Positions 1 through 64,000 of a stretch of DNA of 64,000 nucleotides are shown here, piece after piece. The stretch covers positions 30,609,771-30,673,770 of the forward strand of contig OZ038384.1 in assembly GCA_964036045.1 (NCBI GenBank), written 5' to 3'. Each line of letters starts with the position of its first letter. Within the stretch, counting starts at the first letter, position 1. The DNA comes from Eutreptiella sp. 'Long Island Sound 2002' (taxonomy: Eukaryota; Euglenozoa; Euglenophyceae; Eutreptiales; Eutreptiaceae). A program made the position numbers and the translations under genes. The notes under the pieces were generated by a model. It was not told the origin of the DNA. It worked only from the letters and a program-made list of their open reading frames with translations, and searched no databases.

Positions 1-1099
1 CTCTTTCCCCTGCCCCATTGTGGTAAGGGGGGGCCCAACCTGCCTGCGGGGCAGGAGCTGGTGGGCATGTTTGCCTACAGGCTTGTGAGTGGGCACTGGC
101 GGGTGGAGACTGGGGTGTCGCGGATTGGGGAGGAGGGGACGGTGACCACGGCTGGGGTCTTTGGGCTGAATGTGCTCACGGGTTGGGAGCAGCGGAGGCC
201 GGAGTGGGCGGTCGTGGCATGGCTTGCCATGCGCGTCCATGTGGGGAGGCAGCGGAAGATGGGGGTGGTTGACGGGATTGACGTCGAGGAGCAGGATGAA
301 CCCCCCAGCCGCAAGCGGAAAGGGCGGCCCCAAGGGGACACGGAGCCCCCCCCCCCCGCAAAGCCCCGCGTACGGCCACCCAGGCGGAGCGGGCGGTGCG
401 GGCGGAGCAGGCGGAGCCGGTGGCGGGGCGGGGGCAGAGGGGGGTGGTGCACGAGTGGGTCGAGCAGCAGCGGGCGGGGGCGTGGGAGGCACGCGCGATC
501 AACGCGGAGGCCGCCAACCGCGACCTCGAGGCCCGTCTGTCCAGGGCCAACGAGGACACGTGGGACGCCGAGTCGCGGTTGGCAGACGTCACCAAGGAGC
601 GTGACCGGCTGGCCGCCAAGGTGAAAACTCTGGAGCGCGACCAGGCGACGTCGCGCAAGGCAAAGCCAGCGGCGCAGGCAGCACGGGCAGTGGAGAGGCC
701 TGAGAGTTTCGAGGCCCCCCCGGGTGACAAGAGGGGGGGGACAGTGCCGCCGGTGTCCGGTACCTCCTGGCCGGCGCACAGGCGTGGCATGCCCAGGCCG
801 AGGCGTGCGCCGGCCAGATGTCGGCAGTGTCCACCGGCCTGCGGATGGCCATGTTGGGCAATGGCAAGTAGGTCGATGTGGACAGTGTGGCCCCCGACGC
901 CACCAAGATGAGTGCCGCACTGGAGGAAGTGCGCCGGCAGTACCCCCCCCACCGCCTCACGTCGGCGGCCATGGACCCCTCCTTTGTGGAGGCGGTGGGG
1001 GAGCAGAGCTCCCAGGGCTCCGCTAACCGGGGCTCTGCTCCAGGGGGGGGGGAGTTGTGTAGCTCACCCTTTAACCTCGGGACCATCTGTCCCTTCTAA
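1..1099 (+). pseudogene. Transposon A ORF1, C-terminal part (W-rich accessory domain plus coiled coil)
   Basis: The first frame (from about 61) encodes FAYRLVSGHWRVETG, then GEEGTVTTAGVFGLNVL and a tryptophan-rich stretch ending near WLAMRVHVGRQ. A Lys/Arg/Pro-rich linker follows, ending in a C9 tract. After a frameshift at that tract the reading continues as a heptad-like helix (EARLSRANEDTWDAESRLA, then KERDRLAAKVKTLERD). A last segment is rich in Ala, Met and Gln and contains one stop. The same chain occurs in A copy 2 (about 6.54-7.66 kb); copy 3 keeps a degraded version (about 54.1-54.8 kb). The FAYRLVSGHW block may match the W-rich domains encoded in transposons B and C. Function unknown; DNA binding or transposase multimerisation is only a guess. 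Confidence 0.5.
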
Positions 1100-1186
1100 C
1101 CTCCACGAATGTTATCCTGCCCCCCCCCCCCCCCCAGGCATGGGCAGTTTGACCGACATGTGGGGCACTCCCCCTTCACTTTGCGA

Positions 1187-1309
1187 AATTTTCTGCTGCA
1201 CTGTTTGTATTTTATTCGGGGTATGCTATGTCCCCTGACCTGTTTGCGATATTTTCTGCAGCACTGTTTCTATTTTACTCGGGGTATGCTATGCCCCCTG
1301 ACCTGTTAC
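1187..1309 (+). repeat. 61-bp tandem duplication in A copy 1
   Basis: Two adjacent, slightly diverged units of about 61 bp run from TTTGCGAAATTTTCTGC to GCTATGTCCCCTGACCTG. Copy 2 has a single unit at about 7776-7840. It lies in the spacer between ORF1 and ORF2. Confidence 0.7.
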
Positions 1310-1427
1310 ACTGCTGACCGAGTGTCAGCCGGAATGACAACCACTGGACTTGGTGTGTGGTAACCCATGAACACCATCCTGTGCTTGCTTTGTGAGTGTC
1401 AACGAGGGCAAAAGGATTCTGTGACAA

Positions 1428-1515
1428 TCACGTGAAATTCGCACGAAATTCGCACGAAATTCGTACGAAATCCGTACGAATTTCGTACGAATTTCGTGCG
1501 AATTTATGTGAATTT
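1428..1515. repeat. Palindrome array of family A (TTCGTACGAA type), ORF1-ORF2 spacer
   Basis: A run of overlapping self-complementary decamers: TTCGTACGAA, TTCGCACGAA, TTCGTGCGAA, and an ATCACGTGAAAT start. The same type of array occurs in every A copy at fixed places (first intron of ORF1, ORF1-ORF2 spacer, near the termini) and was not seen outside A elements. A binding site for an element-encoded protein is the simplest reading, but that is inference. Confidence 0.8.
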
Positions 1516-1634
1516 CTTCAAATTGCCTGCGAATCACGGTAGAGACCCACAAAACCTAGTTGTCTGCGGCAGAGGGATGGTAGAAACCTTGCGATGCATG
1601 CCTCCCCCATTCCACAGGTCTTGTATCTCACACC

Positions 1635-2738
1635 ATGCCGCGGCGCAAGGAGCCATTCCATTTGCTAGCGGGTCGTACACAACGGAGGCGCCTACAAGAG
1701 CTCCAGCAAGTTGTTACCAAGGAGCTTGCAGCACCCTACACCGTCAAGTACCTGCCCGACACGGGGCAAATAGTGCTTACCCTCGAAAGAAGAGTTGTAG
1801 CCCCTGCCAGCCTGGGCCCACCATGGAGGAGAGGTAAATTATGGCCGTCTGGCGGATCCGGTCGTTGCACCTCTCTAGGACGGAGTCGCGGTACCTAGTG
1901 GGGGGCATGACGTACGGTGTGGTATGGGTTCAGGTGTACGGCATGCTTCGGCAGCTAGCGTTACCGGAGTCCCGGGCGTTCACTGCCTATACGGGAGACA
2001 ACGCGGCCATCAATGGTGCGGCCTGCTACCTACCTGACCGCATCGGCCACCTGTTCAAGTGTCGACCACCCCCACCCTCGGACATCATGCAGCCTGGGGA
2101 CCGACGGCTGCATTGGTTGCCTATTGCGCTGGACGGTACATCCAGGCATGAGGCCTCGTACGTCCATTGCACGCTTGGTGGCACCGCCGGCCCCAACCAA
2201 CTATCCAGTTGGTGGCTACCAGGTAAAGGTAAAGGTAAAGTGCTCGGGCCACACCGAACTCCAGCGTATCCGTGATCCCTACCTGTCCCTCGCAGCATCC
2301 CTTCCGGCTCGCGGGGTCACAGACACCCTAGCGCCTAGGACACTGCGTTCCAACCCCACCGGGATTCGAACCGAGCACCTCTAGTTCAGGTGTCACGTGC
2401 ATGACCGCTGAACTACGCGACCTTCTCTCTGGCGGCTACTAGGGGGCAGTGAAAAGTGGGAGACCCTCTACGCGGCCTCCCAAGAAATTGATTTTGATGA
2501 TGAGTTGCGCAAGGCCGCAACCGTAAGTTTTAAGGATACGGGAGGGAACGATAGGCAGTCCCTTTTTTTTCTGTGTGCAGATGGTAAAGCACAGGTGCTC
2601 ATGGCGCGCTGCCAAAACTGGAAGGCAGAATCCCCTCGTGCCACCGTGTGTTGGGTCTGCATGCGTAACCGTGCTCTGTGCCTTGCTACCTTTGGCACAG
2701 CAAGTGCGATAGACGGCAACTAGGAAGCGGCTGTTGCC
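1635..2738 (+). pseudogene. Transposon A transposase ORF2, N-terminal half, copy 1
   Basis: The ATG at 1635 follows CTCACACC, the same context as the ATG at 8239 in copy 2. The protein starts MPRRKEPFHLLAGRTQRRR and continues ELAAPYTVKYLPDTGQIVL. After a frameshift near 1835 the homologous frame gives VWRIRSLHLS, then LPESRAFTAYTGDNAAINGA and HYVHCTLGG-like sequence. The SINE at 2220-2429 interrupts it. After the SINE, the frame resumes with DELRKAATVSFKDTGGND and a Cys-rich segment (CQNW...VCWVCMRNRALC), possibly a zinc-binding knuckle, and stops at about 2721. The rest of the gene is at 4121-4893, beyond the composite insertion. Assignment as transposase rests on the TIR context and the conserved acidic C-terminal block. 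Confidence 0.55.
2220..2429 (-). mobile_element. tRNA-derived SINE
   Basis: The minus strand has a polymerase III A box (TAGTTCAGCGGT, complement of 2404-2415) and a B box (GGTTCGAATCC, complement of 2362-2372) at tRNA-like spacing, then about 120 bp of unrelated body and a 3' tail of three TTTACC units (2221-2238). It is flanked by near-perfect 10-bp target duplications, TGGTGGCTAC (2210-2219) and TGGCGGCTAC (2430-2439). A copies 2 and 3 have the empty site. The tRNA fold is poor (no U33 in the anticodon loop), so this is a SINE head, not a functional tRNA gene. Confidence 0.75.
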
Positions 2739-2752
2739 ATAGGCGCTATATA

Positions 2753-4116
2753 GTCCTTTGTCTACGACGTAGATGACGAAATGGGCGCTTCTAGGGGTCG
2801 GGAAAAACACCCTTGCTTTTACGACGCTTCCGGGGGTTTTTGAGGTGGCCCGACGCACTCGCGCATGAGTTTTCATGCGGTTCATCCATTTTCAAGGAGA
2901 GAAGCACTTTGCATGTTGCCTCTACCTCTGCTTTCATCGTTCTGAGCGTTCTTCAGGTGCCGCGCGTCGGCCGCGTTTTCCGCGTTCCGCTCTGGTGCTT
3001 CCACACGTGCTTTTGGAGGTATGTTTGCTGCGTTTGCCGCGTTCTATTCGTCTTCCCCGTTGCCCCTGAGGCCCTCTCCTCACAAAATGACCACCCCGCT
3101 GTACCCCAACAACTGCAAGCAGTGGCTGAAGGCTGATGGAGCGTTGGAGAAGTGGAAGCCGAAGGACGCCGGCCAGATGAGCTTCGTTGTTTTCCAGCTG
3201 AAAGCACAAACATGTATGTGCCCGCAACATGCAACCTTCGTTGTCCTCGTTCGTTTTGTCCGTGACATGCTTACTTGACATTGCCCCTTGATTCGGTTGC
3301 CCATGCTTCCCTACTCTTGATTGCATTCTTTCCTGCACAGCGGGGTACTGGTGCGGGTGGGTCGAGCAGAGGGCCAAGAAGCACAAGAAGCTGCCGGAGG
3401 GTTAGGACGCGGGCAAGAGCTTCTACTTGACCACGGTGCAGCTGTACCACGTCAAGGTGCCGAAGGCCGCAAAGAAGGGGGCCCTGCCCCAGGTCTGCGA
3501 CTGCCGCAGCAAGCAAGATCAGTGGTTCAAGTACAAGAGGGTATGTCAATGCGTTGCGAGTGTGCCTCTAGTGTTAGGGGGGCCTATGCTATGTTTTCTT
3601 CGTTCATGACGCGCTGCATCATTGCCTCCGAACGCGCTTCTTGGATCGTTCCGCGCGTTATCCGCGTTCTGCGCGTTCCGGTTTCCTGCGTCCGCCCCTG
3701 CTTCTGGATGCACGTCTTGCGTTATCCGTGTTCTGTATATTCTTTTCAGCTGCAGAAGGACCGGTTTTGGGCCTGGGCGGAGGACAAGCCGGAAGAAGAA
3801 GAGGACGACGAGGAGGAAGACGAGTCCTCCAGCAGCAGCAGCAGCAGCACCACTAGCAGTGCCAGCGCCAGCGCCAGCGCCAGTGGCAGTGTGCGCGCGC
3901 CCACTCCGGAGAAGAAGGCCGCAAGGAGTACCGTTTTGGAGACACCCACGTAACACCCCTTATAGGTCCGCATATGTGCATGGAAAAATGGATACAAATG
4001 GCCCAATCGCAAAAATTTGACTTTAACCTCTTAATATTTGCGAGATTCATATATTAACGCCTTCATATATTAAGAATTAAAACCTAACATATTGACTTTA
4101 ATTTGGGCCACTAGGG
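2753..4116. mobile_element. Composite insertion D/B in the TATATAG site of transposon A
   Basis: Inserted in A copy 1 at the same position (GCTATA-TAGG) where copy 2 carries transposon B. The right about 165 bp (3948-4116) is nearly identical to the right end of B (13894-14062) and ends in the same TIR, GGGCCACTAGGG, followed by TATA. The left end begins GTCCTTTGTCTACGACG and does not match B's left TIR (CCCTAGTGGCCC). The internal part carries a small spliced gene on the plus strand that is absent from B. It may be a B-family derivative with a new left arm, or one element that inserted in or next to another. Confidence 0.55.
3087..3953 (+). CDS. Three-exon gene of unknown function inside composite element D
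   Basis: I infer exons 3087-3213, 3341-3540 and 3750-3953. Both introns have GTATGT donors and pyrimidine-rich acceptors (CTGCACAG, TTTTCAG), and the joins keep frame (531 nt). The product starts MTTPLYPNNCKQWLKADGAL and continues SGYWCGWVEQRAKKHKKLPEG. Then come KSFYLTTVQLYHVKVPKAAK, a CDC motif and DQWFKYKR. Exon 3 adds RFWAWAEDK, an acidic Glu/Asp run, a Ser run and an Ala-Ser repeat. One in-frame TAG (3403-3405) interrupts exon 2, so this copy may be dead. The introns carry repeated CGCGTTCC/CCGCGTT motifs (about 2960-3045 and 3640-3735). The pattern (short basic/aromatic domain plus acidic low-complexity tail) suggests a chromatin or transposon accessory protein; no family was recognised. 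Confidence 0.5.
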
Positions 4117-4120
4117 TATA

Positions 4121-4893
4121 GGACCATTACGAGTGATAGGCGAGTGCCTTATTATGGCCTCCATGGGGTCTCTCGTGTCCTGTTGTGTGCAATCAACGGG
4201 ACACGGGACGTAGTTGTACAATTGACAGGAAAGGCACCGGCCAATGTGGCACGCACCATGCTGCAACCGGTTCTAGACGAGGCACGGCTTGCAGCACGAA
4301 CTTGCACCCGTGCCTCATTAAATAATGACCAGGTAAACAGCAAGGGGAAGGTGAGGATGGAGTGTGCTGCTGCCATCCATTTCATGCGGAATAGGGATTG
4401 GGAGAAGATAATAGATGCTTGCCTAAAGCAGCCTAGTGTGAGGCAGCATCAAGTAGGGGGAAAATGTTGGGAGTCGGTGTGCAAAACGTGGTGGGAGAAT
4501 TTTGCAATCATGTGTGTATACGCGTGGCGTTCCGCATGGTTCTCCGGGGCCGACTTGGGGCGGCTCCGGAACCATAGCATAGCCATGGGCGCTGCCCACA
4601 ATGATTTCCAGTGGGGCAAACTTCTGTGGACGCATCTTTGGATCCACCACATGTATTATTTTGCAAAGAAGTGGAGAATCTTGTCAAAGTTCTCCTGCTT
4701 TGCCATGGAGGGAAGTCACCGGAGGCTGAAGCGCATGTTGCGCAACAGCGGGGGCCTACGCCTCCTCCGGGGGACACTAGGGTTGCAAGTGGTTGTGGAC
4801 AACCACACCATTGACGATAGCCTTTGGTTGCATGGGTGGGATGCGACCAAAAGGGCACAACATGGGCAAGGGCCCATAAGTGTACGAACGTAG
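4121..4893 (+). pseudogene. Transposon A transposase ORF2, C-terminal half, copy 1
   Basis: Open frame of about 250 codons, the best-preserved copy of this domain. Landmarks in order: YGLHGVSRVLLCAINGTRD, then ARTMLQPVLDEARLAARTC. Next come KVRMECAAAIHFMRNRDWEK and KTWWENFAIMCVYAWRSAWF. Last come the block FSCFAMEGSHRRLKRMLRNS and NHTIDDSLWLHGWDATK. The F-x-x-E-x-x-H-R-x-L-K block resembles the end of DDE transposase cores in the CACTA/Plavaka group, where the last acidic residue precedes a helix with N and K; this is an analogy, not a demonstrated homology. It is separated from its N-terminal half by the composite insertion. Homologous segments: 14067-15215, 55620-56310 and, diverged, 21180-22030. 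Confidence 0.55.
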
Positions 4894-5084
4894 AAGACGG
4901 CTTCTAACCGACATGCAGCACCTTCAGACTCTACAGCGGCGGTTCCGGTGCCGCAAGAGACGGACATGAGATCACGTTACGAACCCAGATTGTTGCCTGT
5001 GACCGGGGTGCATGCTTGGGGGCCTACTAGGGGTGTGAGGACAAATCAAGGGGTGCACACCGGTAACATTTGTCTAAAATCACC

Positions 5085-5180
5085 CGAATTCACGTGAAAT
5101 TCGTACGAAATTCGTACGAAATTCGTGCGAATTTCGTACGAATTCACGTGAATTTCGTACGAATTCACGTGAATTCACGC
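5085..5180. repeat. Palindrome array of family A, 3' subterminal, copy 1
   Basis: Tandem TTCGTACGAA, TTCGTGCGAA and ATTCACGTGAATT units lie about 260 bp inside the right terminus. The same placement is seen in copy 2 (about 15395-15460) and copy 3 (about 56605-56680). The 250 bp to the end of the element contain no ORF but are well conserved among copies. Confidence 0.8.
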
Positions 5181-5436
5181 CTCTAAATCGGCTACAGGCT
5201 TGCCGGGTTTCGGCACCTCTCGTTTTGGGCACGGTTCGGACATGATGGATGCTTTTGGGACGGGACTTTCATTGGATGATGCGTAACAAGGCTGGGGGAG
5301 GAATTTTGGCCCCTCAAAGCCCTCGGAATGAACCAAGAATATGGTATTTCCCCCCAAAAACGTCAAAGTTTGGGTGAATTCACGTGAAATTCACACAATC
5401 ACTCAAACGGCCACTTAATGGCCGTTCACGAAGGGT

Positions 5437-7660
5437 ACATGGGGACGGTGGCGGTTGGGAGGGTGGGGTTGTGGGAGGGGGATGTTGCCCAGGCCCTCTT
5501 CGCCGAACCCCCGAGTCGGTCCCGGCCAGCCCCCCCACCTGCCCCTTCCACCCCACCTTCCTCTCCCGGTCGGCCCCGGCCTCAGACCTCGCCGTCATCG
5601 AGGTCGGTGAGCAGTGCATGCTCTTCTTCGTGGGGAGTGTGCACCAGATGGAGGTCTGCAAGGGGGACAACGCCGATGCGGAGTCGGAGATCCACTTCGC
5701 CATGACCGGCATTGGCCCCCGGAGCGGCCGACCACGCTGTGGCATTTGGCGAACACGGCCCCAGCGTGGCGGTCGCCCAAGTGCGCGAAGTCCGGGGCAT
5801 GGGCAATCACATGCCCATGTGAGTGCAAGGTGTGCTTGCTTGTGTGTTTGCTTTGTTTAGTGGAAAATTGGACGAAATTCACGTGAAATCCGTACGAAAT
5901 TCGTACGAATTTCGTACGAATATCGTACGAATTTCACGTGACTGAATTTGTGTGAATATTTCCGGCAATGTGAAATTCGTACGAAATTCGTACGAATTTC
6001 TGTGAATTTCATCCAATTTCTTCGTTTTGTTGTTGCATTGCTTCATGTCCAATCCCCTTTTCTCAATTTGTGCCTTGCACACTTCCCCTCGTCTGTAGGT
6101 GCCGTTCTTCGCGTGGTCGCCGGACATTCGGCACCACACCAAGCGCAAGTACCAGCCCCGGGCCCGATTGCCCGAGGAGCACGGCGACCGGCCCGGAGGC
6201 ACCGGTGGCGACCGGCCCGGAGGCACCGGTGGTGGACGGGCCCCGAGCGAGGCCGGCAGTGCGCGTAGTGAGGGCTCGCGGCGCTCTGGACGTTCGGCAG
6301 GCGCCGGCGGCGAGGCCAGCACCGGTGCAGGGCACGTGGCGCGCGAGGTGGTCGTGCGCATGCCGTCCTCGACGACTTGGGCAAGGCCCACACGGACCCC
6401 CCCCCCTGGACCGGGTCACCTTGGCCGCTAGGCAGCCGGATCCGGCCTGGACCCGGAAGGTGCCGTCCCGGGCCCGATGCGCGGCAACGGCATCTCTCTA
6501 CCGTGTGGGACATGGTCTTGGAGTCCCGGGGGGTGCAGGGCACCTTCCGCAACTCCTTCCCCTGCCCCATTGTGGTCACGGGGGGGTCCAAGGTGCCCGA
6601 GGGGCAGGAGCTGGTGGGCTTGTTTGCCTACAGGCTTGTGAGTGGGCACTGGCGGGGGCAGACCGGGGTGTCGCGGATTGGGGAGGAGGGGACGGTGACC
6701 ACGGCTGAGGTCTTTGGGCTGAATGTGCTCATCGGGTGGGACAGGCGGAGGCCGGAGTGGGCGGAAGTGGCATGGCTTGCCATGCGCGTCCATGTGGGGA
6801 GGCAGCGGAAGATGGGGGTGGCTGACGTCATTGAGGTCGAGGAGCAAGACGAACCCCCCACCCCCTCGGCCCGCAAGCGGAAAGGCCGCCCCCCCAAGGG
6901 GACACGGAGCCCCCCCCCCCCCCCCCGCTCCCGAAAGCCCCGCGTACGGCCACCCCGGTGGAGCGGGCGGAGCAAGCGGAGCGGGCGGCGGGGCGGGGGC
7001 AGAGGGGGGCGGTGCACGAGTGGGTGGAGCAGCAGCGGGCGGGGGCGTGGGAGGCGCGTGTGATCAGCGCAGAGGCCGCCAACCGCAACCTCGAGGCCCG
7101 TCTGTCCAGGGCCAACGAGGATAGGCGGGACGCCGAGTCGCGGTTGGCGGAAGTCACCAAGGAGCGTGACCGGTTCGCCAGCAAAATGAAAACTCTGGAG
7201 CGCGACCTGGCGACGTCGCGCAACGCAGAGCCACCGGCACAGGCAGCACAGGCAGGGGAGGGGCCTGAGGGTGCTGAGGCCCCCCCTGGGTGACGGGGGG
7301 GGGGGGGCAGTGCCGCCGGTGTCCGGTACCCTCTGGCCGGCGCACAGGCGTGGCATGCCCAAGCCGAGGCATGCACCGGCCAGATGTCGGCGGTGTCCAC
7401 CGGCCTCCGGATGGCCATGATGGCCAGTGGTCAGCAGGCCGATGTGGACAGCGTGGCCCCCGACGCCCCCAAGGTGAGTGCCGCACTGGAGGATGTGCGC
7501 CGGCAGTACCCCCCCCACCGCCTCACGTCGGCAGCCATGGACCCCTCCTTTGTGGAGGCGGGGGCGGAGCAGAGCTCCAAGGGCTCCACTAGCCGGAGCT
7601 CTGCTCCAAGGGGGGGGGGGGGGGGCATAGGTCACCCTTTAACCTCGGGACCACCTTCTA
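5437..7660 (+). pseudogene. Transposon A ORF1, copy 2
   Basis: The first exon encodes RVGLWEGDVAQALFAEPPE and continues to VHQMEVCKGDNADAESEIHF, as in copy 3 (53.03-53.32 kb). The intron 5819-6098 has a GTGAGT donor and CTGTAG acceptor and contains a palindrome array. The next exon starts VPFFAWSPDIRHHTKRKYQ and goes through an R/G-rich linker to a W-rich accessory domain (PIVVTGGSKVPEGQELVGLF, then YRLVSGHW). A basic Pro linker follows, with a frameshift at a long C tract, then a coiled coil (AEAANRNLEARLSRANEDRR). The end is an Ala/Met-rich tail. Function unknown; coding capacity is conserved in three copies apart from homopolymer frameshifts. Confidence 0.5.
5868..6010. repeat. Palindrome array of family A inside the ORF1 intron, copy 2
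   Basis: About a dozen TTCGTACGAA-type palindromes plus TTCACGTGA ends lie wholly inside the intron 5819-6098. The equivalent intron of copy 3 carries the same array at 53505-53640. Confidence 0.8.
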
Positions 7661-7974
7661 ACCTCCACGAATGTTATTTGTACATTTTCATATATGAATG
7701 TATGTACAAATATCCTGCCCCCCCCCCCCCCCAGGCATGGGCAGTTTGACCGACGTGTTGGGCACTACCCCCCCAGTTTGCGAAATTTTCCGTAGCATTG
7801 TTTGTATTTTATTTGGGGTATCCTATGCCTCCTAACCTTTTACACTGCTGACTGAGTGTCAGCCGGAATGACGACCACTTGACTGGGTGTGTGGTAACCC
7901 ATGAACTCCATCCTGTGCTTGCTTTGTGAGGGCCAACGAGGGCAAAAGACCCAGGATTCGGCAGAAATTCTGTG

Positions 7975-8120
7975 ACAATCACGTGAAATTCGTACCAAAT
8001 TCGTACGTATTTCGTGCGAATTTCACATTACCTGAATATTCACACACATTGATTCACGTGAAATTCGCACGAAATTCATACGAATTTCGTACGAATTTCG
8101 TACGAATTTATGTGATTTTC
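7975..8120. repeat. Palindrome array of family A, ORF1-ORF2 spacer, copy 2
   Basis: Repeated CGTACGAATTTCGTACGA-type units with CACGTGAAAT borders lie about 120 bp upstream of the transposase ATG at 8239. The spacer 7660-8238 otherwise holds G/C homopolymers and no gene. Confidence 0.8.
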
Positions 8121-8238
8121 TTCCGATTTCATGCGACTCACAGTAGAGACCCACAAAATTTCGCTGTCTGCGGCAGGGGGATGGTAGAAACCTTGCGATG
8201 CATGCCTCCCCCATTCCACAGGTCTTGTATCTCACACC

Positions 8239-9134
8239 ATGCCGCGGCCCAATAAGCCATCCCATTTGTTAGCGGGTCGTACACAACGGAGGCGCCTACA
8301 AGAGCTCCAGCAAGTTGTTACCAAGGAGCTTGCAGCACCCTACACCGTCAAGTACCTGCCCGACACGGGGCAAATAGTGCTTACCTCCGAAAGAAGAGTT
8401 GTAGTCACCGTCCAGCCTGGGCCCACCATGGAGGAGAGGTTAATTATGGCCGTTTGGCGGATCCGGTCATTGCACCTCTCCAGGCTGGAGTCGCGGTACC
8501 TAGTGGGGAGCATGACGTACGGTGTGGTATGGGACCAGGTGTACGGCATGCTTCGGCAGCTAGCGTTACCGGAGTCCCGGGCGTTCACTGCCTATACGGG
8601 AGACGACACGGCCATCAATGGTGCGGCCTGCTACCTACCTGACCGCATCGGCCACCTGTTCAAGTGTCAACCACCCCCACCCTCGGACATCATGCAGCCC
8701 GGGCACCGGCGGCTCCATTGGTTGCCTTTTGCGGTGGACAGTACATCGAGGCATGAGGCCTCGTACGTCCATTGCACGCTTGGTGGCAACGTCAGCCCCA
8801 ACCAACTGTCTAGTTGGTGGCTACTAGGGGGCATTGAAAAGTGGGAGACCGTCTACGCGGCCTCCCAAGAAATTGATTTTGCTGACGAGTTGCGCAAGGC
8901 CGCAACCGTAAGTTTTAAGGATACGGGAGGGAACGATAGGCAGTCCCTTTTTTTTTGTATGTGCAGATGGGAAAGCACAGGTGCTCATGGCGGGCTGCCA
9001 AAACTGGAAGGCAGAATCCCCTGGTGCCACCGTGTGTTGGGTCTGCATCTGTAACCGTGCTCTGTGCCTTGCTACCTTTGGCACAGCAAGTGCGATAGAC
9101 GGCAACTAGGAAGGGGCTGTCGCCATAGGTGCTA
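8239..9134 (+). pseudogene. Transposon A transposase ORF2, N-terminal half, copy 2
   Basis: The longest intact copy of this half: 271 codons from MPRPNKPSHLLAGRTQRRR. Conserved blocks are VTKELAAPYTVKYLPDTGQ, EERLIMAVWRIRSLHLSR, SRYLVGSMTYGVVWDQVYGM, then AYTGDDTAINGAACYLPDRI and YVHCTLGG. A one-base difference in the T-run near 8950 shifts the frame relative to copies 1 and 3, which read through to the Cys-rich segment. The gene resumes at 14067 after transposon B. AYTGDD is a candidate for a catalytic acidic position, but this is only inference from position and conservation. Confidence 0.55.
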
Positions 9135-9169
9135 TATACCCTAGTGGCCCAAATTAAAGTCAATATGTT

Positions 9170-9566
9170 TAATATTTGGCCAAAAATTAACACGTTAATC
9201 TCAAGTTTTAACCTTTTTAGGGGGGGTTAGGGGGTTGGCCATGAAAATTATGACCCCCACGGGTTGCCTTACGGGCTTGGGTGTCATTTTCCCCCGGGGG
9301 TTGGTGGGGGGGTCCTACCCATGTGGTTGTTTCAAAATGTTAAAATGGCTCTCGGGTTTAATTTTTGTTTTTGATTTTCCCATTAATATTTGAGAAGTTA
9401 GAAATTAAAGGGTCGCCGGCATTAATATTAATCTCACAAATAATAACTCATTTCCCCAAATATTAGCCCTCCCAACAATGGCACAACGCAACATGGAATG
9501 CATCATGTGTGTGTTTATGTTTCTTGTCCATGGCCATTGTGGCCCCTTGGGTCCCTATCCGGGCCC
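9170..9566. repeat. Left subterminal region of transposon B
   Basis: Non-coding and AT-rich, with G runs. It shows repeated TTAATATTAATCTCACAAA-type motifs and a GTTAGGGGGTT stretch. It is nearly collinear with 62100-62400, which confirms it belongs to the element, not to the host DNA. Confidence 0.7.
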
Positions 9567-10268
9567 TCATACCTCGTGGGACCCCGTAGTGGGGTCCCAC
9601 ATCTTTGCGGGTCCGGATGGGGGGTTAGTGGGGTTAGTGGGGTTAGTGGGTTCGGTGGTAGGGTTTGCGTTCGGGGGGTTAGGCGTTTCGTTTGTGGGGG
9701 TGGGGGGTTTGGTCTTCTTTGGGACCTCCGCCCGGGCCTCTTCCCAGTGCCGCTCGGCCTCCTCGGGGGTGGGGAAGAGGAGGGAGCCGTTCACCTCGTA
9801 GAGGGTGGTGCCGCCCGGGTATTCCATCCAAACGGCACCGTTCTTCCGCCCGTGGATACCACGGACGGTGCCCCTCTCTACGCCTTTGGGGTAGGGTACG
9901 TGGACGACCGTCCCGACGATCGGATCCTCGGGACGGTCGTCCTTCTTCTCGGCACCCTTGGGGCTGTCGGTCTTGGTGGGTGGTGGGGGGGGTTTGTTGT
10001 GGCGGTCTTGGGGGGGTTGCTGGGTTTGGGGGCGGGGACAGCCTTCGTAGGCCATGCGGTGGTGGTGGTGGGGGGGGTTTGGGCCTTTTGGGCCGGGGGA
10101 TCGCCCCGTCGTCGCTTTTGTCGGACGACTAAAAAGAAAACTTTCGTTTCTTGGGGGCGGGTTGGGGGGGGGTTGGGCTTCGCTTGGGGGGGTTTGGGGC
10201 GGTGGTGGTGGACGCCCCCCCCCCTCCTCCCCCTTGCTCACCCCGCCCCCACCCATGCTCCCCCACAT
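9567..10268 (-). CDS. Transposon B accessory gene 3: SH3-like domain with Pro/Thr/Asn-rich tail
   Basis: Single open frame of about 233 codons. The N-terminal half is Pro/His-rich low complexity. The centre (about residues 115-180) reads PIVGTVVHVPYPKGVERGTV, then VWMEYPGGTTLYEVNGSLLF and EEAERHWEEARAEV. The alternating hydrophobic/glycine pattern is what a small SH3-, Tudor- or PWWP-like barrel would give, followed by a helix. The tail has a TNPTNPTNP repeat. Transposon C gene 3 has the same order: a LLF-x-T-x-E-E-A-E-x-H helix, then an ANRANRANR triplet repeat. A chromatin-reading or targeting role is a guess. No start context beyond the first Met can be defended, so the N-terminus is uncertain. 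Confidence 0.5.
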   Translation of the reverse strand: MWGSMGGGGVSKGEEGGGRPPPPPQTPPSEAQPPPNPPPRNESFLFSRPTKATTGRSPGPKGPNPPHHHHRMAYEGCPRPQTQQPPQDRHNKPPPPPTKTDSPKGAEKKDDRPEDPIVGTVVHVPYPKGVERGTVRGIHGRKNGAVWMEYPGGTTLYEVNGSLLFPTPEEAERHWEEARAEVPKKTKPPTPTNETPNPPNANPTTEPTNPTNPTNPPSGPAKMWDPTTGSHEV

Positions 10269-10564
10269 CTCCTCAGCCCCCCCCCCCCGCGTACCCCACG
10301 TCCTGCATCGGAGCCCACTCCGGGGGCCGGAAGTGGCGCGGCGCCACCCATACGCCGCTCACCACGCGCGAAGTCTCCCAATCGTGGAGACCTCGCAGAG
10401 AGCAAGGCCCAAGGGTGGGTCTCGGGCCACGATGTGATGGAGGGCCCCCAAGGGTACTTCCTGGGAGCCCTTAGCGTCTCGCCAGGCCACCCGGATGGGC
10501 CTGGCATTCGTCGCGTTGACCACGACGTCAATCACTTGCAAAAAAAAAGAAAAGAAAAAGTAAA

Positions 10565-11574
10565 TTAATTTTTTCGGCGACTGGGGGCCTCCACAGGGGC
10601 CACAGGGGCTCCCGCGCTGGCCATCAAGGCCGCCTGGTCCCCCAGCTTGGCCGCGGACGCGGCCGCGGTCGCCGACTTGACGGCGCGGGACTGGGGGACC
10701 AAGCCCTCGTACGAGGGCTGGCACCCCGGGTCGTAGATGGGGCGAGGCACGGCCAGCACAGTGGCCCAGTCCACCCCGAAGGCCACAGCCTTGCCCTGGC
10801 GCCACTGCCGGACCCAGCCCAGCTGGGCCCAGTGCTGCAGCAGCACCAGGTAATGCGGGGTCCCAAAACGGACGCCGCGGGGGTTGAAAAGCAAATTCAG
10901 TGCGGGCAAGGCGCCCACACTGATTGCCTCTGGCATGGGGGCAAGGCGGGCACCGGGGAGGGGTTTCCAGACCCACCCCCAGCCCCTGGAGGCATCCTTA
11001 CCCCAGGTGCCTCTGTGTTCGCCCTCCTTCCGGCGGATCAAACACCGGATCAACCGCCGAAAAATCCACATGACTGTCATGTGGCTATGGGGGGGGGAGG
11101 AAAAAACGGGTTGATCCCCCGCGCACCCCTGCTGCAGCACCTGGGCTGACCAGGCGATCGGCCCCGCCTTTCGGGCGGTGGCAAATTGGGGGCCCAAGGC
11201 TTTGAGAAGCCACTGGGGGAGGGGGGGGGGTCATTGGGGGGTCAACAACCTGAACTTCCCCGTCCCCGTCCCCCTCGTCCACCACCACTTCCCCGTCCCC
11301 CTCATCCTTGACCCCTCCCCCCCCCAAGGCTGGCCTCTACCCCCCCCTGCCCCTGGCTCCTCTCCCTCTCTCTCCTCTCCCTTTTCTCCTTCTTTTTCTT
11401 CTTCTTCTCCTTCTTCTCCTTCCGCGGCCTATCCGTGGAGTCTTCGCTTGACTCCTCGGCTGGCGGTTGAGCGGCGGGAGGAGGAGGAGGTTCTTGTGCT
11501 GGTGCTGGTGCTGGTGCTGGAGCTGCTGCTGCTGCTGGAGGAGCTGCAGCCAGTCGTCGCTCCACTTGTGCCAT
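10565..11574 (-). pseudogene. Transposon B accessory gene 2: low-complexity N-terminus plus W-rich domain
   Basis: Starts MAQVERRLAAAPPAAAAAPA, followed by Pro/Ala repeats and a Lys/Glu/Arg-rich block. It then shifts frame at C/G tracts (about 11325 and 11225) into an acidic DEGDGDGE stretch and the main domain. That domain has blocks HMTVMWIFRRLIRCLIRRKE, RGWGWVWKPLPG, FGTPHYLVLLQHWAQLGWVR, then KAVAFGVDWATVLAV and YEGLVPQSRA. The C-terminus is Ala-rich. Transposon C gene 2 shows the same succession (GSWVWRRELPG, then THWRFVAHCWQGLGL, AWVWTPTWSALLDF and YAGVV). It lies between transposase and gene 3 and is divergent from no neighbour. The two frame breaks are in homopolymers, so assembly error is possible. 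Function unknown. Confidence 0.5.
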
Positions 11575-11589
11575 CTAAGAGAGCGAGAT

Positions 11590-11745
11590 GATGAAAAAAA
11601 AATTAATTTTTGTGCCCCCGACTTAATTTCCTGAAATTAATATTATCTATCGAAAAATTAATTAATATATTAAATATTAATGACCGCGCCTATTAATTTT
11701 AATCTCGAAATATTAAACGGATCGACGGAAATATTAATTCGTATA
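11590..11745. repeat. AT palindrome array of family B between transposase and gene 2
   Basis: Dense AATTAATTTT, AAATTAATATTA, AATTAATTAATATATTAA and TTAATCTCGAAATATTAA units, the family B counterpart of the arrays in A and C. No ORF. Confidence 0.75.
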
Positions 11746-13760
11746 CGCAAGCAAGCATGCACAAGCAAAACACACTAGGGCTTCGTTGTTGGCCTTGAAC
11801 ATGTCGTCCAACATCTTTTGCATGGCCGAGGCGTCCATGGCAAGGAGAAAACAAAGCTAGTGTCGGGGAAGCAAGGGTGGAGGGCAGGGGGCTATGGGTG
11901 GCCATGAGTTTGGCCATGGTGCATGGGGCGGTATTGGGGGTCCCGTAATTGCGTAGCGGGAGGTCAAATTTTAAAAACCACCACTCCCACATTTGGGAAA
12001 CTACCTCCCCCTCCCGCTCTACTGGGGCTCCCCCCGGCATCCCCCCCCCCCCCCGGCCCGAGTGGTCATTGTATGCGCGCTTAAGGATGGCGTTGAGGCT
12101 CTCAACGACATCCGCGCACACGGCACCCAACCGAACCCCCAAGCGGCGTGCATTGGCCACGCCCTTGGTGACATCCTCCTCCAAATAGAGGAGGTAGTTT
12201 GATTGACACGCCTCCTTGCAACAATGTGCACAGTAGGCGCGTGCCACCTCGGCCGCACGTAGGTCCCCGCGGGGCGGCTAGTCCGTGTACAATTCCCGCA
12301 GGAGGTCACGCATGGCCACGACGGCTTGCCATTCACCATCCTCCGGGACATAGTCCAACAACGGACCAAGTTCCTCCCACGCGAGGAACAACGCACGGGC
12401 GTCCTCCCCGTCGGGTGCCCCCGTCGCACCCAACTTCACACCCGTACGGGCCCGGTAGAGGACCCGTTGCACGGCGTCGGTGTTCTCCTTGGGGAGGTCC
12501 ACAAGGCGTGTCTCGATGAACGCCACTTGGAGCCGGCCAATGGCCATGCAACAATGGAGGATGCATAGGAAAACCATGCACCGGTCAACCACAATGTGTG
12601 GCTCCCCTATGCATCCGCCATTCTTCAAGCTACGGCCGGTCTCCTTGTAGCGGCGGCGGGCTGCCTCCTCACGGTCCAAGGTGCGCCAGGTCTCCACGTT
12701 GACCCATGCCGCCGCAACCTTGTCCCACACACCCATATTGTAAATTGAGCCCACCAAGGGCGAGGTGGACACACCGATAAGGCGCCGCACGAACGGTTGG
12801 TCTCCCCCGATGACCAACCTGCTTGGCACCCAGCGCGACACCCAATGAAACTTCTCGCAGTCTTGTATGGACTGCAATACCTACAAAAAGGACATGGATT
12901 AACATTTACATTAATTTCTCGAGATTAATATTAAGTTAATTTTTCAGTCGGCGCTAATATTAACCGAAAACAAGATATTAATCTCGAGAAATTAACGCAA
13001 AAAACGCAAAAATTAACAAACAACGAATGGGCCACAAACCTTCAAGTTGTCGGCCCATATCGTTGCAAGTGCCGCCCTGTCCTTGTCCCTGCATACGGCC
13101 ATCCCTATCACGCACAAGTACGCGGGTGTGCGGCCCCGTGCGCCGTGGTTGAGGAGCCCAATGGAGAGTTGGGTCCAACTACCACCGGCGCACGGGTACG
13201 CATCCGCACGCACAATGAAGGTGAGGGGCCTTGTCCAATCGATGGTCTCCACTAGCGATGGGCGTGATTGGACGTACCGGGCCCATGAGGGTAGCGGCCA
13301 AGAGCGCCCACTCGCGGGGGGATCGGGGACGGACACGGGTGGTTATAGGTCAAGGGGGGTGACCAACTCCTTCCACGCGTCCGTGAACGCTTCCCGAGTA
13401 GGGATGGGTCGGGGGAACGGGAGGCCCGTTGCGGCCGTGTAGGTCAACCCCCGGCGGCTCATGTACTCCATCATGTGGCGGAAGCCAACCTTGGGGACGT
13501 TCAAGTGCATGAGGAGGCCGATGAGGTCCGGGGCCAGAAAGAGGTGGGAGGCATATTGCTTCACCGCCTCCACTTGCTTAGTACGAATAAGGGAGGGGTA
13601 GCCAACCTCCATGGCCTCGGACCATCGGGCCCGGGCCAAAGGGTATGAGGCCACCCACTAACCAAGGAGTTGGGAGACCAAAGGGTCCCGCAAACTCTTG
13701 GCCCCGCTCAAACACATGAGCGTCATGTTAAGCTCGGTCAGGGTGTCCCAAGAGAAAGGC
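11699..13760 (-). pseudogene. Transposon B transposase (DDE type), two exons
   Basis: Exon 1 runs from about 13760 to 13040, the intron is 12881-13039 (GTTTGT donor, TTTTTGTAG acceptor, phase 0), and exon 2 runs from 12880. Blocks: VGYPSLIRTKQVEAVKQY, KELVTPLDL, then TFIVRADAYPCAGGSWTQLS (first acidic residue, codon near 13203). Exon 2 has VIGGDQPFVRRLIGVS (second, near 12802), a Cys-rich AYCAHCCKEAC, then YLLYLEEDVTKG and CADVVESLNAILKRAYNDHS with RGGGG (third, Glu near 12102). The order D, D, E and the W-T-Q-L and E-x-x-N-x-x-x-K patterns recall CACTA/Plavaka transposases, but I could not align them rigorously. Single in-frame stops (before WVASYPL, after LDL, after LYTD) leave the frame otherwise intact. 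Confidence 0.65.
12890..13020. repeat. AT palindrome array of family B inside the transposase intron
   Basis: Contains ATTTCTCGAGATTAATATTAA and TATTAATCTCGAGAAATTAA, which are near-complements of each other. It fills most of the 159-nt intron. Transposon C has an intron at the same place with a different motif. Confidence 0.75.
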
Positions 13761-14066
13761 ATAACAAGGGCTATCCAAGGGAACATGGTGGTGTGGAGGG
13801 GGGGGAATGCGGGCAACCGGAGGGGGGGCGTCCAAGACGCCTACCAACGCAACATAGGAACCTCTCTACTATACCGTTGTGCAACAAAATACCACGTAAC
13901 ACCCCTTATAGGTCCGCATATGTGCATGGAAAAATGGATACAAATGGCCCAATCGCAAAAATTTGACTTTAACCTCTTAATATTTGCGAGATTCATATAT
14001 TAACGCCTTCATATATTAAAAATTAAAAATTAACATATTGACTTTAATTTGGGCCACTAGGGTATA

Positions 14067-15215
14067 GGACCATTACGAGTGATAGGCGAGTGCCTGATTA
14101 TGGCCTCCATGGGGTCCTTCGTGTCCTGTTGTGTGGAATCAACGGGACACGGGACGTAGTTGTACAATTGACAGGGAAGGGACCAGCCACTGTGGCACGC
14201 ACTATGCTGCAACCGGTTCTAGACGAGGCACGGCTTGCTGCACGAACTTGCACCCGTGCCTCATTAAATAATGACCAGGTAAACAGCAAGGGGAAGGTGA
14301 GGATGGAGTGTGCTGCTGCCATCCATTTCATGCGGAATAGGGGTCGGGAGAAGATAATAGATGCTTGCCTAAAGCAGCCTAGTGTGAGGCAGCATCAAGT
14401 AGGGGGGAAATGTTGGGAGTCGGTGTGCAAAACGTGGTGGGAGAATTTTGCAAGCATGTGTGTATACGCGTGGCGTTCCGCATGGTTCTCCGGGGCCGAC
14501 TTGGGGCGGCTCCGGAACCATAGCATAGCCATGGGCACTGCCCACAATCAGCTCCAGTGGGGCAAACTTGTGTGCACGTATCTTTGGATCGACCACATGT
14601 ATTATCTTGCAAAGAAGTGGAGGATCTTGTCAAAGTTCTCCTGCTTTGCCATGGAGGGAAGTCGATCACCGGAGGCTGGAGCGCATGTTGCGCAACAACG
14701 GGGGCCTAAGCCTCCTCCGGGGAACACTAGGGTTGCAAGTGGTTGTGGACAACCACACCATTGACGATGGCCTTTGGTTGCATTGTTGGGATGCGACCAA
14801 AAGGGCACAACATGGGCAAGGGCCCATAAGTGTACAAACGTAGAAGACGGCTTCTTGGGGCCAACTTGGGGCGGCCCCGGAACCATAGCATAGCCATGGG
14901 CACTGCCCACAATCAGCTCCAGTGGGGCAAACTTCTGTGCACGTATCTTTGGATCGACCACATGTATTATGTTGCAAAGAAGTGGAGGATCTTGTCAAAG
15001 TTCTCCTGCTTTGCCATGGAGGGAAGTCGATCACCGGAGGCTGAAGCGCATGTTGCGCAACAGCGGGGGCCTAAGCCTCCTCCGGGGGACACTAGGGTTG
15101 CAAGTGGTTGTGGACAACCACACCATTGACGATAGCCTTTGGTTGCATGGGTGGGATGCGACCAAAAGGGCACAACATGGGCAAGGGCCCATAAGTGTAC
15201 AAACGTAGAAGACGG
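14067..15215 (+). pseudogene. Transposon A transposase ORF2, C-terminal half, copy 2
   Basis: Same domain as 4121-4893: DYGLHGVLRVLLCGINGTRD, then VRMECAAAIHFMRNRGREK and WWENFASMCVYAWRSAWFSG. Near the end the frame shifts, so that FSCFAMEGS continues in another frame as RRLERMLRNNGG. The segment is followed by a tandem duplicate of its last 365 bp. The join with the N-terminal half is interrupted by transposon B. Non-functional as it stands. Confidence 0.6.
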
Positions 15216-15221
15216 CTTCTA
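14492..15221 (+). repeat. 365-bp tandem duplication in the A copy 2 transposase
   Basis: 14492-14856 and 14857-15221 are about 95 percent alike by eye, both starting GGGGCC(G/A)ACTTGGGGCGG and ending GTAGAAGACGGCTTCT. Copies 1 and 3 have one unit. The duplication repeats the E-x-x-H-R-x-L-K block. Confidence 0.8.
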
Positions 15222-15394
15222 ACCGACATGCAGCACCTTCAGACTCTACAGCGGCGGTTTCGGTGCCGAAAGAGACGGGCATGAGATCACCATACAAAGC
15301 CGGACCATTGTTGCCTGTGACCGGGGTGCATGCTGGGGGGCCTACTAGGGGTGTGAGGACAAATCAGGGGGTGCACACCGGTAACATTTGTCTA

Positions 15395-15460
15395 AAATCA
15401 CGTGAATTCACGTGAAATTCGTGCGAAATTCGTGTGAATTTTGTATGAATTCACGTGAAT
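15395..15460. repeat. Palindrome array of family A, 3' subterminal, copy 2
   Basis: ATTCACGTGAAATTCGTGCG and related units with ATTCACGTGAATTCAC, placed as in copy 1. The remaining 260 bp to the right terminus are conserved and non-coding. Confidence 0.75.
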
Positions 15461-15723
15461 TCACCCCTGTGAATCGGCTACAGGCTTGCCGGGTTTCGGC
15501 ACCTCTCGTTTTGGGCACGGTTCGGACATGATGGATGCTTTTGGGGCGGGACTTTCATTGGATGATGCGTAACGAAGCTAGGGTAGGAATTTTGACACCT
15601 CAAATCCCTCGGAATGACCCAATACTATGGTATTTTCCCCCAAAAACCTCAAAATTTGGGTAAATTCACATGAAATTCACGCAATTATTCAAACGGCCAC
15701 TTAACGCCCGTTCGTGAAGGGTA

Positions 15724-18023
15724 CACATTGCTGTCCCCGGCGGATAAAGAGGCCCTGAAAGCGGACCTGAGCGCGTGCCTAAGGACCGTGGGCTCATGGC
15801 CGCCTGAGCTCCAGGACTATCTGTGCGCACGCATTCGCGTTATCTCAGCCAACACTCTGCAAGTCCGCCAGATCGTGCGCACGCCGGGGCCGTACAAGGA
15901 TCCCACCGCTACCCTCCTGGACCCCCATTCACGGGAACCCTGTACTTGTCAGTCATGGGATGCAGGCACCGCACCCGGGCTGGCGCGCCTGCATGGGCAT
16001 GTTTTCACCCGTAACATGGAAGATATTGCAGCGTGCATGCACGCGTTTAACATGGGAGTGGTGCGCCAGAATACGAAAAACGCCGACGTTCCCCCTTGGA
16101 GAGGCTTTTGCCAAGCGCTACAAAAAAGCCTGCGTCAGCTCACCAATGCGCTCCCCGACACACGCGTTGCGCCCGCGGGCTCCCTGCTACAAAGCCTCAC
16201 AGCCGTGTGCCAGGGCGTGTACGACAGGTCATATGCACAATATCCGCCATTGTTGCATGAGCGCTACATACGTGCACAACTCAAAAAGCTTCCCCGCGGA
16301 GCTGTCTGTGATGTTTTTGACAAAGGGGTTCAGGTTCCCAATGCGGCATGCGCCCATTTCTGGCAGGAGTTTAACCGGGTGACCTTTTTTGAAACGGAGC
16401 GCTTCGAAGAGTTATGGCGTTTCAACTCTCACGAGGAAGCCCGGTGCGTAGCGCTCTGGTACCTTTTGGACGGAGCGTCCCTGACCCTGCATGGGGCTTA
16501 TACTAAGTTTTCTGCGGCCATGGGCTGCTCCCCGGTGCGTCCAGATGCAGCCCACGCAGCCATGACGATGGCGTGTACGAAAGGAGCCTCGCGGGGCCTC
16601 AAAGCATATATTAGCGAGTTTATACACAAGGGAGTTGAAAAATTGAAGTTGGTGGCCCCTGTGTGGGTGCGCCCAGAGTCCCATCCATCTCTTGCCTTCC
16701 CTCTTTTGTCCCCTGCAGAGTTTCGGGCCCGTGTCAGAGCACGGGCACAAAGGAAGCCTGATGCACGTAGAGGGCGCGCCCCATAGCGCAGCACCTGCAG
16801 GGCCAGGTCACGGCTGCCAGGGCGTGGGCGCGCAGCGCCAGCGAGGGAGCAAGCCCGGTCTGTAGCGGGCGGGCATTTCTGCCTCCGCCATCTGCCGGCG
16901 AGACCGCCTGCCCCGTAGCACGTATCAAATGTGCAGCAACCGCTGGGCCTGTCGGCAAAGCCTGTGGCAGTGGGCGTCCCTGACGTGCTCCTGGCAGTGA
17001 AACATAAAACACAGCAGTCGCCGAAAACGCCTGTGCTCAAGGGACGGGACATCGTGAGAAAAAGTGCCCATCCCGTTAAGCAATGGGGCACGCTGATAGA
17101 ACGCTGTTTGTCTGTGATCTGGAAGTGGGCCTGTAGGAACCAGCCCACCTGGGAAATTCACTTCATGCGTGATTTGAAAGGAGTGATAGAGCTCTGGCAC
17201 CAGCAGCACACAGGGACTGCATGGGGTGAGCTTGACATTGAAGAGATGTTTCCCAATATTGCGCGCGACGAGGTAGAACGCGCCGTTAATTTCTTTTTCA
17301 CCCAAACGGCAGGAAAGTTGCCGAATCCAGCCCATGCTTTTTTTATTCATAAGGGTGGTCTGCGCCAGCTTGATAGTTTTGGAGCAAAAACACGTGGCAG
17401 TGCCTATTGGAAAATATCTTACGCCGATATCCAGCAGTACCTCTTTTTTGAAACATGGTTCGCCGATGTTTTTGTACACATGTCTTCGATTTTTCGCCAG
17501 CGCCTGGGCGTAGCGATAGGAGGGGCCTGCTCCGCTCAGGAGGCGTCCCTGGTGCTGATGCGAACAGAGAGGGCACTGCAGTCCTGCCCTCTTCCGCCTG
17601 TCCTCCGCTATAGGGATAATTAGCTTGTGCTGTGCCAGGAGCCCCAAGGGTGAAGGGAGTTTGCCGGCTGATTTTGTGAGAGTCCAGGAGCTACTGGCGA
17701 GCCAATTGGACATGGGGATCAAGGTATAGAACTGCAAGTGCGTGCTGCCTTTTTTGGAGTGTGAACTGCAGCTCAGTGCCACAGGCCAGCCTAAATTGGG
17801 TCTGAAAGCGCCCGTTTTTGATGCGCCGCCGGGAGCAGGGAACCCGTCCAGCCTCCAGCGTCTGCTAGACGTCTTCAGCCCAAATGCGCGCTCTGCCCTG
17901 CAGTCATTTGTGCCTAACATGATGGGAAAAGCGGCCTGGTATGCACTTCCTGCCCCTCAGTATTTGCTGAATGTCACTAAAGTAGCGGAGCCATTGCACA
18001 AAAAACAATACCCGGGTTCCTAG
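15724..18023 (+). pseudogene. Penelope-like reverse transcriptase, copy i, with RYRDN motif C
   Basis: The first frame (15728-16786, 352 codons) begins abruptly at the transposon A terminus. It contains a C-x-C motif (PCTCQSW, 15941-15949) and a DKG motif (FDKGVQVPNAACAHFW, 16319-16327), both features I associate with Penelope-like element RTs. After a break the second frame (16931-17623) carries the palm. It reads RDIVRKSAHPVKQWG, then motif A ELDIEEMFPNIARDEV (Asp at 17234) and motif B GVAIGGACSAQEASLVLM (17507). Motif C is LRYRDN (17606-17620) instead of R-Y-x-D-D. After a frameshift and one TAG the thumb region follows (SQLDMGIKV, VLPFLECELQL), like the PFLD motif of Penelope-like RTs. 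No GIY-YIG domain was seen. Several breaks make this copy non-functional as read. Confidence 0.65.
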
Positions 18024-18990
18024 TGGCCCCCCCGCATGCTTGCTCAGGTAGATCGTATTGGGAAACGGGATGATGTGCTGCTGGCACTGAAGTCGCTCCG
18101 ACATGGAGCCTGATATATGCAGGGGTCGCAGAAGCTTTTTGCTGTTTTGTGTGTATTTTTTCCTTTCCCCTTGTGCTGAGTTTTGTGCTATATAAGGAGC
18201 AGGGTACCACTGCATTTGAGTCTTGTTGCTAGAGACGCCCTTCCATACGAGCCCGGGCTGGGTTGGAGAAGGGAGTCACTCGCTGGGCAACGGTCGAGTC
18301 CCATGATTTGCCTCTTGAGCCCCTGCATGCACCCCTTCACCACACTGCTCGCAACGGTCTTTGCAGAAAGGTTTCCTCGTGTCGCTTTTCTTTGTTTGCT
18401 GCCGCGTGCCTGCAGCACCGGGAAGAGTGACGAGAACACCAGACGACACAGAGACAGAGAAGGGAATATTTTTCGATAATATTTTTCAATAATATTACCC
18501 ATATATATGATGCTTTACTACCACGCTATCAACCCTCATGATTATGGGCAGATGCTCTTTGATATGACAATGCAAACTGCACCCCTCTCGGCCTTTACAA
18601 AGCCATTTGCAATTTTCTTCTTCAGTATTTCGAACTTGGTTGCCGCTTGAACCATTACCTCACACTTTCATTGGAATTTCCAATTATCTACCATTCCAAC
18701 ATTCCAGCATGTGGCCCGCTGTCTTGGGCTATCACGATGGGATATGGTGGGAAGTCATGGTCCATTTGCCTTTGTGATTGCACCTCCTATGCATGCATGT
18801 CCAATTGCCTTGTGTTCCATCCGATTGAGTTGCTTGATCCCTAGGAGCGCCCTACGGTAAGCGTTTGTTTAAAATTTTTGTCCACACGGGGCCTTGGTGC
18901 AATCAACCGCCCCGCCGCGGCGAGCCGTGTCTAGATGGGGGGGGGGGGGGATAGGGGGGGGTCTCTCCCTATTCCCGACCCACCAGCCAC
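18024..18990. other. Spacer between RT copies i and ii, no gene recognised
   Basis: Contains short ORFs without recognisable features, an AATATT-rich stretch (18465-18505), a possible TATA promoter at 18188, and a G16 run near 18940. It may be untranslated sequence of the RT elements. Confidence 0.4.
18188..18198 (+). promoter_or_regulatory. Possible TATA-box promoter
   Basis: GCTATATAAGGAGCAGG fits a core TATA box. It lies downstream of RT copy i and upstream of RT copy ii, where a promoter of a tandem or terminal-repeat-bearing retroelement could sit. Based on consensus only. Confidence 0.3.
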
Positions 18991-19800
18991 CAGCCGCCAT
19001 GGCTAGGTTCACCCCTATGCAAAGGGGTTGCTGCAGGAGGTGGACCATACACCGGATGGATGGAAGACGGTGGAGTTGTTTGTGAACCCTAACAACCTGG
19101 AATGCCTGCCATCGCTGTCGGAGAAGTGGGCAGAATTCCTCAAAAAAACCACAGCTGTTGCCGTTGCCGTGTGCCTTCAGCTCTGTATTTACACATTGTA
19201 CAGGAACTCCAATAGCTGGATCATTATCTGCACAAATTGCCTCGTTGGTCCTCATTGCGAGAGATTTGAATTCTGAGTCCATGTCCGACCTCAGGCAAAC
19301 AAACTGGAGATGGATTCGCTACCGTGACAATTTTGTTGTACATATGATTATCAGTGCAACACCGGGCCTGGACCAGGAGGAGATAATGCATGACCAGGCA
19401 CAAAGGGCCATGGGCCTTTTTCATGCACTTTTTGGGATGGAACTCCAGCTGGAACAATGGGGACCTGAGCTAGACTTCGTGGGTGCCAGACTCTGTGATA
19501 TACACGGCCCCGACCTCATCAGTAAAAAATTGGTTCGTGGATTTGGGGTCCCCCCACCCAGCGTCCACACAACGAATGATTGCCCCCTTTTGCCCCCAAA
19601 CGCCTGACAGAGGATTCCATCGTATATACCAAATGAAATAAAAGCGTGTGGACACTACCGTTTGTCCAGACAAGCCCCAGCACGTAATGTACAGGACGTA
19701 GAGAAACTGATGACAGATCTGCGCCATCCAGGGACATGGTGGAGGCCTGCAGTCCGCAAGCATGTGCAAAAATGGGGACTCTGACCTCACCACACCCCCG
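18990..19800 (+). pseudogene. Penelope-like reverse transcriptase fragment, copy ii, RYRDN motif C
   Basis: The main frame (about 19205-19608) follows a possible splice acceptor (ATTGTACAG). It shows motif B GTPIAGSLSAQIASLVLIAR, then after only about 20 residues motif C WIRYRDNFVVHM (19317-19331). The helix/motif D-E region follows (FHALFGMELQLEQWGPELDF, then VGARL). Past a stop at 19608 the same frame continues with KACGHYRLSRQAP and HPGTWWRPAVRKHV, which resembles the C-terminal WWLP region of copy iv. Motif A was not found; an upstream ORF (19028-19276) may hold part of it in another frame. Confidence 0.55.
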
Positions 19801-20103
19801 CCGCTGGGCGGGGGTATTGGACTGCATGTTTTGCACTATAGGTAAAGGAATATGAAACCCGATGGATGTCTTCGTAGGAACCAACAAGAACAGCTTCACG
19901 GTACGACACGGGCCATTGGAGAGGCGGTGAATGGGCCTAGAGCTAGCGTTTTGCATGCCGTTTCTTTGTCTACACTCTCACTACAGCAAGCCGCGCGGCT
20001 AGTGGCTTTTGTTTTCGTGTATCCTTTGTCTTCCATGCTTTATTGATCAAGCTCCTGGACTAGTGCACGTGCAATTGCCCGTTAACTTGCCACCTGACGA
20101 GGA

Positions 20104-20507
20104 GAGCTTGTTTTTGACGAATTGAAAAATAATGGGATCATTGTGGTGCTAGATGCCCTGCACATCCAACAGTGGCCAACAGTTGAGCACAACCCCAAAT
20201 TCGTGACGGAGTTGGTTGCTGCGGTGCATGAATTGGTCAGTGGGGTTCCTAAGTCTGCCATTCTGGCAATTAGGCCGTCCGCTGGTGAGCGGGACCGGGT
20301 GTTGAGAACCACGGCTGCGTGCATCGCTGGGTCATGGAGGACACCATGGATAAGGGTATCCTTCTCCTCAACCAGATGGAGAAGGACCCATCCAGTGCCC
20401 GCAAGACGGGTCCCGTCGTCACATACCAATCCGTTAGCGCCCAACGTTCGGAAAAGGAAGGCCCAAAATCATGGGTGTCTGCACCCTTGCAAGTGAAACC
20501 CCACTGA
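20104..20507 (+). pseudogene. Unrecognised ORF pair
   Basis: One frame reads ELKNNGIIVVLDALHIQQWP then VTELVAAVHELVSGVPKSA and ILAIRPSAGERDRVL. A second continues after a shift near 20305 with VHRWVMEDTMDKGILLLNQM to WVSAPLQVKPH. Hydrophobic-strand/acidic pattern (IIVVLDALH) looks like a folded alpha/beta domain. I do not recognise the family. It sits upstream of the A-like transposase relic and could belong to that element. The stretch 19800-20100 before it holds nothing recognisable. Confidence 0.35.
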
Positions 20508-20621
20508 GCAAGAAATGAGCAACACTCTGTACGATGCACTGCGAGGGTAGTTGGACCCGCCCGAGGCAGATGTCAACGAAGGGGGCTTAGCGTCTGCAAT
20601 GGAGGCACGTTGAGTCCGGTA

Positions 20622-20640
20622 CCTAACCCTAACCCTAACC
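20622..20640. repeat. Short telomere-like repeat (CCCTAA)
   Basis: Three units of CCCTAA. It is isolated in the sequence and lies between RT copy ii and an A-like relic. Endonuclease-less Penelope-like elements are known to sit next to such repeats; a chance or interstitial repeat is also possible. Confidence 0.5.
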
Positions 20641-21179
20641 GACGGTGTTCCGAGGTGGTGTCTTGTACCCACCCGTATTCTCCCCCTAAAACCAGGCCGC
20701 TGTGCACGTGCATAGGTTGATTTGTGTGCACCTATTGGTGCAAATAGAGGTCCCATTTTGTCATACCGGCACCTTTGCGCTTCAAAGCTTTTCCATGGTC
20801 GCAATGCATGCACAATGACTCAAATCCAGCCCATGTAGACACTTTGATGCCGAGTTATGTACTTGTGGCAGAAGGAAGAACTATAGGTGTGCACAAAGCA
20901 CGATGCAATAAAAGTGCAGTCCCTTGTAATGCGTACATTGCGCAGCAGCGGCGCGGAGTAAGTCAAACAACGCCTCTGGCTTGAGCATCATCCATTTTCG
21001 AAGCTGCCCGCTTCGGCAGGTGGGTTGTTACACACTCCTAAGCGGATTCCAACCTTCATGGCCACCGCCCTGCTATCTCTAGCGCACAACGTCCTTTGTG
21101 GATTCCATGTATGAGCCGCCCCTTGAACCCTGCAACCGCGCTCTCGGATCATCCCGCATCGCCGGCACTGCTTACTAGT

Positions 21180-22030
21180 AATGGCCCACATGGGGCTGCA
21201 CCCTGTTCCGGATTGGGCCCTAGTGGCCTCGGCGGATGCGCATCCCTGATTACGGGGCACATGGCGTGCTTCGGGTGTCCCATTGTGCACTGAACGGGAT
21301 GGTGAGTGTGTTGCGGGAACACGGGGGTATGTCGCGGCCCTTAGCGGCAAAACTCGCGCGAGATTCCGTGAATGGGGCACGGAAGGTTGCCCGCACTGCA
21401 CGCCCTGGGCGATGGGGTTATGAAAAGGCCAACAAGAAGGGTCAAATCCACATCGAGTTGGGGGCCGCGGTGCATTTTGTGAGGGTTAGGTTGTGGCTCC
21501 CACTGCTCCAAAAAGTGGGAACCATCATTGGGGGCCATCAAGTGGGGGGCCGCCCTTGGGTGGATGTATGTAGGGATTGGTGGGAGGCCTTCACGGCCAT
21601 GGCCAACGTTGCATGAAAACGCGACTTTGTCAGTGGCCATGAACAACGGGCCCTGTTGCAACAGCAGTAGACCATGGGGGCAAGGCATCTTGCTCTAGGG
21701 TGGAGCAAGACCTTGTGGGCGCACATGTCCATTGACCAAATGTTTGCGTACCTTTGTAGACGGGGGACCTTGGCAAGGTTCAACTGCTTCGCCTTGGGAG
21801 CCATGTACGATTGAAGAGGCTCCTTAGGAATTCTCCTACACAACAAGTCAGGCCTCCAAGGTGTGGAGGACAACCACACGTTGGATGACCACCTCCGCAA
21901 GGAGGGTTGGGAGGTGACTAGTAAGGCAATGACCAAGCAACGGGGGTACCAACGCCGGTGCATGGCTTGGTCACGTGCCCGGCGGGAGAGCAAGGGAAGG
22001 GAAGCCCTGGTGGGCAGGATATCGTGAAGC
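21180..22030 (+). pseudogene. Diverged transposon A-like transposase, C-terminal half
   Basis: RIPDYGAHGVLRVSHCALNG matches the start of the 4121-4893 domain. Then come KKGQIHIELGAAVHFVRVRL, GGHQVGGRPWVDVCRDWWEA and, in shifted frames, MSIDQMFAYLCRRGTLARFN with CFALG. The end has RLKRLLRNS and VEDNHTLDDHLRKEGWEV. The conserved H-x-x-L-K-R-x-L-R-N-S and N-H-T-(I/L)-D-D blocks confirm a second, older subfamily of A. Stops and shifts make it a relic. The stretch 20640-21180 upstream holds only short ORFs. Confidence 0.5.
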
Positions 22031-22180
22031 GTGCACTGCGACAGAGGATGTAATATTGTGAATTGCAAGCGTTGTTGCTTGTTGCATGTTGAATTAACCT
22101 TGAATGAACCCCAAAGCGACCAAATCTAGCTCTCAGTGAAAGCTCAAAGAAAGCACAGTGAAAGCTAAATGAAAGACAAG

Positions 22181-22226
22181 TGAACCCCGGACTGAGTGCT
22201 CACTTGCGGTTCAGTCGGGGTTCATT
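22181..22226. other. Hairpin-forming inverted repeat
   Basis: TGAACCCCGGACTGA and TTCAGTCGGGGTTCA are inverted complements but for one unpaired base, separated by about 14 nt. Located between the A-like relic and the left direct repeat of the RT element. Could be an element terminus or transcript structure; no U-tract follows. Confidence 0.5.
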
Positions 22227-22323
22227 GGCTCGGCTCAGTCGAATTAGCCTTCGAAAAAAAAGTGATGTTTTGCGATAATTGCCAATGATATGGGTATGTA
22301 AATCACGTTGGGGACATGCAAAT

Positions 22324-22616
22324 TGGTTTCATCTCAGGATGTTTCAGCGCATGCTGTGCAGTCCCATTGATTTGTGTTGCCAGTGTGAGTGCTTTGTGTC
22401 GAGCGACATATATTAATGCACGTATGGCCCTGAATGAACGCATAGTCAGCGTGTTTTTTGACATAAATCAGGTTGAGTTTGGTATGGAAACGAAAGGCGG
22501 GTCTGGTGCCATACAAAACGAGAGTAGACAGGATCCATGGGCGCCAGGGATCGAATATGGTGTGTGCCCGGGACCACAGGTGCCTACCGATGATGAAATG
22601 TCGTTGTTATCCTTAT
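22324..22616 (+). repeat. Left direct repeat of RT element iv (first part)
   Basis: Starts TGGTTTCATCTCAGGATG and matches 35194-35485 closely. It is cut by transposon C at 22617 and resumes at 28065-28207. The two parts together equal the about 439-bp right repeat. It encodes the same membrane-like ORF as the right copy, truncated here by the transposon. Confidence 0.8.
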
Positions 22617-22619
22617 CCC

Positions 22620-22700
22620 TTGGTACACGCTAGAAGACCCAATCTTGATCTAGCCTAGGACGCTCTAGCCTAGATTAGATCAATACTAAAACGATATAAT
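22620..22700. repeat. Family C motif array, left subterminal
   Basis: Repeats of GATCTAGCCTAG, CTCTAGCCTAGATTAGATC and related CTAG-centred palindromes, in the first 80 bp of the element. Confidence 0.7.
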
Positions 22701-22814
22701 GGCTACAACATATCCCAAATTCTTCGTTGCTCCGCCGTGCATGCTTGCTATTGTCCGTAGTGCATTGTTCCATGCTTCCTTCTTTCCCGCCTAGATATTG
22801 CACATTTCTTTGCA

Positions 22815-24640
22815 ATGAAACGCCCCGCCACTACCCCCCCTGCTCCCTCCTCACCTGGGAAGGATAGTTCCTTCTTGTCTAAGGCACTACGGGAGTTGAG
22901 TGGGGCCTCAAACCCCAAGGATGAGCGGATGGGCCATTACTTGGCCACGTGGGCGCTATCATGCCCCCTAGCACGGCGGCAATTCAACAACGCCGTCCAA
23001 CATGTGAACTCCGCCACTTCTACCCAAACCACGGGTGAGGCATGCAAGGCCGCCGTTGAGGCATACGCCGCCTCCCCACTTCCCATCACCGCCATGTGTG
23101 AACTAGTGCTCAACATGAGGGCCCCGAAGTCCTCGTGGAGGACACTCTTGGAGCTCTACACGCTCCGTAAGTTGGAGTATCACCGCACCGTCACTAGTGG
23201 CCCCTACTTTCGTCCAATTTGTACCGAGCGGGCTTTCCAAGCCCGTAGGAAGGAGTTGGTCGCCCCGGTGCAATTGGATAACCCCGTTGCCACGGTGTTG
23301 CCCAAGGCCACCGGGATCTCATGGCCCTTATCCTCATGGGTCACATACATCCTCTCCCGGCCGGGCTTGGTGCGGTCAATTAACCGCACGTTCCCGTTGA
23401 CGTTCATCGTCCGGGGAGATGCCTACCCCGTGGCCGGGGGCAATTGGACCCAACTGACCATCTCCTTGGCCAACTTCGAGCGCTTGGTGCGCTCCCCAGC
23501 GGGCCTTTGGGTGCTGAGCATGGCCAATTGCGGTGTCAAGGCCATGGAGACCCTTGGGACGTTGTGGAAGAGCAATTGGGAGGTACTCCTCTCACCTAGT
23601 GCCTTTCACTTGTTCTAGTTTTGATCTAGTCGGCCTCAAACAGCGCTCGGTAGACGCTAGATTGGACTCGACTAGAACCAAATTAACCACCCCCCATGCC
23701 TCGTGTTTAGGTGATTCAAGATATCATCGACACGGGGCTGGTCCAATGGGGGGCCTCCAAGGAGGAGGCAAAGGTGATCCTCGGGGGGGATCAACCGTGG
23801 ACGCGACGGGTGATCGGGGTGTCCAAATACCCCAAGTGGGATCCATGTTCAATGAGGGCATATGGCATGCCCCAACGAAGACTTGGGAGGGTAGTGCTAA
23901 CCCCCTGACCATGGAGGGTGATGAGGCCAACTACACGGCCTTCCTCCTTGGGAACCATCCTTGCAAGCCGCCGGCTGCAGTACGCAGCCCATTTTGAAAT
24001 TGCCACGTGCCTGGGTCGTCTTGTGCATTTTGCACTTGACACATGGCCATGGGCCGCTTGTTGGGGGAGTTTGTCGACCGGGAGGCTAGGTCGGTCACCC
24101 CTGCGCTCCGTCGAGACCTGCAAGTTCTCCCGTCGGAGAGGCGTGCACGTTGGAGCGTTTATGGGTCAGCATCCCCGGATGGGGAGGAGACGGCCAAATT
24201 TTTTGACGCATGGGCGGATATTGCTAAGTGCCTCGGCATTAGGCCAAGCACGGCCAAGTACAAGGCCATCGCGAACATGTGGGACCTGCTGCAGGCCCTC
24301 TATTGTACATATCAGGGCCCTAACCCATTGAATTGTGCTGGTGTTGCGCGCGATTTCTGGCGACACTGCAATGCTGGAACAGCATCATGGTATCTACTAA
24401 GCCTTGAGCAGGATGTAGATACCATGTTGCAGAACATTAAGCCGTTTGGCCTGGCTATGTTCTCCGGTGACATTTCGGAAAACATTAACCGCTTTCTGCA
24501 ACATGGTCACAACGAGCACAGCAACCGGGGGGGGGGGGGGGGGGGCTGTCGGGTGGAGGGGGTGGACGAGGTGTCGGGTCGTTAGTGGTCGGCCATCCAC
24601 AGGGAGGCCAATATGCAAGCGCAGTGCATGACATGGTTGT
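22815..24640 (+). pseudogene. Transposon C transposase (DDE type), two or more exons
   Basis: Start MKRPATTPPAPSSPGKDSSF, the first Met after the subterminal array. Exon 1 is 22815-23582 (256 codons) and the intron 23583-23710 (GTACTC donor, TTTAG acceptor, phase 0). Exon 2 starts VIQDIIDTGLVQWGASKEEA. Catalytic candidates: Asp in FIVRGDAYPVAGGNWTQL (23418), Asp in VILGGDQPWTRRVIGVS (23789), Glu in GDISENINRFLQHGHNEHSN followed by RGGGG (24478). Block MGRLLGEFVDREARSVTPAL aligns with GRLQVAFIETRLVDLPKENT of transposon B. Exon 2 needs frame changes near 23845 and 23990. C-terminal CMTWLFAYFDVSW matches MWEWWFLKFDLPL of B. The shared order of blocks with B is the main evidence for a common transposase family. 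Confidence 0.65.
23605..23690. repeat. Family C motif array inside the transposase intron
   Basis: TTCTAGTTTTGATCTAGTCG, GACGCTAGATTGG and GACTCGACTAGAACC: CTAG-centred units different from the AT palindromes that occupy the equivalent intron of transposon B. Confidence 0.7.
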
Positions 24641-24839
24641 TTGCGTACTTTGACGTGTCGTGGGTTGTGCATGGGGGGCCGCGGTCGCAAGTGCCATGCT
24701 CGGGCAGGGATGCCATGGAGGTAAGGAGGGGCCAGGGTCACATGCAGGCTTCCCTGAACCAGAGTATTTCAAACCAAGATGGCATCGCAACAGCAGTTGG
24801 ACGAGCTGGTGAGGCAGGTATATTTCGTGCTGTGCGTTC

Positions 24840-24950
24840 CAGCGGTGATCTAGGGAATCGTTCTAGTCTTGATCTAAACAACACAATCGGCCGCTAGACT
24901 GTTGCTAGAACGCCGCTAGAACAGTTGCCTGGAACGCCGCTAGAACGCTC
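24840..24950. repeat. Family C motif array between transposase and gene 2
   Basis: Repeated GCTAGAACGCCGCTAGAAC and TTCTAGTCTTGATCTA units. A closely similar block (CTAGAACAGTTGCCT(G/A)GA...) recurs at 26335-26430. Confidence 0.75.
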
Positions 24951-26391
24951 CTGTGCTACAGAATGCAGCGACCCAGGCGCTGATTGCGCAGATCCTGGAG
25001 GCGCAGAGGCGTGCAGCTCCGGCCGAGGAGGCGGAGCCGAAGGCCGAGCAGGCCCCGCACCCCAAGCCCAAGGCAGCCCCCCTCGCCAAGCCCAAGTCCA
25101 AGCCCAAGCCCCAACCCCAAGCCCCACATCCACAGTCGCCACCCCCTCCCCCATTGGTAGCCCGGAAGGGGGCGGCGGGCGCAGCCGAGGAGGAACCGGC
25201 GGAGGTGGAGGAGGCGCGGGGAGAGCTCAAAGGGTTCTTGGATTCTCGCGCCGCCTCCAGGGCGGCCAAGACAAGGGCCGAGACGAAAGTCTCGGCCTGG
25301 GAGGCAAAATTGGCCAGCCTCCGGGAGGAGGGAGCGGAGGAGGAGAGGATCCGCTGGGGGGAGGCCAACCTTCGCAAGGCGAAGGCGAAGGTGGCCGAGA
25401 AGCAGGAGGCGATCGACGGGTTCGATCGGGCGGTGAGGGGGAGCGAGAGGGAGTTGGCGGCGGTGGTGGCCAGGGTGAAGGACGAGGAGGTGGACGAGGT
25501 GGTGGAGGTGGACGTGCAGGGCGAGATGGAGGAGGCGAGCGTGAAGGAGGAGGAGGAGGAGACGAAGGTGGCAGAGGCGGCGCTGGCGGGGGGGGGGGGG
25601 GGGGGGCGAGCGACCGGCTCACGGGGTTGATGGGGTGGAGGGCTGCGGCGGGCATCCAGGACCTGCCATGGGACCCGGCAGTCCTGGCTGGCCCCCACCC
25701 CCCCAACCTGGACACCCCCCTCCTCGTCGCCCCGGAGAGTCCGGTATGGACTCTCCGGTTTTTGTTGGTGCGGGTGCACCACCGGCTGTCGGGGGCGGGG
25801 CGGTGGGTATGGGTGGACGGGGGGGGGGGGGTTGTCCACCTGGGCAAGCCCCTGCGCCTGGGGGTGGTCGAGGGGTCGTGGGTGTGGCGACGTGAGTTGC
25901 CGGGGCCGGGGAATAAGCGATGGGGGGAGGTGCCCCCCCCCCCCGAAACGGGGGTGAAGATATTTGAGTTGGCGCAAACCAACATCTTCACCCCCGAGCG
26001 GAAAAACGGGGGGGGCACCCACTGGCGATTCGTCGCCCATTGCTGGCAGGGGCTGGGCTTGGGGGAGGTTGAGTGGGTGGGGAAAGCCTGGGTCTGGACG
26101 CCGACCTGGTCAGCGCTGCTGGACTTCGGGGGTTTCAACCCCGAGGCTGCGAACCGGGGGGTGTATGCCGGGGTGGTGCACGGCATCGCCTCCCGGCCCA
26201 AGCCCAAGCCCAAGCCTGCCGCAGCCCCCGCTGGCGGCCCCCCGCGGGCGCACCCCCCCAACCCCGCGGACGCCTTCGCCAAGGCACTGGGGGCCATCTC
26301 CCCCGCCCTGGACCGCCAAGGCACGGTATGTCGATTGCGCTCTAGCGTTGATCTAGCCACCGCCGTGCCGCCTCCGCTAGAACGTCGCTAG
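24925..26391 (+). CDS. Transposon C accessory gene 2: coiled-coil N-terminus plus W-rich domain
   Basis: Two frames are informative. One (24953-25630) reads MLQNAATQALIAQILEAQRR, a Lys/Pro linker, then a long charged helix (EARGELKGFLDSRAASRAAK, then EANLRKAKAKVAEKQEAIDG) ending at a G18 tract. Beyond that tract the other frame continues with the W-rich domain: VWTLRFLLVRVHHRLSGAGR, WVWVDGGGGVVHLGKPL, GSWVWRRELPGPGNKRWGEV and THWRFVAHCWQGLGLGEVEW. It ends with AWVWTPTWSALLDFGGFNPE and YAGVVHGIASR. This domain parallels gene 2 of B and perhaps the FAYRLVSGHW region of A. Frame change at the homopolymer is either mutation or sequencing error. Large minus-strand ORFs overlap but are composition artefacts. 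Function unknown. Confidence 0.5.
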   Translation: MPGTPLERSCATECSDPGADCADPGGAEACSSGRGGGAEGRAGPAPQAQGSPPRQAQVQAQAPTPSPTSTVATPSPIGSPEGGGGRSRGGTGGGGGGAGRAQRVLGFSRRLQGGQDKGRDESLGLGGKIGQPPGGGSGGGEDPLGGGQPSQGEGEGGREAGGDRRVRSGGEGEREGVGGGGGQGEGRGGGRGGGGGRAGRDGGGEREGGGGGDEGGRGGAGGGGGGGASDRLTGLMGWRAAAGIQDLPWDPAVLAGPHPPNLDTPLLVAPESPVWTLRFLLVRVHHRLSGAGRWVWVDGGGGVVHLGKPLRLGVVEGSWVWRRELPGPGNKRWGEVPPPPETGVKIFELAQTNIFTPERKNGGGTHWRFVAHCWQGLGLGEVEWVGKAWVWTPTWSALLDFGGFNPEAANRGVYAGVVHGIASRPKPKPKPAAAPAGGPPRAHPPNPADAFAKALGAISPALDRQGTVCRLRSSVDLATAVPPPLERR

Positions 26392-26450
26392 AACGCCGCT
26401 AGAACAGTTGCCTAGAGCGCCGCTAGAACGCTCCTGCATTTTCTTTGTTT
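26335..26450. repeat. Family C motif array between genes 2 and 3
   Basis: Units GCTAGAACGTCGCTAGAACG and GCTAGAACAGTTGCCTAGA, followed by a pyrimidine tract and TTTAG that looks like a splice acceptor (26452-26460). The array may therefore lie in an intron joining genes 2 and 3. Confidence 0.7.
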
Positions 26451-26460
26451 GTCTCTTTAG

Positions 26461-27700
26461 GTTGTCGGCGTGCAGACGTGTTGAGGCAACCCCTGCGGGG
26501 TGCGCGTGGAGTGGCGCGATGGTGGAGGGCGGACGCGCCTCGTGGGGGTCACCGAGTTGAGCCGGATGTTGGGGATGATCCCCAATTTGGCCCTCTCGGT
26601 GCTGGAGGGTTTGGGTAGGTGGGAAGCGGGCAGGAGTGCGGGGGGCATTGACCCGCAGCGCAAGGGTTGGGGGAGGTTGCAGGACCGGGGGGGGGGATGA
26701 CAGCAGCAGCAGCAGCACCACTACCAGCAGCGGGGAGAAGACACCGCCCACCAAGGCCTCCAAACCCCCCCCCAAGGCCCCCAAGAAAAAACCCCGCCCC
26801 CGCCACTTCGAGAGTAGCGACGAAGAGGCGGCCCCCCCCAAGGGCAGCAGGGCAAGCCCAAGCCCAAGGCCACAACGCATGCCAAGGGCAAGGGCAAAGC
26901 CACCCCCCCCCCCAAACCCCAGGCCCCCCCTATGCAAAAAAGGGGCCGGGACCCCTATGGGAATGTGCCGGGTGTGGGGGACACCCGGTATGTCCTTTGG
27001 GCGGAGGGAGGCAATGGGGGGACTGTCAGCCAAGTGACGGTGTTGGGGGATTGGGATGAGGAGTTGGACCCGGGGGAGTGGTGAGTGGTGTCGCAGGGGT
27101 CCAATGGGGACGGGGAGGGGGGGAAGAAGGGGAAGAAGGGGAAGAAGAGGAAGCGGGAGAAAGAGGGGGCCACCTTCCGGGTGGCGGGGGACCTCCTCTT
27201 CCTCACCCGGGAGGAGGCGGAGGCCCACATCCGGGAGGCCTTGGAGGCCGGGGACGCCGGGGACGATGGGGATGACGGGGATGACGAGGGGGACGAGGGT
27301 GGTGACAAGGGGGAGGGGGGTGACAAGGGGGATGAGGCGGGGGGTGACAAGGGGGGTGAGAAGGAAGGGGACACGGGGGGTGGGGGTGAGAAGGGGGGTG
27401 CCGGGAGCAAGGATGAGCCCCGGCAACCCCCCACCACGCAGGAGGGGTAACCTGCATGTCGCGAGTCCCGAATGGGGGCCTGGGGGGGCAGGGGGGCTAA
27501 TCGGGCTAACCGGGCTAATCGGGCTAACCCACCACCAAGTGACCCCGCGCCGGCCCGCCAAGTGACCTTCCAAGTGACCTATGGGCTGCGGTGGGGGGCT
27601 AACCGGGCTAACCGGGGGGGGGGGGGGGGGACCCGGCGCTCCGTGAGTCGGGTCCAGCATCAGGACCCTGTGATTGGCCACGGCTGGCCATGGTAGCCGG
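26461..27700 (+). pseudogene. Transposon C accessory gene 3: acidic/basic low-complexity protein with NR-triplet tail
   Basis: After the acceptor-like site come WRDGGGRTRLVGVTELSRML, then Ser-run and Lys/Pro-rich linkers with an ESSDEEAAP acidic patch (26700-26930). Next is a basic KKGKKGKKRKREKEGATF block leading into RVAGDLLFLTREEAEAHIRE, an acidic GDDGDDGDDEGDE tract, and after one stop GANRANRANRANPPP. The LLF-x-T-x-E-E-A-E-x-H helix and the triplet repeat correspond to NGSLLFPTPEEAERH and TNPTNPTNP of B gene 3. Several frame changes at G tracts. Confidence 0.45.
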
Positions 27701-27729
27701 GGCAGCTTCTCTTTGAGGAGTGGCGGAGC

Positions 27730-28045
27730 ATTCATATATATCGCTCTAGCGGCGTTCTAGCGAACCGTTCTAGCGGCGTTCTAGCGACGTTCTAGAACGC
27801 TCGCTAGAACGTCGCCAGAACGCTCGCTAGAACGTCGCTAGAACGCCCGTAGAACGAAAAAATTTTGGACTCTAAAATCAGGTGAAAATAGTGAAATTGT
27901 GAAAAAAAAAGTATGGGCCCCCGAGTATGGATAGGGGGGTCCAGGTTAGACACCTCATCCCCCCCCCCCTGCGGGGGGGGTATCCCCCTCTTTTTTTCGT
28001 TCTAGCCGCTCTACGCGGTTCTAGGCTAGAACGAGATTGGGTATT
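27730..28045. repeat. Family C motif array, right subterminal
   Basis: 27740-27860 is a dense run of GTTCTAGCGGCGTTCTAGCG, then its inverse CGCTAGAACGTCGCTAGAACG, so the two halves can pair. It resembles the terminal motif arrays that flank some CACTA-type elements. A second block precedes the right TIR (28000-28030). Confidence 0.8.
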
Positions 28046-28064
28046 CTAGCGTGTACCAAGGGAT

Positions 28065-28207
28065 GTATTTGCGTGCCGAAGGCAATCAGCCTGACCGGTC
28101 ACCAGAACATCCTGTCCACTGTTGCATTGTTTGTTTGCACTAGCCTCATGGGCATGGCCGTGTTTGTGTGAGGAGTTTTTGTACTTGTGCTCGCCCCTTG
28201 CAGCCTG
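28065..28207 (+). repeat. Left direct repeat of RT element iv (second part)
   Basis: Matches 35485-35632 up to TTGCAGCCTG. Between ACC and CAC it has GGT where the right copy has TTGGGC, a clean 3-nt difference that keeps the ORF open (ending SLMGMAVFV then TGA). This supports the repeat being, or having been, protein-coding. Confidence 0.75.
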
Positions 28208-28324
28208 TGGCTCTAACACGCGTGCGACTGAAACGCGTGTACCTTCCATTGTCCTCCGTTGATTCAAGTACGAGTTCACTTTCGACATTCGCGGTACTAC
28301 CTCGATATCGCTCAAGTTCCTTCC

Positions 28325-28751
28325 ATGTCTTCCTTTGTTCCATCCGATAAAATGGCCAAGCTCATTGGCGATGCTACTGCACATGCAGTGCGCTCTCTAA
28401 TGGCTGACGGGCAACAAGTGCAGAGCAAAAAACAGAGGAAAGGAAATGGGAGTCGGAACTAGCGACGTTCTCTCCCGCGATCCTCTGCGACTCAAGAACC
28501 TCCCCAGGTTGGGTCCCACAATGACGACGTCTTGCCGCGGTTTGACCTCAAACAAGTGGACCACAGCAACTCTGAAAGCGTTGGGGAAGGCCGAACACAA
28601 AATGGGAAATCCGTGCTATCTCTGTAAGAAGTTTGGACATCTTGTAGGCGTTCATTTTCCAACGAATCACAGATGGTGCCAGGCTGAATCTGATCGCTGG
28701 ACTTCGAACCGTGATTATTTGCACAAAATTCTGCGTGATGTACGGGAATAG
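28325..28751 (+). pseudogene. Small gag-like ORF with Cys/His knuckle
   Basis: MSSFVPSDKMAKLIGDATAH starts at 28325; after a frame change near 28446 the sequence leads to CYLCKKFGHLVG, then HFPTNHRWC and a TAG at 28749. C-x2-C-x4-H is the start of a CCHC zinc knuckle, but the last Cys is 12 residues on, so it is atypical. First gene of the retroelement; a nucleic-acid-binding role would fit. Confidence 0.4.
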
Positions 28752-28842
28752 CGCTACACCCAGTACCAGATCGCTGTAAATTAGGAGGTGGATACTTCCA
28801 GGTCGCCCCAGATGTCGGATCGAGAGTTCCTGGCTGGCTGCA

Positions 28843-29606
28843 GTGATGGAGGCAGCCACTGGGCTTCCGCGATGGGACGACGGAACCGATCCGAAAACCA
28901 CACCCCCGCAGCCTGTGAAGGACGCGCCTACTGACGAGTTCTTTCAGCATTCGCCGCTACCAGGGAGTGCGCCACCAGTGAACGACTCGACTAAGCTGGC
29001 GTTGCCTGCACCACCAGGTCCTGCTGGTCAGGCACATGGTTTTGCTTTTCAGCCCCGTGACGTCTCGTCTACGAAGGGGAAGGGGAAGAACCTCAAACCA
29101 AAACGGGGGAAACGGGATCGCGCGGGTGACCCTCCTACAGATCTGGTGGCCACTGCGCTGAACGGACCGAACAACACCTTTCAGATCGCCCTGAACCCGT
29201 CGACCTCCACTCCGAGCCTATCGCTAGCGAAAGCACCGCCCGGCTCGAGAATGCAGCCCGCTATCGTTGGCCTTCCCGTGCACGCCCTGAACGCGCCCGA
29301 GTGCAGGATGCTGAAGAGTCGTTACAAACCCTGACCGAGGACCGCAAAAACGTCCGGCAGCAGCTAGGCCGTATCGACCAGTGTGTGACAGATCTGAAGC
29401 ACTCCACCAGTGTCTCCCAGAGTTTGATGGGCACACTTCTGGTCAAGGTCGGCGGTGTCTCCCAGGACGAGGTGAATACTCTGGTGCAGCAGACAAAAGC
29501 AGCGGGCCTGGCTGAGCTACCCCTGAGTCTCGATCCCCAAAGCGAGGAGAAGATGCGGCTTATGACCCTCGAGACACCAGGTCGGGACCTGCAGACCCAC
29601 AGCTGA
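28843..29606 (+). CDS. Pro-rich and coiled-coil ORFs of the RT element
   Basis: Frame one (to 29334) is Pro/Ser/Thr-rich with a basic KGKGKNLKPKRGKRDRAGD patch. The overlapping frame (29301-29606) is helical: MQDAEESLQTLTEDRKNVRQ, then CVTDLKHSTSVSQSLMGTL and VNTLVQQTKAAGL. They probably form one structural protein divided by a single frame change near 29320. No family recognised. Confidence 0.4.
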
Positions 29607-29619
29607 GAATCTGCTTACT

Positions 29620-30276
29620 ATGGGCACTGGCCTGCCTGTACATTCGGGACGCATTTCCATTTCCAACTCGTCGGATGACAACCGAGTGTCCGCCTCATTT
29701 TCTGAAGACTTGACGATGATGGACCACTGGGACGTTGCGACTGCGACAAAAAATCAGGGCGCTACCCCTAAAGCGAATGAGCTGAGGGAATGGCAGCTTG
29801 GGTGGCGTCCGGCACAGGAGTGGAAAATGGTCGATATGGCGGCGCTCTTACAATGCAAGGGTTCTTTGCTGGCACCGCCTGCGATTAAGAGGAGGAACGA
29901 AGGAGTACATGCCCTTAGCCATACTGATCAGGGACTGCATATGGTGGTCCTAGCGCCGGTGCCTGTTGCAATGTCGGATGGACCCCCAGAGAGGACTCAC
30001 CAGGTCGTCACAGTGAGGTCTGTTGGACTGCGACCTGCGGTGCATTTGGTACTGGGACCTTCCAGCGCTGTTACCATCCAGGACCCGCTGGAGCCGGCTC
30101 TGGAGAGTGCTGAGGCATGCCCTTTTGATATGTGGGAAATGAACACCTTCGACAAGGTCTTCCTTTGGGAAAAAGCTGCACAAGTGGCAGCGGACGAGTT
30201 GAACGCGGGTAAACCTCTGAAACGCCCTTGCCTCGCTGATGGAATTGCTTCTAGCTCTGGGGCTGTAGCACCATGA
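29620..30276 (+). CDS. Unrecognised ORF of the RT element
   Basis: 218 codons from ATG 29620. It includes ELREWQLGWRPAQEWKMVDM, then HMVVLAPVPVAMSDGPPER and CPFDMWEMNTFDKVFLWEKA, and ends with TGA inside the ATGA that starts the next ORF. The overlapping stop-start suggests translational coupling or a former fusion. Function unknown. Confidence 0.45.
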   Translation: MGTGLPVHSGRISISNSSDDNRVSASFSEDLTMMDHWDVATATKNQGATPKANELREWQLGWRPAQEWKMVDMAALLQCKGSLLAPPAIKRRNEGVHALSHTDQGLHMVVLAPVPVAMSDGPPERTHQVVTVRSVGLRPAVHLVLGPSSAVTIQDPLEPALESAEACPFDMWEMNTFDKVFLWEKAAQVAADELNAGKPLKRPCLADGIASSSGAVAP

Positions 30277-31190
30277 CGAGTACAGGGACTTCGTTTTCTG
30301 CACTCTCTCCGACGCTGCGTGAACTTCTTCTACAACACGCACGAGAAGATTTGGAGAGGGCGCGAGCTATCAATGACCTGGAGCAGGCCGCTACCTTTCT
30401 GCGCTCCACTATTTGTGACGATCAGCGAATACTAGAAATGTCTACTACTGAGATTGACGAACCTCCGGTGACTCCTCGGACCTGTATTGCCTACATGAGC
30501 GACAGTCACAGTGGACAAGCAGATCCCCAGGCACCATCAGAGGCTGTTTGGTTAGAGGCAGGGTTACAGAGTAACGCTACTCTGGACTCCGACCCATTCT
30601 CCCCACTCTCCCCTTCCTCTTCTTCGACGCAACGGAGTGTGGATCCATCGGAAGATAGTGATAGAACCAATATGTCCTCTGCTCAATCAGAAAATCTGTT
30701 TGCGGGTCAGAAGAGTGTATGTCTTCCCATTTTGCGGTTTTTACAAGAATGTGCTACTGTTGATACATTTGCCAGCGTCTTGGCGAGGAACAGATCCCTG
30801 CGACCTCTAAGGGACGGCTATGCGGGGTCCAATGGAGTGAGGACATGGTCTGAAGTGACGCTGGCTGAAGTCCAGCAGTTTTGCGAATACGCCATTATCC
30901 TTGTGGAAATTATGCACAGTAGACGAGGCTTAGGATGTAGATTGACAGGCGGAGTAGAAGATTTTGTGCATGATGTTCTGGGCATCAACTGCATGCTATT
31001 TGGGAGCCCCTGGTCTGCAGGCCTGCCGATGTATGCAACAGATATTCCGGAGTGTCTATACTTTGACGGTGTTCAAGATAATGTTTTTGCAATGTCCGAC
31101 TCGACGAGGAAGTTTTTCCTGAGGTCTGATGTTGCACCCTTTGAATTCTCTGCAAAGGTGGAGGATCGCCTAAACGATCAGAATTTTTGA
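30273..31190 (+). CDS. Unrecognised ORF upstream of the RT, probably its N-terminal extension
   Basis: 305 codons: MTSTGTSFSALSPTLRELLL with a charged helix (REDLERARAINDLEQAATFL), a Ser-rich acidic linker, and a compact domain with LPILRFLQECATVDTFASVL and WSEVTLAEVQQFCEYAIILV. After a TGA at 31188 the same frame stays open for 60 codons (to GQEVWYWEMVYGNGG), reaching the RT ORF, which is open from 31259 in another frame. The RT polyprotein may therefore begin here and be interrupted by one stop and one shift. Confidence 0.45.
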   Translation: MTSTGTSFSALSPTLRELLLQHAREDLERARAINDLEQAATFLRSTICDDQRILEMSTTEIDEPPVTPRTCIAYMSDSHSGQADPQAPSEAVWLEAGLQSNATLDSDPFSPLSPSSSSTQRSVDPSEDSDRTNMSSAQSENLFAGQKSVCLPILRFLQECATVDTFASVLARNRSLRPLRDGYAGSNGVRTWSEVTLAEVQQFCEYAIILVEIMHSRRGLGCRLTGGVEDFVHDVLGINCMLFGSPWSAGLPMYATDIPECLYFDGVQDNVFAMSDSTRKFFLRSDVAPFEFSAKVEDRLNDQNF

Positions 31191-31258
31191 CTGTGCGTTT
31201 TACACAATAGGGAACACAATCGTGGAAGGAATGGTGTTTTACAAAAATTGGCCAATGA

Positions 31259-34200
31259 CGGCCGTGCTATACAATTCGGTGCACAATCCAAATTGAAGGT
31301 ACGTGCGTTCAACCAGAGCGCAACAGGCCAAGAAGTCTGGTACTGGGAGATGGTATATGGGAATGGTGGTTGATAGATGGAGGTAGGGCAGAAGTAGGGT
31401 GCAGTGTGGATGCTAGGAGTTTCGGTGTGGTTGTGAAGAACATCATTAAGTCCACAGGCTCAGGGGCATGGTACGGGCCTCTACCGGGTCGGGTGGGCTC
31501 AGATTCACCCTTTCCTACCAGGGAGGAGCAACTTGCCCTGCTTTCAGAATTTTGGGCGGCCTGGGATGAGGAAGCCGATGTGCGTGCACGACTTCTAAAA
31601 TTCCGGTGTGTAAAATGGGACATGCTTGTGGAGTCTCTTATGCGCAGCAACCAGCTGCTCAAGGACTGCCCTGATGCCCGACTGAGACGAGCTGTGCGCT
31701 TGTCACGCCTCTCCTTGGATACAATGACGATAGAAGATATATGGATCTATGTTATGGTGGGAGCATTCCTGCCGTATGTAGGTCAAGTTGGTTTTCTGCA
31801 GGGTCCGAGGGCACCTCTGGAGCGCTATAAGGAACATCTGTCCAGAGCCAAGTCACTCAGGAACATGTTCCTGGGCAACAGACACAGACGAATGAGGTGT
31901 CCGCTGGTGTTTGGGAAAACACCCTCCCTGTCTAAAGCACTAGCCAGAGTGGGGGGTCACCAAGCCTCGATGGTACTGTTGCAGAAGGTGGACCCGCCAC
32001 GAGAGGCGTTTAATGTCGAGTCGCACTTTGACAGTGTACTGCCCCCCACCCTGAATCAAATTGACCCAGCGAGAGGGTGGGGGACAGGCGAACTGCGATG
32101 GCGATGGAGCCTGCGGGAGGAGACTTCATCTGAAGTCAAAACACTGTCCCAACGTGTGAACGATGTACTCTGGAAGGTGAGGAGCAGTAAGGATACCGAC
32201 CAGGGAGTAGATGATCTGCTTGATTTGCTAACCTCTTCATTGGGGAAAATCCCAGGCCGCCTGTTTGATTCTTTCTTTCGCGCAGTCCAGGGTGTAGTGA
32301 AACACATGTGGGGTATTGAATTGCAACGTCGCTTTATCGTACGGGTTCCTACCTACCAGAGGCATACCATCAATGGCATTAAGAGGAGCCTCAGGTCACA
32401 GATTGCACAGCATGATGTACCGCAGACCCTCAAGGCATGGCTTTCCCTTGCATTGTCTGTTCTACCTTTGCAAGCCCATAAACTCAAAGATGTGAGGGGA
32501 GGGGCTGCCTTACGTACTGTTCGCATGACTGCAGACGAGCTGATCTCTGGCATTAAACTTGGAACCTACGACACGTCGCCTTTCCTTGTGGGAGGGCAGC
32601 AGCGAGCATGGGTGTTGAGAGAACCCTCTGAAGTTCAGCCACGTGTAGTGCAGGAGGTAAAGCGACAGCTCGCGCGAAGACAATGGCGACAATGCACATG
32701 TGCTGCATTGATGCGACAACATCCTGCCCTACAGAAGGATCTGGGCCATGTAGCCCTGCGCACTAGATCACAATGGGCATGTCTTTTCACTGACGAAGGG
32801 GCTGATACCCTCAGCAGCAATGCGCGTCAGTGTGTCATTCCTTCCATAGATGTGCTAGCAGCTCAGATGGAGCTGTTTAAGGCGTCCCTGCAACGCATGA
32901 CCGTACCCGCAGAGGGTTTTCTTCCTTCCGCATCTGGCATCTCTCCCTCTCTGACTTGTGCCTCTCTCTCCCTCTCCCCAATCCCTACCTCGCTCCCCAC
33001 GGCCCTGGCGTCTTCTTCCTGTGCGCTATACCCGCCTGTGTCAGCGAGTTCCTTGCTTTCCGGAGACGATATAGGACCTATTGTTGAATGGGTGCATAAT
33101 TTCTGTCTTGCGGACATCTCTGCGTATACACTGGAGTGCCCCACATTGGGCAGCGAACATGTTTCCGGGCTCTCTAAGCGCATATGGGACCTTCGCTTTC
33201 GCGTAGGGATTTGGGACAAAGAGCTCCACAGGATGTCTGGTGCATGCAGGGTGTTGGAAGAGGACCATGTGGTGGAATCCTACTTGGGAGGGGACCACTT
33301 TATTTTGTGGGGCGTGGCAGAGTCCAAAGCTGCTGCCCAAGCAGCGAATGTGTATGATACACTGACCTCTGCCCAAGCACATGGGATTGTGGACTGTGCG
33401 ATTCATCGCAATCTCCTGCGCAAAGGGTACGCAGATCTTTCCTGGGCTGCAACTCACATTAATTCGGTCTACACAAAACCGGAACCTCCACCTTCCCCTG
33501 GAGACGCTGTAGATTTAGACCCAGGCCCCCAACGCGAGCATCAGCGGCCACTTTTTGGCGCGCCCTCTATTTTTTCCATTTTAAAATGGAAGACAGTTGC
33601 CCGTGAGGCACATGCCATTGTTAAATGGCGCGATATTGTGTCCTTTAACCTCCAAATCCTGCGCTCGTACGCACCCCTCATGAGCAGGTCACTACCGCTC
33701 ATTGTCAGCGAAGTGTACGGGCAATTCCAGACATTGGGCATGCCGAGTATGGTAGGAGTACGTGATTTGCTGGGGTCCCTAGGCAGGTTCAATCCAGTCT
33801 GGGCCAGCGTCCGCCCCGATGAGGCGGACATGACGGATATGTTCTGGCATATCCCCGGCCCTGCATGAATTGTTTGAGCTTTTGGAGGGCGAGAAGCGCG
33901 GATGTGCGGAGTTTTTTGCACTGCATAAGTCTGGGGAGAAGGCCCTTGATCGCCTGGGTACAGCGAGTAGCGCTGACTTTAGGGTCATCTCCAGACAAGA
34001 ATTGCTGGACTTTGTTTCCTGGGACCTGCACCACAACATAGGGCTGGTGCTGGGCCCGCTATTGCTGAAACAAGGCGATCGGGGCGTCCCGATCGGTGGG
34101 CATTTGTCGGCGCAGCTTGCTGAACTCTGGGCACTTGCCCGTGAGCTTAAATATATTTTTGGAAAGCACCGGTCTGATCTTGTCAAGACGTGGGATCATA

Positions 34201-35207
34201 CATTGCGTAAAGGTGAGGAAGGTGCACCAGCGTCCCTGTCCGATATCCGTCTGTGTGTCCGGGAACCCATGGAAGTTTGTCACCCGTCCTGCATGGGGCT
34301 ACAGAAACTGGGCAGGGTACTCGGGAGCACAGACCGACCCTTTCTGCACAGCAGTACTTTGCGTACTGATGGATTCGGAGGGTGGTGGGGACCTACTGAT
34401 GCCTCCTTCGGGTACCTGGACGTGCACGGAGTGCAGGTTGATGTGCTGGTGACCTCCCTCTGGGCCGGAGCGCCGGATGGGCGCATGGGTACTATTATGG
34501 CGAGTGCACCCCCCCCGAGACAGGGCGCGGCTTCGCGAGTTCTTTCGGGAACTGGAGCCTATGGACTTCGTGGTGAGCGAGGCCCGTCGACGGTGGTGGG
34601 GGTGGGCGACACGCCCATCCGACCCGGCTGTCCCCGTGTCCACCAGCCCAGGCATTCTTTTCTCACGTTTTCGTGATAACATCTACACCATTTTTATGAA
34701 CATCCACCCTGCCCTGTTCCCTCGCGTTCGTCATGCGGCGAAACATTTCCTGGACTGTTTGTATTGAGTTCCCCTGAAATGGGAACCTACAGATTTACGG
34801 GTATCCTGGGGAGAGTGTTCATGGAAACCCCTCCCCTTGGGCTTCTCTTTGACCAGGAAAGGGGTCATCTGGGACATCGCTGAGGGTGATGAGCTTGGCG
34901 AGTGGCTCAGGTGGGTCCCAGCCCGCTCAGCCAATGCGAGCTTTACGCTGGCGTCTATGCTGCCGTCCCTGTTTCTCAAGTCACTGTGGTATGCGGGTCC
35001 ACTGCAGATGTGCAGGCCAATTTTCGCTCCGTCCTCTGGGGCGTAGGCTGGCACTCTTACCCCAAACATTGGTGGTTGCCCTGTCTCACACGCTTTCCGC
35101 GGAAGTATAACCTTCTACAGGTGTTTTCCTTGGGATCTGTTACCACGTTGGTTCGGGAGGGCAAACGGGCGGCAGCGACCAGCGGCTCGGGAGTGGTTTC
35201 ATCTTAG
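31259..35207 (+). pseudogene. Penelope-like reverse transcriptase, copy iv, with RFRDN motif C
   Basis: An 832-codon frame (31370-33868) holds a long N-terminal region with C-x-C (QCTCAALMRQHP, 32693-32701) and a DK motif (VGIWDKELHRMSGAC, 33215). It ends in motif A EADMTDMFWHIP (Asp at 33827). A one-base shift in CCCCGGCCC joins the next frame: LLDFVSWDLHHNIGL then motif B GVPIGGHLSAQLAELWALAR (34083). About 180 residues follow before motif C, including LRTDGFGGWWGPTDASFGYL. Motif C is FSRFRDNIYTIF (34666-34680). The thumb continues past a TGA (34765; Gly in copy iii) with LKWEPTDLRVSWGECSWKP, then KHWWLPCLTRF. Breaks fall mostly in C runs. No GIY-YIG or RNase H. Confidence 0.65.
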
Positions 35208-35632
35208 GATGTTTCAGCGCATGCTGTGCAGTCCCATTGATTTGTGGTGCCAGTGTGAGTGCTTTGTGTCGAGCGACATATATTACTGCACGTATGGCCC
35301 TGTGTGAACGCATAGTCAGCGTGTTTTTTGACATAAATCAGGTTGAGTTTGGTATGGAAACGAAAGGCGGGTCAGGTGCCACACAAAACGAGAGTAGACA
35401 GGATCCATGGGCGCCAAGGGTCGAATATGGTGTGTGCCCGGGACCACAGGTGCCTACCGATGATGAAATGTCGTTGTTGTCCTTACGTATTTGTGTGCCG
35501 AGGGCAATCAGCCTGACCTTGGGCCACCAGAACATCCTGTCCACTGTTGCATTGTTTGTTTGCACTAGCCTCATGGGCATGGCCGTGTTTGTGTGAGGAG
35601 TTTTTGTACTTGTGCTCGCCCCTTGCAGCCTG
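35194..35632 (+). repeat. Right direct repeat of RT element iv
   Basis: Uninterrupted 439-bp copy, TGGTTTCATCTTAGGATG to TTGCAGCCTG. It shows the empty site of transposon C. The RT frame runs into it and stops at TAG 35205-35207; the left repeat has CAG there, which would let the frame continue. Confidence 0.8.
35237..35596 (+). CDS. Small ORF with two hydrophobic segments, inside the direct repeat
   Basis: 119 codons, shown from an alternative start; the open frame extends upstream through SGFILGCFSACCAVPLICG. Middle part: TARMALCERIVSVFFDINQV, then a hydrophilic NESRQDPWAPR. The end is NILSTVALFVCTSLMGMAVF. The first and last segments could span a membrane. The left repeat keeps the frame with an in-frame 3-nt indel and several substitutions, so it was under coding constraint or is recent. 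May be the C-terminal end of the RT polyprotein instead of a separate gene. Confidence 0.4.
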   Translation: MICGASVSALCRATYITARMALCERIVSVFFDINQVEFGMETKGGSGATQNESRQDPWAPRVEYGVCPGPQVPTDDEMSLLSLRICVPRAISLTLGHQNILSTVALFVCTSLMGMAVFV

Positions 35633-36194
35633 CACCCACCCCTAACACATAGCATTGTGTGCATATAATTGCATGAAAACAAGCAATTAGCCCTAAATGA
35701 ACCCACGGTGCGGCTCAATGAGCCCCAACTGCACAAGTCTGGGCGAACCACAGGTACAGACAGAATGCAAGAAGAAACATCCGGGGAAAACACTCTGTTT
35801 TTGACTCCCAAAAGAGGCAAAATGCCTTGACCGTTTCAGTAAATCAGTTGATCGCTAGTGTATTGTGGTGAACGATGCCCACTTGAAACGTTTTTTTGAG
35901 TTCGACCTCAGGGACAATGTGTTTTTCGCTTTGGCAAGCCTCATTCTCCGTCAGGGGGCCAAGGGGGTGCCAATCGCGGTTCGTATCGGCGCAGGTTGCT
36001 GAGCTGTGGGCCCGATGGAAAAAACACGCCCGGCTTATGGGGCCAAAACGCGATTGTGATAGTTTCGAAGCGAGGTGGACACACGACATGGAGACACATG
36101 CCCCCTCTGCTTATTTCTGCTAAATTCACTCCCCTCACACGCCCCCCCCCCCCCCCCGCCAGGATGTCCTGGCACCAACGATGTGCAGTAGGCA

Positions 36195-36310
36195 TAGGGG
36201 GGGGTCGGAATCTCCGTGTGCCGCCCTGTTTTGTGCCGTGCCGTGCCGTGCCGCCTATGGGGGGGGGGAGGCAAAGAGGCCTTGTGCCGTGCCGTGCCAA
36301 GTGTTCCTAC
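36195..36310. repeat. Dispersed repeat with GTGCCGTGCC units (first of two)
   Basis: TCGGAATCTCCGTGTGCCGC, then CCTGTTTTGTGCCGTGCCGT and GAGGCCTTGTGCC. The second copy is at 36890-36985. Both are next to G/C homopolymers. They flank about 590 bp of AT-rich DNA without a gene, so they may bound an insertion inside copy iii. Confidence 0.6.
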
Positions 36311-36889
36311 CCAACAAGATCCTTTGTAGAGGCACACATGTATCAGTGGTTCAGATTTGGACGGCATGTTGCTCTTTTTCGTGACTATTGCATTTGCAAC
36401 TTTTTGTGTGTTGTCTCTTGGTGTTGCACCATGTGTTTTCCAACTCATTCATGACTTTAATTCAATTAGTAATGTGAATCAATTGTGATCATTGCATGGT
36501 GTTGTTGAAGATGTGAGATGCTTTATGTTGCTAAATTTCGACTTGTCATCATGCGACGCAAGTTTTTTTCAGAAGTTTGCATGGATTGTTGCGTTGCTTT
36601 TGCTTGCATGTCTCTCCATCTCACTTTGTGCCATTTGACGAATATTTTGGAATAATTTCTCATGCATTATGGGACATGGAGTTCAATGCAATTATTAATG
36701 TGAATCGATTGTCAACATGGTACGTTGTCAACAATATCCACCCAGGGACCACCAGGAAATGCTAGCATTGGGCCCGAGACAAGAAAACAAATGCGTTGGG
36801 CCCATATGTATGTGACTGGCACTCCATAGTGGTCGTCTCTAAGGGCCCGTTCCGGGTAGGGTCGGGCGAGGTAGGAATAGGGAGGGGGG

Positions 36890-36985
36890 GGTGTCGGAAT
36901 CTCCGTGTGCCGCCCTGTTTTGTGCCGTGCCGTGCCGCCATGGGGGGGGGGGGGGGCAACGAGGCCTTGTGCCACGGAACGCCTA
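36890..36985. repeat. Dispersed repeat with GTGCCGTGCC units (second of two)
   Basis: Near-identical to 36195-36310 in the same orientation. Confidence 0.6.
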
Positions 36986-38279
36986 CTGCACGATGCAAGG
37001 GTTCATTCTTGGACCCACAGACCTCTCAGCCTCTCCGAGTTGTGGTCCAGAGAAGACAGTTTGCAGTCGTATGTTGAGGGTACGACAACCCCACCTTGTG
37101 TCTTGGGATAGTCTGCATTCCCAAGGATTCCTTGGGTGGTGTGCCCCTGTGGACTCCATGACGGCCCTTTTGCAAGTGGGAGATGTCTCTGTTTTGTTCA
37201 TTGAATCTACACCCTGGGATCGAGCGCCTGAGGGTTGGTTGACTACGATTTTATAACATACACCGCAACAGGACAAACAATCAAGTAGTGGAACACCTAA
37301 AAGGTTTTGAAGTGCTTGGAGGTGTGGTCGGTGAGTTGCCCCCCCCCCCCCCCCCTCAATGGTGCACCTCAGATTCCTCAAATGGTTACCAATCATTGCC
37401 GTTTGTCTTGCTGGGGCGGTACAGAGATAATATCTTTTTGCTTATGTCGGGGGTCCTCCCTCACCTACAACCGTGGGTTGAATTTGGGGTGGCTGGCTTT
37501 CTCCACTGCATTTATGGCATCTCACTGAAGTGGGAACCTCATCCCATAGGCAGCGTCACATGGGGAGAATGCATGCTCCGGGTACTCCCAAACCGGATGT
37601 CAATGCTGCAAAGGTGTTTGTTTGTCACTTTCTGGGTTCAGCACCTCGAATGATTTGGCTGATGCGGAATGGAATAAGTGGGTCAATCCCCTGTCCCCCA
37701 ATTCAAAATTGGTTGGGCAATCACTCCTGCCTGCAATTTCATCAATTGCTTGTGGTTTGCATGGGACTCCGAGGATGTACTCTTGAATGTCCGGTCCCTG
37801 GTATGGGGTCCCTTTATAGACAAGTCCCAGGGTCTTGGTGGAAACAACGCATCCGTTTTTTATTTGATTTCTGGGATCGACATCATTTTTTCCCATTTGA
37901 ATTGATTCATGATTGGCCTCGGGCTAGGGCACTGCAGATGGAGGGACAGGCAGCACCGGGTCATGGTGAGGTGACACCGACTGCAACGACTCCCTGTGGT
38001 GCCCCGTGCTGCCAGAATTCGGGTTTAGAGGGAAATGATGGAGTGGGAGGGTGTGGGAATTTTTCTCTTTTGTCGCTTCACGTGTATGTATGTTTGGTTG
38101 TTTTTCTGGCATTGCTTATGCTTTTGGTACACAAGGCTGTGCGTTGTCGACATGTCAAAATGTGCATGGGTGATGGTAGACACAAGGCAGCACGCAGACA
38201 CAATGTGATGACATGTCCCGGGGTTTTTTGGTCCTGGTTTTTGTCTGAAGGTATGTATCCTAGATGCTTTGTTGTGCTT

Positions 38280-40388
38280 TGAGTCTTTGGAACAGCCGAA
38301 GGTGATTTGTTTGAATGTTACCTTCTGACACTTTCGGCCTATTGATGCATGTTTAAGCGAGGATTTGTTCTCCTGCACCGTTTCTCGCCGTGCTTGCTCA
38401 TTGCTCATTGGGTACTATGGGGGGTGCTACAATTCCGTGTGCCATGCCAAATACCATGCTGGGGTGCCATGCGGGTTGGTGAAATGATGAGCTTGCAGCA
38501 AGAATGAGGGCCACGCGAAGTACCACACTGGAAGATGAGAGTTCACACTAGGCAAGGAGTGACGGTGACAAGAAGATGAAGGAGCAGATGAATCATCTAT
38601 TGCAAGGCGGTAGGATGTACGTGGGGTTCAAGTAGCATAATGAACCTCTCAAATGGGACTTTGAATCTATGTTGACCCAGTCCCAACACTCATGCGCACA
38701 CATGCTTACGGCATGTCCAAAGTGCATGTCTTGTGAAAGAAAGTCGTGAGCAAGTTGAGCATATTAAGGGGCGTGTTGGATACTAATGATTATGTTCCTG
38801 CAGCACAACATGCAAGGGCCACGTACCAAGAGGAAATGCTGAACAAAAAATATAGAAAAATTGGATGCTTCTTTTTTCATACTTTTTCAAAGGAGCACTT
38901 CACCACTGCAATCAATCAACTTCAATTTTCCTTCCAATCCTACCTTTTGCATTTTTTTCAGAGTATTTTTCGCCCTCTTGACTGTGCGTGGTGCTCCAAC
39001 CTCCCCCTCTTATGGGCCCATGTGGGGCTTGTGATCTAGAGTAGGGTTGTGTTGTAGCAGATGACGCACAAAAGAATGCAAATCGGGGCATTCCTGTGCG
39101 TCTTTGGATACCACCTTTGGTGGTATCCCCATTGGGTACTGGTCTGTTAAGGTGTAGGTAATCCTCCATTTGGACACGCGATGCTACAGTAAACGTTGCC
39201 ACCAATTAACTAGGTAACTTGCCCGATGCATATTGGCATAAGAGAGTTGTAGTCACAAGCATGCATGTACCAAGAGGGCGACAGTTCAGGCACGTATCAA
39301 ATTTAGGGCCCCTGTACATAGGCGGTTGTCCTTCGGCGCCGCAAAGGTGCATTAACTTGAATGACTTGTCCAGTGGGCCTGCCCACCATGCGTGTAACAT
39401 TGTTTCATTGCTTATCATCACTTTGAGGTTGCTTTCGATGAGATTTTGTGTGCCCAATACTTTCCTTAGTGAGCAAATTCATTCCACCAGCTATGCTACT
39501 TGGGGTGTTTGGAAGTAGCCTTTCCGCATTGGATTGAGCAGCCGTTCTTTTTGGTGAGCCCTCTGTGATCCCTTAAGGGGTAGTCAAGTTAACCCATGAA
39601 GTTGCCTATCAAGAGGAAGAGAGCCATTTCTCGCCATCTTAGAATCCACTGGTTCAAAAAGCCTCGAATAGTGGGTAATATGACACTTGCGGTTCTATGA
39701 CAAACCTTGTTGGCTAGGCCACCTAGCCACCTAGCTAGCCGTTGTTGGCTCGGTAGTTCAAGCCGTCAGTGGTTTGCCAACCAAGACAAAGGAGGTGTTT
39801 CCGGCCCCGGCTAGCTGCGGCTGGATGCTTTGAGCCCACTATGTCAGCTGACCTGGCCAGCCAGCCAGCCAGCCAGCCAGCCACCTGGCCGGCCAGGTCA
39901 GCAACCGCGCTAGAAACCGTCGGCCGGGTTGCCGGGCGCAACCATCCTGAGCCATAAAAAATTCGTAATTAGAAAAACAATAAATCTGATTCCCATGTTG
40001 TGTTGCATGCAATGGCAAAGGAGCAACTTTTTCACAATGCCTCGAAAAATCTTTTGGGGGATGTGCATGGCTAAACAGTGAGCGGCGCACCAATATTTTG
40101 GGTTGCATAGTGTTCTTTGAAGAAGTTTCTCAAGAACATTCCAGTGGAGAGAATTCAACAAGACCCACCACCGATGGTGATTGAAGCCGATGACAGGGAC
40201 TAGCCACTAGGGGGGGCTAGGGGTGCGTTACCACCCCTCAAGGGGTGGTTGGCAGGATCCCTTCCTCGTTCCGCGGAATATGAAGGTAACCTTTTTGCCA
40301 TGCATGCACAAATGGTGAATACTTGTGTTGAAATGTCTTGTTGTTGTGAGGCAGCTTGGGGCTTGGAGCTACTTGAAGGGAATGAAAT
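38280..40388. other. Intergenic stretch without a recognised gene
   Basis: Contains only short ORFs. Two minus-strand ones (38912-39205 and 39206-39457, the latter with KFDTCLNCRPLGTCMLVTTT) abut and could be decayed transposon exons, but nothing was recognised. A (CCAG)n/(CTAG)-rich block lies at 39715-39905. The GH16 promoter should be at the right end; no clear TATA box was found. Confidence 0.4.
39853..39902. repeat. Short CCAG repeat and inverted GGCCAG blocks
   Basis: Five CCAG units between CTGGCCAGCC and CTGGCCGGCCAGG, so a stem is possible. Confidence 0.6.
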
Positions 40389-40454
40389 ATGAGCTGCAAG
40401 GCCAATCCTCTGCGTCTCAGCAGCACTTTGTTTATGTTTTGCGGTCTTATCCCA

Positions 40455-43400
40455 ATGCCTCGTGTTTGCGACATCGTCGGATTGCTTCTTCTGGTCTATG
40501 CTGCAATACCAAGTCACGCCACCTGCCCTGTGAGTGAGTGGGTTGACGCAGACACCCCCGTCGAGGCCTGCACGGGCCGCCAGGACTTCAAGGGGCGAGA
40601 CTTGGAGCTGGTGTTCTCCGACGAGTTTGAAACGCCCGGTAGGACCTTCACGGACGGCCATGACCCATTGTGGACGGCGCTGGTCAACTTCCCCTCCACA
40701 AACAGTCAGGTCAACGCGTACTCCGACCTCCCGGAGTTTGCCCACACCGCTGACGGCAAGCTGAAGTTGAAGGCGGCGGTCCGGACCAGCACCATCTACT
40801 ACTTCGACACCGGGCAGCATAAGACCGACAGTCGCGTCTACACTACGCAGATGTTGCAGGGCTGGAACAAGTTCTGCTTCACTGAAGGTGTAGTGGAAGT
40901 GAAAGTGAAGCTGCCGGGCCGGGCCGTCCAGTCTGGACTATGGCCGGCCGCGTGGATCTTCGGCAACTTGGGGCGGGCCACTTTCCTGAAGAGCACCAAC
41001 AACTTGTGGCCATGGTCGTTTGATCACTGCCCTGCTGCTGAGGATGAGGAGGCGTGCCAGAACCCTCGGACCATGCAAGCCATCAATGCGTGTCAAGGTC
41101 CGGAGGTCACCGCAAAGTACGGGCTGAACCCTCACCAGGGCCGCGGGGCCACGGAAATCGACTTGATTGAGGCCATGCCCGGTTGGCGCCAGTACTCGTA
41201 CCAGTGGAAGGTCGACGCCGGCATGTGCCCCCTGCTTCCTCCCGAGGCCATGCAGTGGGTCCACCCGCAGCTGCCTTTCGTCGCCACGTCGGTGCAACTG
41301 GGCCCGGGGGTCCCCTTGTGGGCGGACGAACGCCCGAAGGAGGTCTGGGGTGGGGATGCTGCCAACTGCTGGCCTGGAGACTGGTCCAAGGTGTGTGCCA
41401 CTTCTGTGTATCTGCCGGACCTGTGTCTGTTCTTGGACCGTGTGTCCGAAGCCCAGGCACTCCAATGTCCGGTTGTCGAGTTCGGCAGTGAACGACACAA
41501 AGGGTGATCACGGCGAGGCATCAGTGGAGTGGGGGCTATGGTCGGTATCCGAGGGAGCGTGTGTTCAGGAGAATCACGTTGGCTGTTGGAGGTGTATGTT
41601 GTAATTTGTGTAATTTTTTTTGCGGTAAATGCGTGTAACAAAAAAATCGTCTAGTCACGTAATTTTTTTTTGCGGTAAGTCGTGTAAGCCCGTCACACGC
41701 ATTTACTGCAAAGAAAAATTACACAACTTACCGCAAAAAAAAAAATTACAAGACGTAATGATTTTTTTGTTACACGCATTTACTGCAAAAAAAAATTACA
41801 CGACTTACCGCAAAAAAAATTACACGAAGTGACGATTTTTTCCTACACGCGTTTACCGCAAAAATAAAAAAAATTACACCACCTTACTGCAAAGAAAGAA
41901 TTACCAATTTTACTGAAAATGCATGCCTGTAGGCAATGTGCCCACCTGTGGGCCACTTCTGATTTTTCCCCGCGCTTGGCGTTGGGGACCCCCGAGAATG
42001 CAGGGGTGACATAGCACTTCCGCCCTCTTCTGGCCCCCCGAGAAGGTGGGGTTAGCCACTTCTGGTTTTGACCCCCTTTGCAAGGCGGTCCTTAAGGACG
42101 CAGTTATTTTGTCGCTAAGGTTAGGTTAGGGACTCACAATCCACGCTTTGTTGCGTGGCCCCTCGAGTTGGGGTTAGGGACTCACAATCCACGCTTTGTT
42201 GCGTGGCCCCTCAAGTTGGGGTTAGGGACTAACGATCCACGCTCTGTTGCGTGGCCCCTCGAGTTGGGGTTAGGGACTCACAATCCACGCTCTGTTGCGT
42301 GGCCCCTCGAGTTGGGGTTAGGACTCACAATCCACGCTTTGTTGTGTGGCCCCTCGAGTTGGGGTTAGGGACTCACAATCCACGCTCTGTTGCGTGGCCC
42401 CTTGAGTTGGGGTTAGGGACTCACAATCCACGCTCTGTTGCGTGGCCCCTCGAGTTGGGGTTAGGGACTCACAATCCACGCTCTGTTGCGAGCCCCCAGC
42501 ACCCAAGTTGAAGGTGCACTTTTGGCGAAGGAGGAGAGTGTTCAGGCCACCCCCACCCCACTTGAAGGCAAGGAGGCCTCCGCCGAGCAGAGCGTGGAAA
42601 GCCCGGAGGCTAGGCCGCAACCTTCCATGGCCACTCCCACAGAGGAGGGGGACACCCGTCCCAAGGTCCTCATCCGTGGAGAATCGCGCAAGGTGCTGGA
42701 TGGCTACTCAGCAGATGCATCTGGCCAGTTGGAGTGTGACCAGCTTTTCATCGATGACCTGTCCAAGCAGCTAGTGGCAGAGTTGCGCACCGCTTGTCAG
42801 TTTAACCCCAATCCTGGGGCAAAGCCCAAGTCCAGCGACACAAAAACGGACTTGATCTACAAGCGTGCATTTTGCAACTACTTGTAGCGGGTGCATGTTT
42901 TGTGGGCTGTATTTTCCTCCGCCGTTTGGTGTACCAATGGTGGAGCGCATAAGATTGCCATTATATTGGCGCCATGCCAGCGCCTTGGTGGCCTATAATG
43001 GTGGCACTCGTGTTGGCCATGGCCCTATTAGGACTCTTTTTCTTTAGCCTGATTTTGTTCGCAGTGCAGGCACACTGAATGTTGGCCATAGCCCTGTCAG
43101 GACTCTTTTCTTGAGCCTGATTTTGAGTCTAGTGCCAATGACAGCATGGGAAACTATGTTATATTGGCCCCACACCAGTGTCTTGGTGGCCTATAGTGGT
43201 GGCACTAGCGTTGGCCATGGCCCTGTCACGACTCTTTTTCTTGAGCCTGATTTTGTTCCCAGTGCAGGCACACTGGATGTTGGCCATGGCCCTGTCGGGA
43301 CTCTTTTCTGGAGCCTGATTTTGAGTCGAGTGCCAATGACAGCATGTGAAACTATGTTATATTGACCGAGTCCCAACTAATTGGTGGCCACACAGAGTAC

Positions 43401-45145
43401 TATGTGCTTTGTGCAATCGGCGTCCCATCATTAAGGTCGCTATGGGGTGCCGTATGGAACCGGCAGCTGTACATATTGCGCATGTATTGCAAAGGTTGCA
43501 TTTCTTTCAATTTTTCAATCTTTTTTTATTACTTACACGACTTACTGCAAAAAAAAATTACATGCCCTTGCCGCAAAAATAAAAATCCAATTTTTCTTTA
43601 TAATTCACACGACTTACCGCAAAAAACAAATTAAAAAAAAATACACGACTAGACGATTTTTTTGTACACGACTTACATTTTTCACTTGTTGGAGTGCACT
43701 TGGCAGGGCCAGTTGTAGTGAAAATAGATTCTGCAACCCAACCATGTTTTATAGGGTTGGGCCTCGACGTTGTAGGGTATGCAATTTGTGCCTGGCTCAT
43801 TTCTTTCTGCTTGGCAAGATGTCACGTTTGTTGTTGTGTCTAAGTCTGTGTTTTTTGTCTTGCTTGGTGTCAGGTTTGCTACTTCATATTTCATGATTAA
43901 GAGAATGCCTTGCCGGCAATGTGCCCGCGGTGCGCCCGCAGTGCAAAGTTTTGTATGTCGGCAAATATTCAAATCCTAGTTTTGGCCCTTTTCCACAAGT
44001 TTTTGGGTTTTCAAAGCTTCTTGTGCATTTGGAATGTGCCATGTGTTACTTGCCACCCATTTTCACCCATTTCCTGCCATTTTGAGCCCCTGGAGTTGGG
44101 GATATGGACTCTCAACCCACGCTCTGTTGTGTGGCCCCTTGAGTTGGGGATATGGGCTCTCAACCCACGGTCTGTTGCGTGGCCCCTTGAGTTGGGGATA
44201 TGGAAAGGAGGAGGGGGCTGCCAAGTTGTTGCAAAAGGCAGCCAAAAGTGTCGGGCAAAGAACTCTAAGTGGCTTCATGTCATGCCCTACGCAACATCAA
44301 GCATCATGCTCCAGCTCCAGCTCCAGCTCTACCATTGTACCGATAGTATGCCTACATGCACAGTGGGTGGCACTCTTTCGGATTTGTTGTTTGACCCAAA
44401 GTATGCATCTCATGTGTTTAAAGTGATTGTGGCTGTGGATAACCTTGGGAACATTGTGTGGATTTGTGATCTTATACCAGGTACCATGGTATATGTGATG
44501 ATTTGGGATGCATGATGTTTCCTCCCTCCTTCTCCTCTAGGTGGTCTTTGATACATGTGCCCGCAGTGCACCCGCAGTGCAAAGTTTGTCCCTAAATTTG
44601 GAGGGGGGCTGGAATCTCGGGGGGAACTCGGTGATGAGGAGTTTGTGCTCATTGGGCTTTTGTTGCAGGTATGGTACTCCGAATTGGAACCTGGCCTGAC
44701 TGGTTCTGACGTCTACGGCAAGACATATCGCTCCACTCTGAATCTTGATTTCTACGGAGAGTTCTTCGAGGGGTATATCCGGACGGATGCCATCAGTGCA
44801 TTGAGTGAGCTCCCCCACGCATCCTACAACAGCTTTCATGAGCACTCTATTGATTATGACACGGGACCTGAGGGATACGCGTATTTTCAACACGATGGCC
44901 ACAAGCAGTTCTATGTGGATGGCCGACTTGTACAGGGAGACAAACCCTTGCACAAGGACGGCACTCCCAATGGGAAGATGAAGGGGCGCAAGATTCCAGA
45001 GGAGCCCAGCTACTTGATCCTGAACATTGACATGTCCACTCGCTGGGGCTGGGAGTCATGCGAGCCCTGGTGGGGTTGTGACTGCTGCACCGATTGTTCC
45101 AACCTCCAATGTACCACATGCTGGGTCAATGGAGAGAACAAAAAG
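40455..45145 (+). CDS. KRE6/SKN1-type GH16 beta-glucan synthesis protein (exons 40455-41390 and 44669-45145, incomplete 3')
   Basis: Start chosen at ATG 40455 because it gives a classical signal peptide (MPRVCDIVGLLLLVYAAIPS, cleavage after HA); an upstream ATG (40389) adds 22 residues. Exon 1 reads ELVFSDEFETPGR, then LWPAAWIFGNLGRATF and FDHCPAAEDEEACQNP. The GH16 catalytic E-x-D-x-x-E is intact (ATEIDLIEAMPG, 41154-41171). Exon 1 ends AAG at 41390; a GTGTGT donor and TTGTTGCAG acceptor (44668) give a phase-0 join to VWYSELEPGLTG. Exon 2 has NSFHEHSIDYDTGPEGYAYF, IPEEPSYLILNIDMSTRWGW and a Cys-rich WWGCDCCTDCSNLQCTTCW. It ends at AAG|GTGAGG (45145). The expected last exon (D-Y-V-R-V-Y-like) was not found. 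Family members act in the secretory pathway or at the cell surface in beta-1,6-glucan/wall assembly. The only clearly host gene here. Confidence 0.8.
41600..41885. repeat. AT-rich inverted-repeat cluster (TTGCGGTAA...TTACCGCAA) in the GH16 intron
   Basis: Alternating AATTTTTTTTGCGGTAA and TTACCGCAAAAAAAATTACA, with ACACGCATTTACTGCAAA, so many short stems are possible. A related cluster lies at 43530-43685. Possibly remains of a small TIR element. Confidence 0.65.
42115..42490 (+). repeat. 48-bp minisatellite, about 7.5 units
   Basis: Unit GGGTTAGGGACTCACAATCC plus ACGCTCTGTTGCGTGGCCCC and TCGAGTTGG; a one-base loss near 42320 shifts later units. Because 48 is a multiple of 3 it reads as a 16-residue peptide repeat, GLGTHNPRSVAWPLEL. 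A diverged pair of about 51-bp units is at 44090-44205. Both lie in the GH16 intron. Confidence 0.85.
42486..42887 (+). CDS. Unrecognised ORF in the GH16 intron, possible SAP-like end
   Basis: About 134 codons directly following the minisatellite. Hydrophilic first half (KEESVQATPTPLEGKEASAE), then KVLIRGESRKVLDGYSADAS, CDQLFIDDLSKQLVAELRTA and KPKSSDTKTDLIYKRAFCN, then stop. The L-x-x-x-L-V-x-E-L-R...K-x-D-L-I pattern is loosely SAP-like. No start codon is convincing, so it may be an exon of a transposon gene or a repeat-encoded reading frame. Confidence 0.35.
   Translation: MRAPSTQVEGALLAKEESVQATPTPLEGKEASAEQSVESPEARPQPSMATPTEEGDTRPKVLIRGESRKVLDGYSADASGQLECDQLFIDDLSKQLVAELRTACQFNPNPGAKPKSSDTKTDLIYKRAFCNYL
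42958..43360 (+). repeat. 198-bp tandem duplication in the GH16 intron
   Basis: TTATATTGGC(G/C)CCA... starts at 42961 and 43159, with a partial third start at 43357. Units share GGCCTATA(A/G)TGGTGGCACT and TGCAGGCACACTG(A/G)ATG. Confidence 0.75.
43525..43690. repeat. Second AT-rich inverted-repeat cluster in the GH16 intron
   Basis: Same ACTTACCGCAAAAAA and GACGATTTTTTTGTACACGA units as 41600-41885. Confidence 0.6.
44282..44484 (+). pseudogene. DDE transposase fragment in the GH16 intron
   Basis: Frame reads DPKYASHVFKVIVAVDNLGN then IVWICDLIPGT. The pattern K-x-V-x-V-x-x-D-x-x-G-x-I-x-x-x-x-x-x-P-G-(S/T) is the core around the second catalytic residue of DDE_Tnp_4/Harbinger-like transposases. 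The fragment ends at CCAGGTACC, a donor-like site. The N-terminal side (STDSMPTCTVGG-like) is weaker. Unrelated to transposons A-C. Confidence 0.4.
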
Positions 45146-45289
45146 GTGAGGATCAGGGTTAGGGTCACTGATGGGGGCATGTGGGAATGCCTTTTCCAAA
45201 CCTGCGGGGGGACCAGCACAGATGGTACCGGGGTGTTTGTAGACCATCAATGGCCACTGTTTGGCTGGTGGTGCAGCTGTTAGCCCAAA

Positions 45290-48200
45290 TTACCTGGAAA
45301 TTGGCCCATTTGGGAACCAAAAATGGGTCCGTCAACAACCCCGTTTTCCAAAGGCGATCCTCCACCGCTTGAACAACCCAAAACAAGTCTTTTCAGCCCA
45401 TGTTGCCATTTCCAGGCACCACAATGGCACAGAAGACCATGAAACGTTGAAAATGTGGGCCAATCTGGGACGAAAAAATTGGTCACAAGTCAACAACCCA
45501 CAACTCGGTGGTCCCCACCCCCACCACTCGGGAAGCCAAAACAAAATGTGTAGGCCATTTCTTTTTCAACCCGTTTCCTCCCCTTTTACACACTAGACAC
45601 AAAGCGAAACGGTGAAACTAGGCCAATTTTTGACTGCTTGTTTGCTTTCTTCATTGGAGTGGACCACCCAAAAGTGCGGGTGTTGCTGGCCATGCATGAT
45701 TCCATGCGTCTTGTGGTGGCTGCATCCCCGTGGGATCCCGAGCACATTGTGTGCGCAGTCTATGCAGTGTCTCACCGCATAACATGCTCACATTGTGCCG
45801 CAGCCACATGCTTGTTGCCATTTAGGATGTGCCGCAATACACCGTTCTCCTCATAGTGACCGTACCAACCCAAGGGGGTGAATTCGGCCTAGTGTTCTGG
45901 TTTCCATCTGTGGCAAACATTTAATGCTGGTACGCGGTGAAGTTCCCCTCTTTTTTCCCCTTCTCGGCCTCAGGGTGTTGTGTGTTTGTGGTTGGCAGGG
46001 TGCACCCACCAAAGGTAGGCAAACATTGGGTCGGGACGTTCAGTGTTGATCGGAACCTAACACACTAGCGTGCCCGCAACACGTTTGCAAACCTCTCCGG
46101 CTCTTCCAACACAACGACAGATGTCTTGGGCTGCTCTGCGGCCCCCAAGGAGATGGGCATCAAACGTTGAAAATGTGGGCCAATGCAGGACGAAAAGATG
46201 GGTCACAACTCAACAACCCACCACTCATTGGTCCCCACCCCACCATTCAAAAATTCAAAAATGTGTGGGCCATTTCTTTTTCAGACTCATTCCCTCCGCT
46301 TTTACACACTCGGCACAAAGTGAAAAGATGAAACTAGGCCATTTTGACTGCTTGTTTGCCTCATTTACCAAGTTGGAGTGGCTTTCCTCATTGGCCTGGA
46401 CTACGGACAAATGCGGGTGTTGCTGCCCACACATGATTCCATGTGTCGTGTGGTGGGTGCATCCCCGTGGGATGCGGAGCACATTTTGCGTACAGTCTGT
46501 GTAGTCTCTCGCCACATGACATGCTCGCATTGTGCCGCACTCACACGCTTAATGCCGGTGAGTTTCCCCTCTTCTTTCCCCGTCTTGGCCTCACGGCGTT
46601 GTGTGTTTGTGGTTGGTAGGGCGCCCCCAACACAGGTTGGCAAACATTGGGTTGGGAGGTTCAGTGTTGATCGGAACCTCACACACCAGTGTCCTAGTGA
46701 CATGGTTGCATACCTCTCCGACCCTTCGAGGAACGAAAGGCGTCTTGGACTACTCCGCGGTCTGCAAGTTCATGGGCTTGAAAGGTTGAAAATGTGGGCC
46801 AATCCGGGACGCCAAAATGGGTCACAACTCACCAAGGCACCACTCGTTGGTCCCCATCCCGACCACTTGGGAAGCCAAAACAAAATGTGTAGTCGATTTC
46901 TTTTTCAGCCCCGTTTCCCCCAATTTTACACACTGGACAAAGCAGAAAAAATTTGAATAAGGCCATTTTGACGCCTTGTTGGCCTCATTTTCCAAGTTGG
47001 TGTGGCTTTCTTCATTGGCCTGGACTACCCACAAATGCAGGTGTTGCTGGCCATGCATGCTCCCATGCGTATTGTGGTGGTCGCAGCCGTGTCGGATGCG
47101 CACCACATTTTGCGCGCAATCTATGTGCTCTCGCACCACATCACCTGCTCACATTGTGCCGTGGCCACATGCTTCCTGCCATTTAGGATCTCTCACAACA
47201 CACAAATGTCCTAATGCCAACCTTTCCAACCCAAGGGTGCCGATTCAGCGTCGTGTTTTGATTTCAATGTAAGGCGAACACTAAAGGCCGGTACCTAGTG
47301 AGTTTCCCCTGTTCTTTCCCTTTCTTGGCCTCAAGGCGCTGTGTGTTTGTGGTTGGCAGGGCTCACCCAACACTGGTAGGCAAACATCGGGTTAGGAGGT
47401 TCAATATTGATGTGAACCTCACACCCCAACGTGCTTCCGACATGTTTGCATACTTCTCTCACTCTTGCAACACAACGAAAGACGCCTTGGGCTATTTCCC
47501 GGATCCCCATGGTGATGGGCATGAAACTTTGAAAATGTGGGCCAATGTTGTACAAAAAAATCGTTCACAACTTAGCAATCCACCAATGGGTGGTCCCCAA
47601 CCCCACCACTCGGGGAGCCAAAACAAAATGTGTGTGCCATTTCTTTTTTAGCCGTGTTTCCCATGGTTCACACACTAGACACGAAACGAAACCATCCAAA
47701 TAGGCCTATTTGATTGCTGATTTGCCTCATTTACAAGCTTGGAAGGCAGTTTCTTCATTGGCCTGGACTACCCAAAAATGCGGGTGTGGCTGGCCGTGCA
47801 TGATTCCATGTGTTGTATGGTTGCTACATCCCCGTGGAATGCGGAGCACATTTTGCGCGCGGTCTATGTACAGTCTCGCCACATGACATGCTCACATTGT
47901 GCCGCAGCCACATGCCGGTTGCCAGTCAGGATGCGCCAAAATACACTGTTCTGCTTGTAGTGACCATGCCAACCCAAGGGTGATGATTCGGCTTACTTAC
48001 GAACTGATTTCCATCCATGGCGAATGCTAAATGCAGGTGCCTGGTGAGTTTCCCCTCTTTTTCCCCTGTCTTGGTTTGAGCGCATTGTGTGTTTGTGGTT
48101 GGCGGGGCGCACCCAACATTGTTAGGCAAACATTCAATTGGGAGGTTTTAGTGTTGATTGGAACCTCCCGTACCAGTGTGCTAGTGACACGTTTGCACCT

Positions 48201-50930
48201 CGTTGACTCTTCCAACACAACCAAAGATGTCTTGGGCCGCGTTGCGGGTCCCAACGAGATGGGCATGAAACGTTGAAAATGTGGCCCCATATGGGAGAAA
48301 TAAAGTGGGTCACAACTCAACAATCCACCATTCATTTGTCTCCAATCCCACCACTTGGGAAGGCAAAACACAATGTCCGCCATTTCTTTTTCGGCCTCGT
48401 CTCCTCCGCTCGTTGACTCTTCCAACACAACAAAAGATGTCTTGGGCCGCGTTGCGGGTCCCAACGAGATGGGCATGAAACGTTGAAAATGTGGCCCCAT
48501 ATGGGAGAAATAAAGTGGGTCACAACTCAACAACCCACCATTCATTTGTCTCCAATCCCACCACTTGGGAAGGCAAAACACAATTTCCGCCATTTCTTTT
48601 TCGGCCCCGTCTCCTCCGCTTTTAAACACCAGACACGAAACGAAACTGTCAAGCTAGGCCATCTTGACTACTTGTTTGCCTCATTTACCGGGGATGTAGC
48701 GGCACCACCGGCGGACGGGAGCCGCATCTCCTCCTTCTATTCCTCTTGGGGGTTTGAACTTGCGTCTTAAGGGCAGCAGCCGGCTGCACGGCCGCGGCAA
48801 TCAGAGGCCAAAAGGTCATCCTATGAACAGCAAGCTTGCAGCAAGCTACGATCGTGTATATCTTGTCGACGTCATCCAGATTTAGGTATCTGTGAGGCTG
48901 GGCCTACGGCGTCCTCACACAACATAGCATCCCGCAGAGGAATCGAAACAGGATGTCGCAAGAACAATTGTCACTTGTCGTTGCATAGCACGAACCACAC
49001 AAATATCTATCTTTGCCATTGACTGTACCAACCTCGGTACACCCCATACCCCCACACTCTTCCCCTAAGGTGAAGTGCTAGTCCAGGTTCTTTGGCGGAG
49101 GAGTGCCAGCACACGCAAGGTGACTCAGATACAAGATGGCAGCAACAGGGCGCCTTTTTGTGTTTTGTAGCATATCAACACCGAAGTGTTGACAAAATAA
49201 AGGCCCTCAAGTGCAGACAATTGTATGCTAGCACACGTGCAGCATACCTATGATCATGCGGAACTGCCGGACATTGCTGCATATGAATTACCAGGACATG
49301 CATGTGTAGAGCGCTTTGAGACCTGCTTGCGCCCTACCACATCGGAACCTAAAACAAAATGTGTAGTCGATTTCTTTTTTCGCCCCGGTTCCTCCGCTTT
49401 GACACCTTACACAAACAAAATAGTGAAACCGCGCCATTTTGACTGCTTGTTTGCCTCATTTGGCAAGTTGAAGTTGCCTTCCTCATAGGTGTGGAACGCA
49501 GGTTTTTTTGGCCATGCATGATTCCATGCGTCTTGTGGTGGCCGCATATGTGTCTGATGCGCACCACATTTTGCACGCAGCCTAGTAGTGCCTCACCACA
49601 TCACATGCTCACATTGTGCCGCGGCCACATGCTTGTTGCCATTTAGGATCTCTCACAACACACAAATGTCCTAATGCCAACCTTTCCAACCCAAGGGTGC
49701 CGATTCAGCGTCGTGTTTTGATTTCAATGTAAGGCGAACACTAAAGGCCGGTACCTAGTGAGTTTCCCCTGTTTTTTCCCTTTCTTGGCCTCAAGGCGCT
49801 GTGTGTTTGTGGTTGGCAGGGCACACCCAACACTGGTAGGCCAACATCGGGTTAGGAGGTTCAATATTGATATGAACCTCACACCCCAGCGTGCTTCCGA
49901 CATGTTTGCATACTTCTCTCACTCTTGCAACACAGCGAAAGACGCCTTGGGCTATATCCCGGATCCCCATGGTGATGGGCATGAAACTTTGAAAATGTGG
50001 GCCAATGTTGTACAAAAAAAACGTTCACAACTCAGCAATCCACCACCGGGTGGTCCCCAACCCCACCACTTGGGGAGCCAAAACAAAATGCGTTGGCTTT
50101 TTTTTTTCAACCCTGTGTCCTTTGCTTTTTCACACTAGACGCGAAACGAAACAGTAAGACTACAGAACTAGGCCAATTTGATAGCCGAATGGCCTCATTT
50201 ACAAGTTTGGAGTGGGTTTCTTCATTGGCCTGGACTACCCAAAAATGCGCGTGCTCCTAGCCATGCATGATTCCATGTGTTGTATGGTGGCTACATCCCC
50301 GTAGGATGTGGAGCACACTTTGCGCACGGTCTATGTAGTGTCTTGTCACATGACATGCTCACAGTGTGCCGCGGCTACACGCTTATTGCCATTTAAAATG
50401 TGCCACAGTACACCGTTCCCCTTGTAGTGACCATGCCAACCCAAGGGGCTCAATTCGGCTTACTGTTGTGATTTCCATCCATGGCGAATGCTAAATGCGG
50501 GTACCCGGTGGGTTTCACCTCTTTTTCCCGTGTCTTGGTCTGAGCACATTGTGTGTTTGTCCTTTGCACGGCGCACCCAACACAGGTAGGCAAACATTCA
50601 ATTGGGAGGTTTTAGTGTTGAGCGGAACCTCACACACCAGTGTGCTAGTGACATGTTTGCTCACCTCTTCAACTCTTCCAACACAACGAAAGATGTCTTG
50701 AGCCGTGCTGCGGATCCCAACGAGACGGGCATGAAACATTGAAAATGTGGCCCCATCTAGGGGAAATAAAGTCGGTCACAACTCAGCAACCCACCATCTG
50801 TTGGTCCCCACCCCCACCACTCGGTAAGCCAAAATAAAAAGTGTAGGCGATTTGTTTGTCGGCCTCGATTCCTCCGCTTTTGCACACCAGACACGAAACA
50901 AAACTGTCAAGCGAGGCCATCTTGACTACT
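45290..50930 (+). repeat. Macrosatellite of about 740-bp units
   Basis: The anchor GAAAATGTGG(G/C)CC(A/C)AT recurs at about 45448, 46168, 46790, 47535, 48275, 48485 (short internal duplication), 49994 and 50741. Units also share ATTTCTTTTTC, TTCTTCATTGGCCTGGACTA and TGCTCACATTGTGCC. Each unit keeps a short reading frame: FIGLDYPKMRVLLAMHDSM to HILRAVYVVSRHMTCSHCAA. The array follows the GH16 exon 2 donor, so it may be intronic. One unit is enlarged by an insertion at 48695-49330. Confidence 0.8.
48695..49330. mobile_element. Insertion in the macrosatellite, with a tRNA-like part
   Basis: Foreign to the repeat unit. On the minus strand at about 48715-48800 a GTTCAAACCCC B-box-like sequence and a GCCGTGCAGCCGG A-box-like sequence suggest a tRNA(Leu/Ser)-derived head. 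The rest (48800-49330) is unrecognised, with TTGACAAAATAAAGGC near 49188. No target duplication was identified. Confidence 0.35.
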
Positions 50931-51200
50931 TGTTCCCCCCCAGACAGGGCTTCATTCCCCGCCTTCACGTCCCCATGCACACCACACCCCCCGTACCGGC
51001 CCACTGGTAATAGCCCTGCATTACATACCGGACCCCGTGTGGTTATACCCCTAGACCCCCCCACCCTTCCCCACCACTGTGCGTAAGATCCCATCCTCAT
51101 GGGCGAAACAACTCTCAACAATGTCGAACCATCTACGTTGCGCCACCTTGTGGATATCGGGTGCATGCACTACATATTTGCGGTGCAGTGCCAGGTTGTA
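50930..51200. other. Left flank of transposon A copy 3
   Basis: A pyrimidine-rich stretch and a short frame (VEPSTLRHLVDIGCMHYIFA) cut by the transposon at 51201. The right flank at 56923 opens with MSLPLYLRGEHVNRSHFLEP. Whether the two flanks were one gene is not clear. Confidence 0.35.
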
Positions 51201-51419
51201 CCCTGTGTGAAGCGGCCGTTTGAATGGAAGATCCACGGTAGTGTGAATTTGGGAACTTTTTGCTGTGTTTTGCGTGTAATTTGGTGCCATCCTGTGCGTT
51301 TCTCGTGCTATGTTCGGCAAAATGGTGGTACAATAAATGTGTCCAAATTTCAGGTTTTAACCAGCCGCACGTTTCCCTACATTTAGTGTCGTTCGGTCAA
51401 ATCCGGTGCCAATTGGCCG

Positions 51420-51530
51420 AATTTCACGCATAGATTCACACAAGATTCACATAAATCCAAAATTGTGAATTTCTTGGTACGAATTCGGTATGAATTTCGC
51501 ACAAATTTCGCACAAAATTGTGCCACGTTG
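51420..51530. repeat. Palindrome array of family A, 5' subterminal, copy 3
   Basis: Diverged units (GAATTCGGTATGAATTTCG, TTCGCACAAATTTCGCACAA, TTCACGCATAGATTCACA), the only 5' array visible in the window. Confidence 0.65.
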
Positions 51531-54500
51531 CACAAGCATCCGGGCCCGATGCTGCTGGTGACACCCTGGCGCAGTATCAAGCCCTCCCAATCGCCCATCA
51601 CCAGATGGAAGAGGCGGCCTACAACTCCGGGGCCCTCGCAGTGGAGGATGTAGTAGCCTGGGCAGCATCCCTGGACCCCACCCCCGAGGTCATTCACATT
51701 GATTTGCATAGCCCCTCGCGCAACTCTTACCTCGGGGGGAAGGCGTGGTCCATGAATTTGTCGAAGGAACTCCGCCTCCCGGTTCCCTCCCTTCGTTTTT
51801 TGCACCTTCTCCTCCTCCCTGCCACCATGGACCAATTGTTTAATGCAATGCGTACCAACCCGGTGGGGAAGCCCAACGACGGCCACGTCGAGGTGTACCC
51901 CACCACTAACTTGGTGCCGTACCCCCTCCCATTGCGACATGGTGTGCCTTCAAGATCTGGCTGCAGGCTCACCACCTGACCATTCCTTTTTCCCCTTCAC
52001 TTGGCACCTTGCCAACCCCTTTTGGTGGGAGGATTTGGGCATGGCCCCTTTCCATCCCACCATCCAACCAAAGGTTCATATCCCGGACATCACCCACGCC
52101 ACTTTCTACAACATCAACTCTCTGCAATGGTTCCGGGGATCATCATGTGCTCCCCCCCTTCATTTCACGTGAAACGCCCCTCCGCACCGAACCCCTTCTC
52201 GACACCCCCCCCCCCCATGGGGTGACGGGCCATCTCCCCGCCGACCCCAACAGGGTGGGCCCCTCGCATCCCCCTCTAAACTTTGTTGATGGGAACCGCT
52301 ACATTGTGCTTCGGTTGCTTGTTGAAGCAAAGCATTGCCAAGTGAGGTGGAACACGGTGATGAGGGCGCGGGGCAGTGGCGACAAGAAAGTTATGGGGAA
52401 AATTTTCGAGTTGTTGTTCGACGCCGGGTTGAGTGAGGAGCAGGCAAGGGATCCTGAACTCCCCCGGTGTTGGCAAAACAAAAGCTCGGTGGGGCAGGGG
52501 GTGGGGGGGGGGTTTTCATTCCACCACCCCCCCCCTGCGTGGAAAGTGTCCCTGAGGTCGGGAACCTCCACCCAATGACGCCGAGCAGCGTCATTGTGGC
52601 AAGTATTGGGAGTGGGCACTAGGCCCCACACACGGACGTCACCACACATCCTGAGGCGCTTCCCCCCCCCTTACGACAGGGACATCTCGGGGTGTCAAAT
52701 GAGTCGTTTCCTCTGCCTTTCGGAGGAGTACCACGTGCGGCTGCAGGTGGGGACGGCTCTGGGGGACGCGGGGGAAGCGAGCTTGGACACCATTCAGCGC
52801 CGGAGGGGGGACATGCTGCTGATGTTGGCTTGCAACCGCCACCATGGGATGCCTGCCCTCCCGGGCGCCCGGGATGGGCTGCAAGGGGCCCCTTTTAACT
52901 TGTGGACCCCCGACGCCAAACACCGCCACCACCAACCCAACACCACCCAGCTGGACCCCAATCCCCCCCTTGAAGCGCTGGCCGTTGCTGGGAACTTGTC
53001 CAGCTGGGATCGCCCCAGCGTGGAGCAGGTGCTGTGGTTGGGGACAGGGGCGGTTGCAACAGTGGGGTTGTGGGAAAGGGATGCTGCCCAGGCCCTCTTC
53101 ACAGACGCTCCCGAGGTGGCGCCGTCCGCCCCCCCCACGTTCCCCTACCACGGCACCTTCCTCTCGCGGTGTGCCCCGGCCGACGTCCTGGCCGTGATGG
53201 AGGTGGCCGAGCACTTGGTGCTCTTTTTTGCGGGGCTAGTGCACCAGCTCGAGGTCACCAAGGAGGGGAGTGTCTATGCGGAGCAGAAGATCCACTTCGC
53301 CATCTCTAGCTTTGCCCCCCCCCCCCCCTGCGGCCCACCACGCTGCAGCACCTGGGGAACAGGGCCCTTGCGAACACGACCCCACCGTGGCACAGCCCCA
53401 AGTGCACGCGCACCGGGGCCTCATCGATCAGCTGCCCGTGCGATTGCACGGTGTGCCCCTTGTGCAATTCCGTGTGTTTGCTTACTTTTTCGCCAAATTG
53501 GATGAAATTTGCACGAAATTCGTACAAATTCGTACGAACGAATGTGTGGGGCAAGTGTGTGAATACAGAATTTTCTGTGAAATTCGTACGAAATTCGTAC
53601 CCATTTGGTACCAATTTCGCACGAATTTGTGCGAATTTGGTGCAAATTGTGTACTGCTTGCGTTTCGTTTCGCCAATGGTAGTTGCATTGGCACCCCCTC
53701 TTCCTCGAGTGTTACCCCCAATGCTTTGCCCTTTCTGTAGGTACCATTTCACGCGTGGTCTCTGGAGGTGTGCCATCCTGGGCGCAAGCGGGTCACCCCG
53801 CATCATCGGGTGCAAGTGACCGGTGAGGGCGGCGAGCGGCGCAAAGGACCCGGGGCTGGACGGCCCCCAAGTCACGCCCGAAGTGAGCGGAGCGAGGGGT
53901 CTTACCGCTCGGGACGAAGTGCTTGAGACCGGAGCGAGGCAAGCTCGCGTGGGGGGCGTGGGTGAGGGTCCGGGCGCGAGGTGGTGATCCCCATGCCATC
54001 GCGTGACGACTTGGGCACCGCCCATCTCGACCCCCCCTTGGCACGGGTCACCCTGGCCGCAGAAGCTCGCGCCTTCCCCTGCCCCCTTGTGATCAAGGGG
54101 GGTTCCAACGTCCCCGAGGGACAGTCTCTTGTCGGCATGTTTGCCTACCGGCTGGTGAGCGAGCACTGGCGGGTGCACACGGGGTGATGGGGATTGGGGA
54201 GGAGGGCACCGTGACTGCTGCCATGGTCATTCTGCTTGCCGCGGTCGTGGGATGGGAGCAGCGGAGGGCACAGTGGGTGGACGTGGCATGGCTTGCCATG
54301 AACGTCCAGGTGGGGATGATGCCGGGTAAGGGAGGGGGGCGTTGGCGTCATTGACGTCGAGGGGGAGGATGTAGACGCCCCTCCCAGCCCCCCGCAGCCC
54401 AAAGCGGAAAGCTCCCCCCCCCGAAGCAGACACAAGCCCCTCCCCTCCAAGGCCCTCGGTACAAGCACTCGCGCGGAGCGGGCGGCATGTGAGCGGAAGG

Positions 54501-54812
54501 GGGGGAATGTAGCGGAATAGCAACAGCAGCAGCAGCAGCAGTAGCACCGTGGCAGGTCCAGGCGATCAGCGCAAAGGCCGCGCAGAGGGATTTAGTGCAG
54601 CGCCTTGCCAAGGCGAACAATGACAGGAGGGCCGCTGAGGTGGAGTGTGACGCCCTTCGCCGCGACAAGTTGCGCCTCAGTGCCCAGGCAAAAACCTTGG
54701 AGCGGGACGTGGCGGAGCGGGCAAAGGCCCCGTGGGGTTGGGCACCCGGGCCGGCGGTAGAGGGGGAGGCCGAGGGCCCGACGGATGGTGGTGGGGCGGG
54801 GGGGGGGGGCAG
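51530..54812 (+). pseudogene. Transposon A ORF1, copy 3 (most complete)
   Basis: Blocks in order: LAQYQALPIAHHQMEEAAYN, VEDVVAWAASLDPTPEVIHI, LRLPVPSLRFLHLLLLPATM. After a shift near 51945 come HSFFPFTWHLANPFWWEDLG and ATFYNINSLQWFRG. Then NRYIVLRLLVEAKHCQVRWN and EYHVRLQVGTALGDAGEASL, continuing GLWERDAAQALFTDAPEVAP and VMEVAEHLVLFFAGLVHQLE. An intron (about 53430-53740, acceptor CTGTAG) with a palindrome array precedes VPFHAWSLEVCHPGRKRV. The W-rich domain (LVGMFAYRLVSEHWRVHTG) and a short coiled coil end it. More than 900 codons before decay. No domain recognised with confidence; the N-terminal part has no counterpart in B or C. Confidence 0.5.
53505..53640. repeat. Palindrome array of family A inside the ORF1 intron, copy 3
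   Basis: TTCGTACAAATTCGTACGAA, AATTCGTACGAAATTCGTAC and TTCGCACGAATTTGTGCGAA units, in the intron equivalent to 5819-6098. Confidence 0.75.
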
Positions 54813-56310
54813 GTGTACGGCATACTTCGGCAGCTAGCTTCACCGGAATTGGGGACGTTCATTGCCTGTTTAGGAGACGACACGGCCATCTATCAAGCGG
54901 CCTGCCACCTTCCCGACCGCATCGGGCATTTTTACAAGTGTTGGCCAGCCCCACCCTCGTACAGCATGCAGCCTGGGGAGCGACAGCTGCATTGGATGCC
55001 TATCACAGTGGATGGTACATCGAGGTGCGTGGCCTCATAGATCCATTGCACGCTTGGTGGGACCGCTAGCCCCAACCAACTATCTAGTTGGTTTCTACTA
55101 GGGGGCAGTGAAAAGTGGGAGACTCTCCAGGTGGCCTCCCAAGAAATAGTTTTTGATGATGAGTTGCGCAAGGCCGCAACCGTAAGTTTCAAAGATACGG
55201 GAGGGAACGATAGGCAGTCCCCTTTTTTTCTGTGTCTAGGTGGGAAAGCGCAGGCGCCGGTCATGAGGCGGGCTGCCACCATGTACGGGCAGAGCTGCAT
55301 GGTGGTGGGGCGTGGGGGGGTGGGTCCCGTGCGGTTCAGGGGAGCCTCCCTCTGCTTGGGAACGTAGGGTGACCTTCTACGTCCACTGCTCTGCCGGGAT
55401 GTGCCAGGTCTGTTGGGTCCATTTGGCAATGCAATACATCGCCCGGCCCAGGTCTTGGTTGCGGCTCATGCCAAAACCAGAAGGTAGAATCACCCGGAGC
55501 CACTGTGTGCCGGGTCTGTATGCAGAGCCGTGCTCTTTGCCTTGCTACCTTTGGCACAGCAAGTGCAATAGACGCGGACTGGATAGGTGCAGTTGCCATA
55601 GGTGCCATATAGAGGACAATTATGGGGGATAGGCGAGCGCCTGGTTATGGCCTCCATAGGGTCCTCTGTGTCTTGGTATGCGGGATCAACGGGACACGGG
55701 GACCTAGTTGTGCAATTGGTAGGTAAGGCACCAGCCGCTGTGGCACGCACCATGCTTCAGACAATTTTAGATGAGGCACGGCTTGCTGAAAGAACTTGCA
55801 CATGTGCCTCATTAAAGAATGAGAAGGCAAGCAGCAAGGGGAAGGTAAGGATGGAGTGTGCTGCTGCCATCCACTTCATGCGGAACAGGGGATGGGAACG
55901 GGTAATTGATACTTGCCTGCAACACCCCAGTGTGAGGCCGCATCAAGTAGCAGGGAAAAGTTGGGACTCGGTGTGCAAGACGTGGTGGGAGAATTTTGGA
56001 AGCATGTGTGTGTTCGCTTGGCGTTCCGCATGGTTCTCTGGAACCGACTTGGGTTGGCTCCGGAGACATAGCATAGCCATGGGTGCTGCCCACAATGAGC
56101 TCTAGTCGGGCAAATTTGTGTGGACGCATCTTTGGATTGACCACATGTATTTTTATTGCAAAGAAGTGCAGCATCTTGTGAAAGTTCTCGTGCTTTGCCA
56201 TGGAGGGGAGTCACCGGAGTCTGAAGCGCATGTTGCGCAACAGCGGGGGCTTAAGCCTCCTCTAGAGGAGACTAGGGGTGCAAGTGGTTGTGGACAACCA
56301 CACCATTGAT
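54813..56310 (+). pseudogene. Transposon A transposase ORF2, copy 3 (N-terminus deleted)
   Basis: Begins at VYGMLRQLASPELGTF and follows the copy 1/2 order: CLGDDTAIYQAACHLPDR, DELRKAATVSFKDTGGND, the Cys-rich part (about 55490-55580), then VQLVGKAPAAVARTMLQTIL and KTWWENFGSMCVFAWRSAWF, with a stop after AAHNEL. The final E-x-x-H-R block is in a shifted frame (about 56200-56250). The site GCCATATAGAGGAC at about 55600 is the unoccupied target hit by insertions in copies 1 and 2. Confidence 0.55.
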
Positions 56311-56604
56311 GACAGCCTGGCGGCGCATGGTTGGGATGCGACCAAAAGGGCACAAAATGGGCAAGGGCCCATGAGTGTACAAAGGTACGCAAGTCGTACA
56401 AGAAGACGGCTTCTAACCCATATGCAACACCTTCAGACCCTAGAGCGGCGATTCCGATGTTGCAAGAAACAGATATGAGAATACAACACGACCCCAAACC
56501 ATCGTTGCCTGTGGTTAGGGGGCATGCAGGGGTGCATTGGGGGGGTTACCCCGGTGTTACGACAAATGAGGGCGTGGACAGGTGTGAAAGTTGTATGAAT
56601 TTCT

Positions 56605-56685
56605 GTGAATGTGCACGAAATTCGTACGAAATTCGTACCAAATTTGTGCGAATTTCGTGCGAATTGGTGCGCAATCACGCATATG
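56605..56685. repeat. Palindrome array of family A, 3' subterminal, copy 3
   Basis: CACGAAATTCGTACGAAATT and GTGCGAATTTCGTGCGAATT units, placed as in the other copies. Confidence 0.75.
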
Positions 56686-56922
56686 AATCGGCTACATGCT
56701 ACTTTACGTTTTGGGCGCCGTCTGGGCATGGTGGATCTGTTTGGGGCGGGACTTTCACTGGATGATGCGTAATGAAGCTAGGGCATGAATTTTACCCTCT
56801 CAAGTCCCTGAGAAGTAACTAAAAAAATAGCGTTTTCCTCCAAAAACCTCAAATTTGGGTAAATTCGCCCAAATATGGGACCTCCATTCAAACAGCCAAT
56901 TATCCCCCATTCACGAAGGGTA

Positions 56923-57510
56923 CCATGTCACTCCCGCTGTACCTGAGAGGGGAGCATGTCAACCGGAGCCATTTTCTTGAGCCAAGCCTCGAAAAGGCAT
57001 TGGCTATTGCCTCTGCCATAGACCCCAGCTGCTCTCCAACGCGTCCACCCGTCATGGGAAATGCACCGGCACCAGATGTAGCAGTGCAATTCGAGGCCAC
57101 ACCTAGCCAACCCACGCCTGGCACATTTCTTGAACATTGCCGTACCTTGCTCCCCCCCATGCGGTCCACGGGCTACAAGTGCCTTCATGGGCACTCTGTG
57201 CAACCACGTACATTTCAAAAAACACCCCAGGGTGAGTGAGATGGACTGTAGATCATACGACAAAACATCACAATTATTTTGTGAGGGGACGCGTGGGGAG
57301 ACCCAAAATTATGTGCCACACCTACGGGTGACGGACATATGTTCCCCGGTGTTTGGATTGGGGGTGCGCGAGCCCCAGGCTTTGGAGGAGCTGAACACGC
57401 TTACCAACAGTTGGGGAACAGTGGTTGTCCTTGGGGTCGACCGCTGGTTGCTTGGGGTTTGGCTCGGGGGTGTTTGGGAGGGGGTAAGTTACTACAAGCC
57501 ATCTGTGTAA
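56923..57510 (+). pseudogene. Unrecognised ORFs right of transposon A copy 3
   Basis: 56928-57239 encodes SLPLYLRGEHVNRSHFLEPS and LEKALAIASAIDPSCSPTRP. The overlapping frame to 57510 includes GETQNYVPHLRVTDICSPVF and VVLGVDRWLLGVWLGGVWEG. No family recognised. The region 57510-58490 beyond has only short ORFs and a C14 tract. Confidence 0.3.
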
Positions 57511-58495
57511 GCCTGCGCGCATCCGCCTTCTAATATACGTGCCACCTTCGTGGAGCGGGGGCACGCTTTGCACGCTTCTCCGTGCGGGGGGTGGTAGCCC
57601 CCCCCCCCCCCTCCGTTCGGATTTGAGTACCGTGGTACAAGGCCATGTGCCTAGGCGGCCCTACTTGACCGCCTGTTTCAGACCCTGTCAGATCCCCGAT
57701 GTCAGTTTCCAAAATCAGAGTTTGGGAGGCTGGTTTTTACCATGCAGTGCTTGTCAAAACGCTGTCAATGTTTTGAACAATGTTGTTCCCTTGTTTCTTG
57801 AGTACTGTGTTGCCTGCTATGCTGCGCTATAGGGGCTGTTGTGAGATGGTGGGTAATCATAATGTGTAGCTTGTTTGTGTTACGGGTAAGTAGTACTGAA
57901 CTACACACTCTTCACATCATACATGAGGCCCTTGTAAAACAGTGAAACGAAAAAGAATGAGCTTCGGCTTATTCTTTTGGCCGACCTTGCCATGTGTGCC
58001 TTACATGCTGTGTTTTGCCTCCTAGATCTCAGACAGCCACTTACGCGCGTTCTTTCCTTGTGTCGGGGGTGCAACATGGGATGGTTGAACGTTTGGATTT
58101 TGACCCTCCAAAAAGTGAGTTTAAAATTAGCATGTGTTAACGGTAGAATAATTCCTAGTGACCCAGGCACTGTGTAGTGAACGAGCCGCCCACACACAAC
58201 ACGGTCCCGTGCAGCGCTATACAACTCATTTAGGTGGGGGGTTTGCCAATTTTTGTAACGCTACTGCGCTGCCGCGTGCTTTTTATTTTTCTTTCAAATC
58301 GTCCGTTTAATAACTGGTTCGGGAGGCTATTGAAACCCATTTTTTGAAACCAAACCGCACTGGGCCCCACTTTTTGCAAAATTTCTCCGTTTTAGCCCCT
58401 CTCTTTGTCTTGCACATCTGTCTTTCAGGAGAATAGACGTTGATGAATTACCAATTGCTGACTTGGTATGAGATTTCAATCGTTGTTGTAATGCC

Positions 58496-58511
58496 GTGCG
58501 CTGCAGCGCAC
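58496..58511. repeat. 16-bp perfect palindrome
   Basis: GTGCGCTGCAGCGCAC. A 14-bp version (TGCGCTGCAGCGCA) is at 61431-61444, and a related inverted repeat with arms TTTGCGCGCT/AGCGCGCAAA is at 60392-60413. All three lie in the otherwise unassigned 57-62 kb region, which suggests one element with its own palindromic motif. Confidence 0.6.
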
Positions 58512-58726
58512 TTTGTCTGCCTATTTGTTTGTTTGTGTGTGTATTTACCTATACTTGTTGCTTGGGTGCACTGATTTTTGGTTTCATTCTCAGATTACCT
58601 GATGCAGACAAAGTTCATGCCCTTTGTGAGTGTCATGCATGGGTTGCATCGAACTCCGCTGACTGCATGCGGCAGTACGCGCAGCACCTTGTATACTCCT
58701 TGTTCATCTGTGTACCGTCATGAGTA

Positions 58727-58957
58727 ATGGGTGTTGTGCCTTTTTGTCATTTTCTCATAGAGTCGGAGTTCACCTGCACGGATGATCTGGCAGATGTCGC
58801 ACTGCTAGGCACCCGTGCTGGAGATTTTGTTACCCGGTCACTGCAATTGCGTAGGGACAAACGTTCCACATATGAATTGGGTGATTTTTTTGCATATGAG
58901 GAAAGGTTTTCACTTGCATTTCACACCACGTCCTTGGTACAATACAAGCTTGCATGA
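58727..58957 (+). pseudogene. Unrecognised short ORF
   Basis: Frame with ESEFTCTDDLADVALLGTRA, then GDFVTRSLQLRRDKRSTYEL and GDFFAYEERFSLAFHTTSLV. Balanced composition suggests a real former exon. 58960-59430 holds only short frames. Confidence 0.3.
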
Positions 58958-59439
58958 AACTTTTAATTATTGGAGGCGCATGCATGCACGATGCCTGCCA
59001 CCGACAAAGCGTTCATTGGAGACAGTGAGTGGTATTGGTTGCAAGGAGAGACGTCGTCTCAGCAAAGCAGCCGTTTGTGCTGCCGGGGTCGCATCTTATG
59101 GACAACAACCTTGTGCTGTAGGTGAAGCGCTTTTGGAACAATTGAGTCGTGCACATCATATGCTTTGACCGGACAATTTTTATGGCCGGCGGTTTCGCCT
59201 GCTGCTTGTGTTCGATGATTTGTCCCTCAATTACTCGGTTGCTACGCTTCTAGCTATGCCTCAGCCTCTTGATGTGTAAAGTCCCTTCCCGTCGCTGCAT
59301 TCACTATTAAGCAATGTGGGGGATGTATCAACTGAATTGCGGCGTAGTCACCTCCGCTTTTGTACTGCTGTTCAAACTATTGCTGAAGCACCAGTACCAC
59401 TAAAAGACATCTAATGTCGTCTTGATGTGAGCCGGACAC

Positions 59440-60330
59440 ATGTCCGCAACCACCCATGGAGAGCATTTCTGTTGTCAGAGTTGGTGGTTGGTGCACAAGG
59501 GGATTTGGTGCAGCTGCTGCACATGTTGCAAAATGTTCAACGACACACCACATGTAATCTACCACTGCTTGTTCACGAGAATACGAGAATATTTATTGTC
59601 ACCTTTGCAAGATTGTCTATGGGCAATGCTATGCATGCTAGAGCCTAGGTACCTTACTCGGCTGGCTTCCACCCTTGTATGCCATCTGGCACCCCTACAA
59701 GTATGCAGCAACAGGGTGTTACTCTTCGTTCTTTCGCTGATGATGTACATTGTTCATGGCAAACTGCCCGAGGGACATGAGATACCAACGGCACGCAAAC
59801 TGATTTTCAAGGAAAGATTGTTTGCCTCCCTCCTTGTGGTTACAGATAAGGTACGAGATATGCTAAATCTGCACTTTATGGCTATTTCTAGGCGGGCCCG
59901 GTCGCACTCCGTTACCGCCCAACTGCAATTATCTGCGTTAAGGCACATGTTGTATGAGTATGTACGTGCCCTGTTTCTCGTTATGACGCAGGTCCGTGAT
60001 TGTTACTGGCCCGGCGGTACTCGCCGAACTGCGCGCGACGTTGTGGATGGAACCGTGCATATGACAATGCACTTTGGACTGCCCCACGAGCATAAGATCG
60101 AGTACGCCCGCTCAATAATGGTTGCCCGCTTAATTTGGTAGCAGTGGCAAGAGGGTTTGCCTCCACAAGCGATCCGGAAGGAACCTTGTGAGGCATTGTT
60201 GAGTAGGGTAGTGCATCGCCTTGCGTGCAACGCGAGTGCAACCACGTTTCCGCAGTGTTTTGACAATTGTCTGCTGGTTGCACCTCCCATAACCGAGGAG
60301 CGTGAGGCTGCTGTGCGGTATCCCCGCTGG
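59440..60330 (+). pseudogene. Unrecognised ORF
   Basis: Long open frame to 60141: YLTRLASTLVCHLAPLQVCS, KLPEGHEIPTARKLIFKERL, ISRRARSHSVTAQLQLSALR, TRRTARDVVDGTVHMTMHFG. After a TAG it stays open to about 60330 (HRLACNASATTFPQCFDNCL). The single stop in a long otherwise open frame is like the decay pattern of the transposon genes in this window. No family recognised; 60330-61040 has nothing recognisable. Confidence 0.35.
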
Positions 60331-61043
60331 CACTAATAATGAGAGGAATGTGAGGGCGCCGATACAGGCTGCTAGGTAGGATGTTGTGCCATTTGCGCGC
60401 TGTAGCGCGCAAAAGGCAAAGGTTGCGGTTTCTTGGGTCCGGGCTGAAGATTTTCATTTTGCGCCACCGCTGTCACAACCTGTCCCCCAGTCCCATTTTT
60501 CAGACCTTGCTCTAAAGTGTTTGCAAACATTGGTCACCCCCAGTGACGTTAGTGACGAGTGACTGCCACATTGGATGCCCATGTCGCCCCTAGAACAGCA
60601 GAGCAAAGGGACAATCATGTTGGCATCATTGCAGACATGCTTCACCGGAGGAATGCCATGCGGCGCTAGATGCCTGTGCGATAGCCCGAGGTTCCAAGGG
60701 GGAGGGGGTGGCTGCAAATTGGCGGTCGAGCCTGTGTCCGCCATACCCAGTGGGCTGGACGCGGAAATGGGGGGGGGGTCGGTGGTCGAGGGGTGGTGCT
60801 GCGATAGGGGGTTATCACCGCTGAGTCCCATGAGACTGCACCTGAGCCTGTGCTGTTGGGTGAAAGTTTTAACGCACAGGTTTTGATGGACCTGTATGCC
60901 GGTGGTATTGCATATGAAGGGTTCTCAGAGGTTCCCCGGGCTAGGAACCCGATTCTCCTTTTTCGCTGTGGTTGTTGCCTATTTTTTACCTCATCCTGTT
61001 TACCACAGTGTCATTCGCCTGCTTTTAGGAATATTATGTTGTA

Positions 61044-61331
61044 ATGGCGACTGATGGACCCGGCGATTCCACTGCCGCTTTGGAGCCTCCTGGCAATGAT
61101 GACCTGACACTGAGCCACGTAGTGCCCAAACTCCCCGGCAATCGTCCTAAAAAAGCTTAGTTCAAAAGAAAGTATGAAGGGTTAGTGAAAGAGGACCTCC
61201 GTGGGAAATGGGTACGCGAGGTGCTACAAAACGTGCCAGTGTCCAAAGTGCAATTCGATAATACCCTGTTTCATGGTCACACCCAAACCTGTGACCCCGA
61301 AGTGGTACTGATGCGACGGGAGAACCTGTAG
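61044..61331 (+). pseudogene. Short ORF with one stop, followed by a second frame
   Basis: ATG at 61044: MATDGPGDSTAALEPPGNDD, LTLSHVVPKLPGNRPKKA, TAG, then FKRKYEGLVKEDLRGKWVRE and VQFDNTLFHGHTQTCDPEVV. An acidic N-terminus plus a basic segment looks like the start of a nuclear or transposon protein. Unrecognised. Confidence 0.35.
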
Positions 61332-61429
61332 GCCGATCTCCCCACTTGTCCAATTACTATACAATGCTGGTTGGATGTTGGTACTATGCAGCTTTGTTAT
61401 GATGTCTCGCACACTGATTCGTTCACGGT

Positions 61430-61759
61430 TTGCGCTGCAGCGCACTTTTGTTGTTCACTGATCTTGGGCACGCACTGTTTGTTTCAACCGGCAACTACTG
61501 GGTCTTTCGGGGCAAGCATGTATCATGTGCCCTGGTGGATATGTGGAAGGAGGCTTTGAGGATTGGCAAAGGGGTACCGCAGTGGCTGAGCCATGTGTCA
61601 GTTGAGGTTATTGTTACGGAGTGTGGTCTGTCAACACGACAGCTCATTTCCGGATACCACAATGCCATGAGGCATGTTACTACCAGTCTGACCATGGGCC
61701 AAATCTGTCGTTGCCTGGACAGTGAAGTGCGGGCCACGGAGGACCACAATCAGCATTAA
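61430..61759 (+). pseudogene. Unrecognised ORF after a palindrome
   Basis: LGHALFVSTGNYWVFRGKHV, VDMWKEALRIGKGVPQWLSH, VIVTECGLSTRQLISGYHNA. It may continue the 61044 gene across an intron that holds the TGCGCTGCAGCGCA palindrome, as seen with motif-bearing introns in transposons A-C. Confidence 0.35.
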
Positions 61760-62495
61760 TTACAGCCCTACGCAAGTGTGGCAAGCTTGGGTTCTCAACC
61801 AGTGCGGTCTGCCTCTTTGTCTGTGGTCGGTGCCGGTTTTGTTCCACCCGGTGTGAGCGTGCTGCAAATGTGCACAGTGACACATGATACCCCCTAGAAA
61901 AACCAGAAACCAATTGTCACCTTTGTGGATTTGGCTGGAGACCGTGCAAGACCAAGGCTTGATGCATTTAAAGCAGAAAGTGCGAAAAGTATGATGTTTT
62001 TTCCATGTGTACGGACGTTTACGCACCGCATCGCACTTTTCACATGATTCATTGATTTTTCTGCTGTCCCTAGTGACCTAGATTAAAGTCAATATGTTTA
62101 CTATTTGGCCAAAAATTAACACGTTAATCTCAAGTTTCAATTTTTTTTAGGGGACGTTAGGGGGTTTGCCGTGAAAATTATGACCCCCATGGGTTGCCTT
62201 ACGGGCTTGGGTGTCATTTCCCCCCGGGGGTTGGGGGGGGGGGGGTCCTACCCATGTGGTTGTTTCAAAATGTTAAAATGGCTCTCGGCTTTAATTTTTG
62301 TTTTTAATTTTTGGATTAATATTTGAAATGTTAAAAATCAAAGAGTTGCCAGCATTAATATTAATCTCACAAATATTAACCCTATTCTCCAAATATTAAC
62401 CCTCCATAAAAATGCACAACAACAAGGCAAACATGCTAGGGGGCATGCATAATTGTTGTGCCTTACCAAAATGAATATCCCCCCTTCCCCTTTTT

Positions 62496-62497
<2 letters not shown>

Positions 62498-62584
<87 letters not shown>
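62498..62584. repeat. CA microsatellite
   Basis: About 43 CA dinucleotides with two TA interruptions. A shorter TG run is at 62776-62801. Confidence 0.95.
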
Positions 62585-62775
62585 ATGATATTGGCACCCC
62601 CACACACCCGAACTCTGCCACACACATCCCTCCTTGCTTCTTCATCTCTCCTCCCGTTGCCCTTGCTCTTAAGGTTTGGGAGGGCCCTTTCTTTCCACAG
62701 GTTATTTTTTTGAACAAAAGATTGAAAATTGTTGAAGATCGTTGAAAATTGAGCAAGGAGAAAAAGGTTGTAGGT

Positions 62776-62801
62776 ATGTGTGTGTGTGTGTGTGTGTGTG
62801 T
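62776..62801. repeat. TG microsatellite
   Basis: Thirteen uninterrupted TG units followed by CATGCATG. Confidence 0.9.
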
Positions 62802-62919
62802 GCATGCATGTGTGTCCATTGTGGCTAGTTTCTAGGTTGTAGAATGCCCCAAAGCAGATAAAGGGGCTAGTTCAGGTTTCATTGGCAATGCCACCCCCCC
62901 CCCCCTTGGTATTGTGGTG

Positions 62920-63300
62920 TGTGATGTTTGGGGCTATGGGGTCTAGGGTTATTGTTCCTAGGGCTGTGGTGTGTGGGTGTGTGGGTTCGTGGGGCTGTGG
63001 TGTGTGGACCTATGGTACGTCTCGGTGTGGTTTCTAGGGCTGTGGTGTGTGGGGGTGTGATGTTTGGGGCTGTGCTATGTGGGGGAGTGGTTTCTAAGAT
63101 TCTGGTGTGTGGGGCTGAGATTTCTAGGGTTGTGGTCTGTGGGGCTGCGGTGTGGGGTTGTGGTGGGTACGGCTGTGGTATATGGGTGTGTGGTGGACAT
63201 GTGTGGGGTTTGGTGTCAGGTGCTGTGGTGTGAGAGGCTGTTGCATGGGGTGCTGTGGGGGTGCATTGCAGCCCTGTGGTGGGTTGTGGTGCATTGTGGG
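62920..63300. repeat. G/T-rich minisatellite-like region, minus strand His/Thr/Pro frame
   Basis: Degenerate repeats of GGGGCTGTGGTGTGTG. The minus strand is open over 143 codons (PHTTAP, PQTTTLE-like units). Strong strand asymmetry. Could be the low-complexity tail of accessory gene 3 of the B-family element, or a simple expansion with no protein. Confidence 0.6.
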
Positions 63301-63334
63301 TGAACAAAATCAGTGCACGAGGGATTGGGGGGCA

Positions 63335-63472
63335 TAATTAATTTTTGGGACGACTTTTTAATTTCTGGTAAGTTAATATTATCGGTTAATTTATAATCTT
63401 TGGAACGCCGGTCCAAAAATTAAATATTAATCTCAAGAAGTTAACACCGGCGGTCCAAAAAGTAAACAGAAA
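63335..63472. repeat. AT palindrome array, family B type, in the right-hand element
   Basis: AATTAATTTTTGGGACGACT, AATATTATCGGTTAATTTAT and AAATATTAATCTCAAGAAGT, resembling 11590-11745 and 12890-13020. The inverted GGACCGCCGG-type flanks (AACGCCGGTCC and ACCGGCGGTCC) also pair. Confidence 0.6.
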
Positions 63473-63479
63473 CAATGGG

Positions 63480-64000
63480 GGCAGTGTGGGGCTTTGGTGT
63501 GTGCGTCTGTGGTCTGTCGGCCTTTGGGGTGTCCTGCTAGGGTGTGTGGGGTTGTGGGGTGCGGCGAGGTAGTGTACAGGGCTGGGGTGTGTGGGGCCGT
63601 GGCCTGTGGGGTTGTGGTGTGTGGGGCTGTGGTGTGTGGGGTTGTGGTGTGTGGGCTGTGGCGTGTGGCCCTCTGCGGTGTAGGGTTGTGGTGTGTTGGG
63701 CTGCAGGGGGTGGGGCTGTGGCATGTTTGGGGCTGTGGTGCTTGGGCCTGTGGGGTGTGGGCCTGTAGGGTGTGGAGCTGCGTGGTGTGGGCCTGTGGGA
63801 CGTAAGGCGGTGCGTTTGGGGCTGTGGTGTGCAGGGCTGTGGTGCATGGGGCTGTGTGTGCGGTTTTGCTGTGTGGGGCAGTGGGGCATGGGGCTGTGGG
63901 GTGGGGTGCTGTGGTGTGTTGGGCCATGGTTTGTTGGGTTGTAGGGTGTGGGGCTATGGCGTGCCGTGCTGTGACAATTTGGATTGTGGTGCTTGGGGCT
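63480..64000. repeat. G/T-rich minisatellite-like region continuing to the window end
   Basis: GTGTGTGGGGCTGTGGTGTG units; minus strand open over more than 160 codons (HTTAPHTTTPQATAPHTP). The same type as 62920-63300, across the AT array. Confidence 0.6.

Follow-up and report, generated by a model that had tools for sequence, protein, structure and literature searches.

The 64-kb window (the whole stretch of DNA that was analysed), its database relatives and its genomic relatives led us to a group of Penelope-like retrotransposons that carry a GIY-YIG nuclease and whose reverse transcriptase (RT) reads R-Y/F-R-D-N at motif C and probably works with only one aspartate at this motif. The motif C signature x-D-D is used both to recognise RTs and to make catalytically dead controls. 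On the sequence evidence, RDN does not mark dead copies: it is conserved throughout a varied group of elements that were active recently. If the enzyme is active, then the second aspartate would be dispensable in the RT/telomerase branch, as it is in some viral RNA polymerases, and the RDN group makes a basic assumption on RT catalysis testable. It would also mean that annotation based on motifs and on Pfam overlooks a diverse retrotransposon group, which encodes an enzyme that is close to telomerase and may behave unusually in metal use or fidelity.

Scanned in six frames for R[YF]xD[DN], the whole window yielded exactly 4 matches, all of them RDN (DD in none) and all located on the forward strand (Table 1). 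These are the four copies described in the earlier note, and their motif C codons differ among themselves as it had stated; the motif of copy 4 starts at 37417, not at 37418. According to a search of the window with an RT-core profile (E up to 1), RT segments are confined to these four copies; a candidate fifth copy (51105-51317) was rejected, as this stretch is common to the end of protein P0055 and is not RT. The motif C matches are not due to chance, since RT motifs A and B are found upstream where preserved, and since profile alignments (see below) place RYRDN on motif C of known RTs. All four copies are interrupted by stops or frameshifts: (i) copy 1 shifts frame just past motif C, (ii) copy 2 is kept only from motif B onward and has one stop, (iii) copy 3 shows at least two frame changes and (iv) copy 4 is in fragments. 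Within copy 4, the stretch between 36114 and 37035 contains a two-copy 60-bp repeat.

Table 1. Parts of the four RT copies in the 64-kb window (positions are those of the window).
Copy	Feature	Position	Strand	Details
1	linker part, 370-aa open frame	15674..16783	+	87% identical to P0001 over 332 aa
1	CxC	15935-15958	+	EPCTCQSW
1	DKG	16310-16333	+	DVFDKGVQ
1	RT through motif C	16919..17620	+	
1	motif A	17228-17260	+	ELDIEEMFPNI
1	motif B	from 17507	+	GVAIGG
1	motif C	17606-17620	+	RYRDN; CGC TAT AGG GAT AAT
1	RT past motif C, other frame	17625..18115	+	with stops; PFLE-like motif and thumb SPNA
2	motif B, motif C and thumb	19152..19790	+	75% identical to P0046 over 91 aa
2	motif B	from 19203	+	GTPIAGSLSAQ
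2	motif C	19317-19331	+	RYRDN; CGC TAC CGT GAC AAT
3	nuclease, CxC, DK and RT motif A	31259..33847	+	
3	GIY-YIG nuclease	31742-31792	+	WIYVMVGAFLPYVGQVG
3	CxC	32690-32713	+	
3	DK	33206-33226	+	
3	motif A	33827-33844	+	DMTDMF
3	RT, other frame	33849..34587	+	motif B and long B-to-C stretch
3	motif B	from 34083	+	GVPIGGHLSAQ
3	motif C and thumb, further frame	34588..35117	+	final part 34998-35117 weak
3	motif C	34666-34680	+	RFRDN; CGT TTT CGT GAT AAC
4	RT A-to-B stretch and motif B remnant	35766..36114	+	
4	remnant of B-to-C stretch, motif C, thumb remnant	37035..37741	+	
4	motif C	37417-37431	+	RYRDN; CGG TAC AGA GAT AAT

Protein database searches gathered 61 relatives. The domain order in P0010 (1082 aa) and in others is GIY-YIG nuclease, C-x-C linker, DK, RT motifs A, B and C, a PFLE-like motif and the thumb, and copy 3 has the same order. 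In these proteins, the RT motifs read E-L-D-x-x-E-M-F-P-N-I (A), G-x-P-I-G-G-x-x-S-A-Q (B) and R-Y-R-D-N (C); motifs A and B are separated by ~93-100 aa, and in one lineage about 190 aa lie between motifs B and C. By motif reading, the GIY-YIG domain is N-terminal of the RT in copy 3, P0004, P0010-P0013, P0017, P0022 and P0039, and it occurs together with CxC in one representative of each of five subfamilies from the window's own genome. The CxC linker (CTC, CPC, CDC and similar) is present in most relatives covering the region, the exceptions being the P0017 row (no CxC) and P0001 (CTY). Pfam recognised little of this: six pieces taken from the window copies gave nothing convincing, while among 32 members RVT_1 was touched in 5 (at E up to 0.1, the lowest value being 0.01) and GIY-YIG in 1 (E 0.013).

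Elements of the Chlamys/Naiad type are characterized by an N-terminal GIY-YIG nuclease, a CxC linker, DK(G), an insertion-in-fingers domain, tandem copies or pseudo-LTRs, and a TERT-like RT; in Chlamys the nuclease is devoid of the CCHH motif and there is no hammerhead ribozyme. These N-terminal endonuclease elements were reportedly defined by Craig et al. 2021. By motif content, the window copies are remains of Penelope-like elements with the permuted architecture, in which the GIY-YIG nuclease is N-terminal and a CxC/DK linker is present; the Penelope-like affinity proposed in the earlier note is supported. Among the Penelope-like groups they look most like Chlamys (compared by its description), because (i) inspection of the aligned sequences by eye showed no CxxC pair separating GIY from YIG and (ii) no hammerhead ribozyme matched in positions 14500-39500 of the window at E up to 5; a search of the whole window at the gathering threshold was likewise negative. 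No pseudo-LTR was recognised in the window. The features shared with Chlamys are the N-terminal GIY-YIG without a CxxC pair, the CxC linker, DK(G), the TERT-like RT and the protist range; R-Y/F-R-D-N at motif C was read in the elements studied here, Chlamys being compared by description only. A literature search brought up nothing on what Chlamys has at motif C, and a text search for the motif C strings returned only papers unrelated by title; published Chlamys elements may themselves have RDN already, perhaps without comment. Canonical Penelope elements carry R-Y-x-D-D at motif C, with motifs A and B of the same pattern as here. Penelope/Poseidon elements of the canonical kind, such as PAc of Anolis, have a GIY-YIG nuclease and a TERT-related RT, as here, but their nuclease is C-terminal and they have hammerhead ribozymes, unlike here (PMC11167929). 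Chlamys is represented by 27 intact copies in the brown alga Ectocarpus, as reported in PMC12477816.

The constancy of RDN was assessed in 42 rows covering motif C (38 database proteins and 4 window copies), taken from a search of all 65 sequences with a profile that was built from the preselected rows of the column ranking given below. RDN was found in 36 of them (RYRDN in 35, RFRDN in 1), and the six rows that depart, a point against our reading (RYRDY in 2, and RYRDS, HYHDN, RYPNN and RPRGT), are all single-member clusters of 132-339 aa. RYRDN was present in 21/21 database clusters with at least two members covering the motif and in 11 of the 17 single-member clusters, although numbers of cluster members need not equal numbers of separate genomic copies. 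DD was read in none of the 42 rows, with the reservation that the search by RT-core words (7,999 candidates scored) had RYRDN among its words and possibly under-sampled DD relatives. The only search certain to be motif-free (a single query, with words from its first 500 residues and motif C beyond them) yielded one new relative, P0010, again with RDN. The rows are diverse: among 37 of them, compared in 661 pairs, the median core identity is 33%. When 388 columns were ranked from the slowest, that of Asn came 13th (in 37 rows: N 34, Y 2, S 1), which is a fair test only for this last motif position and not for R, Y, R or D, as the rows were preselected for RYRD or were window copies. Positions in and around motif A are constant in kind as well: the Asp of motif A is invariant (29/29 rows covering the position), Glu precedes it at -2 (28/28 rows), position +3 is E in 27 and D in 2 of 29 rows, and Phe at +5, which we take to be the steric gate position of RTs, is invariant (30/30 rows). 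In a quick tree, the window copies were placed in three deep lineages: copy 1 with P0013, copy 2 with P0046 and P0026, and copies 3 and 4 near P0050, where P0050 and copy 4 are long branches. Two of the RDN proteins come from transcripts, P0050 from MMETSP and P0037 from MMETSP and JGI. No relatives were found in viral contigs or prokaryote genome contigs, in scans that may omit the window's own genome.

Intact elements were found in the window's own 2.28-Gb assembly, in which the window occupies C7:30609771-30673770 and where the copy-3 ORF had at least 63 matches (52 of 2,263 candidates were scored). Besides the window, 27 loci, representing relatives of the copy-3 lineage only, were examined: 7 returned with the search and 20 picked from the list, mostly for their long open frames. 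Motif C reads R[YF]RDN in 25 of these, and DD in none of the 25; in the remaining two (L013 and L027) it was not found by the pattern scan. Stop-to-stop frames of 1630-1690 aa are present in 13 cases, and by sequence they form five subfamilies. Their motif C codons are CGT TTT CGT GAT AAC; CGT TTC AGA GAT AAT; CGC TTT CGT GAC AAT; CGG TAT AGG GAT AAC; and AGG TAC AGA GAT AAC. Between subfamily representatives (one each, Nei-Gojobori), dS over the whole ORF was saturated in 10/10 pairs; over the RT stretch it was saturated in 8 pairs and amounted to 2.0-3.0 in 2, with dN of 0.23-0.78. Given the saturated dS and the differing codons, the RDN residues are therefore kept while codons turn over. 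Four intact copies located on different contigs (L006-L009) differ pairwise at only 6-11 of 5,022 nt (dS 0-0.007), and dS of other within-subfamily pairs reaches 0.024. Because intact copies on different contigs are nearly identical, RDN-bearing elements have multiplied recently. A head-to-tail pair on one contig (C11; period 6144) fits the tandem habit of Penelope-like elements; in an ungapped comparison its members are 99-100% alike over 4.6 kb and 21-58% alike beyond (out of register or different), with no pseudo-LTR delimited. The selection on the motif and the distinct RT group proposed in the earlier note are supported, RDN being retained in intact, recently multiplied copies of this genome and in two transcript-derived proteins, with saturation of synonymous sites between subfamilies; the opposite pattern that it had named, i.e. 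intact YxDD relatives with RDN only in dead copies, was seen neither in the database rows nor in the loci.

Telomerase was the best match (top 15 entries) of an AlphaFold2 model of P0010 residues 331-1075 (linker, RT and thumb), i.e. a telomerase-related RT fold is predicted; TERT itself differs in having DD and in being no mobile element with a nuclease. In profile alignments, RYRDN was placed on the RYADD that group II intron RTs have (6me0_C, E 1e-4), and a weak alignment (probability 30%) put it on RYMDD in the RT of phage BPP-1; in both cases Asn was aligned to the second catalytic Asp. The GDN/ADN RNA polymerases of Mononegavirales and Birnaviridae likewise have Asn at this position (PMC4634563 and PMC3121795); they are viral RNA-dependent RNA polymerases, and the likeness is one of working only. 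As described in PMC4634563, first-Asp mutants of other viral polymerases are dead and second-Asp mutants are weakened or altered in metal need, Asn at the second position accompanies Mn use in both of these viral groups, and two families of Mononegavirales lose activity when this Asn is replaced. A birnavirus polymerase that carries ADN is reported to be active (PMC3121795). Against an active RT stands HIV-1 RT, in which the double change D185N/D186N abolishes polymerase activity, though the first Asp was changed there too (PMC5498913).

In the mechanism that we consider likely, the two metal ions would be bound by Asp of motif A together with the first Asp of motif C. Asn would stand in for the second one, either as a neutral ligand or by hydrogen bonding, as in the GDN/ADN viral polymerases. 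The charged residues fixed along with it, namely Glu at A-2, Glu or Asp at A+3 and Arg of YRDN, would rebalance the active site. Cleavage of the target would fall to the GIY-YIG domain, and the RT would extend the broken end along the element RNA; a canonical Penelope-like element is reported to work in this way. A fuller account, plausible though we stop just short of favouring it, is an old, still mobile RT clade in which the Asp triad has become D (motif A) plus R-D-N, the two-metal site having been rebuilt by the co-fixed charges and the metal preference probably altered.

A refinement, not exclusive of an active RT, goes further: Asn and the neighbouring Arg may reshape the metal and primer-end site and thereby change the chemistry, making the enzyme Mn-preferring, slow, poorly processive or altered in nucleotide selection. 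We regard this, including its proposed cause, as possible but rather doubtful. It draws on the co-fixation of R and N in 36/42 rows and on the Phe retained where RTs have their steric gate, an indication of dNTP use; in viral polymerases, Asn at this site is said to permit Mn use (PMC4634563). The recent multiplication, however, indicates a life cycle that is good enough.

Less probable, and in our view unlikely, is that the RDN proteins are catalytically dead and mobilised in trans by a DD RT encoded elsewhere in the genome, the protein serving as a nuclease or for RNA binding. One of three catalytic acids is indeed lost, and recent mobility could come from such supply in trans. However, the invariant Asp and Phe of motif A, the lack of DD among the 42 rows and the 25 loci with the motif, and the same RDN in deeply separate lineages speak against this reading. 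The strong conservation of the motif would also suit an RT gene that the host has domesticated for a task other than polymerisation, but this is very improbable, as many copies are scattered over contigs, some of them recent and near-identical, one head-to-tail pair exists and the GIY-YIG domain is kept; the domesticated or RNA-binding function considered in the earlier note is likewise not supported, as dispersed intact retrotransposons in which Asp of motif A, the first Asp of motif C and Phe at A+5 are retained look like functional polymerases. Finally, GAY-to-AAY deamination in dead copies (hypermutation), or base-calling or assembly errors, might be suspected from broken window copies and from a D-to-N change that is one transition, and can be dismissed as having a negligible chance, since the same residue, with varying codons, occurs on other contigs where the frames are intact, and also in proteins from other records and in transcript-derived ones.

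In the copy-3 lineage, represented by window copy 3 and loci L006, L012, L018, L022 and L025 elsewhere in the same genome, motif C of the RT follows 187-198 aa after the beginning of motif B; in the database relative P0010 this distance is about 35 aa. Judged from the sequences, the extra length is a lineage-specific insert in the palm. A remnant of this long insert is still present in copy 4.

One stretch of the window matches the C-terminal end of a second database relative, P0055 (41% over 71 aa, with the second half higher). It was rejected as an RT and is probably a dispersed repeat adjoining an RT in another record.

Further repeats and other features of the window are collected in the table. 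The two 365-bp units (97% alike) lie directly upstream of copy 1. Three ORFs of similar look recur across the window and probably represent another dispersed repeat. Past copy 2, roughly 1.1 kb further downstream, lies a fragment that matches eukaryotic LSU rRNA (RF02543, 144.6 bits, model 957-1389). Two further ORFs, with the translation read by eye, resemble a GH16-type glucan enzyme split in two pieces.

Positions of repeats and other features in the window
Feature	Positions	Remarks
Short tandem repeats	1434-1502 and 5096-5175	GAATTTCGTAC-like units
Recurring ORFs	4102-4893, 14048-14764, 55602-56105	
365-bp unit, two copies	14492-15220	head-to-tail
LSU rRNA-like fragment	20917-21215	- strand
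Dispersed repeat pair	22324-22615 / 35194-35485	97% identical; around copies 3-4
Dispersed repeat pair	28097-28207 / 35522-35632	99% identical; around copies 3-4
GH16-like ORFs	40386-41507 and 44552-45283	
Stretch shared with P0055	51105-51317
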